In this document: one piece after another, positions 1-64,000 of the stretch
How positions within the stretch are numbered: the first letter of the stretch is position 1
Layout: each line of letters begins with the position of its first letter
Assembly: GCA_944319915.1 (NCBI GenBank)
Contig: CALUEY010000001.1
Span: forward strand, 62,001 to 126,000
Direction of reading: 5' to 3'
Length of the DNA: 64,000 nt
Source of the DNA: an uncultured Prevotella sp.
GTDB taxonomy: Bacteria > Bacteroidota > Bacteroidia > Bacteroidales > Bacteroidaceae
Made by a program: the position numbers and the translations under genes
Notes under the pieces: generated by a model
Database searches by the model: none
Told to the model about the DNA's origin: nothing
The model's input: only the letters and a program-made list of their open reading frames with translations

Positions 1-1615
1 TGGGCATGAATCGGTAGAAGAGTGTCATGATGAGCGTGTCGATGTGCGAGCCATCGACGTCGGCGTCGGTCATGATTATTATCTTGTCGTAGCGCAGCTT
101 GTCGATGTTGGCCTCCTTGTCGTCCTCCCCGTCGACGCCGAAGCGCACGCCTATGCTCTGAATGATGTTCATCACCGACTCGCTCTCGAACACCTTGTGC
201 CACATCACCTTCTCCACGTTGAGTATCTTTCCGCGCAGCGGCAGTATGGCCTGGGTGTAGCGGTCGCGGCCCTGCTTGGCCGAGCCGCCGGCGGAGTCGC
301 CCTCCACGAGGAATATCTCGCACTCCTTGGGGTCCTTGTTGGAGCAGTCGGCCAGCTTGCCGGGCAGTCCGCCGCCGGTCATGGGGTTCTTGCGCTGCAC
401 GCTCTCGCGCGCCTTTCGGGCGGCTATGCGGGCTGTGGCGGCCAGGATCACCTTGTCGCAGATGAGCTTGGCCTCCTTTGGGTGCTCCTCGAGGTAGTAG
501 TTGAGAGCCTCGCCCACGGCCTGCTGCACGGCCCCGGTCACCTCGGTGTTGCCCAGCTTGGTCTTGGTCTGGCCCTCAAACTGCGGCTCGGCCACCTTGA
601 TTGATATCACGGCGGTGAGCCCCTCGCGGAAGTCTTCGCCCGCAATCTCTATCTTGGCCTTTTCTATCTGCTTTGATATGGTAGGCTCATTGTCGGCGTA
701 AGCCTTGAGGGTTCGCGTGAGGGCCATGCGGAAGCCTGTGAGGTGGGAGCCTCCCTCGATGGTGTTGATGTTGTTTACGTATGAGTGTATGTTCTCGTTG
801 TAGTCGGTGTTGTACATCACTGCCACCTCGATGGGGATGCCCTGCTTCTCGGTCTTGATGTATATCACGTCGTCGAAGAGGTGCGTGCGGTGGCGGTCGA
901 TGTATCTCACGAACTCCTTCAGTCCGTCCTTGGCGTGGAATGTTTCCTGCTTCGTGTTGCCCTCCTCGTCGGGGCGGAGGTCGGTGAGGGTGATGGTGAT
1001 GCCGGCGTTGAGGTATGCCAGCTCGCGCATGCGCTTGGCTATGATGTCGTACTTGAACTCTGTTGTGGCGGTGAAGATGGTTGGGTCGGGCCAGAACTGC
1101 TGGCGCGTGCCCCGCAGCTGCGTCTCGCCCACCACCTTTACGGGGTAGAGGGCCTTGCCTTTCTCGTACTCCTGCTGGTAGACCTTGCCGTCGCGGAACA
1201 CCTGCGAGAGCATCCTCGTCGACAGGGCGTTGACGCAGCTCACGCCCACTCCGTGGAGTCCGCCGCTCACCTTGTACGACCCTTTGTCGAACTTTCCGCC
1301 GGCGTGGAGCACGGTCATCACCACCTCCAGGGCCGACTTGTGCAGCTTCTTGTGCTCGTCCACGGGTATGCCTCGGCCGTTGTCCTGCACTGTGACGGAG
1401 CCGTCCTCGTTGATGGTCACCTCTATGTGGGTGCAGTATCCGGCCATGGCCTCGTCGATGGAGTTGTCCACGGTCTCGTTCACGAGGTGGTGCAGGCCCT
1501 TCTCGCCGGTGTCTCCGATGTACATCGCCGGGCGCTTGCGCACGGCCTCCAGGCCTTCGAGCACCTGGATGTTGCTCGCGGAATAGTTGCTTTCCTTTGT
1601 TATGTCTTCTGCCAT
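1..1615 (-). CDS. gyrB: DNA gyrase subunit B, C-terminal part missing
   Basis: ATPase subunit of the type II topoisomerase that introduces negative supercoils. Translating the minus strand from the ATG at 1615 gives the GHKL ATPase start (RKRPAMYIGDTGEKGLHH), the Asn-bearing motif NETVDNSIDEA, the DNGRGIPVD motif and the HAGGKFDKGSYKVSGGLHGVG lid. Further on come the transducer domain and the beginning of the TOPRIM domain (FLVEGDSAGGSAKQGRDR, then TDADVDGSHI). The reading frame is still open at base 1, so about the last 100 or more residues lie outside the window. A -7 box sits 25 bp upstream of the start. GyrB is preferred over ParE because of overall similarity to Bacteroidota GyrB and its usual position beside rpsT. 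Confidence 0.95.
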   Translation of the reverse strand, partial: MAEDITKESNYSASNIQVLEGLEAVRKRPAMYIGDTGEKGLHHLVNETVDNSIDEAMAGYCTHIEVTINEDGSVTVQDNGRGIPVDEHKKLHKSALEVVMTVLHAGGKFDKGSYKVSGGLHGVGVSCVNALSTRMLSQVFRDGKVYQQEYEKGKALYPVKVVGETQLRGTRQQFWPDPTIFTATTEFKYDIIAKRMRELAYLNAGITITLTDLRPDEEGNTKQETFHAKDGLKEFVRYIDRHRTHLFDDVIYIKTEKQGIPIEVAVMYNTDYNENIHSYVNNINTIEGGSHLTGFRMALTRTLKAYADNEPTISKQIEKAKIEIAGEDFREGLTAVISIKVAEPQFEGQTKTKLGNTEVTGAVQQAVGEALNYYLEEHPKEAKLICDKVILAATARIAARKARESVQRKNPMTGGGLPGKLADCSNKDPKECEIFLVEGDSAGGSAKQGRDRYTQAILPLRGKILNVEKVMWHKVFESESVMNIIQSIGVRFGVDGEDDKEANIDKLRYDKIIIMTDADVDGSHIDTLIMTLFYRFMP

Positions 1616-1640
1616 TGGTTTGTCTGAGTGTTATCAGGCG

Positions 1641-1648
1641 CAAAGTTA
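1641..1648 (-). promoter_or_regulatory. -7 promoter box of gyrB
   Basis: The minus strand reads TAACTTTG, followed by C, which matches the Bacteroidota -7 consensus TAnnTTTG. It lies 25 bp before the gyrB ATG. No clear TTTG at the -33 position was seen. Confidence 0.6.
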
Positions 1649-1728
1649 CTAAAAAAATGCGACTTGCCGAAATATTTCCTTGCAAAAAGCGCGCCCGGCG
1701 GGCCGTTCAGCCGGGGCCAAAGCAAAGA

Positions 1729-1756
1729 GCCGCAACCCGTTTGCGCGGGCTGCGGC
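1729..1756 (-). terminator. Hairpin terminator of rpsT
   Basis: An 11-bp stem (1729-1739 with 1746-1756, one G-U pair) and 6-nt loop lie 37 bp after the rpsT stop. On the minus strand the stem is followed by a pyrimidine-rich TCTTTGCTTT tail. The placement between rpsT and the gyrB promoter fits a terminator. Confidence 0.6.
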
Positions 1757-1793
1757 GATGCCTATGTGTTGTTGTGTCTTTTCTGCCGTTGGC

Positions 1794-2045
1794 TTACAGC
1801 CTGTTCATGTGCAGCGCGAGGCTCGACTTCAGGTTGGCTGCCTTGTTCTTGTGGATGATGTGAACCTTGGCCAGCTTGTCAAGCATCTTCTGCATTCCGG
1901 GATACATCTTCACTGCCTCGTCCTTGTCCGTCAGGGCGCGGAACTTGCGCACAGCGTTGCGCATGGTCTTTGCGTAGTATTTGTTGTGAAGGGCCCGCTT
2001 CTTGTTCTGGCGGATTCTCTTCAATGCTGATTTGTGATTTGCCAT
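1794..2045 (-). CDS. rpsT: 30S ribosomal protein S20
   Basis: Primary 16S rRNA-binding protein of the small subunit. The 83-residue product begins [17 protein letters not shown] and is rich in Lys/Arg, with helical repeats typical of S20 and the usual length (about 85). It lies 34 bp downstream of tRNA-Glu on the same strand. No separate promoter box is visible between them, so it is probably transcribed together with the tRNA from the promoter at 2173-2203. A hairpin terminator follows. Confidence 0.93.
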
Positions 2046-2079
2046 CTTTTAAATTTCTTCGCTAAACAGTTTTTAATTG

Positions 2080-2151
2080 TAGTCCCTAGGAGAGTCGAAC
2101 TCCTCTTTAGAGAATGAAAATCTCTCGTCCTAACCGATAGACGAAGGGACC
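2080..2151 (-). tRNA. tRNA-Glu (anticodon TTC)
   Basis: The minus strand folds as a cloverleaf. The acceptor stem GGTCCCT pairs with AGGGACT (G-U at the first pair), the D arm starts GTCT and ends GGAC, and the anticodon stem AGAGA/TCTCT encloses TTTTCAT with anticodon TTC. The T arm is AGGAG-TTCGACT-CTCCT. CCA is not encoded. A strong promoter lies just upstream and rpsT follows downstream. Confidence 0.93.
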
Positions 2152-2172
2152 CCGGTGCTTATTTTGCGGGTG

Positions 2173-2203
2173 CAAAGGTACTGCTTTTGTTCCAACTGGC
2201 AAA
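2173..2203 (-). promoter_or_regulatory. Promoter of tRNA-Glu/rpsT
   Basis: On the minus strand TTTG (2200-2203) is separated by exactly 19 bp from TACCTTTG (2173-2180). This is a near-perfect Bacteroidota -33/-7 promoter, about 22 bp before the tRNA 5' end. Confidence 0.75.
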
Positions 2204-2344
2204 ATTTTTTTGCCTAAAAATTGGCTCCGCGGCTTATTTTTGGCTAAAAGTCAGCGTATTACGGCCCTGCAGGGCCTTGCCGTGCCGCTTCGGTGGTGTG
2301 CGCCTTTCTTTCTCCGGCAGGTGCTTTTCTTCGGAAATTCTTCG

Positions 2345-2352
2345 TAACTTTG
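2345..2352 (+). promoter_or_regulatory. -7 promoter box of recO
   Basis: TAACTTTG followed by C matches the -7 consensus. It ends only 8 bp before the recO ATG, implying a leaderless or nearly leaderless transcript. Confidence 0.6.
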
Positions 2353-2360
2353 CCGCCGTT

Positions 2361-3086
2361 ATGATGACCAGTACCGAGGCGATAGTGCTCCACGCAGTGA
2401 AGTATGGCGACGGCAAGCTCATCGTGGATGCGTTCACCCGCGAGTGCGGCAGGCTCTCGTTCGTGGCCGCCGTGCCGCGCACGGGGCGCGGGCGGCTGCG
2501 CAAGCAGTACTTCCAGCCGCTGGCGCAGTTATCGCTCGTGGCCGACGTGCGCCCGCGCCTGCAGCTGCACCGCGTGGCCGAGGCGTCGGTTGCCTATGCC
2601 TACGCCACGCTCACGGCCGACAGCCGCAAGCTCGCCCTGGCCATGTTCGTGGCCGAGTTCTTGGGCCACGCCCTGCGCGGCGAGCAGCAAGGCGGCGCGC
2701 TCTATGACTACGTGGCCGACAGCTTGCAGTGGCTCGATGGCGCCGCCGGGGGCTACGCCAACTTCCACCTTGTGTTCCTCATGCGCCTCACGCGCCTGCT
2801 CGGCTTCCGCCCCAACCTCGGCGGCTACTCGCCCGGGTGCTGCTTCGACCTGCGCTCGGGATGCTTCTGCGCTGCCGCGCCGCTCCACGGCGACTTCCTC
2901 GCGCCTGCCGAGGCTGCCCGCGTGGGGCTGGTGATGCGCATGGACTACGCCACGATGCACCTCTTCCGCCTCTCGCGCCAGGAGCGCAACCGTATGCTGG
3001 AGGTGCTGCTCGGGTACTACCGCATCCACCTGCCGGGCTTCCCGCAGCTGCGCTCGCTCAGCGTGCTGCGCGAGCTGTTCGACTGA
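2361..3086 (+). CDS. recO: DNA repair protein RecO
   Basis: Recombination mediator that helps load RecA onto SSB-coated gaps in the RecFOR pathway. The 241-residue product starts MMTSTEAIVLHAVKYGDGK, the typical N-terminal OB-fold start of RecO, with the conserved GR-rich loop near residue 40. A helical C-terminal domain follows, containing a Cys cluster (PGCCFDLRSGCFC) like that of RecO proteins with a zinc-like module. The start was chosen at the tandem ATGs just after the -7 box. The frame is open upstream, but that stretch overlaps the promoter and has no coding character. recO converges on the EnvC-like gene across a repeat array. Confidence 0.88.
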   Translation: MMTSTEAIVLHAVKYGDGKLIVDAFTRECGRLSFVAAVPRTGRGRLRKQYFQPLAQLSLVADVRPRLQLHRVAEASVAYAYATLTADSRKLALAMFVAEFLGHALRGEQQGGALYDYVADSLQWLDGAAGGYANFHLVFLMRLTRLLGFRPNLGGYSPGCCFDLRSGCFCAAAPLHGDFLAPAEAARVGLVMRMDYATMHLFRLSRQERNRMLEVLLGYYRIHLPGFPQLRSLSVLRELFD

Positions 3087-3160
3087 GCGAGCCCCGGGGC
3101 GGGCCTTCGCCTGCGCAAACAATGTTTACAAGTGGTTTCCCGCCGCCCTGTCTCGCCACG

Positions 3161-3313
3161 GTTGCCGTGCAATACGGCCTGTTTCGCGCTCCCAAACGGC
3201 CTGTTTCGCCATTCAATACGGCTTGTTTTGCAATGCAAAACGGCCTTTGCCGCAACCCGCTGAGGCTCAGCGCGGTATGGCGGAAGGCCGGTTTTGCGAA
3301 CAATCATTACATT
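3161..3313 (+). repeat. Intergenic 22-bp repeat array with tail, copy A
   Basis: Units lie at 3161-3180 (20 nt), 3181-3202, 3203-3224 and 3225-3246, each close to GTTTCGCnnTnnAAnACGGCCT. A tail ending near TGCGAACAATCATTACAT (to 3313) follows. An AT-rich TTTACAA flank lies upstream (3125-3131). The element fills the convergent gap between recO and the EnvC-like gene. The same layout recurs five more times in the window. Confidence 0.75.
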
Positions 3314-3326
3314 TTTTGCCTGCCCG

Positions 3327-4883
3327 CTACCTGCCGAGCCACGACTCGGGGTTGAGCTTTGCCTTCTCTCGGCGCAGCTGGAACTGCAGCACGTGGTCGG
3401 CCCCCACGGTGCCGAGGGCCTGGCGCGTGCTCACGTGCTGGCCCTTGCGCACGCTCACCGAGGCAAGGTTGAAGTAAACGGAGATGTACTTGCCGTGGCG
3501 CACCATGACGCCGCTGCTGCCCGAGCCGGGTATGCTGAACACCGCGCTCACCTCGCCGTCGAAGATGCTGCGGGCCTGGGCGCCCTGCTTCCCCAGTATG
3601 CTTATGCCGTTGTTGTTGAGCCTCACGCCCCGCAGGCCGTCCACGTTGTACTGCCCGAAGTGGGTCACTATGCGGTAGGGGCCGGTGATGGGCATGGGCA
3701 GGCGGCCGCGGTTGCTCTCGAAGTTGCCGCTTATGCGGCGGTCCTCGGCGTTGAGACTGAAAGCCTCGTCGCTCTTCTTCTTGGCCTCGGCCAGCTCGCG
3801 GGCGCGGCTCTTGGCCTCGGCCTTGGCCTTGCGCTCGGCCTCCTTGCGCTCGCGCTCGGCCTCCTCGGCTGCCTCCTCGGCTGCCTTGCGCTTGTCGGCC
3901 GTGGCCCGGCGGGCGGCCTCCTTCAGCTGCTCCTCGCGCCGCTTGGCCTCGGCTATGCGCTGCGCGTTGGCCCGGGCGGCCGCCTCGGCGGCTGCCTTCT
4001 TGCGCGCTATCTCGGCCTGCCGCTTGCGCTCGGCCTCCTCGGCGGCCTTGCGCTTGGCCTCGGCTATGGCGCGCTGGCGCGCCTTCTCCACCTCGATGGC
4101 CACGAGGCGGTCTATCTCTGCGTTGAGGGCGGCGTCGCGCTTCTGCTGCTGCGCTATCACTGCCTGTATGGCTTTTTGCTGCTGCTTGAGCGTGGCCACC
4201 ACCTTCTCTTGCTCGGCCTGCTTGCCCTCAAGGGCGCGGTGCTCCTGCTCGCCCTTGCTCAGCAGCTCGTCCTTGCGCTTGCGGGCCGCCAGCAGCAGCC
4301 CCTGCTTCTGGCTTACCTGGGCCTGCTTGGCCTTTACGGCCTCGCCCTGCGCCCGCTGGTAGGTGGCGTACTCGCGGGTGAAGCGCAGGCGGCGGTACAT
4401 CTGCGTGAAGCTCTTGGCGCTGAAGATGAACATCAGCTGGTTCTGTATGGAGCGGTTGCGGTGCATGTAGCGCATCGACTTCACGAACTTCTCCTTGCGG
4501 TCGGCAAGCTCCTTGCCGAGCGTGGCCAGCTGCCTGTCGAGCCGCGCTATGTCGGCGTTGAGCGTGCCGATGTCGCGGCGTATGGTGTCTATGCTCTTGC
4601 GCTTGTCGGCTATCTCGGTGTTGATCACCATGAGGTTCTGCAGCCGTTTCTTCACGTCGCGCTCGTTGTTGCGCAGCTTGCGCTGCTGCGTCTGTATCTG
4701 CTTCTTCACCTGGGCGCGCTCGTTGCGCAGCCCCGAGATGGTGGTGGGCTTCTTCTTGGTGGCCTTCTTCTTGGTGGTGCGCGTGGCCTGGGCCTTGCGC
4801 TTGGGCGTGGCCTTGCGCGTCTGGGCGTGGCACGGGGCCAGGGCCAGGGCGGCTATGAGCAGCAGTATGTGTAGGCGTCTCAT
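3327..4883 (-). CDS. EnvC-like murein hydrolase activator (coiled coil plus degenerate LytM/M23 domain)
   Basis: The 518-residue product has a signal peptide ending near ALAPCHAQ, then a Lys/Thr-rich segment. A very long coiled coil spans about residues 48-370 and is rich in Lys, Arg, Glu and Ala. A C-terminal LytM (M23) domain runs from about 395 to 518. In the last domain the usual zinc-ligand segments are altered: the H-x3-D region reads GVRLNNNGIS, and the final H-x-H strand reads LQFQLR. It is therefore predicted to be catalytically inactive, like EnvC, and to activate a cell-wall amidase in the periplasm. It is the last gene of the dut > TPR > DUF4292 operon, 17 bp after the DUF4292 gene. 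Confidence 0.85.
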   Translation of the reverse strand: MRRLHILLLIAALALAPCHAQTRKATPKRKAQATRTTKKKATKKKPTTISGLRNERAQVKKQIQTQQRKLRNNERDVKKRLQNLMVINTEIADKRKSIDTIRRDIGTLNADIARLDRQLATLGKELADRKEKFVKSMRYMHRNRSIQNQLMFIFSAKSFTQMYRRLRFTREYATYQRAQGEAVKAKQAQVSQKQGLLLAARKRKDELLSKGEQEHRALEGKQAEQEKVVATLKQQQKAIQAVIAQQQKRDAALNAEIDRLVAIEVEKARQRAIAEAKRKAAEEAERKRQAEIARKKAAAEAAARANAQRIAEAKRREEQLKEAARRATADKRKAAEEAAEEAERERKEAERKAKAEAKSRARELAEAKKKSDEAFSLNAEDRRISGNFESNRGRLPMPITGPYRIVTHFGQYNVDGLRGVRLNNNGISILGKQGAQARSIFDGEVSAVFSIPGSGSSGVMVRHGKYISVYFNLASVSVRKGQHVSTRQALGTVGADHVLQFQLRREKAKLNPESWLGR

Positions 4884-4900
4884 GGGTGTTGGCGGTGGTT

Positions 4901-5752
4901 TCAGAGTGATGACAGCTTGCGCAGGATGTCGTCGAGCTTCACCTGCTTGTACCTCGATGACACTTCGGTGCGCGTTTCCCAGCCGCTGTCGTGGCCTATG
5001 CCGCCAAGCGTGTAGCTAAGCTTCACCGTGTGCTTGGGCGTGGCAAGGGTGACGTCGTTCCTTGTGGGGAACTTTTGGCTGCCCATCTGCTCGAAGCCGC
5101 CGTAGTGCCAGGTGAGCCTTGTGTCGCCGCGGGCGGGGTCCTTGTAGGTCACGTTGGCCGTCTTTATCTGCCCGTTGGCCTTGTCGGCCATCCAGCGGTA
5201 GGCCAGCGGGCCGCGCTCAAGGGTTACGGCGGCGTCGGTGCCGGCCTCGTAGGCGCTGAAGTCGGCCAGCGCCTGGCCCTGCAGGGTGGTGGAGCCGGGC
5301 TTGAAGAGCTCGTTCCAGAAGAGCGCCTGCAGCGAGTGGAAGTTGAGGCCGCTTTCCCTGAGGAAGTCCACCTCGCTGTAGTTCACCTTTATGTACTGCT
5401 TGTTGATGCGGTCCATCACGAGCACGTAGTCGGGGGTGAACTCTATGCGGCCCGCCTCTATCAGCCCCAGGGCCACGAGCTGCAGGCGTATCACGTCGTC
5501 GCGCTTCATGCGGAGGTTGCCCGATAGCGACATCTCCTTGCCGCCGAGGCCGAGGCTCAGCTTTACCTTCGAGGTCACGAAGCGGGTGTCGGCGTGGCTC
5601 ACGGCAGCCACCTTGCCCACCATTTCCTGCTTGTCGATGGCCTTGGCGGCTGCCGGTGCCTTGCTTCCTTCCACCGTCTTTGCCGAGCGGCACGACGCCA
5701 TTGCCAGCGCCAGGGCCGGCAGCAATATCTTCATTAAGCGTAGGGTTCTCAT
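4901..5752 (-). CDS. DUF4292 family lipoprotein
   Basis: The 283-residue product has a lipoprotein signal (LALAMASC, Cys near residue 21), so it should be anchored in a membrane facing the periplasm. The body shows the alternating strands of a LolA/LolB-like fold (for example FTPDYVLVMDRINKQYIKV), which fits the DUF4292 family. The start at 5752 was chosen because ATGA overlaps the stop of the upstream TPR gene by 4 bp. A second Met at 5734 is possible. Its place between a TPR protein and an EnvC-like protein suggests an envelope job, perhaps lipoprotein or lipid handling. The precise function is unknown. Confidence 0.75.
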   Translation of the reverse strand: MRTLRLMKILLPALALAMASCRSAKTVEGSKAPAAAKAIDKQEMVGKVAAVSHADTRFVTSKVKLSLGLGGKEMSLSGNLRMKRDDVIRLQLVALGLIEAGRIEFTPDYVLVMDRINKQYIKVNYSEVDFLRESGLNFHSLQALFWNELFKPGSTTLQGQALADFSAYEAGTDAAVTLERGPLAYRWMADKANGQIKTANVTYKDPARGDTRLTWHYGGFEQMGSQKFPTRNDVTLATPKHTVKLSYTLGGIGHDSGWETRTEVSSRYKQVKLDDILRKLSSL

Positions 5753-7500
5753 TCCTTGATGTATTTCCGTTGTCTTATCTTCCTTGCGAGCAGCTTGTTG
5801 GCGGGGTCCTTGGCGGCGGCGCGGCGCCACAGTTCGAGCGCGGCGCCGATGTCGCCCGCCTTTGCGTGTATGTCGCCGGCGTGCTCCAGTATCACCGCGC
5901 TGCTGTCGGTGTCGTTCTGCACGGCCTGGTCGATGTAGATTTTCGCCTCGGCGTAGCGTTCCTGCATGAACAGTATCCAGGCGTAAGTGTCGAGGTAAGT
6001 GGCGTTCTTAGGCTCGGCTTTCACGGTCTTGTAGCTCATTTGCTCGGCCTTGTCGAGGCTGTCGCCGTTGATGCTCAGGTAGTATGCGTAGTTGTTCAGG
6101 CAGCCTATGTTGTCGGGCTTCCACTGCAGGCACGAGTCGTAAGCGGCGTAAGCCTCGGCGGGGCGGCCCTTGTCGAAGAGCAGGTCGCCCATGACGGCGT
6201 AGAAGTCCGACACGATGTCGGGGTCGCTCTGGCTGTTGATGACGCTTATGCCGTTCTGGAACGCGCTCAGGGCGCTGTCGTCATCGTCCTTGCGGAAGTG
6301 CGCCATGCCCTCGTAGTAGTAGAACGCCATCTCCTCGGGGTTGTACTGCCGCGCCGCCTTGCAAAGGGAGATGACGCGGTCGAGGTCGTCTCTCTGCCAG
6401 GCGTAGGCCACGAGCTGCAGGCGCGCGGCGGCGTTGTCGGGCGCCAGTGCGAGGGCTTTGGTGAGCACGCCCTCTATCTTTGCCTGCGGCATTTTCTTAA
6501 GGCTCATGTATGCCGCCTGCATTATGGCCATGTCGGCAGTGGCCTGGGGGCTGTTGGCCATGCAGTCGAAGAAGCGCAGTATCCTTGTGCTGTCGCCCAC
6601 GCCGTTCTCGCTCTCGGCCACTTCCTGGCGCATGATGTAAGCCCTCACCTCGTCGGCGGTGTTCTTGTTGAGCAGCAGCAGCGTGGTCATGGAGTCGGCC
6701 TCGGCCTCCATGTCCTTTTGTTTGTAGTAGGCCCTCATCGACAGTTGGGCGCGGTAGTTGGCCGGCTCGGCTTCCAGTATGTCGGCGTAGATGCCGAGGG
6801 CCTTCTTTTCCTGCCCGTTCATGAGCAGTGCGTCGGCATACATCCCGAGGTATCCGAGGTCGTTGGGGTATTGGTCGGCCAGGCTCTTCATCTCGTTGAT
6901 GGCCGCGTTTTTGTCGCCCATCTGCGAGTAAATCTCGCTCTTGGCGTAGGCCAGGCGCTCGTTCTTGCCCTCAAGCGTCTCCAGCCTGTTGAGCGCTTTG
7001 ATGGTGTTGGTGTAGTCGGCTTGCTGCCGGTAGAGCTGCACGAGCGTCTCGAGCACGTCGATCCGGCCCGTTTCCCTTGCCGTTATGCGCTCGAGCGTGG
7101 CCGTGGCCTCGGCCGGCTTGTTGTTGGCTATGTATGCCTGTGCGAGCGTTTCGAGGTAGGTTGTGTTGGCGGAGTCAAGCTCGGCGGCCCTCTTGAAGCA
7201 GGCGAGCGCCTTCTCCTTGTCCTTTAGCGACATGTAGTATTGGGCCAGGTAGAAATGGGCTTCGGGTGCTGCGGGGTTGATGGCCACGCAGTGGCGCAGC
7301 AGGTCGAAGGCCGCGTCGCTGTGCCCTTTCTGCCGTTGCATCATGGCTTCGAGGAAGAAGTAGTCGTAGCGGCTGCCCCCGTCGGCAGCCCCTGTGGCCG
7401 TGGCGGGCGCGGCCAGGGCCAATGCTATGGCCAGGGCGATAGCCTTGAAGGCCCCTGCGGTGTGCCTGGCGGCATTCGTGGTAGGCTTCATGGCTTTCAT
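5749..7500 (-). CDS. Exported tetratricopeptide-repeat protein
   Basis: The 583-residue product has an N-terminal signal peptide (hydrophobic [19 protein letters not shown]) followed by TPR units over nearly the whole length. An example is [20 protein letters not shown] near residue 80; others occur around 110-150, 190-260, 370-420 and 440-560. It probably acts as a periplasmic or outer-membrane-associated scaffold. The start overlaps the stop of dut by 4 bp (ATGA) and its own stop overlaps the DUF4292 start in the same way, so the three genes are translationally coupled. No catalytic motif was seen. Confidence 0.8.
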
Positions 7501-7934
7501 TTCACCCCCGTGTGGCCATACCCCCCGGTGCCGCGCTCGGTGTCGCCGAGGTCTTCAACCACTGCGAACCGCCCCTGCTCGTGGCGTGCTATCACCATCT
7601 GCGCTATGCGCTCGCCGTCGTTTATGGTGAAGTCTTCGGCCGAGAGGTTCACCAGCAGCACCATTATCTCGCCCCTGTAGTCGGCGTCCACCGTGCCGGG
7701 CGAGTTGAGCACGGTTATTCCGTGGCGCAGGGCCAGTCCGCTGCGCGGGCGTATCTGCGCCTCGCAGCCCTCGGGCAGGGCTATGTATAAGCCTGTGCCT
7801 ATGAGCCTGCGCTCCATGGGGCGCAGTGTCACGGGGCCGTCGGTGCAGGCCCTGAGGTCCATGCCCGCGCTCTGCGCCGTGGCGTAGGTGGGCAGCGGGT
7901 GGTGGCCCTTGTTGATTACCTTTATTTCTATCAT
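7497..7934 (-). CDS. dut: Deoxyuridine 5'-triphosphate nucleotidohydrolase
   Basis: Hydrolyses dUTP to dUMP and pyrophosphate, keeping uracil out of DNA and feeding thymidylate synthesis. The 145-residue product has all five trimeric dUTPase motifs in order: [23 protein letters not shown] (with the catalytic Asp), ERIAQMVI and the C-terminal [10 protein letters not shown], which closes over the active site. Length is normal. First gene of a four-gene operon with a clear promoter upstream. Confidence 0.96.
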
Positions 7935-7962
7935 CTGTGGTTTTGGCTTGTTAGCTAAGGCG

Positions 7963-7993
7963 CAAAATTAGCCAATAATCTCCGAAAATGCAA
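7963..7993 (-). promoter_or_regulatory. Promoter of the dut operon
   Basis: On the minus strand TTG (7991-7993) is followed after 20 bp by TAATTTTG (7963-7970), then C. The box is 28 bp upstream of the dut ATG. It is divergent from the dgt promoter about 65 bp away. Confidence 0.65.
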
Positions 7994-8035
7994 TGCTTTT
8001 GAGCCTAAAAGTAATGTTTTAACGGAAAAAAGCAC

Positions 8036-8043
8036 TAATTTTG
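8036..8043 (+). promoter_or_regulatory. -7 promoter box of dgt
   Basis: TAATTTTG followed by C. The -33 region is only T-rich (TGTTTT at 8015-8020). The implied leader to the dgt start is about 130 nt and very GC-rich. Confidence 0.5.
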
Positions 8044-8176
8044 CGGTGGTGGTAATGATGGGCGGAGATGCAAAGGCCGGCGGGCAGGGCCGCCGCGCGC
8101 CGGCTCTGCCGCGCTGGGCGTGGCCTTCAGGCTGTGCGCCGGCACGCTGAGCCTCCGCCCATATAATAAAATGTAT

Positions 8177-9517
8177 ATGATGAACTGGCAACAACTGATA
8201 ACCGACAAGCGGCTGGGGCAGGAGCACCGCCACGGCCGGCGCCACGACGACCGTTCGGAGTTCAAGCGCGACTACGACCGGCTTATATTCTCGGCGCCGT
8301 TCCGCCGGCTGCAGAACAAGACGCAGGTGTTCCCCCTGCCGGGCAGCGTGTTCGTGCACAACCGCCTCACTCACAGCCTCGAGGTGGCCAGCGTGGGCAT
8401 GTCGCTCGGCGCCGACGTGGCCCGCGAGCTGCTGCGGCGCGACCCCTCGCTGGCCTCGGCCCGCATTGCCGACATTGGGCAGATAGTGGCGGCGGCCTGC
8501 CTTGCCCACGACATGGGCAACCCGCCGTTTGGCCACGCGGGCGAGAAGGCCATGCAGACCTTCTTCACCGAGGGTGCGGGCAGCCAGCTGCGGGGGAGCG
8601 TAAGCCCCGCGTTCTGGAGCGACATAACCCACTTTGAGGGCAACGCCAACGCCTTCCGCCTGCTTGCCCACCGCTTTTGCGGCCGCCGCCCCGGCGGTTT
8701 CGTGATGACATACTCCACGCTGGCCTCCATAGTGAAGTATCCCCACAGCTCGCTCCTGGCGGGCGACAAGGGCAAGTTTGGCTTCTTTGCCACCGAGCAG
8801 GAGGCCTACGAGCGCATAGCCCGCGAGCTGGGCCTGCTGCGCCTCTCGGCCCCGGGCGAGCCGCTGCGATGCGCCCGCCACCCGCTGGTGTACCTCGTGG
8901 AGGCAGCCGACGACATCTGCTATGAGATAATGGACATAGAGGACGCCCACAAGCTGCGCCTGCTCTCTTACGAAGAGACCGAGCGGCTGCTGCTGGGCTT
9001 CTTCACCGGCGAGGAGCAGGAGCGCATACGCCGGCGCATGGAAGAGGAGCAGGTGGACGACACCAACGAGCGCGTGGTTTACCTCAGGGCCTGCGCCATA
9101 GGCCGGCTGGAGGCCGAGTGCGTGCGCGCCTTCGTGAGCAACGAGCGGCTGATACTTGGCGGCGAGTTCGTGGGAAGCCTCGTGGGGGCCATGGCCGAAG
9201 GCGCCCGCGACGCCTACCGCCGCTGCGCCGACACGGCGGCCAGCCGCATATACCGCAGCAAGCCCGTGCTCGACGTGGAACTGTCGGGCTACAAGGTCAT
9301 GGCCACGCTCATGGAGCAGATGGTAGACGCCGCCCTGCACCCCGACCGCTACTACTCGCGCCAGCTGCTGGGGCGGGTGAGCAGCCAGTACGACATAGGC
9401 TCGCCCGACCTCGAGACGCGCCTCATGGCCGTAATCGACTACATCAGCGGCATGACCGACGTTTACGCCCTCGACGTTTACCAGAAGATGATGGGCATGG
9501 CGCTGCCGATAGTTTAA
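8177..9517 (+). CDS. dgt: Deoxyguanosinetriphosphate triphosphohydrolase (dGTPase)
   Basis: HD-domain enzyme that splits dGTP (often other dNTPs too) into deoxynucleoside and triphosphate. The 446-residue product starts MMNWQQLITDKRLG, a usual start in this phylum. Further Mets lie at 8171 and 8180. HD-family metal ligands are visible: His in NRLTHSLEV (about residue 66) and His-Asp in CLAHDMGNPPFGHAGE (about 111-112). The product ends near YQKMMG, as in the family. The dUTPase gene lies divergently upstream, so two dNTP-pool genes share the regulatory gap. Confidence 0.9.
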   Translation: MMNWQQLITDKRLGQEHRHGRRHDDRSEFKRDYDRLIFSAPFRRLQNKTQVFPLPGSVFVHNRLTHSLEVASVGMSLGADVARELLRRDPSLASARIADIGQIVAAACLAHDMGNPPFGHAGEKAMQTFFTEGAGSQLRGSVSPAFWSDITHFEGNANAFRLLAHRFCGRRPGGFVMTYSTLASIVKYPHSSLLAGDKGKFGFFATEQEAYERIARELGLLRLSAPGEPLRCARHPLVYLVEAADDICYEIMDIEDAHKLRLLSYEETERLLLGFFTGEEQERIRRRMEEEQVDDTNERVVYLRACAIGRLEAECVRAFVSNERLILGGEFVGSLVGAMAEGARDAYRRCADTAASRIYRSKPVLDVELSGYKVMATLMEQMVDAALHPDRYYSRQLLGRVSSQYDIGSPDLETRLMAVIDYISGMTDVYALDVYQKMMGMALPIV

Positions 9518-9537
9518 CCCAACGGGCGGTTTGGGTT
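9516..9537. terminator. Hairpin between convergent dgt and SGNH hydrolase genes
   Basis: AACCCAA (9516-9522) pairs with TTGGGTT (9531-9537) across an 8-nt loop and is flanked by TTTAA-rich sequence on both sides. It overlaps the dgt stop. It is a modest candidate bidirectional terminator. Confidence 0.45.
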
Positions 9538-9596
9538 TAATGGAAAATGCCCCGGCACTCCCGGCCTTCCCAGCACTCCCAGTAATCCCGGCTCAC

Positions 9597-10424
9597 TCAG
9601 AACACCGGCAGCGCGAGCAGCTGCTGCATCAGCGTCTTGGCCATGCGCTCGTGGCCGGCGTCGTTGGGGTGTAGGCGGTCGGTGTCGGCCTTGTTGAAGA
9701 AGCGGGCATATTCGTCCATCATGGGGTAGAGGCCCGAGAGCGCGTTGAGGTCTATCACAGGCACAGCCCAGATGTTGGCAGCCTCCTTCACCGAGCTTAC
9801 GTAGCTCTCGAGGTACTCGCCGCAGAGGTTGCGGTAGTCCTCGGTGGGCTGCCAGTTCTTGTCGTTCGCGTAGAAGCCTGCGCGGTGTATGGGCGTGAGG
9901 AGCACAATCTGCTTTGTGGGATACATTTTCTTCACCGTGCTCAGCGCAATGTTGATGCGCCCCCGGTAGGTGGCCTTGTCCATGCAGAGGTGCTGCTGCT
10001 TGCGGCTCACGAGGTGCTTGGGCTCGTGTATGCCCGCCATCACCTGCTCGTCGGTCTCGGTGAACCATTGCCCTATGGGCACCCCGGCGTTGTAGTCGTT
10101 GGTGCCGATGAAGATGATTATGGCGTCGACGCTGTCGCCGTGCTCGGCGCGCAGCTTCTCGGCCTGGCGCGGTATGTCGTTCCACTGCCGCCCGCTCACG
10201 GCGTATACGTAGGGCGTAATGCCCAGCCAGTCTTGCAGGAATCCCCAGTATTTCTTCTTCGAGGCCTTGTTCCTCGGGTCGGTGATGGAGTCGCCGAAAT
10301 AGGCCACGCGCTTGCCCTGCCAGGGGTGCGCCATGGAGGTTTGCGCCGCCGCGGGCAGCGCGATGATGGCGCACAGCAGTGCGCACAGGGCCTTCAGGCC
10401 CAGCAGTCTTGCTCTTTTTCCCAT
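9597..10424 (-). CDS. Secreted SGNH/GDSL-family hydrolase
   Basis: The 275-residue product has a signal peptide (ALCALLCAIIALPAAAQ) and the SGNH blocks: AYFGDSITD (nucleophile Ser), the Gly-containing middle block, GTND (oxyanion Asn) and a final DRLHPNDAGH carrying the catalytic Asp-His. It is likely an esterase/lipase acting in the periplasm or at the surface; the substrate is unknown. The start at 10424 gives the signal peptide directly. The open frame extends upstream but crosses the promoter. It is a single gene between dgt and GNAT. Confidence 0.85.
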   Translation of the reverse strand: MGKRARLLGLKALCALLCAIIALPAAAQTSMAHPWQGKRVAYFGDSITDPRNKASKKKYWGFLQDWLGITPYVYAVSGRQWNDIPRQAEKLRAEHGDSVDAIIIFIGTNDYNAGVPIGQWFTETDEQVMAGIHEPKHLVSRKQQHLCMDKATYRGRINIALSTVKKMYPTKQIVLLTPIHRAGFYANDKNWQPTEDYRNLCGEYLESYVSSVKEAANIWAVPVIDLNALSGLYPMMDEYARFFNKADTDRLHPNDAGHERMAKTLMQQLLALPVF

Positions 10425-10524
10425 TGTAGTATGCTGTTTTATGGTTGTTCCGGTCGTAGGTTGACTTTGGCGCGGGCGCGGCGCGGGCTTTGCGCGGGTG
10501 GCCATGCCGCCGCTTGCGCAGGGG

Positions 10525-10532
10525 CAAAGATA
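10525..10532 (-). promoter_or_regulatory. -7 promoter box of the SGNH hydrolase gene
   Basis: The minus strand reads TATCTTTG followed by C, a consensus -7 box. It lies 100 bp before the start. No good -33 TTTG at standard spacing was found. Confidence 0.55.
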
Positions 10533-10655
10533 GCAATCATTTTCCAAAGGCGGTGCGCCCGCCGCCATTTTTTTTGCATTGCCGGTGGCGGTGCGCGGCA
10601 GGCCAACGGCTCTGAAACATTTTTACAAAGAGGCCGCCAGAACCTGCCTGTGGCC

Positions 10656-10810
10656 GTTTTGCGATGTGGAACGGCCCGTTTGAGGCAACGGAACGGCCCG
10701 TTCGGCAGTGCCGGACGGGCCGTTTTGCGCTGTCAAGCGGGTTGTTTCGCAAGTTGCTGCCAGCCAGGTGGTTGCGCTGGGCGGCGCAGAATGCGAAATA
10801 TGCTTACACA
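10656..10810 (+). repeat. Intergenic 22-bp repeat array with tail, copy B
   Basis: Four exact-length units occupy 10656-10677, 10678-10699, 10700-10721 and 10722-10743 (for example GTTTTGCGATGTGGAACGGC plus CC). The tail CAGGTGGTTGCGCTGGG...TGCGAAATATGCTTACACA runs to 10810. A TTTTTACAAAG flank lies upstream (10620-10630). It lies in the 495-bp gap between the SGNH promoter and the end of the GNAT gene. Nothing else recognisable lies in 10811-10919. Confidence 0.75.
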
Positions 10811-10919
10811 TCCTTCCTCATGCCGCGCTCACTCTTGAGAGGCAGCATTGATTTTTTTTGCCTATGGGCAAGGCGAGCACCAAGCATGGGATGGGGGCTG
10901 CTGTAAAAAGCCAGGGCCG

Positions 10920-11504
10920 TTACTTAGCCTTGAGCACCATGTGCTTCATGGGGTGGCCGCCCCAGCTGTTGGTGCCTGCCGCCACGAAGCCCACGCTGGC
11001 GTAGAGCCGCTCGGCGCGCGGGTTGTTGTTGTCAACGAGCAGGCCCACAGGCCCGCAGCCCATCTTCGCGGCCCTCTCGGCCGTGGCCCGCAGCAGGGCC
11101 TTGGCTATGCCTTGGCCCTGCCATGCCGGCTCCACGGCCAGCGAGTCGAGGTAAAGCTCGCCGGCCGACGTCTCCTCGGGTATGTCCGAGAAGTCGCGCC
11201 CAAAGGCTTCCCTCACAGCGTCGATGAAAGGCTGGCGCAGACGGCGCAGCTCGGCGCCGTCGTAGCTCACGCAGGCCCCCACCACGCGGTCGTCGGCATC
11301 GACGGCGCACAGGGCGTTGAGGTAACTGTACTGTGTGTCCTGCCGCCCGGCCAGGCCGGTCATGAGCCGGTGAAAGTCACCGGCGGTGTGGGCGTCGCCG
11401 TAGAAGTGGCGGCAGCATTCTTCCGACATGGCCTGCATTATGAGCGAGGCTATTTGCGGGGCGTCGGAAGGCCGCCCCTCTCTTATCGTAGTCTTGCATT
11501 GCAT
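10920..11504 (-). CDS. GNAT family N-acetyltransferase
   Basis: The 194-residue product has the GNAT acetyl-CoA pyrophosphate-binding signature (Q-G-Q-G-I-A-K-A-L-L near residue 130). A preceding beta-strand (LYLDSLAVEPAW) and a C-terminal NNPRAERLYASVGF segment are typical of the fold. The substrate cannot be told from the sequence. It is a single gene with its own good promoter, divergent from the Bax-inhibitor gene. Confidence 0.85.
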   Translation of the reverse strand: MQCKTTIREGRPSDAPQIASLIMQAMSEECCRHFYGDAHTAGDFHRLMTGLAGRQDTQYSYLNALCAVDADDRVVGACVSYDGAELRRLRQPFIDAVREAFGRDFSDIPEETSAGELYLDSLAVEPAWQGQGIAKALLRATAERAAKMGCGPVGLLVDNNNPRAERLYASVGFVAAGTNSWGGHPMKHMVLKAK

Positions 11505-11545
11505 AGCTTCCCGCCGCGGCGGCGCTTATGCCCCGCGGCGCATTG

Positions 11546-11576
11546 CAAAATTACGCCCATCCTGCCGCATTGCAAA
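11546..11576 (-). promoter_or_regulatory. Promoter of the GNAT gene
   Basis: On the minus strand TTTG (11573-11576) is separated by 19 bp from TAATTTTG (11546-11553), then C. It is one of the best -33/-7 matches in the window. Confidence 0.75.
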
Positions 11577-11629
11577 ATGTTTTATTCTTTTTTATGAAAT
11601 CCAGATGCCGCCTTGACGGATTTTATGCG

Positions 11630-11637
11630 TATCTTTG
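11630..11637 (+). promoter_or_regulatory. -7 promoter box of the Bax-inhibitor-1 gene
   Basis: TATCTTTG followed by C. A TTG at 11613-11615 is somewhat too close (14 bp) to be a standard -33. The leader to the ATG at 11711 is about 70 nt. Confidence 0.55.
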
Positions 11638-11710
11638 CCGCAGTGTCCGCATACGGCGGGCGCGGCGCGCAGGCAGCGCGCCGCCACATATTTTTTTAAA
11701 TGGAAAAGAC

Positions 11711-12430
11711 ATGAACTACAACGACTTTGAGATTAAAGAAACAGTGCGCGACCGCGAGCTGCTGCTCTCGCGCGCCTTCCCTGCGCTCATGCGCAAGGTG
11801 TACGTATGGATGACGCTCGCCCTCGTCATCACCGGCATCACGGCCTACGGCGTGGCCACAAGCCCCGGCCTGCTCATGGCCATCATGACCAACAAGGCGC
11901 TCCTGCTGGGCATCGTGGTGGCCGAGTTCGCCCTGGTCATCGGCCTCTCGGCGGCCATCCACAAGCTGTCGCTCGCCACGGCCACGCTCATGTTCGTGGT
12001 CTACTCGGTGCTCAACGGCCTGATGCTGTCGAGCATCTTCGTGGTGTTCACCATGTCGTCGATAGCCCAGGTGTTCTTCATCACCGCCGGCACGTTTGCC
12101 GTGATGGCCGTGGTGGGCTACACCACCAAGAAAGACCTCACCTCGATGGGCAAGATGCTCTTCATGGCCCTCATAGGCCTGGTAATCGCCACGGTGGTGA
12201 ACATGTTCCTGGGCAGCACCGGCTTCGACCTCATCATCAGCTACGTGGGCGTGGTAGTGTTCGTGGGCCTCACGGCATACGATTCGCAGAAAATAAAGCA
12301 GATGCTCATCGACGCCGAGGACACCGGCGAGACGGCGCAGAAGCTGGCCCTGATAGGCTCGCTCACGCTCTACCTCGACTTCATCAACCTGTTCCTCTAC
12401 CTGCTCCGCATCTTCGGCAAGCGCGAGTAA
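11711..12430 (+). CDS. Bax inhibitor-1/YccA family membrane protein
   Basis: The 239-residue, very hydrophobic protein has about seven transmembrane helices from residue 30 onward, separated by very short loops. The C-terminal segment LTLYLDFINLFLYLLRIFG, with its conserved Asp after a Tyr-Leu pair, is typical of the BI-1 (TMBIM) family. In bacteria these proteins are proposed to be pH-sensitive cation leak channels or regulators of FtsH. The start was chosen at the ATG after the promoter; the open frame extends further upstream without coding support. It lies 22 bp before the GH105 gene, so the two may be cotranscribed. Confidence 0.9.
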   Translation: MNYNDFEIKETVRDRELLLSRAFPALMRKVYVWMTLALVITGITAYGVATSPGLLMAIMTNKALLLGIVVAEFALVIGLSAAIHKLSLATATLMFVVYSVLNGLMLSSIFVVFTMSSIAQVFFITAGTFAVMAVVGYTTKKDLTSMGKMLFMALIGLVIATVVNMFLGSTGFDLIISYVGVVVFVGLTAYDSQKIKQMLIDAEDTGETAQKLALIGSLTLYLDFINLFLYLLRIFGKRE

Positions 12431-12452
12431 GCGGGGATACATCATCCGCAGC

Positions 12453-13778
12453 ATGGGAATGATCAAGACATTGGGGCTGGCGGCGGCCTTCATGGCCTCC
12501 GCCGCCACAGCCACCACAGCCGCCGCCATACAGCCGGCTTCCGTGATGGAGACCGCCGGCGAGGTGGCGGCTTACTTCATGCGCTCATGCCCCGACGTGG
12601 GGGCCGACAGCTACGTGGGAGGCAAGAAGCGCAACAGCCGCATCTGGACGCGCGGCGTGTTCTACGAGGGCCTGCTCAACCTCTACCGCGAGGAGCAAAG
12701 GCCCGAGTGGCTCGACTATGCCGTGGAGTGGGGCGAGTTCCACCAGTGGTACAGCTGCACCGACAGCCAGAGGCGCCACGCCGACTTCCAGTGCTGCGGC
12801 CAGGCTTACCTGCAGATGTACATGCTCGACACCTCGCGCCCCGAGCGCATGGAGCACATAAAGATGCGCATAGACGACATGATGGCCACCGACAAGGTGG
12901 ACGACTGGTACTGGGTGGACGCCATACAGATGGCCATGCCCATCTTCGCCATGCTCGGGAGCATCACCGGCGACGAGGCTTACTGGGAGCGGATGTACGA
13001 GATGTACGCATACACGCGCAACCGCCACGGAGGCAGCAAGAAGGGCGGCGGCAAGCCGCTGTTCAACGAAGAGACGGGCCTGTGGTACCGCGACTACCAG
13101 TTTGACCCGCCATACAAGGACAAGGTGGAGACCGACAAGGACTGCTACTGGAGCCGGGGCAACGGATGGGTTTACATGGCGCTGGCCCGAGTGATGCAGT
13201 TCACGCCCGAGGACGAGGCCCACCGGGCCGACTACGAGGCCGACTTCCGCAGCATGAGCCGCGCGCTGCTCGACTGCCAGCGAGCCGACGGCTCGTGGAG
13301 CGTTAGCCTGGCCGCGCCGTCAAACTATGGGGCGGAGGGCAGCGAGGGCCCCGAGATGACCGGCACGTCGCTCTTCGTGGGCGGCATGGCCTACGGCATA
13401 CGCACGGGGCTGCTCGACAGCGCCACCTACATGCCTGCCGTGGTGCGCGGCTGGGAGGCCATGCGCCGCGCCGTGCACCCCGCCACGGGCTTCGTGGGCT
13501 ACATGCAAGGCTCTGGCTCGAAGCCCGAGGACGGCGGCCCTATAACTTACGACTCGAAGCCCGACTTCGAGGACTTCGGCATTGGCTGCTGGCTGTGGGG
13601 CGCGGCCGAGGTGCACGCCCTGGCGCGCCAGATGGAGCAGGCCGAGGCCACCGGCATCACCGAAACGCCTGGCGCCGATGCCGGCGCCGAGCAGCTGTTC
13701 GACCTCATGGGCCGGCGCGTGGCCAAGCCCGAGCGTGGACGGGCGTACATCAGGGGCGGCCGCGTGGTGGTTTACTGA
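12453..13778 (+). CDS. GH105-type unsaturated glucuronyl/rhamnogalacturonyl hydrolase with T9SS-like C-terminal tail
   Basis: The 441-residue product has a signal peptide (ALAAAFMASAATATTAAA-like region). The (alpha/alpha)6-barrel typical of GH105/GH88 follows, with W-containing motifs (RIWTRGVFYEGLLNLY, DDWYWVDAIQMAMP, SRGNGWVYMALARV). It would remove unsaturated uronic acid from oligosaccharides left by polysaccharide lyases. The last 30 residues (QLFDLMGRRVAKPERGRAYI, then a Gly-Gly-Arg-Val-Val-Val end) look like the short type-A sorting tail found on many Prevotella T9SS cargo proteins. It lies immediately upstream of the T9SS operon. A GC-rich 230-bp gap without a recognisable promoter follows. 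Confidence 0.82.
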   Translation: MGMIKTLGLAAAFMASAATATTAAAIQPASVMETAGEVAAYFMRSCPDVGADSYVGGKKRNSRIWTRGVFYEGLLNLYREEQRPEWLDYAVEWGEFHQWYSCTDSQRRHADFQCCGQAYLQMYMLDTSRPERMEHIKMRIDDMMATDKVDDWYWVDAIQMAMPIFAMLGSITGDEAYWERMYEMYAYTRNRHGGSKKGGGKPLFNEETGLWYRDYQFDPPYKDKVETDKDCYWSRGNGWVYMALARVMQFTPEDEAHRADYEADFRSMSRALLDCQRADGSWSVSLAAPSNYGAEGSEGPEMTGTSLFVGGMAYGIRTGLLDSATYMPAVVRGWEAMRRAVHPATGFVGYMQGSGSKPEDGGPITYDSKPDFEDFGIGCWLWGAAEVHALARQMEQAEATGITETPGADAGAEQLFDLMGRRVAKPERGRAYIRGGRVVVY

Positions 13779-14008
13779 CCATTGGCGGTCCCCGCCATCT
13801 TCAGCCCAAACCGCATCAGGCGGCCAATCTTTGTCCAGCATCGCCCCCGCGCCATGGCCCCGCAGGCCACTGCGCGGGGGCTTGCCGTAGCTGCGAGGCC
13901 CGCCCCCCAAGCTCGAGGCTGGCTGCGCAAGGTTGCGGCGCGGCGCCCCGCCGTGGCAAAAATGGGCGAGGCATACAATAAAACCGCGCCGCGGGCGTTA
14001 TTATCAAT

Positions 14009-14947
14009 GTGTTAAAGCGTTTTCTCGCCATATCAACCGTAGCGGTGCTCGCGGCCCAGGCCGCGCGGGCGCAGTATGACCCTGCCTTCTCGCACTACTG
14101 GGCCATGGAGCCGTCGTTCAACCCCGCATCCGTGGGAAAGGAGCAGAAGCTCAACATCGCGGCGGCCTACGCCATGACGATGGTGGGCTTCGAGAACAGC
14201 CCGGCCACGATGTACGCCGGGGCCGACATCCCCTTCTACCTGCTCAAGCTGTACCACGGCGTGGGCGTGCAGTTCATGAACGACGAGATAGGACTCTTCT
14301 CCCACAAGCGCTTCGCCCTGCAGTATGCCCTGAAGTACCCGCTCCTGGGCGGCAACATAAGCGCGGGGGTGAACCTCGGCCTGCTCAGCGAGGGCTTCGA
14401 CGGCGGAGCCGTGGACACCGAAACGCCCAGCGATCCGGCCTTCCCAACGTCGGACGCCACAGGCACCGGCTTCGACCTCGGCCTCGGCCTCTACTATTGG
14501 CACCGCAACTGGTGGGCGGGCTTCTCCGTGATGCACCTCACTGGCCCCAACGTGGAGATAGGCGAGACGCAGAGCTTCAAGATAGACCCCACGTATTATT
14601 TGACCGGAGGATACAATATTAGGCTGAGGAATCCGTTTGTAACAATACACCCCAGCGCCATGGCGCGCTACGACGGAACGGCTTACCGCGTGGACGTGAC
14701 GGGCCGCGTGAAGTACACCAACGGCAAGAAGGTGATGTACGCAGGGGTGGGGTGCAGCCCAACTAACTCCGTCACCGTGATGGTAGGGGGCAACTTCCAC
14801 GGCGTGAGCCTCGGCTACAGCTACGAGGTGTACACCTCGGCCATAAGCATTGGCAACGGCAGCCACGAGATATTCATCGGCTACCAAACCAACATGGACC
14901 TCGGGAAAAAGGGAAGGAACAAACATAAAAGTGTGAGAATACTCTAA
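14009..14947 (+). CDS. porP: PorP/SprF family T9SS outer-membrane protein
   Basis: The 312-residue product has a signal peptide ending RAQ and the PorP/SprF start QYDPAFSHYWAMEPSFNPAS, followed by amphipathic beta-strands to the C-terminus. PorP family barrels sit in the outer membrane and contact PorK/PorN, or help anchor and export specific surface proteins. The start is a GTG (14009); the nearby ATG at 14007 is in another frame and stops after two codons. The stop TAA overlaps the ATG of gldK by one base. It is the first gene of the porP-gldK-gldL-gldM-gldN operon. Confidence 0.88.
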   Translation: MLKRFLAISTVAVLAAQAARAQYDPAFSHYWAMEPSFNPASVGKEQKLNIAAAYAMTMVGFENSPATMYAGADIPFYLLKLYHGVGVQFMNDEIGLFSHKRFALQYALKYPLLGGNISAGVNLGLLSEGFDGGAVDTETPSDPAFPTSDATGTGFDLGLGLYYWHRNWWAGFSVMHLTGPNVEIGETQSFKIDPTYYLTGGYNIRLRNPFVTIHPSAMARYDGTAYRVDVTGRVKYTNGKKVMYAGVGCSPTNSVTVMVGGNFHGVSLGYSYEVYTSAISIGNGSHEIFIGYQTNMDLGKKGRNKHKSVRIL

Positions 14948-16404
14948 TGAATATGGACAAAAGGACAATCATAACCTCGCTCTGGGCCGCCGTGGCCGCA
15001 CTCGCGCTCACGGGATGCTTCGGCGGCAAGTCGGCCATGTCGTCCGGCGGAGAGGTCACCGGCACGGGAGGCAAGGCCTTCTCCGAGCCTACGCCCTACG
15101 GCATGGTGATGATACCGCGCGGGCACCTGCGCATGGGCACCGACAAGCAGGACAGCCTCTGGGGCAAGCAAACGCCCACGAGGGACATCTCCGTGGAGGG
15201 ATTCTGGATGGACGAGAAGGAAATCACCAACTCGCAATACCGCCAGTTCGTCTTCTACGTGCGCGACTCCATCATCCGCGAGAGGCTGGCCGACCCCGCA
15301 TACGGCGGCGACGAGACATACAAGATAGAGGAGGACGAGAACGGAGACCCCGTGAAGCCTTACCTCAACTGGAAGAAAGCTATACCGCGCAAGCCCAACG
15401 AGGACGAGCTGAGGGCCATCGAGAGCGTTTACACCACCAACCCCGTGACGGGCGAGAAGATGCTCGACGCGAGCCAGATGAACTACCGCTTCGAAGTGTA
15501 TGACTACACCGAGGCCGCCAAGCGCAAGTATCGGGATAACCCGGCGGAGCGAAACCTCAACACCGACGTGCGCGCCAACCCCGACGAGCAGGTGTGGATC
15601 TCCAAGGATACGGCCTACATCGACGACGAGGGGCGCATCGTAAGGCAAACCATCAACCGGCCGCGGAGCGGCCCCTGGGACTTCCTCAACACTTACATCG
15701 TGAACATCTATCCCGACACTACGTGCTGGGTGAACGACTTCCCCAACGCCGACAACGAGTCGTACCTGCGCCTCTACTTCAGCAACCCCGCCTACAACGA
15801 CTATCCCGTGGTGGGCGTCACCTGGGAGCAGGCCAACGCTTTCTGCGCCTGGCGCACCGAGTTCCTGCTCAAGGGGCTGGGCAAGGCCGCCCAGTACGTG
15901 CAGCGCTACCGCCTGCCCACCGAGGCTGAGTGGGAGTACGCCGCCCGTGGCAAGAACCAGGATGAGTTCCCATGGGAGATGGAGGCCACCGAGAGCGTCG
16001 ACGGGTGCTTCTTCGCCAACTTCAAGCCCGAGGGCGGAAACTACACCAAGGACGGCAACCTGATAACTTGCAAGACAGGCATCTACCAGGCCAACAGCAA
16101 CGGGCTATACGACATGGCGGGCAACGTGGCCGAGTGGACGAGCACCGTCTACACCGAGGCCGGCGTGGAGATGATGAACGACATCAACCCGCAGCTCGAG
16201 TACAAGGCCGCCATGGAAGACCCATATGCACTCAAGCGCAAGAGCGTGCGCGGCGGGTCGTGGAAAGACCCCGAGTCTTACATCCGCTCGGCATGGCGCT
16301 CCTACGAGTACCAGAACCAGCCCCGGTCGTACATCGGCTTCCGCTGCGTGCGCAGCCTGGCCAACACCACAAGCGAGAAAATCAAAAAATCCAAGAAGAG
16401 ATGA
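14947..16404 (+). CDS. gldK: T9SS ring lipoprotein GldK/PorK
   Basis: The 485-residue lipoprotein has a lipobox LTGC (Cys about residue 24). A formylglycine-generating-enzyme-like (FGE-sulfatase) domain then spans most of the chain (GHLRMGTDKQD, TWEQANAFCAWRTEF, YRLPTEAEWEYAARG, MAGNVAEWTS, VRGGSWKD, RSYIGFRCVRS). With GldN it forms the large periplasmic ring beneath the outer membrane. No enzymatic role is known for the FGE-like fold here. It overlaps porP by one base and gldL by four (ATGA). Confidence 0.95.
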   Translation: MNMDKRTIITSLWAAVAALALTGCFGGKSAMSSGGEVTGTGGKAFSEPTPYGMVMIPRGHLRMGTDKQDSLWGKQTPTRDISVEGFWMDEKEITNSQYRQFVFYVRDSIIRERLADPAYGGDETYKIEEDENGDPVKPYLNWKKAIPRKPNEDELRAIESVYTTNPVTGEKMLDASQMNYRFEVYDYTEAAKRKYRDNPAERNLNTDVRANPDEQVWISKDTAYIDDEGRIVRQTINRPRSGPWDFLNTYIVNIYPDTTCWVNDFPNADNESYLRLYFSNPAYNDYPVVGVTWEQANAFCAWRTEFLLKGLGKAAQYVQRYRLPTEAEWEYAARGKNQDEFPWEMEATESVDGCFFANFKPEGGNYTKDGNLITCKTGIYQANSNGLYDMAGNVAEWTSTVYTEAGVEMMNDINPQLEYKAAMEDPYALKRKSVRGGSWKDPESYIRSAWRSYEYQNQPRSYIGFRCVRSLANTTSEKIKKSKKR

Positions 16405-17312
16405 CTGTATATAGCAAGTTCAACATAGTCTACCGGCTGCAGAAGTGGCTCGACAGCGTTCCCGGCCAGACCTTCCTCAATTATGCATACAGCTGGGGCG
16501 CGTCAATCGTTATCCTCGGAACGCTCTTCAAGCTGACCCACCTGCCCGGGGCGAACATAATGCTCTACATAGGCATGGGCACCGAGGTGATAGTGTTCTT
16601 CATCTCCGCATTCGACCGTCCGTTCGACAAGACGGCCGACGGAAAGGACCTCCCGACGCACGCCTTCGCCGAGGGCATGGAGCAGGAGGGGGCCGCCGGG
16701 CCGCTGCCCGAGGCGGCGGAGGCAGCCGCCGCCGCCGCGCCTGCTGTGCAGGGAGGCGGCACCATAATAATAGGAGGGGCCGCCGGGCCATCGGCGGTGC
16801 CGCCGCAAGGCGACGCCGAGGCCGCTGCAGTGGCTTCGCAGGGTGCAGGCCAGGCTGCGGGGCAGGGCGCCTCGCCGGCCCAGGTGGCCGCCATGGCCGC
16901 CGGCCCGGCCTTTGTGGCGCAGCAGCCGCAGGTGTCGCCCGAGATGGAAGAGGCCGCCAAGGAGATGGAGGAGGCCACCGCCAACTACATCGACGAGCTG
17001 CGCAACCTCACGGAGATGCTCGCCAAGGTGGCCGAGCAGAGCCAGAGGCTCACCCGCGACTCCGAGGAGATGGAGAACCTCAACCGCACCCTCACCGGCA
17101 TCTGCAAGGTTTACGAGATGCAACTCAAGGGAGCCAGCGCGCAGATTGGCACCATCGACCAGATAAACGAGCAGTCGCGGCGCATGGCAGGGCAGATAGC
17201 CGAGCTAAACGCCATCTACTCGCGCATGATAGAGGCCATGACCGTAAACATGAAGGCCGCCGCCCCGATGCGCGACAATGGCCGTGCCGACACGGACCCG
17301 CTTCCGTTTTAA
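16401..17312 (+). CDS. gldL: T9SS inner-membrane motor protein GldL/PorL
   Basis: The 303-residue product has two transmembrane helices near the N-terminus (about 28-47 and 52-71). The Glu in the second (MGTEVIVFF, about residue 62) corresponds to the Glu essential for proton coupling in GldL. An Ala/Gly/Pro-rich linker (about residues 95-175) precedes a C-terminal coiled coil (about 180-285). GldL pentamers surround a GldM dimer and turn proton flow into rotation. The start overlaps the gldK stop by 4 bp. The linker is longer and more Ala/Gly-rich than I would expect. Confidence 0.93.
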   Translation: MTVYSKFNIVYRLQKWLDSVPGQTFLNYAYSWGASIVILGTLFKLTHLPGANIMLYIGMGTEVIVFFISAFDRPFDKTADGKDLPTHAFAEGMEQEGAAGPLPEAAEAAAAAAPAVQGGGTIIIGGAAGPSAVPPQGDAEAAAVASQGAGQAAGQGASPAQVAAMAAGPAFVAQQPQVSPEMEEAAKEMEEATANYIDELRNLTEMLAKVAEQSQRLTRDSEEMENLNRTLTGICKVYEMQLKGASAQIGTIDQINEQSRRMAGQIAELNAIYSRMIEAMTVNMKAAAPMRDNGRADTDPLPF

Positions 17313-17370
17313 CGAGTAGGGCGCGCCCCGCCGCAAGGCCGCTGCCGCCCAGTTTGGAAATTACAACTAT

Positions 17371-18936
17371 ATGGCAATAAAGAAGAGACCGGTTTCCCCG
17401 CGCCAGAAGATGATCAACCTGATGTACGTCGTCCTCATGGCCATGCTCGCGCTGAACGTCTCCACGGAGGTGCTCAACGGCTTCTCGCTCGTGGAGGAGA
17501 GCCTCAGCCGCACCACGGCCAACTCGGCGAAGGAAAACCAGGTGATATACGATGACTTTGCGGAGCAGCTCAAGGCCAACCCCGCCAAGGTGAAGGCATG
17601 GTTCGACAAGGCCCAGGCCGTGAAGCGCATGAGCGATTCGCTCTACAACTTCGCCGCCGAGCTGAAGCTGGCCATTGTGAAGGAGGCCGACGGCGAGGAC
17701 GGCGACGTGAAGAACATCGTGGGCAAGGAAGACCTCGAGGCCGCCAACCAGGTGATGCTCGCGCCGGGCCGCGGGCGGGGCGCGGAGCTGCATGAAGCCA
17801 TCAACTCCTTCCGCGAGCGCATCCTGCAGATGGTGACCGACCCCACGCAGCAGGCCTTGATACGCAGCAACCTGTCTACCGACGTGCCTCGCAACATCCA
17901 GACGATGGGCAAGAACTGGCAGGAATACATGTTCGAGGATATGCCCGTGGCCGCCGCGGTGACGCTCCTGTCGAAGCTGCAGAGCGACGTGCGCTACGCT
18001 GAGGGCGAGGTGCTGCACACGCTCGTGTCGAACATCGACCTCAAGGACATCCGCGTAAACTCGCTCAACGCCTTCGTCATACCCAACTCGCAGACCATAG
18101 TGCGCGGCGACAAGTTCTCCGCCCACATCGTGATGGCGGCCGTAGACACCACGCAGGTGCCCGAGATTTTCATCGGCAACCGAAAGATGAACCTCAAGGA
18201 TGGCCTTTACGAGACAGTGTGCTCGCGCACCGGCGACTTCACCCTGGCCGGTTACATCGAGATGCTCAACGGCAACGGCGAGCGGGTGCGCCGCGACTTC
18301 AGCCAGAAGTACACCGTGGTAGACCCCAGCGCCACCGTCTCGGCCGACCTCATGAACATGCTCTACGCAGGCTACAGCAACCCGATAAGCGTCAGCGTGC
18401 CGGGAGTGCCGCTCAACAAGGTTACGGCCACCATGACCGGAGGCACGCTCCAGCCCGTAGGCCCAGGCCGCTACATAGCCCGCCCCACGGCCATTGGCAA
18501 GGACGTAACCATCACCGTGATGTCCACCAACACAGGCCGCGCGCAGCAGATGGGGCAGTTCACCTTCCGCGTGCGCAAGCTGCCCGACCCCACGGCCTAC
18601 ATCGCCATGGCCGACGAGCACGGCAACCCCACCCGCTACAAGGGCGGCAACCTCAGCAAGGCGAGCCTCATGGCTGCCGACGGCATCGGCGCAGCCATCG
18701 ACGACGGCATACTCGACATAGGCTTCCGTGTGCTCAGCTTCGAGACCGTGTTCTTCGACAACATGGGCAACGCCGTTCCCATGGTGAGCGACGGCGACAA
18801 GTTCTCGGCCAGGCAGAAGGCAACGTTCCGCCGCCTGGCCCGCAACCGCCGCTTCTACATATCGCGCGTCACCGCCGTAGGCCCCGACGGGCTGCAGCGC
18901 ACGCTGCCCACCTCGATGGAAGTCATAATAAAGTGA
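17371..18936 (+). CDS. gldM: T9SS motor/shaft protein GldM/PorM
   Basis: The 521-residue product has one N-terminal transmembrane helix (about 14-33, MINLMYVVLMAMLALNVSTE) preceded by a basic segment. The Arg at about residue 11 is the likely partner of the GldL glutamate. A large periplasmic part follows, made of a helical domain (about 35-220) and three beta-rich domains (about 225-520), as in known GldM structures. It links the inner-membrane motor to the GldK/GldN ring. It starts 58 bp after gldL and ends 25 bp before gldN. Confidence 0.94.
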   Translation: MAIKKRPVSPRQKMINLMYVVLMAMLALNVSTEVLNGFSLVEESLSRTTANSAKENQVIYDDFAEQLKANPAKVKAWFDKAQAVKRMSDSLYNFAAELKLAIVKEADGEDGDVKNIVGKEDLEAANQVMLAPGRGRGAELHEAINSFRERILQMVTDPTQQALIRSNLSTDVPRNIQTMGKNWQEYMFEDMPVAAAVTLLSKLQSDVRYAEGEVLHTLVSNIDLKDIRVNSLNAFVIPNSQTIVRGDKFSAHIVMAAVDTTQVPEIFIGNRKMNLKDGLYETVCSRTGDFTLAGYIEMLNGNGERVRRDFSQKYTVVDPSATVSADLMNMLYAGYSNPISVSVPGVPLNKVTATMTGGTLQPVGPGRYIARPTAIGKDVTITVMSTNTGRAQQMGQFTFRVRKLPDPTAYIAMADEHGNPTRYKGGNLSKASLMAADGIGAAIDDGILDIGFRVLSFETVFFDNMGNAVPMVSDGDKFSARQKATFRRLARNRRFYISRVTAVGPDGLQRTLPTSMEVIIK

Positions 18937-18961
18937 AACAATGCATAAAGCCAATATAGAT

Positions 18962-19993
18962 ATGAAAAGACTGTTGCTCTTTGCCATCATAGCGCTTGTG
19001 GCCGCGTCGGCCACGGCCCAGCCCAAGGCACGCCGCGCCCAGGCAGCCGCCAGGAAGGCCCAGCAGGCCTCGCCCCAAATGACGCGCCGCGCGCAGCTCA
19101 TGTTCCCCAAGGCCATCGAGATGCCCGAGGACGTGGTGTGGCGCCGCGACATCTACCGCGAGGTAGACCTCATGCAGGGCGCCAACGCCGGCCTTTACTA
19201 CCCCGTGGAGCCCATCGGCCGCCAGCTCAACCTCTTCACATATGTGTTCAAGCTGGCCTTGAACGGCTACATACCCGTGTATGAGTACCGCCTCGACGGC
19301 AACGAGGCGTTCACCGACTCGGCCCGGGTGAAGATGAAGACCGTGCTCGACAACTACCACATTTATTACGAAGAGCAGAACGGCAAGCTGCGCGTGGACA
19401 ACAGCGACATACCCTCGGCCGAGGTGAAGGCATACTACCTTAAGGAGAGCGCCTACTTCGACCAGGCCAACTCCTCGTTCCACCGCAAGGTGATAGCCTT
19501 CTGCCCCGTGATGACGCGCGACGACGACTTCGGCGGCGAGCCGTCGAAGTACCCGCTGTTCTGGGTGAAGTACTCCGACGTGGAGCCGTTCCTCACGCGC
19601 CAGGAGGTGATGACGAGCGACCTCAACAACGCCGCCACCATGACCATGGCCGACTTCTTCACCCTAAACCGCTACGAGGGAAAGATATACAAGACCACCA
19701 ACATGCTGGGCCGCACGCTCGCCCAGTATTGCCCCACCGACTCCGCCCTGGCCAAGGAGCAGAAGCGCATAGAGGCCGAGCTGGCCAAGTTTGAGAAGGG
19801 CATCTTCGGCGACCCGGCCCGCCGCGACTCGCTCGACAGCATATCCAAGGCCGACCCCAAGGCCCAAAAGGCCGCCAAGAAGGCCGCCAAGAAGCGCACC
19901 CGCCGCTCGCGCCGCTCTTCGGTAGGCTCCACGCAGCGCGTGTCGTCGGGCTCGTCGGCGCCCCGCGTCACCGTGCGCCGCCAGCGCCACTGA
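18962..19993 (+). CDS. gldN: T9SS ring protein GldN/PorN
   Basis: The 343-residue product has a signal peptide (LLLFAIIALVAASATAQ) and the GldN core: VVWRRDIYREVDLMQGANAG, PLFWVKYSDVEPFL, NRYEGKIYKTTNMLGR. It binds GldK to form the periplasmic ring. The C-terminal about 40 residues are strongly basic (KKAAKKRTRRSRRSSV), a tail of unknown role that could bind nucleic acid or acidic polymers or simply be disordered. The start was moved to 18962 so the signal peptide starts MKRLLLF. A 20-bp perfect hairpin ends the operon. Confidence 0.93.
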   Translation: MKRLLLFAIIALVAASATAQPKARRAQAAARKAQQASPQMTRRAQLMFPKAIEMPEDVVWRRDIYREVDLMQGANAGLYYPVEPIGRQLNLFTYVFKLALNGYIPVYEYRLDGNEAFTDSARVKMKTVLDNYHIYYEEQNGKLRVDNSDIPSAEVKAYYLKESAYFDQANSSFHRKVIAFCPVMTRDDDFGGEPSKYPLFWVKYSDVEPFLTRQEVMTSDLNNAATMTMADFFTLNRYEGKIYKTTNMLGRTLAQYCPTDSALAKEQKRIEAELAKFEKGIFGDPARRDSLDSISKADPKAQKAAKKAAKKRTRRSRRSSVGSTQRVSSGSSAPRVTVRRQRH

Positions 19994-20010
19994 CGCCCGG
20001 GCGGGCGCCA

Positions 20011-20059
20011 TGGCAGTCGAGGCCAATTGGAGGGCAAGCCCAATTGGCCTCGACTGCCA
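20011..20059 (+). terminator. 20-bp perfect hairpin after the T9SS operon
   Basis: TGGCAGTCGAGGCCAATTGG (20011-20030) is perfectly complementary to 20040-20059 across a 9-nt loop. It starts 18 bp after the gldN stop. There is no long T tract, so termination may depend on the exceptional stem, or the hairpin may stabilise the 3' end. Confidence 0.65.
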
Positions 20060-20107
20060 ATGTGAAAGCATCTTTTATCCATTATCATTAACAAAACAAC
20101 AACGCTT

Positions 20108-20725
20108 ATGAAGAAAATTTTTACCGCTATCATCGCCGCAGTGGCGCTCCTTACGGCCACCTCGGCGCAGGCACAGATCAAGTTCGGCCTCAAGGGAGGT
20201 CTCAACGTAACCAACATGAGCTTCAGCCGCGACGTGGTAGACAAGTCAAACCGCACAGGCTTCTTCGTAGGCCCGATGGTCAAGGTCACCATCCCCTTGG
20301 CTGGCCTGGGGCTTGACGCCGGGGTGCTCTACGACCAGCGCGAGGCCGAGGCCAGCGATGAGGGCGACAAGCTCAGCGTTAAGCAGCGCAGCATCAACAT
20401 CCCCATCAACCTCCGCTACAACTTCGGCTTCAGCAGTCTCGTGGGGGCCTACGTGGCCGCCGGCCCGCAGTTTGGCATCGCCGTGGGCGACAAGAGCTTC
20501 CAGTGGGATGATGAAGTGAGCTACGACGTGAGCAACACCAACTTCAGCATCAACGTCGGGGCGGGCATCACCCTGCTCAGCCACTTGGAAGTGGGCTTCA
20601 CCTACAACATAGCCTGCGGCAAGACGGGCGAGGTGAACGTGTGGAACGCCACAAGCAGCGCGTGGAACCAGATAACCAAGGGCCGCGCCAACGCTTGGCA
20701 GGTGTCGGCAGCCTACTGGTTCTAA
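20108..20725 (+). CDS. PorT-like outer-membrane beta-barrel protein
   Basis: The 205-residue product has a signal peptide (MKKIFTAIIAAVALLTATSAQAQ). A small 8-stranded barrel follows, beginning IKFGLKGGLNVTNMSFS and ending AWQVSAAYWF with a terminal Phe. This matches the Bacteroidota outer membrane beta-barrel family (OMP_b-brl_2), to which PorT/SprT also belongs. The position directly after the T9SS operon is suggestive, but the protein is similar to many small porins, so a secretion role is not shown. It is separated from gldN by the strong hairpin. Confidence 0.75.
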   Translation: MKKIFTAIIAAVALLTATSAQAQIKFGLKGGLNVTNMSFSRDVVDKSNRTGFFVGPMVKVTIPLAGLGLDAGVLYDQREAEASDEGDKLSVKQRSINIPINLRYNFGFSSLVGAYVAAGPQFGIAVGDKSFQWDDEVSYDVSNTNFSINVGAGITLLSHLEVGFTYNIACGKTGEVNVWNATSSAWNQITKGRANAWQVSAAYWF

Positions 20726-20814
20726 GGGGCTGCCAGCGGGCATCGTCAGCGCCGCACCCACCTTGGCCGGGGCGCAGCCACGTTGCCCTGTGACGCCACT
20801 TGTGTAAATGTTTT

Positions 20815-20972
20815 TCGCAGATTGCCCGCTTTTCCGTGCCAGATGCATAACCGGCTGGGATGCAGGAAGTTGGCCGTGGCATCTGTCTTGTGATACGAAA
20901 GAGGCCGTTTCGCGCTGCGGAACGGCCTCTTTTGCCCTGTCAAACGGCCTCTTTCGCCCTGCCGTTTGGCCG
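20815..20972 (-). repeat. Intergenic 22-bp repeat array with tail, copy C (reverse orientation)
   Basis: Units lie at 20907-20928, 20929-20950 and 20951-20972. The tail lies on the left, and on the minus strand reads ...CAGCCGGTTATGCATCTGG...CTGCGAAAAACATTTACACA, matching the tails of copies B and E. It occupies the gap between the PorT-like gene and the DUF4421 gene. Confidence 0.7.
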
Positions 20973-21016
20973 CCATGGTGGTTAGGCCCTGCCCTTTGAC
21001 AAAATAAAATCACGTT

Positions 21017-22066
21017 ATGTGCGTTATGAAGATGATGAACCGCCTCGCCCTTTTGCCCCTCGCGGCCTTTGTGGCCGCCTCAGCCTGCGCCGCTGCCCCC
21101 GCCGACTCTGCTGTTGCCTGCGGCCACGGCAACAGGCCTCTGGGGCGCGTAAGGCGCGCAGTAGACCACTTGCTCGACCTGCGCGACAGCCACCGCCGCC
21201 AGCGCGCCGACACCGCCTACATAGTGCGCACGCCCGGGCGGCTGCGGCTCAAGCTCGCGTTCAATGCCTCCGGCTCCGACTTGGATACGCGGTGGGCCAG
21301 CGGCGGCAGCGAGTTCCGCTCGCGGCTGAAGGCCCAGGCCAAGAACACAATGAGCCTCACGGCCTCCTACCGCGGCCTGTCGCTCAGCCTCTCGCTTAAC
21401 CCAGCCAAGCTTGCCGGGCGCAACAAGGACTACGAGCTTAACGTAAACGCCTACGGCAACCGCTTTGGCGCCGACCTCATCTTGCAGTCGGCCAAGACGT
21501 ATGAAGGCACGGTTGAGGCCCCCTCGGGCGTGGTGGAGATGCCTGTGGGCAGCGTAAGCCAGAAGATGCTTATGGCAGACGCCTACTACGTGTTCTCGGG
21601 CCGCCGCTTCTCGTTCCCGGCGGCGTTCACCCAGTCGTGGCTCCAGCGGCGCAGTGCGGGCAGCTTCATGCTCGGCGTGTCGTTTGTGGGCGGCCGTTTC
21701 CGTGCCGACAAGGCGGGCACCCTCGGCGGCGGCTCGGCCCGCCTCAGCCTGCTTAGCGGCAGCGTGGGCGCGGGCTACGCCTACAACTGGGTGATAAGGC
21801 GCCGCTGGCTGCTCCACATATCCACCCTGCCGCAGCTTGTCGTGGCCAGCCGCAACCGCCTTGAGGCAGACGGCGAGGCGCAAAAGATGCCTTACAGCTT
21901 CTCCAACGCCGTAGTGGTGGGGCGCCTTGCCCTTGTGCGCCACTTCGGCACATACTTCGCCGGGATGAACGCCGTGGTCAACGCATCGTTATTTGGCGAT
22001 GCCGACAGCTTCTCGCTGAGCACGCTCAAGTGGCGCGCCCGCGTGTTCGTGGGTATAAGGTTGTAG
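21017..22066 (+). CDS. DUF4421 family outer-membrane/periplasmic protein
   Basis: The 349-residue product has a signal peptide (NRLALLPLAAFVAASACAA). The body resembles DUF4421 of Bacteroidales: DTAYIVRTPGRLRLKLAFNA near residue 67, then MSLTASYRGLSLSLSLNPAK and NKDYELNVNAYGNRFGADL. Beta-strands of an apparent barrel continue to VFVGIRL at the end. The function of the family is unknown. Start codons at 21017, 21026 and 21035 are all in frame; the longest is given. It converges on the phosphoesterase operon with a shared terminator. Confidence 0.75.
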   Translation: MCVMKMMNRLALLPLAAFVAASACAAAPADSAVACGHGNRPLGRVRRAVDHLLDLRDSHRRQRADTAYIVRTPGRLRLKLAFNASGSDLDTRWASGGSEFRSRLKAQAKNTMSLTASYRGLSLSLSLNPAKLAGRNKDYELNVNAYGNRFGADLILQSAKTYEGTVEAPSGVVEMPVGSVSQKMLMADAYYVFSGRRFSFPAAFTQSWLQRRSAGSFMLGVSFVGGRFRADKAGTLGGGSARLSLLSGSVGAGYAYNWVIRRRWLLHISTLPQLVVASRNRLEADGEAQKMPYSFSNAVVVGRLALVRHFGTYFAGMNAVVNASLFGDADSFSLSTLKWRARVFVGIRL

Positions 22067-22074
22067 GTTTTTGG

Positions 22075-22118
22075 CTTGCCGCCCCTTGCCGTGCCAACAG
22101 GCGGCAAGGGGCGGCAAG
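22075..22118. terminator. Bidirectional terminator, 17-bp perfect stem
   Basis: CTTGCCGCCCCTTGCCG (22075-22091) pairs perfectly with 22102-22118 across a 10-nt loop. It is followed by CGGTTTT on the plus strand and by AAAAACC-derived T residues on the minus strand. It sits between the convergent DUF4421 and phosphoesterase genes. Confidence 0.85.
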
Positions 22119-22126
22119 CGGTTTTC

Positions 22127-23239
22127 TCAGGTGTTTTTTATTGTTGCCACTATGTATTCCGAGCGTGTGCCTATGCGGAACTTGCCGCCCCATATGCCCA
22201 TGCCCGAGCTTACGTAGTAGCGTGTGTGGCCGCGCTGCCACGGCCCGGCGGCGCACTCGTACACCGCCTCCGTAATCCAAGATATGGGCCACAGCTGCCC
22301 GTGGTGGGTGTGGCCGCTCAGCTGGAAGTCGGCCCCGGCGCGCTCGGTGCGCTCAAGGTGGTAGGGCTGGTGGTCCATCACGATGGTGAATTTGTCGTTG
22401 TCGGCCTGTCTCATCAGTTCAGCGATGCTGCGGCGGGCGGGGTTTGAGCGGTCGTCGCGGCCGATGATGCACAGCTGCCCCACCTCGGCCACGCTGTCGC
22501 GCAGCAGCGTTATGCCCGCCTCGGCCATGAAGCGGGCTGCCCCTTCCATGCCGCTGTAGTACTCGTGGTTGCCCGGGCAGGCATACACCGGTGCCTTTAT
22601 GCGCCTTAGCTCGGCAGCCATGCCTTCCTCGATGATGGGCCTGAGGCTGCCGTCAACCACGTCGCCGGCCAGGAGCACTATGTCGGGGTGCTCGGCGTTC
22701 ACCATGTCTACCCACCGTGCCAGCTCCCTGCGGCGGTTGTGGTAGCCCAGGTGCAGGTCGCTCATCATCACCACGCGCATTTCGCGGCCAATGTCCTTGT
22801 GGGTTGTAAGCTCCAGCGGCTGTCGCACCTTGTGGCGGTAGTTCAGGTAGCCGTAGACGAAGAGCGCGGCAATTGCGGCGAAGAGCGTGGCCGCCACGGT
22901 GCCGTTGGCGTGGAGACAATGGCGCGGCACCAAGTGGGCGAGCCGCCCGATGTCGAGCAGCAGTAGCGCCATGACCACGTAGAGCAGCACGAAGATGGCC
23001 GAGTTGCCCACCTCGTAGACTGCCGAGGCCATGCCCAGCGGCATGCCGTCGGTGGCCTTGGCGAAGCTTAGGGGAAACGCCAGCATCGGCAGTGCGCACG
23101 CCGCCATGGTGGCCATGCGCGCCGGCACGCCCCACGGCAACAGGCACCAGATGTGCCACAGCGCGTAGGCCAGGCCCGCTATGGGCAGCACGAAGAAGGT
23201 TATCGTCCACATATTGATGGTAGGTAGAGTCTTTGCCAT
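22127..23239 (-). CDS. Membrane-bound metallophosphoesterase (YaeI-like)
   Basis: The 370-residue product has about four N-terminal transmembrane helices (about residues 10-30, 40-60, 80-100, 113-133). A calcineurin-like phosphoesterase domain follows with all metal-binding motifs: SDLHLG (D161, H163), AGDVVDG (D193), GNHEY (N224, H225), a His in DHQP and SGHTHHG. Members act on UDP-sugar or lipid-linked substrates at the membrane. Cotranscription with waaA (gap 15 bp) hints at an envelope lipid role, but the substrate is not determined. Confidence 0.85.
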   Translation of the reverse strand: MAKTLPTINMWTITFFVLPIAGLAYALWHIWCLLPWGVPARMATMAACALPMLAFPLSFAKATDGMPLGMASAVYEVGNSAIFVLLYVVMALLLLDIGRLAHLVPRHCLHANGTVAATLFAAIAALFVYGYLNYRHKVRQPLELTTHKDIGREMRVVMMSDLHLGYHNRRRELARWVDMVNAEHPDIVLLAGDVVDGSLRPIIEEGMAAELRRIKAPVYACPGNHEYYSGMEGAARFMAEAGITLLRDSVAEVGQLCIIGRDDRSNPARRSIAELMRQADNDKFTIVMDHQPYHLERTERAGADFQLSGHTHHGQLWPISWITEAVYECAAGPWQRGHTRYYVSSGMGIWGGKFRIGTRSEYIVATIKNT

Positions 23240-23254
23240 TGGCAGCGATGCCCC

Positions 23255-24472
23255 TCAGAGCCTCACTTCGGCCAGTATCTTGGCCGTGGCCCCGGTGCAC
23301 GAGGCCACATAGCCGGCGGCCTTGCGCCCCGCGTCGGCCAGTGCGCTTGGCGATTCGGCGAGGCTGCCCATCACGCGGCCGAAGTCGCCCGCCGAGCCAA
23401 CCTCGAAGCCGCCGCCCGCTGCCATCAGCCCCTGCGCCTCCTGAAAGTGCTTGTTGTTGGGCCCGAAGATTACTGGCATGCCCCACACGGCGGCCTCGAG
23501 CACGTTGTGTATGCCCACGCCGAAGCCCCCGCCCACGTAGGCCACGTGGCCGTAGCGGTAGGCGCTGGAGAGCAGTCCGAAGCAGTCGATGATCAGGCAG
23601 CGGGCCCGGCGCGCCTCCTCGGGCGTGGTGCGGGTGTAGCGCACTGTGCCTGCGCCCGTGCGCTGCTCAATCTGCCTGAGGTGGGCCTCGCCTATCTCGT
23701 GGGGCGCTATCACCAGCTTCCAGTCGGCGTGCTGCCCGAAGTAGGGCAGGAAGGCGTCGCCGTCGGGCGGCCAGCTGCTGCCCGCCACGAACACCTTGGC
23801 GCCCTCGGCGAAGGCCTCCACTATGGGCAGGCTCTTGGCCTGCGCCTTTATCTGGAGCACGCGGTCGAAGCGCGTGTCGCCGGTTACGCTCACCGCGGTG
23901 ATGCCTATTGAGGCCAGCAGCTCGCGGCTCACCTCGTTCTGCACGTAGAAGTGGGTTATGCAGCGCAGCACCCCGGCGTAGCTGCGCGCCCAGCGGCGGA
24001 AGAACACCTGCCCCGGGCGGAAGATGCTCGACACGCTGTAGACGGGTATGCCCCGGTGCTTCAGTATGTGCAGGTAGTTGTACCAGAACTCATACTTTAT
24101 GAAGAAGGCCGTAACGGGCCTCACCAGCCGCAGGAAGCGTATGGCGTTGAGGCGCGTGTCGAGCGGCAGGTAGCAAACGATGTCGGCCCCGGGGTAGTCC
24201 TTGCGCACCTCGTAGCCCGATGGCGAGAAGAACGTGAGCAGTATCTTCAGCTCGGGGTGCTCGCGCCGCAGTTGCTCCATGAGGGGCCTGCCCTGCTCGA
24301 ACTCGCCCAGCGAGGCGGCGTGGAACCACACGTAGCGCGCCGCCGGGTCCACCTTTTGCTTGAGCACGCCGAACGCCTTGCGCTCGCCGCGCCACATCTT
24401 GCGCACCTTCTCGCTGAACAGGCTGGCCACGGCCACGCCCATCATGTAAAGGTAAATGGCTATCTCGTACAT
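23255..24472 (-). CDS. waaA: 3-deoxy-D-manno-octulosonic acid (Kdo) transferase
   Basis: Transfers Kdo from CMP-Kdo to lipid A precursor at the inner membrane (GT30 family). The 405-residue product has the N-terminal membrane anchor (IAIYLYMMGVAVASLF), the GT30 block YVWFHAASLGEFEQGRPL, GDTRFDRVLQI, APHEIGEAHLRQIE, the C-terminal VGGGFGVGIHNVLEA and the FGPNNKHFQEA motif. It lies 8 bp after gltX and 15 bp before the phosphoesterase gene, in one operon. Confidence 0.94.
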   Translation of the reverse strand: MYEIAIYLYMMGVAVASLFSEKVRKMWRGERKAFGVLKQKVDPAARYVWFHAASLGEFEQGRPLMEQLRREHPELKILLTFFSPSGYEVRKDYPGADIVCYLPLDTRLNAIRFLRLVRPVTAFFIKYEFWYNYLHILKHRGIPVYSVSSIFRPGQVFFRRWARSYAGVLRCITHFYVQNEVSRELLASIGITAVSVTGDTRFDRVLQIKAQAKSLPIVEAFAEGAKVFVAGSSWPPDGDAFLPYFGQHADWKLVIAPHEIGEAHLRQIEQRTGAGTVRYTRTTPEEARRARCLIIDCFGLLSSAYRYGHVAYVGGGFGVGIHNVLEAAVWGMPVIFGPNNKHFQEAQGLMAAGGGFEVGSAGDFGRVMGSLAESPSALADAGRKAAGYVASCTGATAKILAEVRL

Positions 24473-24480
24473 GGCAGTGC

Positions 24481-25998
24481 TCAGCCCAGTGCATTAATGG
24501 CGCGCCCCATGCGGGCTATGGTCTCTTGCTTGCCGAGGAACGCCGAGATGTCGAACATCCCCGGGCCCTTGCCCTCGCCCACGAGCGCCAGTCGCCAGGC
24601 GTTCATCACGTCGCCCAGCTTGTAGCCCTTGTCTTGTATCCACTGCTCCACCACGGCCTCCTGCCCGGCCACGGAGAAGTCGTCTATGCCCTCAAGCACC
24701 TCGGCCAGCTCGCCCATCACCTGGGCCGAGTTGTCCTTCCAGCGCTTGCGGCGCGTCTTCTCGTCGTACTCCGTGGGGGCCACGAAGAAGAACGAGCACA
24801 GCGGCCACAGCTCGCTCACGAAGTTCACGCGGTCCTTCATCATGGCCACCACGGCCTCCACCTGCTCGTCGGTGGCCTCCGGCACGTGGCTGCGCACTAT
24901 GGGTGCGAAGAGCCGGGCCACCTCGTCGTTGCCCTTCATGAGCATGTACTCGTGGTTGAACCATACGCACTTCTTGTAGTCGAACTTGGCCCCCGCCTTG
25001 CTGCACTTGGTGATGTCGAACAGTTGGCACAGCTCGTCGAGGCTGTAAAGCTCGCGCTCGGTGCCGGGGTTCCAGCCCAGCAGGGCGAGGAAGTTTACCA
25101 CGGCCTCGGGGAAGTAGCCCTGCTCGCGGAAGCCTGCCGACACCTCGCCGGTCTTGGGGTCGTGCCACTCGAGGGGGAACACGGGGAAGCCCAGCCTGTC
25201 GCCGTCGCGCTTGCTGAGCTTGCCCTTGCCCTCGGGCTTGAGCAGCAGCGGCAGGTGGGCAAAGCGCGGCATGGTGTCGGCCCAGCCCAGGGCCTCGTAG
25301 AGCAGCACGTGGAGCGGCGCGCTTGGCAGCCACTCCTCGCCCCTTATCACGTGGGTTATCTCCATGAGGTGGTCGTCTACGATGTTGGCCAGGTGGTAAG
25401 TGGGCAGCTCGTCGGCGCTCTTGTACAGCACCTTGTCGTCTATTATGTCGCTCTTTATGCGCACGTCGCCGCGTATGAGGTCGCTCACGTGCACGTCGCG
25501 GCCCGGCTCCACCATGAAGCGCACCACATACTGCGCGCCTTCGGCAATGAGCCGCTCGGTCTCCTCCTTGCCGAGGGTGAGCGAGTTGCGCATGGATAGG
25601 CGCGTGTGGGCGTCGTACTGGAAGTTCTGCACCTCCTGGCGCTTGGCCTCCAGCTCAGCGGGCGTGTCGAAGGCTATGTAGGCCTTGCCGCCGTCGAGCA
25701 GCTGCCTTACGTATTTCTTGTAGATGCCGCGGCGCTCGCTTTGGCGGTACGGGCCGTGGCTGCCGCCGAACGACACGCCCTCGTCGAACTTAATGCCGAG
25801 CCAGCGGAACGACTCTATGATGTATTCCTCGGCCCCGGGAACGAACCGGCTTGAGTCGGTGTCTTCGATGCGGAACACGAGGTCGCCGCCCCTCTGGCGG
25901 GCAAACAGGTAGTTGTAAAGCGCGGTGCGGACGCCGCCTATGTGCAATGCCCCGGTGGGGCTGGGCGCGAAGCGCACCCTTACTCTTCTCTCTGCCAT
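24481..25998 (-). CDS. gltX: Glutamyl-tRNA synthetase
   Basis: Class I synthetase charging tRNA-Glu. The 505-residue product has the HIGH-type signature ([20 protein letters not shown], about residues 11-30), the catalytic-domain EDTDSSR segment, and the KMSKS-type motif GKLSKRDG around residue 260. The anticodon-binding helical domain reaches the C-terminus. Length is normal. First gene of the gltX > waaA > phosphoesterase operon with a -7 box 35 bp upstream. Its cognate tRNA-Glu gene is also in this window. Confidence 0.96.
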
Positions 25999-26032
25999 GG
26001 TGACAAAATCTATATCAGAAAGTATTTTTGTG

Positions 26033-26040
26033 CAAAATTA
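26033..26040 (-). promoter_or_regulatory. -7 promoter box of the gltX operon
   Basis: The minus strand reads TAATTTTG followed by C, 35 bp upstream of the gltX ATG. No clear -33 element. Confidence 0.55.
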
Positions 26041-26128
26041 CAATATTTTTCCCACTCTTTGTTTTTTTCCACCATTATTTCTCTGAAAAACGGCGGCCTG
26101 GCGGCTGGCTGGTGGCCGCGCTTTTGTT

Positions 26129-26285
26129 GTAAAGATTATTCATGATTCGCCCCGCCTCGCGCAACTGCCTGTGCGCCAGCGCATTGCCTTAAGTGCCGTT
26201 TTGCCGTGCAAAACGTGCCGTTTCGCGCTCCCGAACGGCATGTTTCGCAGGGCAAAACCGCCCGTTTTGCAGCGCCAAGCGGCAG
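26129..26285 (-). repeat. Intergenic 22-bp repeat array with tail, copy D (reverse orientation)
   Basis: Four units of exactly 22 bp lie at 26198-26219, 26220-26241, 26242-26263 and 26264-26285. The tail on the minus strand reads GGCAATGCGCTGGCGCACAG, then GCAGTTGCGC, ending AATAATCTTTACAACAAAAG. It lies in the divergent gap between gltX and the HDIG gene, so it cannot serve only as a terminator there. The remainder of this 535-bp gap (26286-26480) shows only an inverted CCTGCTTGCCGGCGCCGGCAAGCAGG palindrome near 26329-26355. Confidence 0.72.
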
Positions 26286-26491
26286 CGGCCCCTCTTCAAG
26301 CTCCCCGTTGTAGACATTTGCTCAGGCCCCGCCTGCTTGCCGGCGCCGGCAAGCAGGCAGCCCCTTCCCCAAAAAAACCTGCACCTCACGGATATGCCAA
26401 CGCCTTGGCTCACTTGGCCCCATGGATTACAATGCCCTTTGCCGCACATGAAAAAAAGCTCCACCGGCATTGCCGTGTCGATTTTTTTTAG

Positions 26492-26499
26492 TACTTTCG
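26492..26499 (+). promoter_or_regulatory. Candidate -7 box of the HDIG gene
   Basis: TACTTTCG followed by C resembles the -7 consensus with one deviation (TTCG for TTTG). It is 34 bp before the ATG and preceded by a T8 run. Confidence 0.4.
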
Positions 26500-26533
26500 C
26501 AATCGTAATCAAGCAACGACAGCACAAAGACCG

Positions 26534-28609
26534 ATGAGCACATTCAACCTTAAGGAAGACATGATGTGGCGAAGCCTCCTCATAAGGCTCGCCATCACGA
26601 TATGCACCGTGGCCGTAACGGTGTGGGCGATGCCGGGCGACAGCCGCAGCAACTTCCGCGTGGAGCAGGGCAAGCCGTGGAAGTATGGCGACCTTACGGC
26701 GCCGTTCGACTTCCCCATCTACAAGTCGGAAGAGGCCATAAAGCAGCAGCGCGACAGCCTGCTGCACGCCTTCGAGCCTTACTACAGGCTCAACACCGAG
26801 GCCGAGGGGGAGCAGGTGCGCAAGTTCGTCTCCGACTTCAGCAACGGCATACCTGGCCTTACCGACGACTACATAAGCATCATAGCCAACCGCCTGCACG
26901 CCCTCTACCGGCAGGGGATAATGAGCGCGGCCGACTACAAGAAGCTGGCCACCGACACCTCGCGCACCATACGCATAGTGAGCGGCAAGAACGCGGCCAG
27001 CGTGAGGCTCAGCACGCTCTACACAACCAAGACGGCCTACGAGCAGCTCTTTGTCGACGAGACGCTCGAGCAGCACAGGCAGGTGCTGCAGAAGTGCGAC
27101 CTGAACGACTACATAACGCCAAACGTGGTGTACGACACCGAGAAGAACAGCGCCACGCTGGGCGACCTCATGAACAGCATACCACTGGCCGTGGGCGTGG
27201 TGCAGAAGGGGCAGAAGATAATAGACCGCGGCGCGCTCGTGGACGAAAAGGCTTACCGCATCCTCGTGTCGTACCAGAAGGAGATAGAGCGGCGCGGGCG
27301 CGACACCACGCAGATGCGCCTCTCAACGGCGGGCGAGGCCATCTACGTGCTCATCATCATCATGGTGTTCACCACATACCTGAGCCTCTTCCGCAAGGAC
27401 TACTTCGAGAAGCCGCGCAGCATAGCCATGCTCTACTGCCTCATCATCATCTTCGCCCTGCTCACGTCGCTGCTCGTGCGCAACACCCTGCTCCACGTCT
27501 ACGTGCTGCCTTACGCCATAGTACCCATATTCATACGCGTGTTCATGGACTCGCGCACCGCCTTCATGACCCTCGTGGCCATGATCCTAATCTGCGCCTG
27601 CATGCTGCAGGCCCCGTTCGAGTTCATTGTGGTCGAGGCGGTGGCCGGCCTTACGGCCATCTACAGCCTGCGCGAGCTGCAGTACCGCTCGCAGCTGTTC
27701 AAGGCCGCCATATTCGTGACGGCCTCGGCCATGGCCACTAACTTCGCCCTCGACCTCATGCAGACCTCTGCCGTGGCCGAGCTTGACATGGGCAACTACA
27801 ACTACCTCATGGTGAACGGCGTGCTGCTGCTCTTCGCCTACCCGCTGCTCTACCTCGTGGAGAAGACCTTCGGCTTCATCTCCGACATCACGCTCATAGA
27901 GCTTTCCAACACCAACAACGAGCTGCTGCGCCGCATGAGCGAGGTGGCCCCTGGCACCTTCCAGCACTCCATACAGGTGGGCAACCTCGCGGCGGCCATC
28001 GCCAACAAGATAGGGGCCAAGAGCCAGCTCGTGCGCACGGGGGCGCTCTACCACGACATCGGCAAGATGAACAACCCGATTTACTTCACCGAGAACCAGT
28101 CGGGCGTAAACCCGCACGAGAACCTGTCGTACATCGAGAGCGCGCAGATAATAATCAGCCACGTAACCGACGGGCTGAAGATGGCCGACAAGTACAACCT
28201 GCCCTCCGTCATCCGCGATTTCATCAGCACGCACCACGGCCAGGGCAAGACGAAATACTTCTTCGTGAAGTACAAGAACGACAACCCCAACTCCGACGTG
28301 GACGAGCTTCTGTTCACATACCCAGGCCCCAACCCCTTCACGCGCGAGCAGGCCATACTCATGATGGCCGACTCGGTGGAGGCATCGTCGCGCTCGCTCA
28401 CCGAATATACCGACCAGTCGATACGCGACCTCGTCAACAAGATTGTAGACGGGCAGCTCGCCGACGGCTTTTTCCGCGACTGCCCCATCACCTTCCGCGA
28501 CATAGCTTACTCCAAGACGGTGCTCATAGAGAAGCTGAAAACCATCTACCACACTCGAGTGAGCTACCCCGAGCTGCAAAAGAAGGCTGCCGCCGAGGCC
28601 GGGAAGTAG
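26534..28609 (+). CDS. PgpH-like 7TM-HD (HDIG) membrane protein
   Basis: The 691-residue product has one N-terminal transmembrane helix (about 15-33) and an extracytoplasmic 7TMR-HDED-type domain (about 45-265). A block of about seven transmembrane helices spans residues 270-460, and a cytoplasmic HD domain has HDIGK at about 507-511 plus later His residues (INPHENLSYIES-like region, STHHGQG). Characterised relatives (PgpH) hydrolyse cyclic di-AMP. The same domain order makes this the likeliest role. It is monocistronic with two hairpins downstream. Confidence 0.88.
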   Translation: MSTFNLKEDMMWRSLLIRLAITICTVAVTVWAMPGDSRSNFRVEQGKPWKYGDLTAPFDFPIYKSEEAIKQQRDSLLHAFEPYYRLNTEAEGEQVRKFVSDFSNGIPGLTDDYISIIANRLHALYRQGIMSAADYKKLATDTSRTIRIVSGKNAASVRLSTLYTTKTAYEQLFVDETLEQHRQVLQKCDLNDYITPNVVYDTEKNSATLGDLMNSIPLAVGVVQKGQKIIDRGALVDEKAYRILVSYQKEIERRGRDTTQMRLSTAGEAIYVLIIIMVFTTYLSLFRKDYFEKPRSIAMLYCLIIIFALLTSLLVRNTLLHVYVLPYAIVPIFIRVFMDSRTAFMTLVAMILICACMLQAPFEFIVVEAVAGLTAIYSLRELQYRSQLFKAAIFVTASAMATNFALDLMQTSAVAELDMGNYNYLMVNGVLLLFAYPLLYLVEKTFGFISDITLIELSNTNNELLRRMSEVAPGTFQHSIQVGNLAAAIANKIGAKSQLVRTGALYHDIGKMNNPIYFTENQSGVNPHENLSYIESAQIIISHVTDGLKMADKYNLPSVIRDFISTHHGQGKTKYFFVKYKNDNPNSDVDELLFTYPGPNPFTREQAILMMADSVEASSRSLTEYTDQSIRDLVNKIVDGQLADGFFRDCPITFRDIAYSKTVLIEKLKTIYHTRVSYPELQKKAAAEAGK

Positions 28610-28617
28610 AGCTGGGG

Positions 28618-28645
28618 GCTGCACAAAGCGTTTGTTTTGTGCAGC
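28618..28645 (+). terminator. Terminator hairpin of the HDIG gene
   Basis: GCTGCACAAA (28618-28627) pairs with TTTGTGCAGC (28636-28645), a 10-bp stem with an 8-nt loop, 8 bp after the stop codon. Confidence 0.6.
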
Positions 28646-28676
28646 AACGGGGTGCCTTTGGGTTAACAATGCTTAA

Positions 28677-28703
28677 TAAACCACCTTGTTCTCGGGTGGT
28701 TTA
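28677..28703 (+). terminator. Second hairpin upstream of the FadL promoter
   Basis: TAAACCACC (28677-28685) pairs with GGTGGTTTA (28695-28703), loop 9 nt. It could be a second terminator or an operator-like palindrome, since it ends 12 bp before the -7 box of the next gene and covers its -33 position. Confidence 0.5.
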
Positions 28704-28715
28704 GGACAGTTTTCC

Positions 28716-28723
28716 TACCTTTG
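28716..28723 (+). promoter_or_regulatory. -7 promoter box of the FadL-like gene
   Basis: TACCTTTG followed by C, 27 bp before the ATG at 28751. The palindrome at 28677-28703 overlaps the expected -33 region. Confidence 0.6.
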
Positions 28724-28750
28724 CAGCCAATTTTTTAAACTTTGTTTGTA

Positions 28751-30292
28751 ATGAGAAGACAACGACTTGCCGCCCTCGCCGCTGCCGTGGCCGTGGCTGC
28801 CGCCGCCCCTGCAGGGGGCTTGCTCACCAACACCAACCAGAACATAGAGTTCCTGCGCAACCCCGCACGCGACGCCGCCATAGGCATCGACGGCGTTTAC
28901 AGCAATCCCGCCGGGGTGGCTTTCCTTGGCGACGGCTTCCACCTATCGCTCAATTTCCAGAACGTGCGCCAGACGAGGACCATCCTCACGGGTCACCCTC
29001 TCTTCGTGAACAACGCCCGAAACCCGGGCCACAGCGTCCACGAGTTTGAGGGAGAGGCCTGCGCCCCGGTGGTGCCGTCGCTCCAGGCCGCCTACAACAA
29101 GGGCCGCCTCAGCCTGCAGTTCGGCTTCGCCATCACCGGTGGCGGGGGCAAGTGCGAGTTCGACGGGGGCCTCGGGTCGTTCGAGCAGGTGGTGGCGGGA
29201 GTGACAACCTACGCCTCGTCCATCACTGGGATGTATGCCCAGCTCAGCCAGGTGCCGGGCATGGAGGATATGGCCGGCCACGCCATGGGCCAGCGCTACA
29301 GCTACGATTCCTTCATGCGCGGCAGGCAGTACTACTATGGCTTTACGCTCGGCGCGGCCTACAAGGTTACCGACCGCCTCTCGGTGTACGGCGGAGTGCG
29401 CCTGCTCTACGGCACGTCAAACTACTACGGGTATGTGAAGGACATCCAGGTGGAGCATATCGACGGGGCTTCTTCTCAGATGGTGGGCGCCTCGCGCCAC
29501 TTCGCCCAGGAGAGCGCCGCGCTCAACCGGCACGTGGGCCGCCTCGAGGCCATGGCCGAGGGGAGCGACCCCACGCTGGCCGCCATTGCCCAGCAGGCGC
29601 TGCCCGGCGTGCGCCAGGCAGCCGCCACGACGGCCTTGCTCAGCGCGGCCACGCAGGACATTGAGCTTAACTGCGACCAGACGGGGTGGGGCGCGGCCCC
29701 CATCATCGGCGTTGACTACAAGTGGGGCAAGCTGAACCTCGCAGCCAAGTATGAGTTCAAGACGCGCATGAGGCTCAAGAACAAGTCGGCCAACAGCCTC
29801 GGCGCCGAGGGCATAGCCATGCTCGACAAGTTTGCCGACGGCCGCCGCGTGCCCGAGGACTCGCCAGCCATGCTCGCCGTGGGGGCGCAGTGGGAGGTGC
29901 TGCCGCAGCTCCGCGTCATGGCAGGCTGGCACCATTTCTTCGACGTTGACACCGAGCAGTACACCAAGGCGATGCTCGGCGACACCAACGAATACCTCTT
30001 CGGGGCAGAGTACGACGTGACGGAGCGCGTCACCGTGAGCGCCGGCGGCCAGCGCACTAAGTACGGTTTCAACGACGCGGGCATGAACGACATAAGCTAC
30101 AACGTAGATTCCTACTCCTTCGGCTTTGGCCTCGGGGTGACCGTGACGGAGAGGGTGAAGGTCAACGCGGCCTATTTCCATACGCTCTACGATGACTACG
30201 ACATGGCTTCGGGCGAGGCCCCGGCCGTCACCACCAACTCCTTCACCCGCACTAACAGGGTGCTCGGTCTCGGCGTAGACTTCAAGTTCTGA
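28751..30292 (+). CDS. OMPP1/FadL/TodX family outer-membrane transporter
   Basis: The 513-residue product has a signal peptide (ALAAAVAVAAAAPAGG). The FadL-family start follows: a run resembling the N-terminal hatch (GIDGVYSNPAGVAFLGDGFHLSL, with the NPAG motif), then about 14 beta-strands ending NRVLGLGVDFKF. These proteins carry long-chain fatty acids or other hydrophobic compounds across the outer membrane. An insertion at about residues 235-300 (Ala-rich, predicted helical) is unusual. The ATG at 28751 was chosen rather than the TTG nine bases upstream. Confidence 0.85.
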   Translation: MRRQRLAALAAAVAVAAAAPAGGLLTNTNQNIEFLRNPARDAAIGIDGVYSNPAGVAFLGDGFHLSLNFQNVRQTRTILTGHPLFVNNARNPGHSVHEFEGEACAPVVPSLQAAYNKGRLSLQFGFAITGGGGKCEFDGGLGSFEQVVAGVTTYASSITGMYAQLSQVPGMEDMAGHAMGQRYSYDSFMRGRQYYYGFTLGAAYKVTDRLSVYGGVRLLYGTSNYYGYVKDIQVEHIDGASSQMVGASRHFAQESAALNRHVGRLEAMAEGSDPTLAAIAQQALPGVRQAAATTALLSAATQDIELNCDQTGWGAAPIIGVDYKWGKLNLAAKYEFKTRMRLKNKSANSLGAEGIAMLDKFADGRRVPEDSPAMLAVGAQWEVLPQLRVMAGWHHFFDVDTEQYTKAMLGDTNEYLFGAEYDVTERVTVSAGGQRTKYGFNDAGMNDISYNVDSYSFGFGLGVTVTERVKVNAAYFHTLYDDYDMASGEAPAVTTNSFTRTNRVLGLGVDFKF

Positions 30293-30328
30293 GCCGGCCA
30301 TAGCGCGGTTTTGCCGCCATTGGGCTTT

Positions 30329-30367
30329 GCTGCCGCAGCGCATCGGTGCATGGTGCGTTGCGGCAGC
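30329..30367. terminator. Bidirectional hairpin between FadL-like gene and priA
   Basis: GCTGCCGCAGCGCA (30329-30342) pairs with TGCGTTGCGGCAGC (30354-30367), 14 bp with one G-U pair and an 11-nt loop. It lies in the convergent 215-bp gap. No gene is seen in the rest of the gap. Confidence 0.65.
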
Positions 30368-30507
30368 GGCCGTATTGCCAAGCTCCCTGAACGGCAGGGA
30401 GCGCATGACTGGCCATGGTGAACGGGCGGTGGTGAAAAGGCGGACATACGGTTAACCTCCAAACTCGTAAACAGTAACCCCATATTCGTAATCCGTAGCT
30501 CCTGATT

Positions 30508-32781
30508 CTACATCGGGTCAACGTCGAAGTAGACCTGCACGGAGCGGAAACGCGCGTCGGCGGCAATCTGCCTCTGCGCCTCGCGCAGGTAGCGGCGCAC
30601 CTTGGCCATGTCGATGCCAAGTTCTAGCTTCAGCACAATCTTGCGTATGCAGAGAGCCTTGACGCGGGCCACGGCGGGGCGGTCGGGGCCCAGCACGCGC
30701 TCGCCGAACCAGCTGCGCAGCAGCGCGCCCATGGCAGCGGCGGCGTGGTCGATGAGCGAGTCGTCGCGGTGCTTCATGTAAACATACGTAAGGTGGGTGA
30801 ACGGCGGGTAGCCAAAAGCCCTCCGCTCGGCAAGCAAGTCGCGGTAGATGGCCCCGGCGTCGCCCCTCACCACCTGCCCTATGAGCGGCGCGCCGGGGCT
30901 TTTCGTCTGCAGCACCACTATCCCGCGCCCTCCCTTGCGGCCCGCGCGCCCGCTCACCTGCGCCATCATCATGTAGGCATGCTCGTAGGCGCGGAAGTCG
31001 GGATAGTTCATCATGGAGTCGGCGTCGAGTATCCCCACCACGCTCACGCGGTCGAAGTCGAGCCCCTTGCCTATCATCTGGGTGCCTATGAGCACGTCGG
31101 TGCGCCCCCGGGCGAAGTCGTCGATTATGCGCTCGTAGGCCCCGTTGGTCCTCGTGGTGTCGAGGTCCATGCGCGCCACGCGCGCTTCGGGGAACGCATC
31201 GCGCACGCGTTCCTCTATCTTTTCCGTGCCGTAGCCCCTGGCTTGCAGCTCGCGGCTGCCGCAGGCCGGGCAAACGGCAGGCACGTCATAGCTTGCGCCG
31301 CAGTAGTGGCAGGTGAGTTGGTTCATCCGCCGGTGCAGCGTGAGGCTCACGTCGCACCGCTCGCAGCGCGGCACCCACCCGCATTGGCGGCACTCCACCA
31401 TCGGCGCGAAGCCACGGCGGTTCTGGAACAGTATGACCTGGCGGCCCCCCTCTATGGCCTGCCGCATCCTTGCGAGCAGCGAGGGCGACAGCGGGCCGGC
31501 CATCATCTTGCGGCGGCGCAGGTCTGCCACGTCTACCACCTGCACTTCGGGCAGCTCTATCCCCTTGTAGCGCTGGGTGAGGCGCACCAGCCCGTACTTG
31601 CCCGCCATGGCGTTGTGGTAGCTCTCCAGGCTTGGCGTGGCGGTGCCGAGGAGGGTCTTTGCGCCCGCCATGCTGGCCAGCATTATGGCAGTGCTGCGGG
31701 CGTGGTAGCGCGGGGCGGGGTCCTGCTGCTTGAACGACTGCTCGTGCTCCTCGTCGATTATCACCAGGCCCAGGCGCGTGAAAGGCAGCAGCACGGCCGA
31801 GCGCGCCCCGAGTATTACGTCGTAAGGCTCGGCAGACAGCTGCTTGCGCCATATCTCCACGCGCTCGTCGTCGGAGTAGCGCGAGTGGTATATGCCCAGC
31901 CTGCGGCCGAACACGCGGCGCAGCCGCTCGGTTATCTGCACCGTGAGGGCTATCTCGGGCAGCAGGTAGAGCACTTGGCGGTGGCTGTCGATGGCCTCCT
32001 TGATGAGGTGTATGTATATTTCGGTCTTGCCGCTCGACGTCACCCCGTGGAGCAGCACCACGTTCTTTGCGGCAAACTGCGCCCGTATGGCTTGATAGGC
32101 CGCCTGCTGCGCCTCGCCCAGCGGCTTCATCCGGCCGAAGTCGGGGTCGCCCCCGTCGCCCAGCCTGCCCACCTGGCGCGTGTAGGTAGACAGGAAGCCG
32201 CGGTCCACGAGGGCCTTCACGGCGGCCACGTTGGCGTGGCTGGCGTTCAGCAGTTCCTCGCGCGTCACCTCGCGGGCGGCTTCGGGCGAGCCTCCGTCGG
32301 CGGCCTCGGCCCACCCCGACAGTTCGAGGAAGGCCTCGAACACAGCCCTCTGGCGGTCGGCGCGCGCCAGCATGGCCAGGGCCGTGTGCAGTGCGCGCGC
32401 GCTGCACAGCCCCGGCCTCAGCCTCACGCACAGCTCGGTGCGCGGCCTGTAGCCCTCCTCGGCCTTCAGGCCGGCGGGCAGCGCCGCCTTCATCACGTCG
32501 CCTATGGGCGCCATGTAGTAGTCGGCCATCCACTGCCACAGCCTGTACTGCGTCTCCGTCACCACCGGCTCGGCGTCGAGCACCCTCATCACGTCGCGCA
32601 CGGCTATGCCCTCGGGCTTGGTGGTGTGGGTGCGGATGATGATGCCCACGTGGGTCTTCCTTGGCCCGAACGGCACGAGGGCGCGCACGCCAAAGCGCGC
32701 CTCGCCCTCCAAGGAGGCAGGCACGGAGTAGGTGAAAAGGCCGTAGAGCGGCACCGGGAGCAGTATGTCGGCGTATGTCAT
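30508..32781 (-). CDS. priA: Primosomal protein N' (replication-restart helicase PriA)
   Basis: 3'-5' DNA helicase that reloads the replisome at stalled forks. The 757-residue product starts MTYADILLPVPLYGLFTYSV (3' DNA-binding domain). It carries Walker A GVTSSGKTE, a DEEH Walker B (IIDEEHEQSFKQQDP), four CxxC-type zinc pairs (CRQCGWVPRCERC, CHYCG, CPACG) and the helicase C-terminal motifs (IGTQMIGKGLDFDRVSVVGI, QVSGRAGR). The ATG at 32781 was preferred to an in-frame TTG nine bases upstream, because the latter overlaps the -7 box. Confidence 0.95.
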   Translation of the reverse strand: MTYADILLPVPLYGLFTYSVPASLEGEARFGVRALVPFGPRKTHVGIIIRTHTTKPEGIAVRDVMRVLDAEPVVTETQYRLWQWMADYYMAPIGDVMKAALPAGLKAEEGYRPRTELCVRLRPGLCSARALHTALAMLARADRQRAVFEAFLELSGWAEAADGGSPEAAREVTREELLNASHANVAAVKALVDRGFLSTYTRQVGRLGDGGDPDFGRMKPLGEAQQAAYQAIRAQFAAKNVVLLHGVTSSGKTEIYIHLIKEAIDSHRQVLYLLPEIALTVQITERLRRVFGRRLGIYHSRYSDDERVEIWRKQLSAEPYDVILGARSAVLLPFTRLGLVIIDEEHEQSFKQQDPAPRYHARSTAIMLASMAGAKTLLGTATPSLESYHNAMAGKYGLVRLTQRYKGIELPEVQVVDVADLRRRKMMAGPLSPSLLARMRQAIEGGRQVILFQNRRGFAPMVECRQCGWVPRCERCDVSLTLHRRMNQLTCHYCGASYDVPAVCPACGSRELQARGYGTEKIEERVRDAFPEARVARMDLDTTRTNGAYERIIDDFARGRTDVLIGTQMIGKGLDFDRVSVVGILDADSMMNYPDFRAYEHAYMMMAQVSGRAGRKGGRGIVVLQTKSPGAPLIGQVVRGDAGAIYRDLLAERRAFGYPPFTHLTYVYMKHRDDSLIDHAAAAMGALLRSWFGERVLGPDRPAVARVKALCIRKIVLKLELGIDMAKVRRYLREAQRQIAADARFRSVQVYFDVDPM

Positions 32782-32787
32782 CGGCTG

Positions 32788-32795
32788 CAAAGTTA
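32788..32795 (-). promoter_or_regulatory. -7 promoter box of priA
   Basis: The minus strand reads TAACTTTG followed by C, ending 6 bp before the priA ATG. Transcription would start at or next to the A of the start codon. Confidence 0.6.
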
Positions 32796-32891
32796 CTCAA
32801 AAATAGCTTACGCAGTATGGGGCAGCCGTCAAAATGGGCTCCCGCGCGATAAAAACAGCCCCGGGCTGGCCGCCCATTCAGCATTATTTAG

Positions 32892-32899
32892 TATATTTG
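32892..32899 (+). promoter_or_regulatory. -7 promoter box of the DUF389 gene
   Basis: TATATTTG followed by C, 56 bp before the ATG. No convincing -33. Confidence 0.5.
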
Positions 32900-32955
32900 C
32901 GGCATTGGGCGCGGGGCGTCAGCGCCGGCAAGCGCCAACCTAAAGCTCACCGACT

Positions 32956-34359
32956 ATGGAAGAAAAGAAAGACATGCACCAGATGCTGCACCTTGCAAAG
33001 GCCTTGTGGCAGGCCTTTGTGGCCATGGTAAAGAAATACTTCAACGCCAAGCCCGACCGTGAGGACGAGGCCGCCGTGGTGGCCGCCATCAGCGCCGACG
33101 TGTCGTTCCGCGGCGCGCGGCTGTGGGTGCTCGTGTTCGCCATACTCATAGCCTCGCTCGGGCTTAACGTCAACTCCACGGCTGTCATCATCGGCGCCAT
33201 GCTCATAGCGCCGCTCATGGGCCCCATCATCGGCATGGGGCTGGCCGTGGGCATAAACGACTTCGAGCTGCTAAAGCGCTCGGCCAAGAACTACCTCGTG
33301 GCCACGGTGATAAGCGTGATCACGGCCACGGCCTACTTCCTGCTCACCCCGATTGACGAGGCACAGTCGGAACTGCTGGCCCGCACCGCCCCAACCCTCT
33401 ACGACGTGCTCATTGCCCTGTGCGGCGGAGCGGCGGGCATAGTGGCCCTGGCCACCAAGGGCAAGGGCAACGTGCTGCCCGGGGTGGCCATAGCCACGGC
33501 CCTGATGCCGCCGCTCTGCACGGCGGGCTTCGGCCTTGCCACGGGCAACGTCATCTATTTCTTCGGGGCGTTCTACCTCTTCTTCATCAACACCGTGTTC
33601 ATAGCCCTGGCCACCTACATGGGCGTTAGGATGCTGGGCTTCAGCCAGAAGGCGGCGGGCAGCGCCCGGCGGCAGGCCGACGTGCGCCGCTACATAGTTA
33701 CGATAGTGGTGGTGACGATGATACCTGCGGTGCTCATGACATACCGCATAGTGAGGCAGACGCTGGTGAGGGCCAGCGCCGGCCGCTTCGTAAGCGAGAT
33801 GCTCGACAACGCCGGCACCCGCGTGGTGTCTTACGATGTAGACGAGGACAGCCTTACGCTGCGCGTGGTGGCCGTGGGGCGCGAGCTGTCCGACAGCGCC
33901 ATAGCCGCCGCCGACCGCCGCCTGGCCGACTACAAGCTGGGCCGCTACGCCCTGAGGGTGATACAAGGCACGGAGTCGGACTCGGTGATGATGCTCAACA
34001 ACCGCCTCACCACCATGCGCACCACCTCCGACAACTACTCGGCCATGCTCCGTGAGAGCGCGGCGCGCATGGCCGGGCTGCAGGAGCAGCTCAACGCCTA
34101 CGTGCGCTACGACGCCGTGGCCACCGACGTGGCGCGCGAGGCGGGCGCGCTCTTCCCCGCCGTGGCCACGGTGAGCCTTGCCCTCACGGCCCAGGCCTCT
34201 GCCGACACGGCCACGCTGCGCCGCCTGCCCTCGGCCATAGTGGGCTTGCGCCGCGGCTCCGCGCTCAGTGCCGCCGACCGCCGCCGCATGGCTGAGTGGA
34301 TGCAGCGGCGCCTCGGGGTGGACACGCTGGTGCTCGTAACCACTGCCGTGCCGCGCTGA
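32956..34359 (+). CDS. DUF389 family membrane protein
   Basis: The 467-residue product has a short cytoplasmic N-terminus, then about six transmembrane helices between residues 55 and 265. The conserved DUF389 core is visible (NSTAVIIGAMLIAPLMGPIIG, VATALMPPLCTAGFGLATGN-like segment). A soluble C-terminal part (about 270-467) is rich in charged residues and includes a predicted coiled coil around 355-380. The function of the family is unknown; membrane transport has been suggested. The C-terminal soluble extension is longer than in short DUF389 proteins. It is the last gene before the repeat cluster that borders the fimbrial locus. Confidence 0.85.
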   Translation: MEEKKDMHQMLHLAKALWQAFVAMVKKYFNAKPDREDEAAVVAAISADVSFRGARLWVLVFAILIASLGLNVNSTAVIIGAMLIAPLMGPIIGMGLAVGINDFELLKRSAKNYLVATVISVITATAYFLLTPIDEAQSELLARTAPTLYDVLIALCGGAAGIVALATKGKGNVLPGVAIATALMPPLCTAGFGLATGNVIYFFGAFYLFFINTVFIALATYMGVRMLGFSQKAAGSARRQADVRRYIVTIVVVTMIPAVLMTYRIVRQTLVRASAGRFVSEMLDNAGTRVVSYDVDEDSLTLRVVAVGRELSDSAIAAADRRLADYKLGRYALRVIQGTESDSVMMLNNRLTTMRTTSDNYSAMLRESAARMAGLQEQLNAYVRYDAVATDVAREAGALFPAVATVSLALTAQASADTATLRRLPSAIVGLRRGSALSAADRRRMAEWMQRRLGVDTLVLVTTAVPR

Positions 34360-34436
34360 GCCACGCCCCGGCTGGTGACCGTGGGCGGCCATCGCATTTA
34401 TTTACAATCACCGCGCGGCGGCGCGCCCCTTGCGGC

Positions 34437-34590
34437 GTTGCCTTGCAAAACGGGCTGTTTGGCACTGCCAGACAGCCCGTTTCGCATTGCCGGACGGCCT
34501 GTTTCGCGCTGCAAAACGACATATATCGCAAGGCACTGATGCACAGGTGGTTGCGCGGTTTGTTCCGCTTTGCGAAATATTTTTACGTGA
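34437..34590 (+). repeat. Intergenic 22-bp repeat array with tail, copy E
   Basis: Units lie at 34437-34456 (20 nt, same short first unit as copy A), 34457-34478, 34479-34500 and 34501-34522. The tail GGCACTGATGCACAGGTGGT...TTTGCGAAATATTTTTACGTG follows, to 34590. A TTTACAA flank lies upstream near 34400. It is the first element of the 988-bp gene-free stretch 34360-35347. Confidence 0.75.
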
Positions 34591-34714
34591 GCTTTACAAG
34601 AAAAGTGAGCCTACACCATGCTTTCTGCCACTTGTTGAGACGCAAGATTTTGCGTCTCCTCATGGCAGCTCCCGTTGCTTATCTCGAACTCGCGTCGTTG
34701 CTTCCACGTGCTCT

Positions 34715-34852
34715 CCCACGTTCAGGCGGGTTTTCAACCCGCCAGTGTCCGTGGCCGGGTCTGTGACCCGGGGAAGTGAATAAAGCAAGCATGGCGCGGG
34801 TTGCAAACCCGCAACAGACAGCAGGCGGGTTGAAAACCCGCCTGAACGTGGG
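34715..34852 (-). repeat. MITE-like element, copy I (138 bp, perfect 29-bp terminal inverted repeats)
   Basis: Bases 34715-34743 and 34824-34852 are exact inverted copies. Each repeat is itself a hairpin (GGCGGGTT-TTC-AACCCGCC). Inside lie two more hairpins, CCGGGTCTGTGACCCGG and GCGGGTTGCAAACCCGC. The orientation is opposite to copies II and III. The flank at 34664-34714 matches, on the other strand, the flank of copies II and IV. No coding capacity. Confidence 0.85.
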
Positions 34853-34942
34853 AGAGAGCGAGGGTGAGTGGGCTGGCAAGCATTTGTAGCCTGCGCTCTG
34901 GGGCGTGGCTCAGTGGGGCGGCAACTCCTTGTAACATCATTT

Positions 34943-35139
34943 AACCCAAATCGGTCGTTAGAACGTCAACCACACTCATAACGATGTTTGTTGGCTCTTC
35001 ACCCATCTTCCGCACTGCTGCCGTCATCTTGTTTCCCGCTTTTGCTCGATGTAGCCCGCTACATCTTCGACAAAAGCGGGAAGCAATCTGCCCGGCAGCA
35101 GCACGAAACCTGAGTGAAGTCTAACGACCGATTCGGGTT
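34943..35139. repeat. 197-bp near-palindrome
   Basis: The outer arms AACCCAAATCGGTCGTTAGA (34943-34962) and 35120-35139 pair with one mismatch. Inner paired segments are CTTCAC/GTGAAG, TGCTGCCG/CGGCAGCA and TTTCCCGCTTTTG/CAAAAGCGGGAA, and the centre is GATGTAGC-CC-GCTACATC. The whole block folds into one long interrupted stem. It holds no gene. It may be a small mobile element or a structured RNA. Confidence 0.75.
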
Positions 35140-35190
35140 TACCCCCTTTGAATGTAACCTCCGCTGATATTCAAGTCTTTTATATTAATG

Positions 35191-35301
35191 TGTGTTGCGT
35201 TGCATTCCGATTTCAAATGTGTTGCGTTGTAGGAATTATCTTGGATGTTAACACGGTTTAACTTTCGGGGGGGGTAAAATGCAAAAAGTGTTATATCTTT
35301 G
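35191..35301 (+). promoter_or_regulatory. Regulatory region of the fimbrial locus: direct repeats, G8 tract and -7 box
   Basis: Two exact copies of TGTGTTGCGTTG (35191-35202 and 35218-35229, 27 bp start to start) look like tandem regulator sites. Downstream, a run of eight G (35267-35274) occupies the -33 position relative to the -7 box TATCTTTG (35294-35301). A TTTC (35263-35266) precedes the G run, 27 bp from the -7 box. Transcription should start about 40 bp before the first gene of the locus. Confidence 0.6.
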
Positions 35302-35347
35302 CATCGCTCTATATGTTTAGGCGGTATACATGGATTAAAAACTAGTC

Positions 35348-36706
35348 ATGTGCGCGTTCCGCATTCACCGTGCGAAGGACGTTGCAGGCCGCGATGATTC
35401 ACTATTAAGGAAAGTGAGACTGAGAAATCTGATTGCAAGAACATTTGTTTGCCTCTGCATGATGGCAGTGGTCGATGTTGGAAGGGCGCAGGTAGTAGAC
35501 CGCACCCCGCGTACCGATACGCTCTCTTTTGCCGACCGACTGTCTGTCCGTGCCAACTTCGTTGACTGGACGTTCATGCTCCCCAATGTAGAGGTGGAGC
35601 TGAACCTCGGCAACAAGAACTGGAGCCGGTGGGCGGTGGGCCTGGGCCTCACCGGGAACTGGCAGACCTCGCATACGTTCAAGCCCGGCGTGGTTTACAA
35701 CCTCATGGAAGTGAAGGCCGACCTCCGCTATTACTGGAGGCCGAGGCTGATAGGCACGCGCGGCGTAACCAAGCAGACGGGCCTGTTAGACCGCCTTTTC
35801 TCCTGCCGCCGCGACGTGGTAAAGCGCCCGTCGATGGTGTTCTACCGGGGCGCTTACATTGCCTATTCCGACTATTCGTTCAAGTTTGGCTCCGAGGGAA
35901 ACCAAGGCTCCGCCCTCACATTGGGCGTCAGCTGGGGCGCGGTGCGCCCGCTCTACGTGTTCCGGCGGGGCAACAGCCTCGACCTCGAGCTTGGCGTGGG
36001 CGTGGGCCTGTGCTACAGGCGCAACGACAAGTACCGCCACGACCGCGAGGACGACTGCTACCCCATCACCGAGAAAGGCTCGTGGGGCATTGTGCCGTTC
36101 CCTGTGGTGAGCGACATCCGCGTGGGCCTTATATACAGGCTGGGCAAGTATCCCTCTACCTCGATGTACCGCTGGCGCTACGATGTCGACGCTGCATACG
36201 CCGCGCTCAACGACAGCATCAACGAGGCGCGCGAGGTGGAGCGCATCAACAAGCATACCGCCGACAGCATAACCAAACTGATTGACACCGAGTTCTGGCG
36301 CGTTTACAACGCCGCCGAAGGCAAGAACAAGGCCAAGGCCGACTCGCTCGACCGCGCCGACAGCAAGCGGCGCGAGCTGCAGAAGGCTGCCGAGAAGGCC
36401 GCCCGGAAGCGGCGCAAGGACGGCAAGGCCAAGGCCGACTCTGCCGCAGTGGCCCTGTCCAAGGACAGCACTGTGGCGGCCCCGCAGGCCGACACGGTGG
36501 CTGTGGACAGCGCAGCCGCGCCTACAGCCGGCCAGCCGGTCCAGGCAGCGGGCAAGGCCGACGGCGGCAACGGCAATAACGAGGGAGCCTCAGGCAATGA
36601 GGGAAATCCGTCCGGCAAGGAAAGTGGTAAAAACGACGAATCGGGCGGCGAGGCTCCCTCCGCCGCCGAAAGCGAAGGAAAGGAGGACGGCGATGAGGCT
36701 AAATGA
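35348..36706 (+). CDS. DUF3575 family outer-membrane protein with charged C-terminal extension
   Basis: The 452-residue product has an N-terminal signal sequence (FVCLCMMAVVDVGRAQ). A DUF3575-type barrel of about 240 residues follows (NFVDWTFMLPNVEVELNLGN, VKADLRYYWRPR, SWGAVRPLYVFRRG). The last about 190 residues are low-complexity Ala/Lys/Glu/Gly/Ser, first basic coiled coil (KRRELQKAAEKAARKRRKDG) then acidic and Gly/Asn-rich. DUF3575 proteins recur in Bacteroidales fimbrial operons, where they may anchor or help export subunits. First gene of the locus. Its end overlaps the next gene by 14 bp. A GTG at 35414 is an alternative start. Confidence 0.7.
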   Translation: MCAFRIHRAKDVAGRDDSLLRKVRLRNLIARTFVCLCMMAVVDVGRAQVVDRTPRTDTLSFADRLSVRANFVDWTFMLPNVEVELNLGNKNWSRWAVGLGLTGNWQTSHTFKPGVVYNLMEVKADLRYYWRPRLIGTRGVTKQTGLLDRLFSCRRDVVKRPSMVFYRGAYIAYSDYSFKFGSEGNQGSALTLGVSWGAVRPLYVFRRGNSLDLELGVGVGLCYRRNDKYRHDREDDCYPITEKGSWGIVPFPVVSDIRVGLIYRLGKYPSTSMYRWRYDVDAAYAALNDSINEAREVERINKHTADSITKLIDTEFWRVYNAAEGKNKAKADSLDRADSKRRELQKAAEKAARKRRKDGKAKADSAAVALSKDSTVAAPQADTVAVDSAAAPTAGQPVQAAGKADGGNGNNEGASGNEGNPSGKESGKNDESGGEAPSAAESEGKEDGDEAK

Positions 36707-38159
36707 CAACATTTTGCGGATGGCGGCCGCCGCGCTCTCGGCCATGGCCATGGCTTCGTGCACGGTGGATGTAGACCTCTGCAGCGACCCCATACACCCG
36801 CATTCGGCCGAGGTGGCCTATTCGTTTGACTTCGGCGGCGTGGAAGGCGCGCCCGACACGATGATAGTAGTGGCCAACAGGGTGGTGAACCGCCGCATCA
36901 GCGCCATGAACGTGAGCACTGCCACGGGCAGCGGGCGGTTCATCGTGGGAGAGCTGCCTGCAGTTCCCGTTGCGCCAGGACAGGGCGACGGCGAGGGCGA
37001 GACCCCCGGCGGCGATGGCGAGGAAGTGACTCCCGGCGGAGGCGAGGACACCCCCGATGGTGGCGAGGAAACTCCCGGTGGAGGCGAAACCACTCCCGGT
37101 GAAGAAGGCTCAGACGTAACTATAGGTGGCGACGAGGCTGCCGCGAGGGAGGGCGAGGCAGCATCGGGCGATGGCGGCGAAGAGGCCACTCCCGGCGGCG
37201 AAGATGAAACACCCGGCGGCGAGGGGGAGACCCCAAGCGAGGGCGGGGATGCTCCGGGCAGCGAAGAACTCCCTGAGTTCAGGTTGCCCGTAGGCACATA
37301 CCGCTTCCTCACTTTCAACATGGATTCTACCGAATATATATACACCGACGTGGAAAAGTTCCTTGCCGGCTCGGACAGCGTGGCCATGGGCGACCTCTAC
37401 ATAGAGTACCGTTCCTACCCAAAGAACGACCCGGACCTGCGCGGAACCATACCCGACTGGCAGGACTACAACCCATACGCCGGATACATACAGCCCGACC
37501 TCAGGCCGCTCTTCGTGGCCACGGCGGGCGCAGACCTCGCCCACGGCCAGCGCAGGCAGTGCCGCTTTGCGCCCAGGGTGACGTCGCAACTGGTTGACGT
37601 GTACTTCGACATAACGAAATACGAGGGCGGCACGCCTTTCATCGTCGACTCCGTGGTGGCCGAAATCTCCGGCCTGCCATACAGGGTGAACCTCGTGAAC
37701 GGCAACCTCGACATAAGGCGCACCAACAAGATGATGTTCCGCATGGGCCTCGTTGACGCCGGCGGCAACCCCCAGCCCGACACCTACGCCGCCACGTCGG
37801 CCACCTGCCACGCCAGCATCTCAGTGCCGGGCATAGTGCCGGGCAGCTCAACCGACGTGAACACCGGCCCGGGCATAATGCAGGTGATGATATTCATGCA
37901 CAGCGAGAACCCCGACGACCCCTCGGAGCCGCTCCACAAGATGGTGCAGGGAAAGATAAACCTGTTCAACACGCTGCGCGAGGCGCGGCTCACCGACTAT
38001 ACCGACGACATGAGGTTCGTGCGCCGCACCTGCGACCACGGCGAACTTGACATCAACGCGCCGCTAATCATCGACGGCGACGCCATACAGGAAAGCCCCG
38101 ACAACGACGGAGGACTGGACGCATGGCGCGCCTGCGACGACATAGTGGTTGACATTTGA
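36693..38159 (+). CDS. DUF5119-like fimbrial-locus lipoprotein with acidic repeat linker
   Basis: The 488-residue lipoprotein has a signal ending MASC (Cys about 23). The mature start TVDVDLCSDPIHPHSAEVAY, then FDFGG, resembles the beginning of DUF5119 lipoproteins. These occur with fimbrillin genes and are thought to be pilus anchor or accessory subunits. Residues 96-194 are a low-complexity linker of Glu, Gly, Thr, Pro and Asp built from loose TPGGxGE repeats; the domain proper resumes at LPVGTYRFLTFNMDS. The C-terminus is beta-rich. The start lies inside the previous gene (14-bp overlap), so translation is probably coupled. Confidence 0.62.
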   Translation: MRLNDNILRMAAAALSAMAMASCTVDVDLCSDPIHPHSAEVAYSFDFGGVEGAPDTMIVVANRVVNRRISAMNVSTATGSGRFIVGELPAVPVAPGQGDGEGETPGGDGEEVTPGGGEDTPDGGEETPGGGETTPGEEGSDVTIGGDEAAAREGEAASGDGGEEATPGGEDETPGGEGETPSEGGDAPGSEELPEFRLPVGTYRFLTFNMDSTEYIYTDVEKFLAGSDSVAMGDLYIEYRSYPKNDPDLRGTIPDWQDYNPYAGYIQPDLRPLFVATAGADLAHGQRRQCRFAPRVTSQLVDVYFDITKYEGGTPFIVDSVVAEISGLPYRVNLVNGNLDIRRTNKMMFRMGLVDAGGNPQPDTYAATSATCHASISVPGIVPGSSTDVNTGPGIMQVMIFMHSENPDDPSEPLHKMVQGKINLFNTLREARLTDYTDDMRFVRRTCDHGELDINAPLIIDGDAIQESPDNDGGLDAWRACDDIVVDI

Positions 38160-38283
38160 CGCTGTGGCGAACTACCCACGGACACCCACCTCAGCAAGCA
38201 CATACGTTTCAACTCATAAGAATAAATAACCACGCCGGGCTGTGGCAATGGCCACGCTGCCTCAGGCAAAAACATAAACAAGA

Positions 38284-39702
38284 ATGCGCAAAGACAGCAA
38301 AACAACGGCCGCGGCCATCGCGCGGCTCATGCTGGCAGCCGTGCTGCCCCTCGTCATGCTGGCAGCCTGCACCGACACATACCCCAACATAGTAAGCAAC
38401 GACGGCAGCGGCATAGGCAACGACGAGACTTACGACCGCACGCCGATAATGCTCTACGTAAACGAGCCTAACTACTTCTCCATCATCGCCACGCGCGGCA
38501 CGGGCGAACTTACCGTTGACAAGCCGGAGAAGTATTACAACTCCGTGGTACACGTGTTCGCATTCCGCGACGGCCCCGACGCGCAGGGCGTGTTCTCGGG
38601 CAACGCCGACATGACCCGCACCGTACACTCCACCCCCCGGGGGCGATACGACGCCCACCGCACCGACTGCCTGCTCGACGGCCCCGACTACAACCTGGGA
38701 ATGCCAACGATGTTCAGCCGGGCCGAAAACGGAATGATAGAGATGCAGGAGCTTGACAGCAACTTCTGCTACAGCGCGCGCTACCAGGACGTGGGCTACA
38801 ACTTCTTTGCATACCACATTGACGACCAGGCCATCGTCGATGCCAACACGCAGCGCCTTGCCGACCGCATAAAATACAACATCGAAATCGACGGGGCGCA
38901 GGACATAATGGTGGGCAACGCGCCTAAGCTCACCCGCCGCGTGCTCGACGAGAAGATGGCGCCGGGCAACCTGCACATCAGCGCCACCGACCAGGAGAAG
39001 ATTCTCAACATAGGCAACTACAGCACCTTTGCCGCCCACCGCGGCGTTAACCCTACCATCGACATGCGCCACCTGCTCACCATGTTCCGCTTCACCGCCT
39101 ATCCGGGCGACCGCTCGGCGGCCAACATAAGGATAAAGGGCATACGCATGGAGAGCAAATACCGCGGCGACCTTACCGTGGCGGCCAACGACACGTCGCT
39201 CATAGGCATAGCGTTCTCTGAGGACAGGGCCGATTTGAAGCTGCGCGACAAGACCGACGGCTCGGAGCCTGCCCCGCCACTCAACCCCGAGGGCTACGTG
39301 GTGCAGTGGACCGACGACATGGCTGGCCTCGACTGGCAGGCGCGCCCCGGCCTGCAGGTGGGCGGGTGCCTGCTTGTTGCGCCCGACAGAGCCTACACGC
39401 TGACGCTCGTGTACGAGCAGACCGTGGACATCGGCAACGGCCAGACCGAAGTGAGGCAGTTAGAGACGCAGTACCGCCTGCGCGCCGACAACTCCCGCTT
39501 GTACTGGGACCCCGAGGCAGGGGAGTACCGCTTCCGCCCGGGCTATTACTACGACGTGAAGGTTGTGGTGTATGGCCTGCAGCCAATCACCGTTGAGGTG
39601 GGCATCGACACGTGGCAAGATGGCGGCGACATACCGCTCGACCCCGACGACGAGGAGTCCAACGACGAGTGGCTCGGCGATGAAGACGTGGCGGTGGGCT
39701 GA
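38284..39702 (+). CDS. Fimbrillin-family (Mfa-like) lipoprotein, first of three
   Basis: The 472-residue product has a lipobox LAAC (Cys about 29). The N-terminal Arg-containing segment IIATRGTGEL resembles the site where type V pilins are cut by an Arg-specific protease before strand exchange. The body fits the fimbrillin-like two-domain beta-sandwich pattern (YNFFAYHIDD, MRHLLTMFRFTAYPG with the typical internal helix/strand, then LLVAPDRAYTLTLVY and FRPGYYYDVKVVVYGLQPIT). It ends with a WQDGGDIPLDPDDEE motif shared with the next gene. Possibly a minor or tip subunit, as it is larger than its paralogues. Confidence 0.7.
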   Translation: MRKDSKTTAAAIARLMLAAVLPLVMLAACTDTYPNIVSNDGSGIGNDETYDRTPIMLYVNEPNYFSIIATRGTGELTVDKPEKYYNSVVHVFAFRDGPDAQGVFSGNADMTRTVHSTPRGRYDAHRTDCLLDGPDYNLGMPTMFSRAENGMIEMQELDSNFCYSARYQDVGYNFFAYHIDDQAIVDANTQRLADRIKYNIEIDGAQDIMVGNAPKLTRRVLDEKMAPGNLHISATDQEKILNIGNYSTFAAHRGVNPTIDMRHLLTMFRFTAYPGDRSAANIRIKGIRMESKYRGDLTVAANDTSLIGIAFSEDRADLKLRDKTDGSEPAPPLNPEGYVVQWTDDMAGLDWQARPGLQVGGCLLVAPDRAYTLTLVYEQTVDIGNGQTEVRQLETQYRLRADNSRLYWDPEAGEYRFRPGYYYDVKVVVYGLQPITVEVGIDTWQDGGDIPLDPDDEESNDEWLGDEDVAVG

Positions 39703-39774
39703 CGCGCGCCCGCTGCTGTTGACATAGGTTATAGGTACTATATAGTTTTATCATTAATTTAAACTACATTCATT

Positions 39775-40989
39775 ATGAGAAAATCGATTTTCTTCGCAGC
39801 CGCATTCGCCGGTGTGCTTTGCAGCTGCTCGCAGGATGAGGCCATCGATGGTGGCATGGCGTCTGGCGCACAGGATGGGCTTGTTCCCATCGAGATTGGC
39901 GTGGCGCAGGTAAAGAGCGCCGTTACCCGTGGTACCGGTACGGTAGGCACCACTGACGAGGAAACCAACACTTGGGCTGGCCAGAAGTTCAATGTCTATA
40001 TGTTCAACCAGGGAACAGTGACCCCCGCCGTTGATGTGGAAGACTCCCCCATCTACAGCAACGCTGTGTTCAAAGCTCCCGAGGCTGCGTTGAGCACGGC
40101 TGAGGGCACGGCAACTGCCGAGGACGGGCGCGTGCAGTATTATCCCTCTGAGGGCAAGTTCGACTTCGTGGGCTACCGCACGGATGGTGCTGAGCAGGGC
40201 ACTCCGAGCGTCAGCGCAGACGGAAACAGCCTTGAGTTGCCTATCATAATCGATGGCTCGCAGGACGTGATGGTTGCCGACGCTGCCGAAACAGAACTCG
40301 GCGAGGTGCCTTACGACCGCACATTCTCTGCCTACTCGGCTCGCAAGGGCGTTGATCCCATGCTCACCTTTGAGCACTTGCTCACCCGCCTGCAGTTCAC
40401 CATAATCGGCGGCAACGAGGGTTCGTGCAGCCACATGGGCACCGATGGCTCTACCGAGATGGGTGTTCGTGTGCAGTCTATCAAAGTGAAATCGATGACC
40501 AACGGCACAATGACCGTGGCTACCGTGGGCGAAGATGGCCGCACAGGCAAGGGCTCCATCGCTTGGCAAGATGACGTCCGCGGCGACCTTACGCTTATGG
40601 AGCGTACTGGCGACGCCAACCAGAACCTCACGCCGATGAGCGAGGTGGTGCCTACATGGAACGAGGGAACTGCTAGCGGCGACGAGATGCAGGCCGGCGA
40701 GGCTCTGCTCGTTGCTCCCGACGACCAGTACGAGCTCACCGTGACACTCGCCCAGAACGTGGTTGTCAACAACGCAGGCGACGTGGAGGAGAAGCTCATC
40801 ACCCTTAACGACTACATCCATCTTGACGGCTCCCAGTTGCTGGGCGGACACTCGTACAACGTTAAGGTCACCGTATACGGCCTTGAGGAAATAACCATTG
40901 ACACCAAGCTCACCCCCTGGGAGGATGGCGGTGTCATAGAGCTTAACCCCATGGACGAGCCTAACGTGCCTTATGCTGCCAATATGTAA
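39775..40989 (+). CDS. Fimbrillin-family lipoprotein, second of three (candidate major subunit)
   Basis: The 404-residue product has a lipobox LCSC (Cys about 17) and an Arg site VTRGTGTVGTTDEE like that of its upstream paralogue. The fimbrillin body is recognisable (YPSEGKFDFVGYRTDGAEQG, ARKGVDPMLTFEHLLTRLQF, ALLVAPDDQYELTVTLAQN, GGHSYNVKVTVYGLEEI), ending TPWEDGGVIELN. Its codons contain more GCT, GTT and CGT than the flanking genes, resembling the ribosomal genes here, so it may be the most highly made subunit (inference). A 72-bp AT-rich gap precedes it. Confidence 0.75.
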   Translation: MRKSIFFAAAFAGVLCSCSQDEAIDGGMASGAQDGLVPIEIGVAQVKSAVTRGTGTVGTTDEETNTWAGQKFNVYMFNQGTVTPAVDVEDSPIYSNAVFKAPEAALSTAEGTATAEDGRVQYYPSEGKFDFVGYRTDGAEQGTPSVSADGNSLELPIIIDGSQDVMVADAAETELGEVPYDRTFSAYSARKGVDPMLTFEHLLTRLQFTIIGGNEGSCSHMGTDGSTEMGVRVQSIKVKSMTNGTMTVATVGEDGRTGKGSIAWQDDVRGDLTLMERTGDANQNLTPMSEVVPTWNEGTASGDEMQAGEALLVAPDDQYELTVTLAQNVVVNNAGDVEEKLITLNDYIHLDGSQLLGGHSYNVKVTVYGLEEITIDTKLTPWEDGGVIELNPMDEPNVPYAANM

Positions 40990-41035
40990 TGGCGCGGCAA
41001 ATTACTTAACATAAAGATAAATGAACGGAAAAGAT

Positions 41036-42202
41036 ATGAAAAAGCAACTGTTATTCTTGTCTATGGCAGCCGTGGCTGCCCTCACATCGTGCTCTAACGA
41101 CGATGCCCCCGAGGCACCAGTGGACGTGCCTGTGGGCATGAGCGAGGTGCCTATCCGCCTCTCCACCGGCGTGCAGGGAACACGCGCCAGCATAGAGTCT
41201 GACGGGAACGGCCTCTTCGAGGTCGACGGGCTGGGCATCTACGCCCTCGCCCGCACCGTGATGCAGGTGAACCCGGCCCCGCTGCCCATCTCTTGGGCCG
41301 GCGACGCGCCCGGCACCAACACTTACGGCGTGCTGCTTGAGAACCTTGAGGCCAACGCGGTGAAGAACGAGGAGGGAACCCTCACCAACATAGAGTTCGC
41401 CGACGGCCAGACGTACTACTACCCCATGGGCAACTGGTACACCTACGGCTTCTACGGCTACTACCCCCGCACCGAGGCCATAGAGGCCACGGCTACCACA
41501 CGCGTGGCTAACATCACCATCACGGGTAAGGAAGACGTGATCTACGGCAAGGCCGTGAGCGATGAGGCTTACGCCTACAGCGCGCGCTACTTCCGTCAGG
41601 AGGGCAACCGCGACAAGGTGCCTGCAATGCAATTCGACCACAAACTGATGCGCATAACGTTCAGCGCCGTGCCTGCTCCCGATGTTGAGGGCGGCGACAC
41701 TTACGTGAGCGCGCTCAACATGAAGGTGCAGAGCGTAAAGGTGCTCCGCGTTCCCGTGAACGGTAAGCTGGTGATTGCCGACTATACCAATCCCGAGAAC
41801 AATGGCAAGCTGACGTTCGACTGGGAGGACACTCTTGCCATGCAGGATCTCACGCTGCTTGATGCCAACGACCAGCCGCTCAACTCCGACAACTACTATA
41901 TGGAGGTTGTGAACAACGACACCGTTGTGGAGAAGACCATCGGTCAGGGCATCCTGCTGCCGGTGCCGGAGCAGGGTAGCAGTTACAAGTATCGCGTAGC
42001 CGTGACCCTGGCAGACCGCGAGGGCAACGTGTATGAGTGCGAATACCCGCAGGAACTGGAGCTGAGCGAGGGCGCATCGTTCCAGCCCGGCAAGTCGTAC
42101 AACGTAAGGATGACCATCAACGGCCCAAAGGTGGTGTCGATGACGGCCAACCTCACGCAGTGGACTGACGGCGACGGTACCCTTACCGGCATCGAGTTCT
42201 GA
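41036..42202 (+). CDS. Fimbrillin-family lipoprotein, third of three
   Basis: The 388-residue product has a lipobox LTSC (Cys about 20) and an N-terminal segment STGVQGTRASIES with an Arg in the same place as its paralogues. The middle part follows the fimbrillin pattern (YYPMGNWYTYGFYGYYPRTE, AYSARYFRQEGN, MQFDHKLMRITFSAVP). The C-terminus is FQPGKSYNVRMTINGPKVVSM then LTQWTDGDGTL. The second in-frame ATG was chosen because it gives a compact lipoprotein signal starting MKKQLLFL; the first is at 41021. A 10-bp hairpin follows and may end or attenuate the transcript. Confidence 0.72.
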   Translation: MKKQLLFLSMAAVAALTSCSNDDAPEAPVDVPVGMSEVPIRLSTGVQGTRASIESDGNGLFEVDGLGIYALARTVMQVNPAPLPISWAGDAPGTNTYGVLLENLEANAVKNEEGTLTNIEFADGQTYYYPMGNWYTYGFYGYYPRTEAIEATATTRVANITITGKEDVIYGKAVSDEAYAYSARYFRQEGNRDKVPAMQFDHKLMRITFSAVPAPDVEGGDTYVSALNMKVQSVKVLRVPVNGKLVIADYTNPENNGKLTFDWEDTLAMQDLTLLDANDQPLNSDNYYMEVVNNDTVVEKTIGQGILLPVPEQGSSYKYRVAVTLADREGNVYECEYPQELELSEGASFQPGKSYNVRMTINGPKVVSMTANLTQWTDGDGTLTGIEF

Positions 42203-42229
42203 CGCCGGTACGAAAGCCAACCAACGCAC

Positions 42230-42258
42230 GCCCGGCGGGGGAACTGCTCCCGCCGGGC
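42230..42258 (+). terminator. Intra-locus hairpin after the fimbrillin genes
   Basis: GCCCGGCGGG (42230-42239) pairs perfectly with CCCGCCGGGC (42249-42258) across a 9-nt loop. It starts 28 bp after the third fimbrillin stop. There is no T tract, so it may be an attenuator or a 3'-end stabiliser rather than a full stop. Confidence 0.55.
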
Positions 42259-42356
42259 ATGCTTGCCACCCTTGCCGCCACCGGCGGACTGGGCGCGCAA
42301 GCCAAACCTCAGCGGGTCGGAATGCCCGTTAGCATAGTAACAAGAACAAAAAGAAG

Positions 42357-42911
42357 ATGAAAAGACTGTTGACAGCTGCCTTGCTGGCTCTCTCATGCCT
42401 CGCCGCGCGGGCGCAGATGGTGGCCGTGAGCACCGATGCGCTCATGGACGCGCTGATGATTCCGCAGGTGGGGGCCGAGCTTGTGGTGGGCGAGCGCACA
42501 TCGGTGGGGCTGGGCCTCTTCGGCAGCAGCAAGCCTTGGGGCAAGCAGGTAAAGCTGGCCGGGCTGCAGCCCGAGTGGCGCTACTACTTCTCCGGGCGGC
42601 CCATGCACCGCCACTTCGTGGGCGTGGGCGCTCTCGGCGCCACCTACGACATTACCTGGAAAGGCAAGGTGTACGACGGATACGCCGTAGGCTTAGGCGT
42701 CACCTTCGGCTATGTGATAGCCCTCACCAAGCGGCTCAACATCGACCTGCACGCCGGAATCGGCATAGTGGGCTACAGGCAGAAGGAATACTTCGAGTCC
42801 GACAGCTACGAGCAGGACATGGAATATGGCGCCACGGCGCAGGCAAACGCCAGCGGCTACGTGCTGCTGCCAACTCGCGTGGGCGTCTCAGTGTCGTACA
42901 TATTGAAGTAA
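42357..42911 (+). CDS. DUF3575 family outer-membrane protein, short form
   Basis: The 184-residue product has a signal peptide (LLTAALLALSCLAARAQ). A single DUF3575-like barrel follows: VSTDALMDALMIPQVGAELV, then SVGLGLFGSSKPWG, LQPEWRYYFSGRPMHRHFVG and a terminal VSVSYILK. It is about the length of DUF3575 alone and lacks the charged tail of the first protein in the locus. It likely sits in the outer membrane. The gap of 213 bp to the next gene contains no recognisable element. Confidence 0.72.
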   Translation: MKRLLTAALLALSCLAARAQMVAVSTDALMDALMIPQVGAELVVGERTSVGLGLFGSSKPWGKQVKLAGLQPEWRYYFSGRPMHRHFVGVGALGATYDITWKGKVYDGYAVGLGVTFGYVIALTKRLNIDLHAGIGIVGYRQKEYFESDSYEQDMEYGATAQANASGYVLLPTRVGVSVSYILK

Positions 42912-43124
42912 TGCAGCCCCGGGGCGGTGGCCATCGGCAAACCAGGCCGTGGCAAGGCCGCCGTGCGCCGTGCATGGATAGATGAGGGTTTCTTGCGCTT
43001 AAGGCCAAGGTACTCGCATCTGCGCAGTTGCGCACGAAGCGTCATGCCCATGGGGATATAGGGGCGGGGCAGGCTGTGCTTCCCTCTTCCCGCCAAACAT
43101 CACAGCATAATATCACACCGTAAG

Positions 43125-45776
43125 ATGAATACACATATATATCGGCAGATAGCAGCCGTGGCTTTGCTCTTGGCCCTGACCGTGGTGCCGGGCCGGGTGG
43201 CGGCGCAGGACGACTTCAGGGAGGTTTCCTTCGCCGTTACCTTGGACAAGGGCGGCAAGCTGGCGCCCGAGGAAATAGAGTACGCGCGGTTCAAGAGCCG
43301 CAATGCCGCGGTGGCCGCGAGCAACTTGCTCAGGGTTGCCGTAAGGAACGACTTTGGCTCCGGCGTTGAGAAAGCCATGGCCGACGTGGCCGAGAACTCC
43401 AATGGCGGCTGGCAACGCTCCGACCACAACGGAATGTTCACCGTGCCGGTGATGGACGGCATGGCCATCCTCCTGTTCTGCGACCGCGAGGAGGTGAAGG
43501 TCGTTGAGATAGAGCAGGGCAAGGACAGCTACCCCGTCGTGGTGGCGCTCAAGACATCGCTCAGCAACGTCGACGTGATATCCAAGCGCCAGCGCAGCGG
43601 CGTTACGTTCGGCAGCGGCATCTCCGAAGACGAGGGAGCCACGGTCCGCTTTCAGGTGAAAGCCGATTTCCCCGCAGGCTATGGCCGCGACGATTCACGC
43701 CTGATAGTGCAGCCGATGGTGGTTGACTGCCAGACCGAGGACACCATATCCTACCTCGACGGCATCGTGTACGAGGGTGAGGAGTACCATCACATACAAG
43801 ACAGGCGCATGCGCTTCCGCTACAATCCAAACGACCCGCTCCACCGGGTTTACCGCAGCAACGTGGTGCTCCGCGACAACCAGCCGTTCAGCGTCGACAC
43901 CACCTATGTGTTCTCAAAGCCCAAGGGCGACCGCAAGGCCAAGGACAAGACATACAAGTGCCTGTTCTATTGCGTCCTCGAGGATTACCACAAGGCTTAT
44001 TACAACAACGGTGGCCAGGGAACAGGCTCATGCAACACCTACCGCCGATTCAAGTTCCTCGACTTTTCAGTCGCATCTGCCGAGATGGACATCACGCAGT
44101 TCAGGCAGGAGGCCGAGGCAAAGTTCAACAGCGTGCCTCGCAACCTCATGCTTACGTTCGTGGTGAACAGCGACCAGCTCACCGACGACTCCACAAACCA
44201 GATAGAGTTCGACAACCTCACCGAGGAGCTCCGCTCATACGGCAAGAACCTCTTCCGCGTTACGGTGGAGGCCACGTCGTCGCCCGAGGGTGCCTACGAG
44301 CACAACATGGAGCTGGCCCGCCGCAGGGCGGCGCGCGCCCTCTCCATCATACGGCAGAACCTTGGCCGGGCCGACGTGCAGCTGCCTGCCCCCAAGGTGC
44401 GCGTATGCTCGTGGGATGAACTTGTTGACGAGCTTGCCGGCAGCGTGGCCGACACATCCATGGTGGCCATGGTGCGCAACGTGGTGGCTTCCAGCGAGCC
44501 GCGCGCCGTATATGCCAAGCTGCGCGCGCTCCCATTCTACGACGCGGTGATAGCCCCGGCGCTCGTAAGGCTCCGCTCCATGACGTGCTCCTACACCGTG
44601 GAGACCAACCGCCCGATGACCGCCGACGAGGCCGCCGCCAAGTACTTTGCGGGCAAGGCCGACTACATATCGGGCAAGAAGAACTTCGGCGCCGACTTCT
44701 CCGATGGCGACCTCTACAACCTTTACAACACCATCAAGGACACCCTGGAGCTTGACACCATCACCGACCTTGCCTATGGGCAGCTCGTGAAGAAACGCTC
44801 TTACGAGCTTTACAAGTTCGCCCCCTACCTTGCCAACCGCAAGGCACTGCTCAACCTCAAGCGCGGCACGCCCGACCTCGAGGTGCTCAGGCCTTTCATA
44901 CTGCTCGGCGACAACCGCATACCCATACGCAACCCCAACCAGCGGCAGGCCGACAAGAACTACAAGGAGATGATCATCAACCAGGCCATAACATATTTCC
45001 AGGAGCAGGAGATCGACTCCGCGCAGTCGATGGTCAACTGGGTGCTCGGGGCCAGCCGCGTGAGAGACCGCAGCGACTCCACGCTCGCCAAGCTCGAGAT
45101 GTTCATCACCCTCAGGAAGCACTATGGCCGCTTCCTGCAAAACAACTGCACCCCCGAGCAGCGCGATTCGGTTGAGGCAGCATACGAGTTCGTGGTTGAG
45201 AACAACATCGTGAACAAGGCGGCCATCTACGCCGAGTTCCGCACCGCGCTCGGCCTTTCAACAGAGGAGGTTAACCGCTACGTGGAAATGATTGACGACG
45301 GCAACGCCAAGAAATGGTACCTCAAGGGCATGATATGGAGCGACAAGGCCGGGCAGGAGCAGGCCGAGGAGCTTAACTCCCAAGCCTTTGTGGGCATGTC
45401 GGCCGAAGAGCGGGCGCGCTACAACGAGCTTACCGCCTGGGCCGCAGGCGACAACACCCCCCACTTCCTTGCCTACTTCCAGCACAGCTTCGACATTGAG
45501 CCGGGCTACAGGAAGCTCTTCGCTGTTGAGGGCAACGTTACCGACGAGGTGCGCGAGCGCTACCCTTACGACGACGACAAGGCCGACCAATACCGCAAGA
45601 AGTTCGACGCTCTCTACACCATATTGAAAGCCAACAAGGCCGTAGGCAAGGCTGCGGAAGCAAGCACCAAGCCAACCGCAGCCGCCCCGGCGCAGCCTAC
45701 TGAGGCCGCCAGTGACACGCAGGCAGGCGGCGAAGCCTCCGACAGCGACAACAATAACGGAAACGAAACGAAATGA
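43125..45776 (+). CDS. Large exported protein with OmpA-like segment
   Basis: The 883-residue product has a signal peptide (VALLLALTVVPGRVAAQ). Residues about 75-155 resemble a carboxypeptidase-regulatory-like beta-sandwich (SDHNGMFTVPVMDGMAILLF, then LSNVDVISKRQ). A middle region (about 165-320) is beta-rich, and an OmpA-like piece lies at about 340-420 with the signature VEATSSPEGAYEHNMELARR. A long helical part (about 520-850) may be repeat-like. A Pro/Ala/Asn/Asp-rich tail ends the protein. OmpA-like segments bind peptidoglycan, so it may fix the surface structure to the cell wall. It overlaps the next gene by 4 bp (ATGA). Confidence 0.62.
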   Translation: MNTHIYRQIAAVALLLALTVVPGRVAAQDDFREVSFAVTLDKGGKLAPEEIEYARFKSRNAAVAASNLLRVAVRNDFGSGVEKAMADVAENSNGGWQRSDHNGMFTVPVMDGMAILLFCDREEVKVVEIEQGKDSYPVVVALKTSLSNVDVISKRQRSGVTFGSGISEDEGATVRFQVKADFPAGYGRDDSRLIVQPMVVDCQTEDTISYLDGIVYEGEEYHHIQDRRMRFRYNPNDPLHRVYRSNVVLRDNQPFSVDTTYVFSKPKGDRKAKDKTYKCLFYCVLEDYHKAYYNNGGQGTGSCNTYRRFKFLDFSVASAEMDITQFRQEAEAKFNSVPRNLMLTFVVNSDQLTDDSTNQIEFDNLTEELRSYGKNLFRVTVEATSSPEGAYEHNMELARRRAARALSIIRQNLGRADVQLPAPKVRVCSWDELVDELAGSVADTSMVAMVRNVVASSEPRAVYAKLRALPFYDAVIAPALVRLRSMTCSYTVETNRPMTADEAAAKYFAGKADYISGKKNFGADFSDGDLYNLYNTIKDTLELDTITDLAYGQLVKKRSYELYKFAPYLANRKALLNLKRGTPDLEVLRPFILLGDNRIPIRNPNQRQADKNYKEMIINQAITYFQEQEIDSAQSMVNWVLGASRVRDRSDSTLAKLEMFITLRKHYGRFLQNNCTPEQRDSVEAAYEFVVENNIVNKAAIYAEFRTALGLSTEEVNRYVEMIDDGNAKKWYLKGMIWSDKAGQEQAEELNSQAFVGMSAEERARYNELTAWAAGDNTPHFLAYFQHSFDIEPGYRKLFAVEGNVTDEVRERYPYDDDKADQYRKKFDALYTILKANKAVGKAAEASTKPTAAAPAQPTEAASDTQAGGEASDSDNNNGNETK

Positions 45777-47905
45777 GAAAGCCATCATCAACGATACTGA
45801 TTGCCGCGCTTGTGGCTGCGGCCACCCCCGCAGGGGCGGCGCAGCCACTGCTGGGCGCGCCCGCGGCGGCCCTTGCCGCAGATTCTGCCGCCGCCCGCCC
45901 GGCAGCCGACGGTGCATCCGTGGAGGCGGCCGAGCCATCGGTCGGCGGGCAGGCAGCCGACTCCATCGCCAAGACGCGGCTCAACAAGGCCGATGGGTTC
46001 AACGCCCTCGACTACATATTGGAGCGGCGTTACCTCAACCGTGGCGACGAGTTCTCAGGCCCGTGGAACAGCAACCTCTACCTTGAGGCCGGCCTTGGCG
46101 CCGAGCACATAGACGCCCCCTCCGATGCTCACAGCTTCAGCACGCTCTCAACGGTGAGGGTAGGCGTGGGCAAGCGTTTCAGCAGGCTCCACTCGGCGCG
46201 CCTCACGCTCCACGGTGGCTTCGGCTTCCAGGAGTCGTCAAACCTGCTCCTCGGCAAGGCAGGGGCGCGGCTCGACTACCTCTTCAGCCTCTCGTCCTAT
46301 TTCGACGGCTACAACCCCGCGCGCTTCCTTGAGCTGTCGTCGGTGCTCGGCATCGGCGCGCAAGGCTCGCAGCTGCGGCGCAACTCGCCCTGGAAGCTCT
46401 CAGCCGAAGGCCACGTGGGCTTGCAGCTCAAGTTCTACACCGGGCCGCAGGGAGCCCTTAACATCGAGCCATACATAGGCATAGCCTCCGACCAGGGCGA
46501 CGTCAGCACCAACAAGAACTGGCGCAAGTACGACGTGTTCTATGGCGTTGGCCTCAGCTACGTGTACTATCTCGACAACCCACTCTCGCGCCAGCGCCGC
46601 CGCCAGCTCATCGCCGGGCGGTCCAAGGCCGACGCCGTGGTGGGCGACTCGGCCTTGCAGTCGTGGCAGCGGCCGTGGTTCGTGGAGCTTGCCGCCGGCC
46701 CCCACTTCATGGACTCGCCCGAGCTGGGCTTCTTCTCCACGCTCGGCCACGAAACGGCCCTCTCTGTTGGCAAGTGGCTCTCGCCGGCCTTGGGCGTCCG
46801 CTTCACCACCTCCTTGCGCTCGGCCACGTTCGGCAAGAGCCAGTTCACGTCGCCCCGCCCGTCATACGGCACGAGCTATGAGCGCACATATAACAAGGTG
46901 TATGCCGGGGCGCGCGTAGATGCGCTCATCAGCCCCCTCGGCTTCACCAAGGGCTTCGCCTGGGACAAACCCTTCGGCTTCTACGTCCTCTTCGGCGGCG
47001 AGCTGGGCCGCTTGGTGCGCTACGACCGCTCCGAGCTGCTAAGGTGCTGGAGCGTTTCCTACAGCGCGGGCGCGCACTTCTGGGCGCGCATAGCCGACGG
47101 CGTGCAGCTCTTCGTAGAGCCGCGCGGCTCGTGGTACATCTACAACATACCCTACAGCGACGTGCGCACGCGGAGCATGCGCTGCACCGACGGCGGCATG
47201 ACCGTCAACGTGGGCCTCACCGTGAGCACCTACGACCGCAAGTACCGCCGCGGGCAGGGCGGGGCGCGCCCCCGGGGCCACTTCACCGCAGGCCTTGGCG
47301 GCGGCACCAACCTCGTCTACCGCCGCACGGCGGTGCAGGGCGGCGGCATGGGCTACAACGGCCACGCATGGCTTGAGTATGGCTTCGACCGCCTCTCGGC
47401 AGTGCGCGCCTCGTTCGAGTACGTCTCCGTGGGCACCATGCATAGCACGCGCTTCTACGACTACAACATGGCCTACCCCGACGACAACTACCTCCGCTCC
47501 ACGCGCACCGGCGTATGGCACCGCCGCCTCAGCCTCGGCATGGTGTCGCTGGCCTATTCGCTCAACCTCACCGAGGCCCTGTGCGGACCCAGAGGCCGGC
47601 GCCTGTTCGACGTCACGGCCTATGCCGGCCCGGCACTCGTTATGCTCTACGGCGAAAAGGCGAGCCTCGACGCCTCCGAGCGGCTGCAGCAGGGCCACGA
47701 GGCCCGCCTGGCCGTCCCGGCAGGCAGGGAGACCGAGTTTGGCGCCCACGCCGGGCTACGCCTCACGGCCAACGTGGGCAAGGGCTGGGGCGTTTACCTC
47801 GCGCCCGCCCTCTACGTGTGGAAGCAGTTCAACATGCCCGGCGTGGAGGTGGTGCTCACCAAGCACGTGGAGACGATAAACCTCGGCGTGCAGTACAATT
47901 TCTAA
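45773..47905 (+). CDS. Outer-membrane protein with three tandem beta-barrel-like repeats
   Basis: The 710-residue product has a signal peptide and an Ala-rich spacer to about residue 65. Three consecutive stretches of similar layout follow: about 97-270 (SNLYLEAGLGAEHID), 300-490 (WFVELAAGPHFMDSPELGF) and 502-710 (HFTAGLGGGTNLVYRR). Each opens with a Gly-rich strand, then a VGKRFS/VGKWLS/YGFDRLS turn. They continue with GARLDYLFS/GARVDALIS-like strands and a turn before GLQLKFYTGPQGAL/HFWARIADGVQLF. The C-terminal residue is Phe, as in outer-membrane barrels. The ATGA overlap with the OmpA-like gene suggests the two act together. Family not recognised. Confidence 0.6.
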   Translation: MRKPSSTILIAALVAAATPAGAAQPLLGAPAAALAADSAAARPAADGASVEAAEPSVGGQAADSIAKTRLNKADGFNALDYILERRYLNRGDEFSGPWNSNLYLEAGLGAEHIDAPSDAHSFSTLSTVRVGVGKRFSRLHSARLTLHGGFGFQESSNLLLGKAGARLDYLFSLSSYFDGYNPARFLELSSVLGIGAQGSQLRRNSPWKLSAEGHVGLQLKFYTGPQGALNIEPYIGIASDQGDVSTNKNWRKYDVFYGVGLSYVYYLDNPLSRQRRRQLIAGRSKADAVVGDSALQSWQRPWFVELAAGPHFMDSPELGFFSTLGHETALSVGKWLSPALGVRFTTSLRSATFGKSQFTSPRPSYGTSYERTYNKVYAGARVDALISPLGFTKGFAWDKPFGFYVLFGGELGRLVRYDRSELLRCWSVSYSAGAHFWARIADGVQLFVEPRGSWYIYNIPYSDVRTRSMRCTDGGMTVNVGLTVSTYDRKYRRGQGGARPRGHFTAGLGGGTNLVYRRTAVQGGGMGYNGHAWLEYGFDRLSAVRASFEYVSVGTMHSTRFYDYNMAYPDDNYLRSTRTGVWHRRLSLGMVSLAYSLNLTEALCGPRGRRLFDVTAYAGPALVMLYGEKASLDASERLQQGHEARLAVPAGRETEFGAHAGLRLTANVGKGWGVYLAPALYVWKQFNMPGVEVVLTKHVETINLGVQYNF

Positions 47906-47927
47906 CGAACTTACATTCCTGTACTCT

Positions 47928-49409
47928 ATGACGAGACATCTGAGATATGCACTCTGCGCCGCCGCCTTGTGGCTGACGGCGCTCGGCGCCGGCGCTCAGG
48001 GCGACACCAAGGCCGCCCTCGAGGCCGTCGACAGCATCGTGCGCAAGTACTCTAACTACAAGGACGTGCTCGACCCCTACGTGGCCAAGATATGCGCCAA
48101 GCACAAGGACAGCCCCGAGTTCATGGTGGGCGTGGCCAGGGCCTACTACTCCTTCTCACGGCCTAAGGGGCAGGCGTTCTACACCTTCCACACGCGCGAC
48201 ACCGCCAACGCCCGCAAGTACGTGCAGATGGCCATCCAGCTCAACCCCACCTACGTGCCGGCCTACATCTGCGGCGGCGACATCGAGCGCACGCAGTTCA
48301 ACCGCGAGCCGGCCCTCGACTGGTACCGCCGCGCCATTGCCGCCAACAAGGCCGACCCCGCAGGCTATCTGGCCTATGCCGACTACGCCTCTGAGACCGA
48401 CCCTGCCGAGGCCCTGCGCGTGCTCGAGGCCCTGCGCGACTACAACCCCGGCTACCCCGTTTACCTTGCCGCCGCACGCATCTGCGACCGCCGCGGCGAG
48501 TGGGAGAAGTCGCTCGAATACTTCGCAAAGGCCGAAAAGGACAGCATGACCTACCATGACTTCGTTACCTACGCCCTCAACTGCGAGCTTATGCGCGAAT
48601 ACCAGCAGGGGCTCGACGCCGCCCTGCTCGGCCTTGAGCAGTATCCCGACAGCGCCGCCCTCAACCGCCTGGCCATGAGGCAGCTCGTGATACTCAACAA
48701 GTACACCGACGCGCTCGTTTACGTTGACCGCCTGTTCAACAAGTCGGAGAACGCCAAGATAGGCTGGCAGGACTACAACTACGCCGGGCGCGCATACTTC
48801 GGCGCCAAGCGCTACGGCGAGGCCCTGTCGATGTTCACCAAGATTACCGACGACGACGAGCTTAAGCCCGTGGAGCGGTCGTCGCTGGTGGACTATACGG
48901 CCAGGACCTACGCCAACCTCGGCGACTACGACAAGGCCATAGCCATATTCAGCGACTTCGTGGCAAGGCAGGAACGCGACTCCGCGCTCTCGCCCGGCGA
49001 CGTGTACAACCTTGCAAACATGTACATGCGCAAGGCGCAAGACTCCACCACCGTCAACTCCACCGAGGCGTGGCTCAAGGCCGACTCCACCTTTGCCGTC
49101 ATGGCGGCGCGCTTCACCGCCAACGCCGACTTCGCCCTCGCCAACCGCCTGCAGATTGCTTACGTGCTCGACCCCGACTTCGAGACGGGCCGCTGCGTGC
49201 CCATAGCCGAGCAGCTCGTGGCCGTGGTTACGGCCAAGGGCGAGGCCGACGACGCCTCCACCGCCCGCCTGCTCAACGCCTACCGGTTCCTGGCGTTCCA
49301 CTACACCATCAACAAGAACCGCAAGCGCAGCAGGATGTACTGGCAGAAGGTGCTCGAACTCGACCCCGGCAACGAAACTGCCAAGAACGTATTAGGCATA
49401 AAAGGCTGA
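47928..49409 (+). CDS. Exported tetratricopeptide-repeat protein
   Basis: The 493-residue product has a signal peptide (LCAAALWLTALGAGAQ). Helical TPR-type repeats follow throughout (NARKYVQMAIQLNPTYVPAY, ALDWYRRAIAANKADPAGYLAY, EKSLEYFAKAEKD, NRKRSRMYWQKVLELDPGNE). It begins 22 bp after the triple-barrel gene and ends the locus before a strong terminator, so it is probably a periplasmic scaffold or assembly factor for the surface structure. No enzymatic motif. Confidence 0.75.
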   Translation: MTRHLRYALCAAALWLTALGAGAQGDTKAALEAVDSIVRKYSNYKDVLDPYVAKICAKHKDSPEFMVGVARAYYSFSRPKGQAFYTFHTRDTANARKYVQMAIQLNPTYVPAYICGGDIERTQFNREPALDWYRRAIAANKADPAGYLAYADYASETDPAEALRVLEALRDYNPGYPVYLAAARICDRRGEWEKSLEYFAKAEKDSMTYHDFVTYALNCELMREYQQGLDAALLGLEQYPDSAALNRLAMRQLVILNKYTDALVYVDRLFNKSENAKIGWQDYNYAGRAYFGAKRYGEALSMFTKITDDDELKPVERSSLVDYTARTYANLGDYDKAIAIFSDFVARQERDSALSPGDVYNLANMYMRKAQDSTTVNSTEAWLKADSTFAVMAARFTANADFALANRLQIAYVLDPDFETGRCVPIAEQLVAVVTAKGEADDASTARLLNAYRFLAFHYTINKNRKRSRMYWQKVLELDPGNETAKNVLGIKG

Positions 49410-49482
49410 GAAGCCTCCATTCTCTTTTTCATACATTTTGTGGCTCAGCGGAGCCATCAGTCACGTTTATAGTTTGACACTC

Positions 49483-49515
49483 GGCCCGTCCTTGCACTGC
49501 AGGACGGGCCTTTTT
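49483..49515 (+). terminator. Intrinsic terminator of the fimbrial locus
   Basis: GGCCCGTCCT (49483-49492) pairs with AGGACGGGCC (49501-49510), loop 8 nt, directly followed by TTTTT (49511-49515). This is a textbook intrinsic terminator 74 bp after the TPR gene. It is built from the first unit of repeat array F. Confidence 0.85.
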
Positions 49516-49665
49516 GCATCCTCAAACATGCCGTTTCGCGCCACAAAACAGGCCGTTTCGCGTTGCAGGAAGGGCCGTTTTGCAATGCGCTGAGTGCCAG
49601 GTTGTTGCGCTGGTGCGTATTCCCAGGGGCGATGCACCGGCGAAACAGCACTGTATCCGTGCCGT
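49490..49665 (+). repeat. Intergenic 22-bp repeat array with tail, copy F
   Basis: Units lie at 49490-49511, 49512-49532 (21 nt), 49533-49554 and 49555-49576. The tail GCAATGCGCTGAGTGCCAGG, then TTGTTGCGCTGG, continues to about 49680, where TTTACAAGAG recurs. It overlaps the terminator above. It lies in the 717-bp gene-free stretch 49410-50126, together with repeat copy II. Confidence 0.72.
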
Positions 49666-49778
49666 TTTCTTTACAAGAGTTGTGCTGGCTCGGTGTAAGC
49701 AAGCATCGAGATTGAGCAGTGGAAACTTTCAGGTAGTGGCGCGAAGCCTTGAGCCTCACCCACGCACGTTCTTTCTCA

Positions 49779-49904
49779 CCCACGTTCAGGCTGGTTTTCA
49801 ACCACTAATGGTTTGCAACCCGCGCCATGCTTGCTTTATTCACTTCCCCGGGTCGCAGACCCGGCCACGGGAGCTGGCGGGTCGCAGACCCGCCAGAACG
49901 TGGG
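49779..49904 (+). repeat. MITE-like element, copy II (126 bp, imperfect inverted ends)
   Basis: It starts CCCACGTTCAGGC and ends GCCAGAACGTGGG (49892-49904). It contains the same core as copies I and III (GCGCCATGCTTGCTTTATTC then the CCGGGTCGCAGACCCGG hairpin). The left inverted arm has diverged. The right flank GAGCACATGGGAGTAACG is shared with copies I and IV. Confidence 0.78.
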
Positions 49905-50046
49905 TGAGAACGTGGGTGAGCACATGGGAGTAACGATGCGGGTTCGGGATAAGCAATCGTAAGGGCTACTTAACTCCTGTAGCTCCTTAACTCCTATGAC
50001 TATTTAATTCCTTGTCCGAACTAATAAAGAAAATTTCTTTTCCCAG

Positions 50047-50078
50047 TTTGGCTTTGTGGATAAAAATAATTACCTTTG
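50047..50078 (+). promoter_or_regulatory. Promoter of the DUF3467 gene
   Basis: TTTG (50047-50050) is separated by 20 bp from TACCTTTG (50071-50078), then C. The ATG is 48 bp downstream. A strong match to the Bacteroidota promoter. Confidence 0.7.
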
Positions 50079-50126
50079 CAAGGCTTTGTACAGAAACACT
50101 GAACTTTAACAATAACAAAAACAGCA

Positions 50127-50456
50127 ATGAACGAAAACGAGAACAAGCAGCAAGGGCAGTTGCAGATAGAACTGCCGCAGGAGACAGCCCAGGGCGAATA
50201 TGCCAACTTCGCTATAATAACCCATTCGAGCAGCGACTTCGTGCTCGACTTTGCCCGCATCCTGCCTGGCGTGCCTAAGGCTCAGGTAAAGAGCCGCGTA
50301 ATCCTCGCCCCCGAGCACGCCAAGCGCCTGCTCATGGCCCTTCAGGAGAACATCATGCGCTACGAGCGCGAGTTTGGCCAGATAAAGCTCCCCAACCAGC
50401 AGCAGGCCGGCCCCCGCACCATAGCCCCGTTCAACGTGGGCAAAGGCGAAGCGTAG
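50127..50456 (+). CDS. DUF3467 family protein
   Basis: The 109-residue cytoplasmic protein starts with a polar Glu/Asn/Gln/Lys tail. The DUF3467 core follows (EYANFAIITHSSSDFVLDFA, PGVPKAQVKSRVILAPEHAK, LLMALQENIMRYEREFGQI). The function is unknown; the family is widespread. In many Bacteroidales it is encoded right after rpoB-rpoC and before rpsL, so its place 2 kb before rpsL looks like a remnant of that order, although rpoBC is not upstream here. Single gene with its own promoter and terminator. Confidence 0.88.
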   Translation: MNENENKQQGQLQIELPQETAQGEYANFAIITHSSSDFVLDFARILPGVPKAQVKSRVILAPEHAKRLLMALQENIMRYEREFGQIKLPNQQQAGPRTIAPFNVGKGEA

Positions 50457-50488
50457 GAAATTAAAAGTTAAAAGCTAATAAATAAAAG

Positions 50489-50530
50489 AAATACCCCTGT
50501 GGATGGCTTGATGCTTCCGCAGGGGTATTT
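50489..50530 (+). terminator. Terminator of the DUF3467 gene
   Basis: AAATACCCCTG (50489-50499) pairs perfectly with CAGGGGTATTT (50520-50530), with a 20-nt loop that can pair further. It is symmetrical A/T flanked, so it could work in both directions. Confidence 0.75.
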
Positions 50531-50547
50531 CGCTCACGCACTTCTAC

Positions 50548-50636
50548 CCACATCCTCACCCGCCCACGTGTTCACCCACGTGCTTTTTCACCCACGTTAA
50601 GGCGGGTGAGCACGTGGGAGTAACGGCGCAGGTTCG
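50548..50636. repeat. Fragment of the MITE-like element and its flank, copy IV
   Basis: Repeated CACCCACGT words (50550-50600) are followed by GAGCACGTGGGAGTAACG and GCGCAGGTTCGG, the flank also seen beside copies I and II. The inner part and the inverted arms are missing, leaving a short AAGGCGGGTGAG junction. Probably a deletion derivative. Confidence 0.6.
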
Positions 50637-50648
50637 GTATGATTACCC

Positions 50649-51800
50649 TTACCTTTTTATTATTTCGTATTTCCTGCTGCCCAGCCCTATCTTCTCGGCG
50701 TGGGCCAGGCACGTCTTGTATTCGGTGTTGGGGTTGGCGTTGTCGAAGTGGTCGTGGTGGTCGCAGAAGTGCGGGTCGGCCATGGCCTCGCTGAGCTGCG
50801 AGTTGGGCAGGGGCGCCTGGCGCAGGCAGGCGTCGGCGCAGGCCTGGTCGAGCGCGAGCGGGTCGAACGATGCAAACATACCCACGTCGGGCAGCATGGG
50901 CGCATCGTTGCCCGAGTGGCAGTCGCACGTGGGCGACACGTCGCACACTATGGATATGTGGAACGAGGGCCGCCCCCATACCACCGCCTTGGTGTATTCG
51001 GCCATGCGGCAGTTAAGCTCCTTCACCGCGGCATCGTTGGCGAACGAGATGGCGTCGAAGTTGCAGGCTCCCACGCACCGCCCGCAGCCCACGCAGTTGC
51101 TTGCCACCACGCTCATCTTGCGCGAGGCCTCGTCGAAGCAGAGCCCGTCGTTGGCGCATTCGGCCATGCAGCGGCGGCATCCCCGGCACAGCTGCGGGTC
51201 TATCTGCGGCTTGCCGTTGCTGTGCTGGTCCTTCTTCCCGGCGCGCGAGCCGCAGCCCATGCCGATGTTCTTTATGGTTCCGCCAAAGCCCGTCATCTCG
51301 TGGCCCTTGAAGTGGGTGAGCGAGATGAACACATCGGCGTCCATCACCGCCCGGCCAATCCTGGCTTCCTTCACGTATTCGCCTCCGGCCACAGGCACGG
51401 CCACGTCGTCGGTGCCTTTCAGCCCGTCGCCTATTATCACGGGGCAGCCCACGGTGAGCGGCGTGAATCCGTTCTCCCAGGCGCAGTAGAGGTGGTCGAT
51501 GGCGTTCTTGCGGCTGCCGGGGTAGAGGGTGTTGCAGTCGGTGAGGAACGGCTTGCCACCGCGCTCCTTCACCATGTCGGCCACGGCGCGTGCGTAGTTG
51601 GGCCTCAGGAAGCTCATGTTGCCCAGTTCGCCGAAGTGCATCTTTATTGCCACGAACTTGCCGTCCATGTCAATGTCATCGAAGCCGGCGGCCTTGATTA
51701 GCCGCTTGAGCTTGTGCGCCGGCCCTTCGTTTGGCCGGCAGCGGAAGTCGGTGAAGTAAACCTTCGATACGCCTTTCGTTTCAGTTTCGTTCATGGTCAT
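50649..51800 (-). CDS. DUF362 family protein with two 4Fe-4S clusters
   Basis: The 383-residue product has an N-terminal DUF362 domain (VYFTDFRCRPNEGPAHKLKR, AIKMHFGELGN, FLTDCNTLYPGSRKNAIDHL, LTHFKGHEMTGFGGTIKNIG). A bacterial ferredoxin module follows with two CxxCxxC...C motifs (CRGCRRCMAEC and CVGCGRCVGAC). It is probably a cytoplasmic electron-transfer protein; partner unknown. The start at 51800 is supported by a strong Shine-Dalgarno AAGGAG 4-5 bp upstream, unusual for this phylum. A Met two codons later is an alternative. Confidence 0.85.
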   Translation of the reverse strand: MTMNETETKGVSKVYFTDFRCRPNEGPAHKLKRLIKAAGFDDIDMDGKFVAIKMHFGELGNMSFLRPNYARAVADMVKERGGKPFLTDCNTLYPGSRKNAIDHLYCAWENGFTPLTVGCPVIIGDGLKGTDDVAVPVAGGEYVKEARIGRAVMDADVFISLTHFKGHEMTGFGGTIKNIGMGCGSRAGKKDQHSNGKPQIDPQLCRGCRRCMAECANDGLCFDEASRKMSVVASNCVGCGRCVGACNFDAISFANDAAVKELNCRMAEYTKAVVWGRPSFHISIVCDVSPTCDCHSGNDAPMLPDVGMFASFDPLALDQACADACLRQAPLPNSQLSEAMADPHFCDHHDHFDNANPNTEYKTCLAHAEKIGLGSRKYEIIKR

Positions 51801-51904
51801 TTTCTCCTTGTAGTTTTGTTCATGAAGTATTCTATGGAAAGATAATGCAAGCGGGGGCAATGGGGAGCTTGCTCACGGATTGCCGGGCGCAGCTTAATCT
51901 CATG

Positions 51905-51912
51905 CAAAGTTA
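51905..51912 (-). promoter_or_regulatory. -7 promoter box of the DUF362 gene
   Basis: The minus strand reads TAACTTTG followed by C, about 105 bp upstream of the start. No clear -33. Confidence 0.5.
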
Positions 51913-52011
51913 GCCATTTCCTTGTCATTCCGTGTAGACGCATTACTTTTTCTTTGATGGATGTCAGCAGTTTGCCAAACAAATGTAAATGTTGAGGCCG
52001 ATAAGCATCTG

Positions 52012-52051
52012 CCCTCTGACTCCTCGTAACTCCCTCTGACTCCTTGTAACT
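52012..52051. repeat. 20-bp tandem duplication
   Basis: CCCTCTGACTCCTCGTAACT (52012-52031) is repeated at 52032-52051 with one change (T for C). The related word ACTCCTTGTAAC also occurs near 34924, again beside a MITE-like copy. It lies in the 681-bp gene-free stretch 51801-52481. Confidence 0.7.
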
Positions 52052-52078
52052 CTCATCCACGTTCCATCCATGTTCTCA

Positions 52079-52216
52079 CCCACGTTCTGGCGGGTTTGAA
52101 ACCCGCCAGCTGCCTGTTGCGGGTTTGCAACCAGTGCCATGCTTGTTTCTTTCACTTTTCCGGGTCGCAGACCCGGCCACGGGCGCTGGCGGGTTACCAA
52201 CCCGCCAGAACGTGGG
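52079..52216 (+). repeat. MITE-like element, copy III (138 bp)
   Basis: CCCACGTTCTGGCGGGTT... (52079-52108) and its inverted partner (52187-52216, ending AACCCGCCAGAACGTGGG) form nearly perfect ends. The inner hairpins are GGCGGGTTTGAAACCCGCC and CCGGGTCGCAGACCCGG. It has the same length as copy I and the same orientation as copy II, and lies about 180 bp upstream of the rpsL promoter. Confidence 0.82.
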
Positions 52217-52394
52217 TGATAACCGGCCATTGTCCTTGTGATGCCGCTGTTCTTGCGGTTGAGGCATAGGCGAGTAATGGCGAATATGGAACAATAATAA
52301 GTTGTGTAATGTTAAATATGTTATATATTATTAAAATCAACAACAAGTGGCGTGAAAGACAAATGTAACATTAGGATTAATGAAATAAAATTTG

Positions 52395-52402
52395 TACCTT
52401 TG
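52395..52402 (+). promoter_or_regulatory. -7 promoter box of the str (rpsL) operon
   Basis: TACCTTTG followed by C, with TTAG at 52371-52374 in the -33 position (20-bp spacer) and a strongly AT-rich upstream region. The leader to rpsL is about 75 nt. Confidence 0.65.
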
Positions 52403-52481
52403 CACCCCAAAAAGGGTGGAAGTGCCCTAATCCAATATTGACAATAATAACAAATACATAAAAATTTAAAAATAAAACAAA

Positions 52482-52862
52482 ATGCCTACAATTCAGCAAT
52501 TGGTAAGAAAGGGCAGGAATGTGCTTGCAGACAAGAGCAAGTCGCCCGCGCTGGACTCATGTCCGCAGCGCCGTGGCGTTTGCGTGCGTGTCTACACCAC
52601 AACTCCTAAGAAGCCTAACTCGGCAATGCGCAAGGTTGCCCGTGTGCGTTTGACAAACCAGAAGGAAGTTAACTCTTACATCCCCGGCGAGGGCCACAAC
52701 CTGCAGGAGCACTCCATAGTGCTTGTGCGTGGCGGCCGTGTGAAGGACCTGCCCGGTGTGCGCTACCACATCGTTCGCGGTACGCTTGATACCGCCGGCG
52801 TGGCCAACCGCACGCAGCGTCGTTCAAAGTACGGTGCAAAGCGTCCTAAGGCAAAGAAGTAA
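52482..52862 (+). CDS. rpsL: 30S ribosomal protein S12
   Basis: Decoding-centre protein of the small subunit. The 126-residue product starts [13 protein letters not shown] and has the [10 protein letters not shown] loop with both Lys (43, 44; E. coli 42, 43) and the [11 protein letters not shown] loop with its Lys. This is the wild-type form at positions where streptomycin-resistance changes arise. First gene of the str operon. Confidence 0.97.
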
Positions 52863-52999
52863 CCGACAATCCGCAGAGGACAAGAAGATTTTATTGGATT
52901 AGTTTTGCTGGAGAATTGTTAAAAGGTTGAGTAAATGCCCGAGAGCGGGCGTTGAAGAACAATAGACAGCCCCATGCAGAATAAACATTTAAGACTAAA

Positions 53000-53476
53000 A
53001 TGAGAAAGGCAAAACCAAAGAAGCGCGTGATCCTGCCGGATCCCGTGTACAATGACCAGAAGGTCTCGAAGTTTGTGAACCATCTGATGTATGACGGCAA
53101 GAAGAATACCTCATACAAGATTTTCTATCATGCACTTGAGGTCGTAAAGGCCAAGATGAGCAACGAGGAGAAGTCAGCCCTCGAGATATGGAAGAGCGCA
53201 CTCGACAACATCACCCCGCAGGTGGAGGTGAAGAGTCGCCGCATAGGTGGAGCTACGTTCCAGGTGCCTACTGAAATCCGCCCGGAGCGCAAGGAAAGCA
53301 TCTCGATGAAGAACATGATTTCGTATGCCCGCAAGCGCAGCGGCAAGTCGATGGCCGACAAGCTCGCAGCAGAGATCATGGACGCATACAACAGCCAGGG
53401 CGGTGCTTTCAAGCGCAAGGAGGATATGCACCGTATGGCCGAGGCTAACCGCGCTTTCGCCCACTTCAGATTCTAA
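53000..53476 (+). CDS. rpsG: 30S ribosomal protein S7
   Basis: 16S rRNA 3'-domain assembly protein. The 158-residue product starts [20 protein letters not shown], with the helical core ([13 protein letters not shown]) and the basic loop ([14 protein letters not shown]). It is 137 bp downstream of rpsL, a longer gap than elsewhere in the cluster; this gap carries a small hairpin GCCCG-AGAG-CGGGC (52936-52949) that could be a regulatory or processing site. Confidence 0.96.
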
Positions 53477-53501
53477 TAAATAGCATAAAGGTAAAAAGAC
53501 A

Positions 53502-55619
53502 ATGGCAAACCGCGATTTACATTTGACTCGCAACATCGGCATCATGGCTCACATCGATGCTGGAAAGACCACTACGTCTGAGCGTATCCTGTTCTACACC
53601 GGAAAGACCCACAAGATTGGTGAGGTACACGACGGTGCCGCTACCATGGACTGGATGGCTCAGGAGCAGGAGCGAGGTATAACCATTACCTCCGCAGCTA
53701 CCACGTGCAACTGGACCTGGGGTGGAAAGCAGTACAAGATAAACCTCATCGACACTCCGGGACACGTAGACTTCACCGCCGAGGTGGAGCGTTCGCTCCG
53801 CGTGCTCGACGGGGCCGTGGCCACTTATTCGGCTGCCGACGGCGTTCAGCCGCAGTCGGAGACCGTGTGGCGCCAGGCCGACAAGTACAACGTGCCGCGT
53901 ATTGGCTATGTGAACAAGATGGACCGCTCTGGCGCCGATTTCTTCGAGACCGTGCAGCAGATGAAGGACATCCTCGGCGCCAACCCTGTGGTTATGCAGG
54001 TGCCTATCGGAGCTGAGGAGAACTTCAAGGGCGTGGTTGACCTCGTGAAGATGAAGGCCATCCTTTGGCACGACGAGACCATGGGCGCAGAATACTCCAT
54101 TGAGGATATTCCTGCCGACCTGAAGGATGAGTGCGACGAGTGGCGCGGCAAGCTGCTTGAGGCCGCTGCCGAGTACGACGAGGCCATCATGGAGAAGTAT
54201 TTCGACGATCCCAACACCATAACCGAGGATGAGATAATCAGCGCTATCCGCAAGGGTACTGTGTCGATGGCTTGCACTCCGATGATATGTGGTTCTTCGT
54301 ACAAGAACAAGGGTGTGCAGCCTCTGCTCGACTATGTTTGCGCTTTCCTGCCGTCGCCTCTTGACACCGAGAACATCGTTGGCACCAATCCCGACACCGG
54401 CGAGGAGGAAGACCGCAAGCCTTCGGAGTCTGACCCAACGGCAGCGCTGGCATTCAAGATTGCCACTGACCCGTATATGGGCCGCCTGGTGTTCTTCCGC
54501 GTTTACTCTGGCAAGGTGGAGGCTGGATCCTATGTGTTCAACACACGTTCCGGCAAGAAGGAGCGCGTGAGCCGCTTGTTCCAGATGAACTCGAACAAGG
54601 AAATACCTATGGACACAATCGACGCTGGCGACATCGGCGCAGGTGTGGGCTTCAAGGATATACGTACTGGCGATACCCTGTGCGACGAGGCTCACCCGAT
54701 TGTGCTTGAGTCAATCACCTTCCCCGACACAGTGATTTCCATTGCTGTTGAGCCTAAGAGCCAGGCTGACATCGCCAAGCTCGACAACGGCCTTGCCAAG
54801 CTGGCAGAGGAAGATCCTACCTTCACTGTGCGCACAGACGAGCAGAGCGGCCAGACCATCATCTCGGGTATGGGTGAGCTTCACCTCGACATCATCATCG
54901 ACCGCCTGAAGCGCGAGTTCAAGGTGGAGTGCAACCAGGGCAAGCCTCAGGTGAACTACAAGGAGGCCATCACCAAGACCGTCAACCTGCGCGAGGTTTA
55001 CAAGAAGCAGAGCGGTGGTCGCGGTAAGTTTGCCGACATCATCGTGAACATCGGTCCGGTGGACGAGGACTTCAAGGAAGGCGGCCTGCAGTTCGTTAAC
55101 GAGGTGAAGGGCGGAAACATCCCCAAGGAGTTCATCCCTTCGGTTCAGAAGGGCTTTGAGAACGCAATGAAGAACGGTGTGCTGGGCGGCTATCCCATGG
55201 ACAGCTTGAAGGTTACACTGCTTGATGGCTCGTTCCACCCGGTAGACTCTGACCAGCTCTCGTTTGAGCTTGCTGCCTTGAATGCCTACAAGAACGGCTG
55301 CGTGAAGGCAGGCCCCGTGCTGATGGAGCCTATCATGAAGCTGGAGGTCATCACTCCTGAGGAGAACATGGGCGACGTGATTGGCGACCTCAACAAGCGC
55401 CGTGGCCAGGTAGAGGGCATGGACGAGGCCCGCAGTGGCGCCCGTGTCATCAAGGCCAAGGTTCCACTCTCTGAGATGTTTGGATATGTCACCGCACTGC
55501 GTACTATCACCTCTGGCCGTGCCACCAGCTCCATGGAGTATGACCACCACGCACCGCTGTCGAGCTCTATAGCCAAGGCAGTGCTTGAGGAAGTGAAGGG
55601 ACGCGCAGACCTCGTATAA
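53502..55619 (+). CDS. fusA: Elongation factor G
   Basis: GTPase that drives translocation. The 705-residue product has the G1 loop [10 protein letters not shown], a G2 Thr in [14 protein letters not shown]3 DTPGH and G4 NKMD. Domains II-V follow to the C-terminus ([14 protein letters not shown]). Length is normal, so it is the canonical EF-G and not a tetracycline-resistance relative. It is 25 bp after rpsG and followed by a strong hairpin, then rpsJ. No tuf gene lies between, as usual in Bacteroidota. Confidence 0.97.
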
Positions 55620-55644
55620 CAGCAATCAAACAAAACAAGGATTG

Positions 55645-55684
55645 GGCGGCGCTGCTTAGCGAATGACTCTTAAGCAGTGCCGCC
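55645..55684 (+). promoter_or_regulatory. 14-bp hairpin between fusA and rpsJ
   Basis: GGCGGCGCTGCTTA (55645-55658) pairs with TAAGCAGTGCCGCC (55671-55684), one G-U, loop 12 nt. It stands 26 bp after fusA and 34 bp before rpsJ. No T tract follows. Candidate attenuator, processing site or ribosomal-protein autoregulation target at the str/S10 boundary. Confidence 0.65.
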
Positions 55685-55717
55685 ATTCCTAACAGAATCA
55701 ATAACAGCAAAAATAAC

Positions 55718-56023
55718 ATGAGTCAGAAAATCAGAATCAAGCTGAAGTCATACGACCACAAGCTCGTAGACAAGTCGGCAGAGAAGATCGTTAAGGCCGT
55801 TAAGGCCACGGGCGCAATCGTTAGCGGGCCTATCCCATTGCCCACGCACAAGCGCATCTACACCGTAAACCGCAGTACGTTTGTAAACAAGAAGGCTCGT
55901 GAGCAGTTCCAGCTCTCAGACTACAAGCGCCTCATCGACATTTACAGCTCTACAGCCAAGACCGTAGACGCGCTGATGAAGCTTGAGTTGCCCAGCGGTG
56001 TTGAGGTAGAAATCAAAGTATAG
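55718..56023 (+). CDS. rpsJ: 30S ribosomal protein S10
   Basis: Head-domain protein of the small subunit, also the NusE transcription antitermination factor. The 101-residue product begins [20 protein letters not shown] and has the GPIPLPT loop. First gene of the S10 operon; it lies 98 bp after fusA with the hairpin in between. Confidence 0.96.
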
Positions 56024-56052
56024 TTATTTACAGTTCTTAATATTTAATTGAA

Positions 56053-56667
56053 ATGCCAGGTTTAATTGGAAAGAAAATCGGAATGACATCCGTTTTCAGT
56101 GCCGACGGCAAGAACGTGCCGTGCACTGTTATCGAAGCTGGTCCTTGTGTCGTTACCCAAGTGAAGACCGTCGAGAAGGACGGGTACAAGGCTGTGCAAC
56201 TTGGATTCGCTGAGGCTAAGGAGAAGAATACCTCCAAGCAGATGATGGGCGTGTTCAAGAAAGCCGGTACGACACCTAAGCGCCACTTGGCCGAGTTCAA
56301 GTTTGACGAGGAGTATAACCTCGGCGACACCATCACTGTGGATATCTTCAATGACACGCAGTTTGTTGATGTTGTCGGAACATCAAAAGGTAAGGGCTTC
56401 CAGGGCGTAATCAAGCGCCATGGCTTTGGCGGAGTAGGCCAGAGCACCCACGGCCAGGATGACCGCGCCCGCAGGCCGGGTTCTATCGGTGCCTGCTCTT
56501 ATCCCGCAAAGGTGTTCAAGGGTCTCCGCATGGCAGGCCACATGGGCAACGAGAGGGTAACCACGCAGAATCTGAGAGTTTTGAAAGTGATACCGGAGCA
56601 TAACCTTATCCTTGTAAAAGGTAGTGTTGCTGGTTATAATGGTTCAACCGTTTTAATTGAGAAATAA
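56053..56667 (+). CDS. rplC: 50S ribosomal protein L3
   Basis: Early 23S rRNA-binding protein near the peptidyl-transferase centre. The 204-residue product starts [15 protein letters not shown] and has the extended loop ([20 protein letters not shown]). Its stop overlaps the rplD start by one base (TAATG). Confidence 0.96.
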
Positions 56668-57296
56668 TGGAAATTAACGTATTAAATATCAATGGCCAGG
56701 AGACCGGGAGAAAGGTTACGTTAAACGAAGGCATCTTCGGAATTGAACCTAATGACCACGTTCTGTATCTGGACGTAAAGCAGTATCTTGCAAACCAGCG
56801 CCAAGGAACGGCAAAGACCAAGGAGAGAAGCGAGGTCTCGGGTTCTACCCGCAAGCTCGGTAGGCAGAAGGGCGGCGGCGGCGCTCGCCGTGGCGACATC
56901 AACTCTCCGCTGCTCGTAGGCGGTGGCCGCGTGTTTGGTCCGGTACCCCGTGACTACGGCTTCAAGCTCAACAAAAAAGTAAAGATTCTTGCCCGTAAGA
57001 GTGCTCTGTCTTATAAGGCACAGGAGAATGCGATAGTTGTGGTTGAGGACTTCGAAATGGAAGCCCCAAAGACTAAAGAATTCGTAAATATCGCTAAAAA
57101 TCTCAAAGTTGACGGCAAGAAGACCCTTTATCTTTTGCCAAATATAAATAAAAACGTATATTTGTCAGCTCGCAACTTGCAGCGCACCGAAGTTATGCTT
57201 GCATCATCGCTCAATACGTATAAAGTTTTGAATGCAGATGTGCTTGTAATCACGGAGAACTCGCTCAAGGAGATAGAAGGCGTATTAATCAAATAA
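56667..57296 (+). CDS. rplD: 50S ribosomal protein L4
   Basis: Exit-tunnel protein. The 209-residue product has the conserved loop ([20 protein letters not shown]) reaching into the tunnel. In E. coli L4 represses its own operon; whether that holds here is unknown, but the hairpin upstream of rpsJ is a possible target. Overlaps rplC by one base. Confidence 0.95.
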
Positions 57297-57311
57297 GGAG
57301 ACTAAGGAATT

Positions 57312-57674
57312 ATGGCATTTATAATCAAACCTTTGGTCACTGAGAAGATGACCAAGATCACTGAGAAGACGTCTGTAGACAAGACTTATACTCCGAAGGC
57401 TGGCAAGAACAAGGGCCAGCAGGTGACGAAGGTTGCTACGCCTAAGTATGGTTTCATCGTTAAGCCCGAGGCTAACAAGATTGAGATCCAGAAGGAAATT
57501 GAGGCGATGTTCAATGTTACCGTGATCAATGTGAACACGATGCGCTATTCGGGCAAGCGTTCCTCGCGCTACACGAAGGCAGGTCTTGTGAAAGGCCAGC
57601 GCAATGCTTACAAGAAAGCAATCGTCACTCTTAAGGAGGGTGATACCATAGACATTTACAGCAATATTCAATAA
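57312..57674 (+). CDS. rplW: 50S ribosomal protein L23
   Basis: Exit-site protein that docks trigger factor and SRP. The 120-residue product begins [19 protein letters not shown]. It carries an extra segment around residues 27-45 ([18 protein letters not shown]), making it about 20 residues longer than the common 95-100. The family core resumes at [14 protein letters not shown]. Confidence 0.94.
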
Positions 57675-57679
57675 TAGAA

Positions 57680-58507
57680 ATGGCAGTACGTAAGTTTAAA
57701 CCGGTAACTCCGGGTCAAAGACACAAGATTATTGGCACGTTCGAGGAAATTACTGCATCCGTGCCAGAGAAGTCTCTCGTTTACGGCAAGCGCTCTACCG
57801 GCGGTCGAAACAACACCGGTAAGATGACTGTCCGCTATAGGGGCGGTGGCCACAAGAGGAAGTTCCGTCTGATCGACTTCAAGCGAGAGAAGGATGGTGT
57901 GCCAGCAGTTGTTAAGTCAATCGAGTACGATCCGAACCGTTCGGCTCGTATCGCTTTGCTTTACTATGCTGATGGTGAAAAACGTTATATTATTGCTCCC
58001 AATGGGCTGCAGGTAGGCACGACGGTGATGTCGGGTGCCGAGGCCGCCCCTGAGATCGGCAACTGCCTCCCGCTTGCCAACATCCCTGTTGGTACGGTGA
58101 TCCACAACATCGAGCTTCGCCCTGGGCAGGGCGCGCTGCTCGTTCGTTCGGCAGGTAATTTCGCTCAGTTGACTTCTCGTGATGGTAGCTACTGTGTCAT
58201 CAAGCTGCCTTCAGGCGAGACTCGTCAGATTCTTAGTGCTTGCAAGGCAACTGTGGGTAGCGTTGGAAACTCCGACCATGCGCTTGAGCAGTCGGGTAAG
58301 GCAGGACGCTCTCGCTGGCTCGGTCGCCGTCCTCACAACCGTGGTGTTGTGATGAACCCGCACGATCACCCGATGGGTGGTGGCGAGGGCCGTCAGTCTG
58401 GTGGTCACCCACGCTCACGCAAGGGCTTGTATGCTAAGGGTCTTAAGACACGCTCGCCCAGAAAGCTGTCAAGCAAGTACATAATCGAAAGAGCTAACAA
58501 GAAGTAA
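57680..58507 (+). CDS. rplB: 50S ribosomal protein L2
   Basis: Large primary rRNA-binding protein needed for subunit joining. The 275-residue product begins [16 protein letters not shown] and carries the highly conserved C-terminal [20 protein letters not shown] segment with the essential His. Six bp after rplW. Confidence 0.97.
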
Positions 58508-58529
58508 TCAACTTAACCAAGCGTAAATT

Positions 58530-58796
58530 ATGAGTCGTTCATTAAAAAAAGGCCCGTACATAAATGTCTCGCTCGAGAAGAAAATCCTTGCCATGAACGA
58601 GAGCGGCAAGAAGAGCGTTGTCAAGACCTGGGCCAGGGCTTCGATGATTTCCCCCGATTTCGTGGGGCATACCGTTGCAGTCCACAATGGAAATAAATTC
58701 ATTCCTGTTTACATCACTGAGAACATGGTGGGCCATAAGCTGGGTGAGTTCTCTCTTACCCGCCGCTTCGGAGGCCATGCAGGTAACAAGAAGTAA
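58530..58796 (+). CDS. rpsS: 30S ribosomal protein S19
   Basis: Head protein next to S13. The 88-residue product starts [18 protein letters not shown] and has the [19 protein letters not shown] motif. Normal length. Confidence 0.96.
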
Positions 58797-58825
58797 CAGG
58801 CTATCCAAAGAAAAAACAGAATAAA

Positions 58826-59227
58826 ATGGGAGCAAGAAAACATATAAAGGCTGAAGAAAGAAAGGCAGCCCGCAGAACTCAGTATTTTGCAAAGTTGAAA
58901 GGATGTCCGTCCTCTCCGCGCAAGATGCGCTATGTCGTTGACCTTGTCCGCGGCATGGAGGTGAACCGCGCACTCGGTGTGCTTAGGTTCACGAAGAAGG
59001 CAGCAGCGGCCGACGTTGAGAAGCTACTCCGCTCTGCCATCGCCAACTGGGAGTTTAAAAACGACCGCAAGGCAGAGGATGGCGAACTGTTCATCACGAA
59101 GATATTTGTTGACGAAGGTGTGACATTGAAGCGTATGAGGCCCGCGCCACAAGGCCGTGGATACAGGATACGCAAGCGTTCCAACCACGTTACCTTGTAT
59201 GTTGACTCTAAAACTAATGATAAATAA
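58826..59227 (+). CDS. rplV: 50S ribosomal protein L22
   Basis: Exit-tunnel protein with a long beta-hairpin. The 133-residue product has the start [17 protein letters not shown] and the hairpin tip region [20 protein letters not shown], where macrolide-resistance changes occur. The sequence there looks intact. Confidence 0.96.
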
Positions 59228-59235
59228 CAAGTAGA

Positions 59236-59958
59236 ATGGGACAGAAAGTTAATCCGATAAGCAACCGCCTTGGAATTGTAAGAGGCTGGGAATCAAATTG
59301 GTTTGGAGGAAAGGACTTCGGTGACAACCTCGTTGAGGACATGAAGATCCGCAAGTACCTCAACGAGCGCCTGGCCAAGGCAAGCGTATCCCGCATTGTC
59401 ATCGAGCGCACGCTCAAGCTGGTTACCATCACTATTTGTACAGCCCGTCCGGGTGTTGTCATTGGCAAGGGTGGACAGGATGTCGACAAGCTCAAGGAGG
59501 AGCTGAAGAAGCTCTATGACAAGGAGATTCAGATCAACATCTACGAGGTAAAGAAGCCTGAGCTTGACGCCACTATCGTGGCCAACAACATCGCGCGTCA
59601 GGTGGAGGGCAAAATTGCTTATCGCCGCGCCATCAAAATGGCCATTGCAAATACGATGCGCGCTGGTGCAGAGGGCATCAAGGTTCAGATTACCGGTCGC
59701 CTTAACGGTGCTGAGATGGCACGTAAGGAGATGTACAAGGAAGGCCGCACTCCGTTGCACACATTCCGTGCAGACATTGACTATTGCCAGGCCGAGGCAC
59801 TAACCAAGGTGGGCCTGCTGGGCATCAAGGTATGGATATGCCGTGGCGAGCTTTATGGCAAGCAGGACGTTTCGCCTAACTTCACCCAGGAGAAGGGCAG
59901 CGGACGCTCTAACGGTAGCAATGGTGGCAGGAAGTTCCGCGGGAGAAAGAACAAGTAA
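59236..59958 (+). CDS. rpsC: 30S ribosomal protein S3
   Basis: mRNA-entry helicase component of the small subunit. The 240-residue product begins [20 protein letters not shown] and contains a type II KH domain ([16 protein letters not shown]) and the C-terminal S3 domain, followed by a Gly/Ser/Asn/Arg-rich tail. Eight bp after rplV. Confidence 0.97.
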
Positions 59959-59980
59959 TTTTTTAAAGTAAGAAGCTATC

Positions 59981-60409
59981 ATGTTACAACCTAAGAGAGT
60001 AAAATATAGGAGACCCCAAGACGGCCGTGGCAACAAAGGCAACGCCCACAGGGGTACGCAATTGGCTTTCGGCTCGTTCGGCATCAAGACCCTTGAGGCC
60101 AAGTGGCTCGACAGCCGCCAGATTGAGGCAGCCCGTGTGGCTGTCAACCGCTATATGCAGCGCGAAGGACAGGTATGGATCCGCATATTCCCGGACAAGC
60201 CTATTACCCGCAAGCCGGCCGACGTGCGAATGGGTAAGGGAAAGGGTGACCCCGCAGGCTGGGTTGCTCCTGTGACTCCAGGTCGCATCCTCTTTGAGGT
60301 CGAGGGCGTTTCGTTTGACATTGCCAAAGAGGCTTTGCGCCTTGCAGCACAGAAGTTGCCCGTGAAGACTAAGTTTGTTGTTAGACGTGATTACGATAAA
60401 AACGCTTAA
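59981..60409 (+). CDS. rplP: 50S ribosomal protein L16
   Basis: Protein at the A-site side of the 50S subunit. The 142-residue product begins [20 protein letters not shown] and has the [16 protein letters not shown] motif containing the Arg that is hydroxylated in E. coli (position not verified here). Confidence 0.96.
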
Positions 60410-60411
60410 TT

Positions 60412-60606
60412 ATGAAGATCAAGGAAGTAAGAGAGCTGGATACCAAGGATTTGGAAGAAAGGCTGCAGACTGAGATTGCTAAGTACAATCAGCTGAAGTT
60501 TAATCACTCTGTAAGCCCCCTCGAGAATCCGTCGGAGATAAGGGCGACACGTCGAAGCATTGCGCGTATGAAGACTGTGCTCCGTGAGAGAGAGCTTAAC
60601 AAATAA
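60412..60606 (+). CDS. rpmC: 50S ribosomal protein L29
   Basis: Small helical protein near the exit tunnel. The 64-residue product starts [20 protein letters not shown] and has the core [19 protein letters not shown]. It begins 2 bp after rplP and is followed by rpsQ 13 bp later. Confidence 0.95.
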
Positions 60607-60619
60607 TTGTGGGTCACAG

Positions 60620-60874
60620 ATGGAAAGAAATTTAAGAAAGACAAGGCAGGGTGTGGTTATAAGCAACAAGATGCAGAAGACCATCGTTATTGCTTCTAAG
60701 TTCAAGGAGATGCACCCTATTTACGGAAAGTTTGTGCAGAAGACGAAGAAATATCACGTGCATGACGAGAATAATGAGGCTCAGGTGGGCGACACTGTGC
60801 TCATCATGGAGACTCGTCCTCTGAGCAAGACTAAGAGATGGAGATTGGTTCAAATTGTAGAAAAGGCTAAGTAA
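60620..60874 (+). CDS. rpsQ: 30S ribosomal protein S17
   Basis: Primary 16S rRNA-binding protein with an OB fold. The 84-residue product starts [20 protein letters not shown] and has [20 protein letters not shown]. An upstream in-frame start would overlap rpmC and lacks family support, so the ATG at 60620 is used. Confidence 0.95.
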
Positions 60875-60876
60875 TT

Positions 60877-61242
60877 ATGATACAGGCAGAAACAAGACTT
60901 ACAGTATGTGATAACAGCGGTGCCCGCGAGGCTTTGTGCATTCGCGTGCTCGGTGGTACCGGCCGCCGTTATGCAAGTGTGGGTGACATTATTGTCGTAG
61001 CTGTCAAGAATGTCATACCTTCGAGCGAACTGAAGAAGGGTGCGGTATCTAAGGCTTTGGTGGTACGCACTAAGAAAGAAGTCCGTCGTGCCGATGGATC
61101 ATATATCCGCTTTGATGATAATGCCTGCGTGTTGCTCAACAACCAAGGCGAAATCAGGGGTAGCCGCATCTTTGGCCCCGTGGCTCGCGAGCTGCGCGCT
61201 GTAAACATGAAGGTCGTTTCGTTGGCCCCTGAGGTTCTTTAA
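60877..61242 (+). CDS. rplN: 50S ribosomal protein L14
   Basis: Intersubunit-bridge protein. The 121-residue product starts [20 protein letters not shown] and ends with the family motif [22 protein letters not shown]. Two bp after rpsQ. Confidence 0.97.
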
Positions 61243-61265
61243 CAATTTTAATTGCGAAAAGAGAG

Positions 61266-61613
61266 ATGAATAAGTTCAAGATAAAGAAAAACGATATGGT
61301 GCTTGTCCTGGCCGGCAACGACAAGGATGTAAAGGGCCAAAACGGCAAGTACCCTGCTCCTCACAAGGTGCTCAAGGTGCTCGTTAAGGAGCAGCGCGCT
61401 ATCGTTGAGGGTGTCAACATTGTCTCGAAGAGCATGAAGCCTTCGGCAAAGCATCCGCAGGGTGGCATCATCAAGCAGGAGGCTCCTATCCACCTTTCTA
61501 ACCTGAGCCTTGTTGACCCGAAGAGTGGCGAGCCCACTCGCGTGGCCATCAAGCGCACAGAGGATGGCAAGAAAATCCGTATCGCTAAAAAGTCTGGGGA
61601 GGAAATAAAGTAA
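61266..61613 (+). CDS. rplX: 50S ribosomal protein L24
   Basis: Assembly initiator of the 50S subunit. The 115-residue product has an N-terminal KOW motif ([20 protein letters not shown]) and the typical [20 protein letters not shown] segment. Its stop shares a base with the rplE start (TAATG). Confidence 0.95.
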
Positions 61614-62167
61614 TGAACACCGCACAGCTTAAGAAAACCTATAAGGAGGAGATTGCTCCTGCTTTGAAGAAGCAGTTCAACTATTCTTCCTCCATGCAGA
61701 TTCCTGTGTTGAAGAAGATTGTCGTTAACCAGGGTCTTGGTAGCGCCACACAGGATAAGAAGATAATTGATGTGGCAGTTAACGAGATTACTGCCATCAC
61801 AGGCCAGAAGGCCGTGGCAACCTATTCCAAGAAGGATATCGCTAACTTCAAGCTCCGCAAGAAGATGCCCATCGGCGTGATGGTTACCCTTCGCCGCGAG
61901 CGTATGTATGAGTTCCTTGAGAAGCTCATCAGGGTGGCTCTGCCCCGTATCCGCGACTTCAAGGGCATTGAGTCTAAGTTCGACGGGCGTGGCAATTATA
62001 CTCTTGGCATACAGGAGCAGATTATTTTCCCGGAGATTAACATCGACGCTGTAGACCGTCTTCAGGGTATGAATATCACTTTCGTCACCTCTGCACAGAC
62101 TGACGAGGAGGGATACGCATTGCTCAAGGCTTTTGGCCTGCCGTTCAAAAACGCTAAAAACGATTAA
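61613..62167 (+). CDS. rplE: 50S ribosomal protein L5
   Basis: 5S rRNA-binding protein of the central protuberance. The 184-residue product contains [20 protein letters not shown], the [20 protein letters not shown] block and the [20 protein letters not shown] segment. Translationally coupled to rplX by a one-base overlap. Confidence 0.96.
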
Positions 62168-62173
62168 AGAGAT

Positions 62174-62476
62174 ATGGCAAAAGAATCAATGAAGGCCCGC
62201 GAGGTGAAGCGTGCCAAGCTTGTTGCCCGCTATGCCGAGAAGCGTGCCGCACTCAAGAAAATCATCGCTACTACCGATGACCCCGCTGAGGCTTATGAGG
62301 CTGCCCGCAAGTTGCAGAGCATCCCCCGCAACGCCAACCCCATCCGCCTGCACAACCGTTGCAAGATTACAGGCCGTCCACGTGGCTATATGCGCCAGTT
62401 CGGTCTCTCTCGCATACAGTTCCGCGAGATGGCTTCACAGGGGCTCATCCCTGGCGTTAAGAAGGCCAGCTGGTAA
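62174..62476 (+). CDS. rpsN: 30S ribosomal protein S14 (zinc-free type)
   Basis: The product (about 100 residues) starts [20 protein letters not shown] and has the core [20 protein letters not shown]. It lacks the CxxC zinc motifs of short S14, so it is the long C-minus form, which works without zinc. Six bp after rplE. Confidence 0.95.
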
Positions 62477-62544
62477 TCAAAAGAAAGCATTACACAAGTT
62501 TTTAATATTGTCGGGAAAGGCCCGATTAATTAAACAATCAATTT

Positions 62545-62940
62545 ATGACAGATCCAATAGCAGATTATCTGACGAGGTTGAGAAACGCAATCATGGCTCA
62601 TCACCGTGTTGTTGAAGTACCGGCTTCCAACTTGAAGAAGGAAATCACGAAGATCCTCTTCGAGAAAGGGTACATCCTGAACTACAAGTTCATTGAGGAT
62701 GGCCCTCAGGGAACAATCAAGGTTGCCCTCAAGTACGACCCGGCCACAAAGGCCAGTGCCATCAAGTGCCTGAAGAGAGTGTCCACTCCCGGTTTGCGTA
62801 AGTATACCGGCTACAAGGATATGCCGCGAGTAATTAACGGATTAGGTATTGCGATTTTATCTACATCCAAGGGTGTAATGACTGACAAGGAGGCTGCTGT
62901 CGAGAAGATAGGTGGCGAAGTTCTTTGTTACGTATATTAA
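62545..62940 (+). CDS. rpsH: 30S ribosomal protein S8
   Basis: 16S rRNA central-domain binder. The 131-residue product starts MTDPIADYLTRLRNAIMAHH and ends with the DKEAAVEKIGGEVLCYVY motif. In E. coli S8 represses the spc operon; the site here is not identified. The 68-bp gap before it is longer than its neighbours'. Confidence 0.96.
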   Translation: MTDPIADYLTRLRNAIMAHHRVVEVPASNLKKEITKILFEKGYILNYKFIEDGPQGTIKVALKYDPATKASAIKCLKRVSTPGLRKYTGYKDMPRVINGLGIAILSTSKGVMTDKEAAVEKIGGEVLCYVY

Positions 62941-62955
62941 TTTGGAGGATTGAAT

Positions 62956-63522
62956 ATGTCAAGAATAGGTAAATTGCCAATCGCTATCCCTTCAGGTGTG
63001 ACTGTTACCCTCAATGACGGTGTAGTTAATGTCAAGGGGCCAAAGGGTGAGCTTTCTCAGAAAGTAGATTCTTCCATCATCGTTAAGATAGCCGACGGTC
63101 ACGTTACGTTCGAGGTTGACGAGAACAGCCCCGTCAACTACAAGCAGAAGCAGGCTTTCCATGGCCTTTACCGTGCGCTTGTCAACAACATGGTTGTTGG
63201 CGTGAGCGAGGGCTACAAGAAGGTGCTCGAGCTTGTCGGCGTAGGTTATCGTGTTTCCAACCAAGGTAATCTTTTGGAGTTCTCTCTCGGTTATACCCAT
63301 CCCATCTTCATCCAGCTCCCCAAGGAGGTGAAAGTTGAGACGAAGTCTGAGAGAAACCAGAATCCTCTCGTAATCCTTGAGTCTTGCGACAAAGCGTTGC
63401 TGGGTCTTATCTGTGCAAAAATTCGTTCTTTCCGTATGCCCGAACCTTACAAAGGAAAGGGTGTCTTGTTCCAGGGTGAAGTTATCCGCAGGAAGTCTGG
63501 CAAGACGGCCGCAGCTAAGTAA
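62956..63522 (+). CDS. rplF: 50S ribosomal protein L6
   Basis: Protein near the factor-binding site. The 188-residue product starts MSRIGKLPIAIPSGVTVTLN and ends with YKGKGVLFQGEVIRRKSGKT. The start at 62956 is favoured by the family start and by GGAGG (62944-62948) 7 bp upstream, a clear Shine-Dalgarno. A TTG six bases earlier is unlikely. Confidence 0.96.
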   Translation: MSRIGKLPIAIPSGVTVTLNDGVVNVKGPKGELSQKVDSSIIVKIADGHVTFEVDENSPVNYKQKQAFHGLYRALVNNMVVGVSEGYKKVLELVGVGYRVSNQGNLLEFSLGYTHPIFIQLPKEVKVETKSERNQNPLVILESCDKALLGLICAKIRSFRMPEPYKGKGVLFQGEVIRRKSGKTAAAK

Positions 63523-63540
63523 CTTTAATTTATTACGATT

Positions 63541-63885
63541 ATGACAACAAAGAAGATAGAAAGACGAATAAAGATAAAATACAGAATTCGCAAGAAGGTA
63601 TTTGGTACACCGGAGCGTCCCCGTCTGAGCGTTTTCCGCAGCAACAAGCAGATATACGCGCAGGTAATCAACGACGAGGAGGGCAAGACGATAGTTTCCG
63701 CATCTTCGCTTGGCCTTGAGGCCATGCCCAAGATTCAGCAGGCAGAGAAGGTTGGCGAGCTTATTGCAAAGAAGGCAGTTGAGGCAGGCGTAAGCGCTGT
63801 TGTTTTCGACCGCAACGGCTACCTCTATCACGGCCGTGTTAAGCAGCTTGCTGATGCAGCACGTAAAGGTGGACTTAATTTTTAA
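63541..63885 (+). CDS. rplR: 50S ribosomal protein L18
   Basis: 5S rRNA-binding protein. The 114-residue product starts [20 protein letters not shown] and has the core [20 protein letters not shown] and the end [20 protein letters not shown]. It is 18 bp after rplF and 6 bp before rpsE. Confidence 0.96.
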
Positions 63886-63891
63886 ACGATT

Positions 63892-64000
63892 ATGGCAATG
63901 AACAGAGTTAAAGTAAATAGTGACGTTGAGTTGAAAGACAAGTTGGTTGCTATTAACCGTGTGACCAAGGTTACGAAAGGTGGCCGTACCTTTACTTTTG
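63892..64000 (+). CDS. rpsE: 30S ribosomal protein S5, 5' part only
   Basis: Translation from 63892 gives [20 protein letters not shown] and then [16 protein letters not shown], the start of the S5 double-stranded-RNA-like domain. The frame runs off the right edge. Position after rplR agrees with the spc operon order. A second ATG two codons in is possible. Confidence 0.93.

Follow-up and report, generated by a model that had tools for sequence, protein, structure and literature searches.

Six arrays of 22-bp units lie between genes in the 64-kb stretch of Prevotella DNA analysed here (the window), which raises the question of what this element is and what, if anything, maintains it. An earlier note on this DNA had described six such arrays, each followed by a conserved tail, four pointing one way and two (here at 20885 and 26198) the other, and had suggested that they serve a DNA-binding protein. 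Array scoring recovered all six in these orientations and in exact 22-bp phase, with six arrays at a score of at least 25 in the window and none in 100 first-order shuffles. A seventh place, 60291-60329, had a negative total score and was discarded as chance.

Anatomy of the element

The six arrays all belong to a single non-coding element about 195 bp long (Table 1), the window copies measuring 193-217 bp from end to end with end boxes set by eye. Across 54 copies sampled from the same genome the order is an end box, usually four 22-bp units, a tail dyad and a further end box, and both the number of units (mostly four) and the distance from array to tail are mostly constant. Each unit reads GTTTnGC-nnn-GCnAAAC followed by a 5-bp linker that also lies on a dyad, so that half-sites follow one another every 11 bp and alternate in orientation. 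The units run head to tail without unique spacers and the element is non-coding and intergenic, in agreement with the earlier note that it is neither a CRISPR nor a coding repeat. The TTTACAA-type flank reported there along with the tail is present on both sides in 29 of the 54 copies and on one side in 13; different ends (type II) are found in seven, a third kind in one, and four are unclear. Type I ends in this genome are direct repeats (GTAA-N7-TTACAAA), and the ends form a mosaic on one core. Two terminator-like sites lie just beside Element 4.

Table 1. Copies of the element in the window, with arrays in exact 22-bp phase, gene context and state in the sister species (G144) or other relatives (L055-L059).
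Feature	Positions	Strand	Array (units)	Ends, tail and boundaries	Gene context	State in relatives
Element 1	3117..3311	+	3159-3241 (4)	type I ends; left box AAACAATGTTTACAA, tail dyad, right box ending ATTACA; boundaries by eye	convergent gap, recO / M23 peptidase	ortholog aligned in G144
Element 2	10614..10808	+	10656-10738 (4)	type I ends; tail GGTTGCGC at 10770-10777; boundaries by eye		ortholog in G144
Element 3	20802..21006	-	20885-20945 (3)	degenerate; weak tail; boundaries by eye		no array in orthologous gap of G144; similar array at matching place in L056
Element 4	26127..26323	-	26198-26280 (4)	type I ends	divergent gap, gltX / 7TM-HD gene	judged by eye at the same place: L055 has the element, L056 a recognisable form and L057 an eroded one; not seen in L058 or L059
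Element 5	34395..34587	+	34435-34517 (4)	type I ends; tail CACTGATGCACAGGTGGTTGCGC; boundaries by eye		ortholog in G144
Element 6	49460..49676	+	49489-49593 (5)	left end weak; right TTTACAA 49670-49676; boundaries by eye		near-identical copy in orthologous place of G144

Copy number, gene context and spacing

The expectation that further copies would occur across the genome was borne out. The window's genome (G000) comprises 45 contigs, of which 649 kb, about a quarter, was sampled; this held 54 arrays, against none in shuffles and five in reversed sequence, a density of about one copy per 11 kb that extrapolates to about 220 copies. Across the whole genome, and allowing up to three mismatches, the 20-mer GTTTCGCNNTGCNAAACGGC gave 235 + 240 matches against 9 + 9 for the reversed pattern. 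None of 53 arrays shared more than 20 bp with predicted coding sequence, a placement that rests on our own codon-usage gene calls, and the three contexts recognized in the earlier note were all represented (26 codirectional, 14 divergent and 13 convergent). Relative to flanking codirectional genes, 12 copies pointed in the same direction and 12 in the opposite one, eight of the 54 with low profile scores being left out of this count.

Copies in this genome avoid one another: none of 50 intervals was shorter than 3.5 kb, where random intergenic gaps would give about 11.6, and none of 5000 simulations reached this extreme (p 0.012-0.020 for interval variation). After 49.6 kb comes a long stretch free of elements, which was considered as a mobile island, a reading discarded on finding fusA and ribosomal protein genes there (Pfam). 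In genome G108, which carries the Prevotella falsenii type of element, avoidance was weak, with eight intervals below 3.5 kb where 14.3 would be expected (p 0.015) and p 0.19 below 5 kb; this gap test was made first with raw ORFs and redone with codon-usage calls, which left the p values mostly weaker. None of the 57 arrays of G108 overlapped codon-usage gene calls, while 40 overlapped raw ORFs of at least 60 aa.

Relation to PINSR and distribution in the genus

A 188-bp non-coding repeat, PINSR, was described in 2015 without an assigned function (PMC4755523); the earlier note could not have known that related repeats were already in print. PINSR resembles the window element in being non-coding, intergenic and about 190 bp long, and in occupying positions common to relatives, about three-quarters of its positions being shared by two strains (PMC4755523). 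Its published copy number of 177-184 (PMC4755523) compares with about 220 and 245 extrapolated in this analysis. A profile built from 40 of the 54 copies in G000 (14 were left out) recovered 57 of 57 arrays in G108 over most of the element length, with a best E of 1.1e-19. The G108 consensus is 190 bp, the same type occurs in G017 and in P. falsenii, and G108 elements end in imperfect inverted repeats (11 of 15). P. falsenii JCM 15124 is reported as PINSR-positive (PMC4755523) and its elements resemble the G108 type, which gives an indirect link to published PINSR. Through this profile link to the PINSR-matching P. falsenii type, the window element is very probably a PINSR-family homolog, diverged from the published repeat and belonging to a wider family.

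By PCR, PINSR had been reported as specific to the oral P. intermedia/nigrescens group (PMC4755523). The window comes from a gut bacterium whose lineage is Prevotella sensu lato near Marseilla massiliensis, outside the P. intermedia group, and homologous elements there, with related arrays elsewhere in the genus (up to three mismatches), indicate that the family is not restricted in this way; the PCR would not be expected to detect the window's type, as its sequence is too diverged. The 22-bp phase and the tail are conserved in related species, a check that the earlier note had proposed. At the same threshold many genomes of the genus gave no signal or one at chance level. Some high counts were non-specific (423 against 434 reversed in G082, 161 against 147 in G148 and 296 against 236 in G149). 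Elsewhere in the order, a generic 22-bp pattern with up to two mismatches gave one or two matches in 9 of 246 genomes, taken as chance. The section of the PINSR paper that deals with the repeat mentions neither an array of four 22-bp units nor any phasing, selection or spacing (PMC4755523). New here are the sharing of sites with a sister species, the slow change of half-sites, mutual avoidance and predicted curvature.

Comparison with other intergenic repeats

Modular repeats are known from several bacteria. The REP/BIME sequences of Escherichia coli are dispersed intergenic palindromic units in mosaic arrangement with a candidate link to DNA topology, and pneumococcal BOX elements combine a left part, a repeated middle and a right part. 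The window element differs from the former in its strict 22-bp phase, its lineage-specific linkers and the absence of a consistent RAYT gene, and from BOX in the length and sequence of its units and their nearly fixed number. The RAYT gene (Y1 transposase, PF01797) was found in 12 of 18 genomes picked for carrying arrays, two of which are probably the same genome, and in 7 of 14 picked for few or no arrays; G000 has one copy, and the carriers G108, G017, G102, G012, G084 and G146 have none. A REP/RAYT system was rejected, the transposase not occurring consistently with arrays.

The BrickBuilt MITE of Porphyromonas gingivalis has a similar plan, with leader, tandem repeats and tail, always intergenic and at loci conserved between strains (PMC4596501). 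It has a 23-nt repeat present 1 to 22.8 times, 19 copies and IS5-like terminal inverted repeats (PMC4596501), whereas the window element has 22-bp units, usually four, an extrapolated 220 or so copies and other ends; no match to the BrickBuilt terminal inverted repeats near GAGACCTTTGCA was found with up to two mismatches within 160 bp of the 54 arrays. Promoter activity of BrickBuilt has been measured in E. coli (PMC4596501), and the similar plan would allow the window element to be, as BrickBuilt has been proposed to be, a mobile promoter or an element of local regulation. We consider this very improbable: the copies are not consistently placed or oriented with respect to genes, and sigma-70-like hits in 20001-36000 numbered two against 3.6 expected from shuffles, with a consensus that does not cover Bacteroidetes promoters.

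Conservation with the sister species

Chromosomal sites are largely shared with G144. When an array was sought up to 2.5 kb from the matched gap, 24 of 26 placeable elements (of 54) in G000 and 23 of 23 (of 43) in G144 had a counterpart. Eighteen ortholog pairs were compared base by base, the 24 less five with identity of 0.57 or below and the near-identical copy at 49489. Mismatches were fewest at TTT/AAA (44/432, 10.2%) and G1/C17 (16/144, 11.1%), followed by GC/GC (39/288, 13.5%) and the linker (43/270, 15.9%), and most frequent at loop positions 8-10 (65/216, 30.1%) and positions 5/13 (49/144, 34.0%); fourfold sites differ by 22.0% between the two genomes. TTT/AAA differed from the variable positions with Fisher p = 4e-14. 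Identity is 100% in two of the 18 pairs and 91% in a third, as might result from overlap between bins or a recent exchange, and removal of the three pairs of at least 90% identity left 42/360 (11.7%) at TTT/AAA against 64/180 (35.6%) and 48/120 (40.0%). Half-site bases thus change more slowly than their neighbours inside the same copies, a conservation that plain decay does not predict.

This bears on the possibility that the element is a selfish, non-autonomous repeat, MITE- or REP-like and without host function, whose units and end boxes would be former transposase or recombinase sites, whose copies would now be decaying relics and whose spacing would come from the purging of insertions that did harm, or from target immunity in the past. 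Half-site conservation and the inconsistent occurrence of RAYT speak against such an origin, as does the lack of clear movement since the split from G144 at the shared loci; it would explain the many copies, the mosaic ends, the eroded copies and the patchy occurrence in the genus. The linkers of G108 fall into three main haplotypes (28, 11 and 8 of 56, one of the 57 arrays being left out) that resemble subfamilies descended from amplified masters, also as expected for selfish spread. MITEs in general have terminal inverted repeats and target-site duplications; type I ends in G000 are direct repeats, and those of G108 elements imperfect inverted ones. No clean empty site was seen: neither 20885 in G144 nor the 30.4 kb gap compared with L056 gave a clear insertion boundary. 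We regard the selfish reading as possible, with the odds against it.

Curvature and pairing

Predicted bend, computed from a wedge table, was 76 for the 54 G000 arrays, against 38.5 for 162 other intergenic stretches and 25.9 for 200 coding stretches of that genome, and 92 for 56 G108 arrays, which were compared with G000 controls of different base composition. Relative to dinucleotide shuffles, bend z exceeded 2 in 29 of 54 G000 and 38 of 56 G108 arrays, and in 14 of the 162 intergenic and 8 of the 200 coding controls. The curvature may simply follow from the dyads.

Pairing was assessed in 46 copies, eight of the 54 with low profile scores being left out. Positions 5/13 gave no pairing excess (16, 13, 14 and 16 of 46 against 16, 15, 16 and 17 expected). 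Conserved pairs at offsets 6 and 7 of unit 2 exceeded expectation (z 3.2 and 4.4), which may reflect joint decay or pairing. A perfectly complementary linker pair occurred in 23 of 46 copies, where 13.3 would be expected. The best hairpin of each copy had 13.80 pairs (13.25 expected, p below 1/300). Mean best linker pairing was 4.17 against 4.00 (p 0.057), and inner adjacent pairs gave p 0.62; in G108, adjacent pairs numbered 4.18 where 4.79 were expected, and skip-one pairs 5.66 where 5.19 were expected. RNA folds of six stretches gave z values of -8.4 (a long hairpin predicted for 10620-10760 in Element 2), -4.1, -3.5, -3.1, -2.3 and +0.1. The 5/13 result, at first read as clear evidence against any pairing role, stands beside these strong hairpins and the pairing excess, which leave room for a role based on structure, and the excess counts against pure double-strand binding, which does not predict it.

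Another explanation is a transcribed hairpin, as in E. coli REP/BIME, that stabilizes mRNA 3' ends or stops transcription at gene ends. Besides the hairpins and complementary linkers, it would fit the enrichment of G108 copies in convergent gaps (23/56 against 52/305 background gaps), but G000 has 14 of 53 copies in divergent gaps beside the 13 convergent ones, and orientation to codirectional genes is balanced. Co-variation is absent at positions 5/13 and one of the six folds is no better than shuffles. Terminator-like sites in 20001-36000 numbered 17 against 13.5 in shuffled sequence and none overlapped the three arrays there, and Rfam at gathering scores matched nothing in the window but tRNA-Glu. 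We consider a transcribed hairpin improbable.

A proposed role

Half-site conservation, the absent co-variation at positions 5/13 and predicted curvature fit binding at the DNA level, and we infer that the array acts as double-stranded DNA. We propose, with a probability of about one half, that these are old, fixed repeats whose array is a selected, putative curved protein-binding or bending site, perhaps with a role in chromosome structure. The observation made in the earlier note is thus confirmed and its interpretation partly supported: a binding site at the DNA level fits the evidence, and no protein was found. TTT/AAA tracts every 11 bp would bend the helix and set half-sites on one face, where a putative protein, possibly a nucleoid-associated factor, would bind as a row of several dimers. 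Its spread, probably an old one, would have relied on a copying process whose enzyme may since have been lost, and the element may now be kept as a chromosome-architecture or domain-spacing site; the spacing role itself we hold only tentatively. More speculative, and rather unlikely, is that the arrays are evenly scattered anchors of a Prevotella-specific chromosome-organizing system, in which a putative fast-evolving nucleoid protein would sit on four phased dimers and curved DNA about every 11 kb. Arrays and protein would co-evolve, with half-site and linker specificity shifting by lineage and the 11-bp phase, the length of four units and the spacing held constant.

PINSR, known since 2015 from a few oral species and left unexplained, would now be part of a wider family in this major gut and oral genus; the anatomy of that family is steady, its conservation measurable and its curvature predicted, and in one lineage copies avoid close neighbours. 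Which protein holds the arrays, and whether the arrays set the spacing of chromosome domains, become testable questions.

Results

The element is real, widespread and non-coding. Direct inspection of the sequence together with an array scan bore out the six window arrays, with the 22-bp phase and the orientation that the earlier note had claimed for them, and the window scored six arrays against none in 100 shuffles. A 649-kb sample of the window's own genome, G000 (the window, 60 kb of contig C1 and all of C2, C3 and C4; 25% of 2.63 Mb), held 54 arrays at a score of at least 25, with none in one shuffle per stretch and five in the reversed sequence; at a score of 35, 50 arrays were left and the reversed control gave none. 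Extrapolation from these 54 suggests about 220 copies in G000, and whole-genome pattern counts (235 + 240 matches against 9 + 9 in the control) agree with the repeat being widespread.

Ungapped alignment of the 54 copies gave a single plan: left box, variable stretch, four 22-bp units, an 18-bp step, a tail dyad (CTGr-nnn-yCAG) directly followed by GTTGCGC, and right box. The unit joins GTTTnGC-nnn-GCnAAAC to a 5-bp linker close to GGCCT and, because the linker too sits on a dyad, the half-site recurs every 11 bp with alternating direction. The majority of copies carry type I ends, GTAA-N7-TTACAAA, on both sides in one direction (29 full and 13 half); seven have other, palindromic ends (near TTGCAAATATGCAA at the left and TTAACATAAAAATGTTAA at the right), one has GTCAAAAATyAGGG at both and four are unclear. 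As these end classes vary on one core, the core is fairly constant and the ends exchangeable. In one element of G108, a genome of the genus with P. falsenii-type repeats, the segment from unit 2 through linker 2 to unit 3 is, by eye, inverted with respect to linkers 1 and 3 on either side, which are complementary to each other, an arrangement suggestive of an inversion or template switch within the array.

Coordinates of individual features
Feature	Position	Observation
Element 3, window	20885 (array start)	One of two elements missing in G144
Element 6, window	49489 (array start)	Near-identical or identical to G144 ortholog
Element on C2	G000:C2 62296	Near-identical or identical to G144 ortholog
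Element on C2	G000:C2 69678	Near-identical or identical to G144 ortholog
G108 element	L213 near 16490 (G108:C1 near 196490)	Inverted middle segment
Second repeat, window	34704-34872	Long inverted arms
Second repeat, window	49759-49918	Long inverted arms
Second repeat, window	52065-52223	Long inverted arms
fusA and ribosomal protein L3, L2, S3, L5 and L6 genes, window	53502-63522	Inside long element-free stretch

We consider the elements old, fixed and selected. Of the 54 G000 elements, both flanks anchored 26 in the compared parts of G144, the MAG of a sister species, and 24 of these had an array no more than 2.5 kb from the matched gap; conversely, 23 of 43 G144 elements could be anchored in the compared parts of G000, all 23 with an array. 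For element 3, a third genome (L056) has a comparable array in the equivalent position, which makes loss in G144 seem likelier than gain. Across 18 ortholog pairs, mismatch was least in the half-site-defining TTT/AAA tracts (10.2%) and most at free bases (30-34%), with fourfold-degenerate sites at 22.0%; it was low at the end boxes, and beyond them it was close to 0.5. Without two identical pairs and one 91%-identical pair the figures were 11.7% and 36-40%, and all absolute rates are underestimates because the five most diverged pairs were excluded. The median identity of aligned G000 and G144 genes, 92.4%, lies below that of the three near-identical elements, for which the alternatives are recent exchange or metagenome-bin overlap.

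The 50 intervals in G000 average 11.4 kb, with a minimum of 3.5 kb. Against random choice among intergenic gaps of at least 60 bp (5000 simulations), none was below 3.5 kb where 11.6 were expected on average and three were below 5 kb where 16.7 were expected, and no simulation was equally extreme. The interval CV (0.68 against 0.87-0.89 simulated, p 0.012-0.020) was only mildly more even, so that the pattern is one of short-range avoidance and not of strict regularity. The G144 minimum, not independent of G000, was 4.6 kb over 39 intervals. G108 equals G000 in density (57 arrays in 620 kb, mean 10.9 kb) and its avoidance is weak, with eight intervals below 3.5 kb against 14.3 expected (p 0.015), 17 below 5 kb against 20.0 (p 0.19) and a CV p of 0.08. 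Recombinational deletion between neighbours would poorly account for the stronger avoidance in G000, since copies within G108 look more alike than those within G000.

A second repeat in the window, its copies 76-91% alike, contains GAACGTGGG in its arms; this 9-mer occurred 7, 1, 9 and 6 times in four sampled stretches, in three of them above 10 shuffles.

The 7TM-HD protein encoded beside element 4 shares 95% identity with its counterpart in uncultured Prevotella MAG BRZ_LE bin5 (G144) and 86% with the one in Marseilla massiliensis. At up to three mismatches, 63 of the 120 genomes examined from the genus, G000 included, contain the 22-bp dyad pattern, mostly with few matches; 18 had at least 20 matches and at least three times the reversed control. 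Matches against control were, for example, 821 and 3 in G017, 775 and 1 in G108, 120 and 0 in G063, and 120 and 4 in G004. One of the 18, G113, probably duplicates G144, as an identical RAYT match lies at identical coordinates. In the rest of the order, nine of 246 other genomes had one or two matches at up to two mismatches. By eye, TTT/AAA tracts recur at 11-bp steps in different lineages, each of which has linkers of its own. At E ≤1e-3 the G000-type profile matched 20 and the G108-type profile 30 of 47 loci of other lineages, which partly overlap and were partly picked by the pattern; these are raw counts on the unreversed sequence.

Discussion

A G000 profile of 40 copies recovered every one of the 57 G108 arrays (the best match, at E 1.1e-19, aligning positions 36-201 of 203), and the G108 profile matched 38 of 54 G000 arrays, with one of its 66 matches lying elsewhere; reversed-sequence controls gave five matches for each full profile. 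Tail-only profiles, with the array removed, were weaker, placing 10 of 14 (best E 0.0008) and 15 of 23 matches (best E 0.003) at arrays, places that make up only 3.7% of the G000 sequence. From these sequence comparisons we conclude that the window and G108 elements are one family. The G108 consensus spans 190 bp, and elements of P. falsenii JCM 15124 resemble the G108 type. Naito et al. (PMC4755523) describe PINSR as a 188-bp intergenic repeat of which two P. intermedia strains carry 177 and 184 copies; of 18 species that they screened by PCR, P. intermedia, P. nigrescens, P. falsenii and P. disiens were positive, and the function is given as unknown. The window element is very probably a branch of the PINSR family that has diverged in sequence, linked to it through the G108 type and P. 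falsenii, and is thus not unprecedented.

Whether the element acts as DNA or RNA was considered through co-variation, folding and curvature. Positions 5 and 13 at fixed units showed no co-variation; a few conserved position pairs did exceed expectation. Tail dyad pairs 103-111 (z 4.5) and 104-110 (z 5.6) were among the top scorers; pairs fitting no helix scored equally high, so subfamily structure contributes. Folding of four elements, two of them on both strands, gave five stretches out of six that beat most shuffles, one at z -8.4, and hairpin pairing within copies was in modest excess, which either hairpin selection or template switching in imperfect palindromes can produce. A wedge-model estimate predicts an array bend two to three times that of other stretches. 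In G000, 26 arrays lie between codirectional genes, 14 between divergent and 13 between convergent ones, against 195, 64 and 56 background gaps, with 12 codirectional copies along the gene direction and 12 against; G108 arrays are enriched in convergent gaps (23 of 56, against 52 of 305 in the background). The best reading is a chromosomal site that is predicted to be curved and would bind a protein.

In open-licence PubMed Central, PINSR and BrickBuilt, a P. gingivalis MITE (PMC4596501), are the comparable repeats found, and the texts consulted, PMC5771137 among them, do not treat this anatomy, selection or spacing. Among the matches listed for the word PINSR, judged by title and start of abstract, none but the 2015 paper deals with the repeat. 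New here are the wider occurrence of the family, its 11-bp-phased anatomy with exchangeable ends, its site-specific conservation and the mutual avoidance of copies in one lineage.
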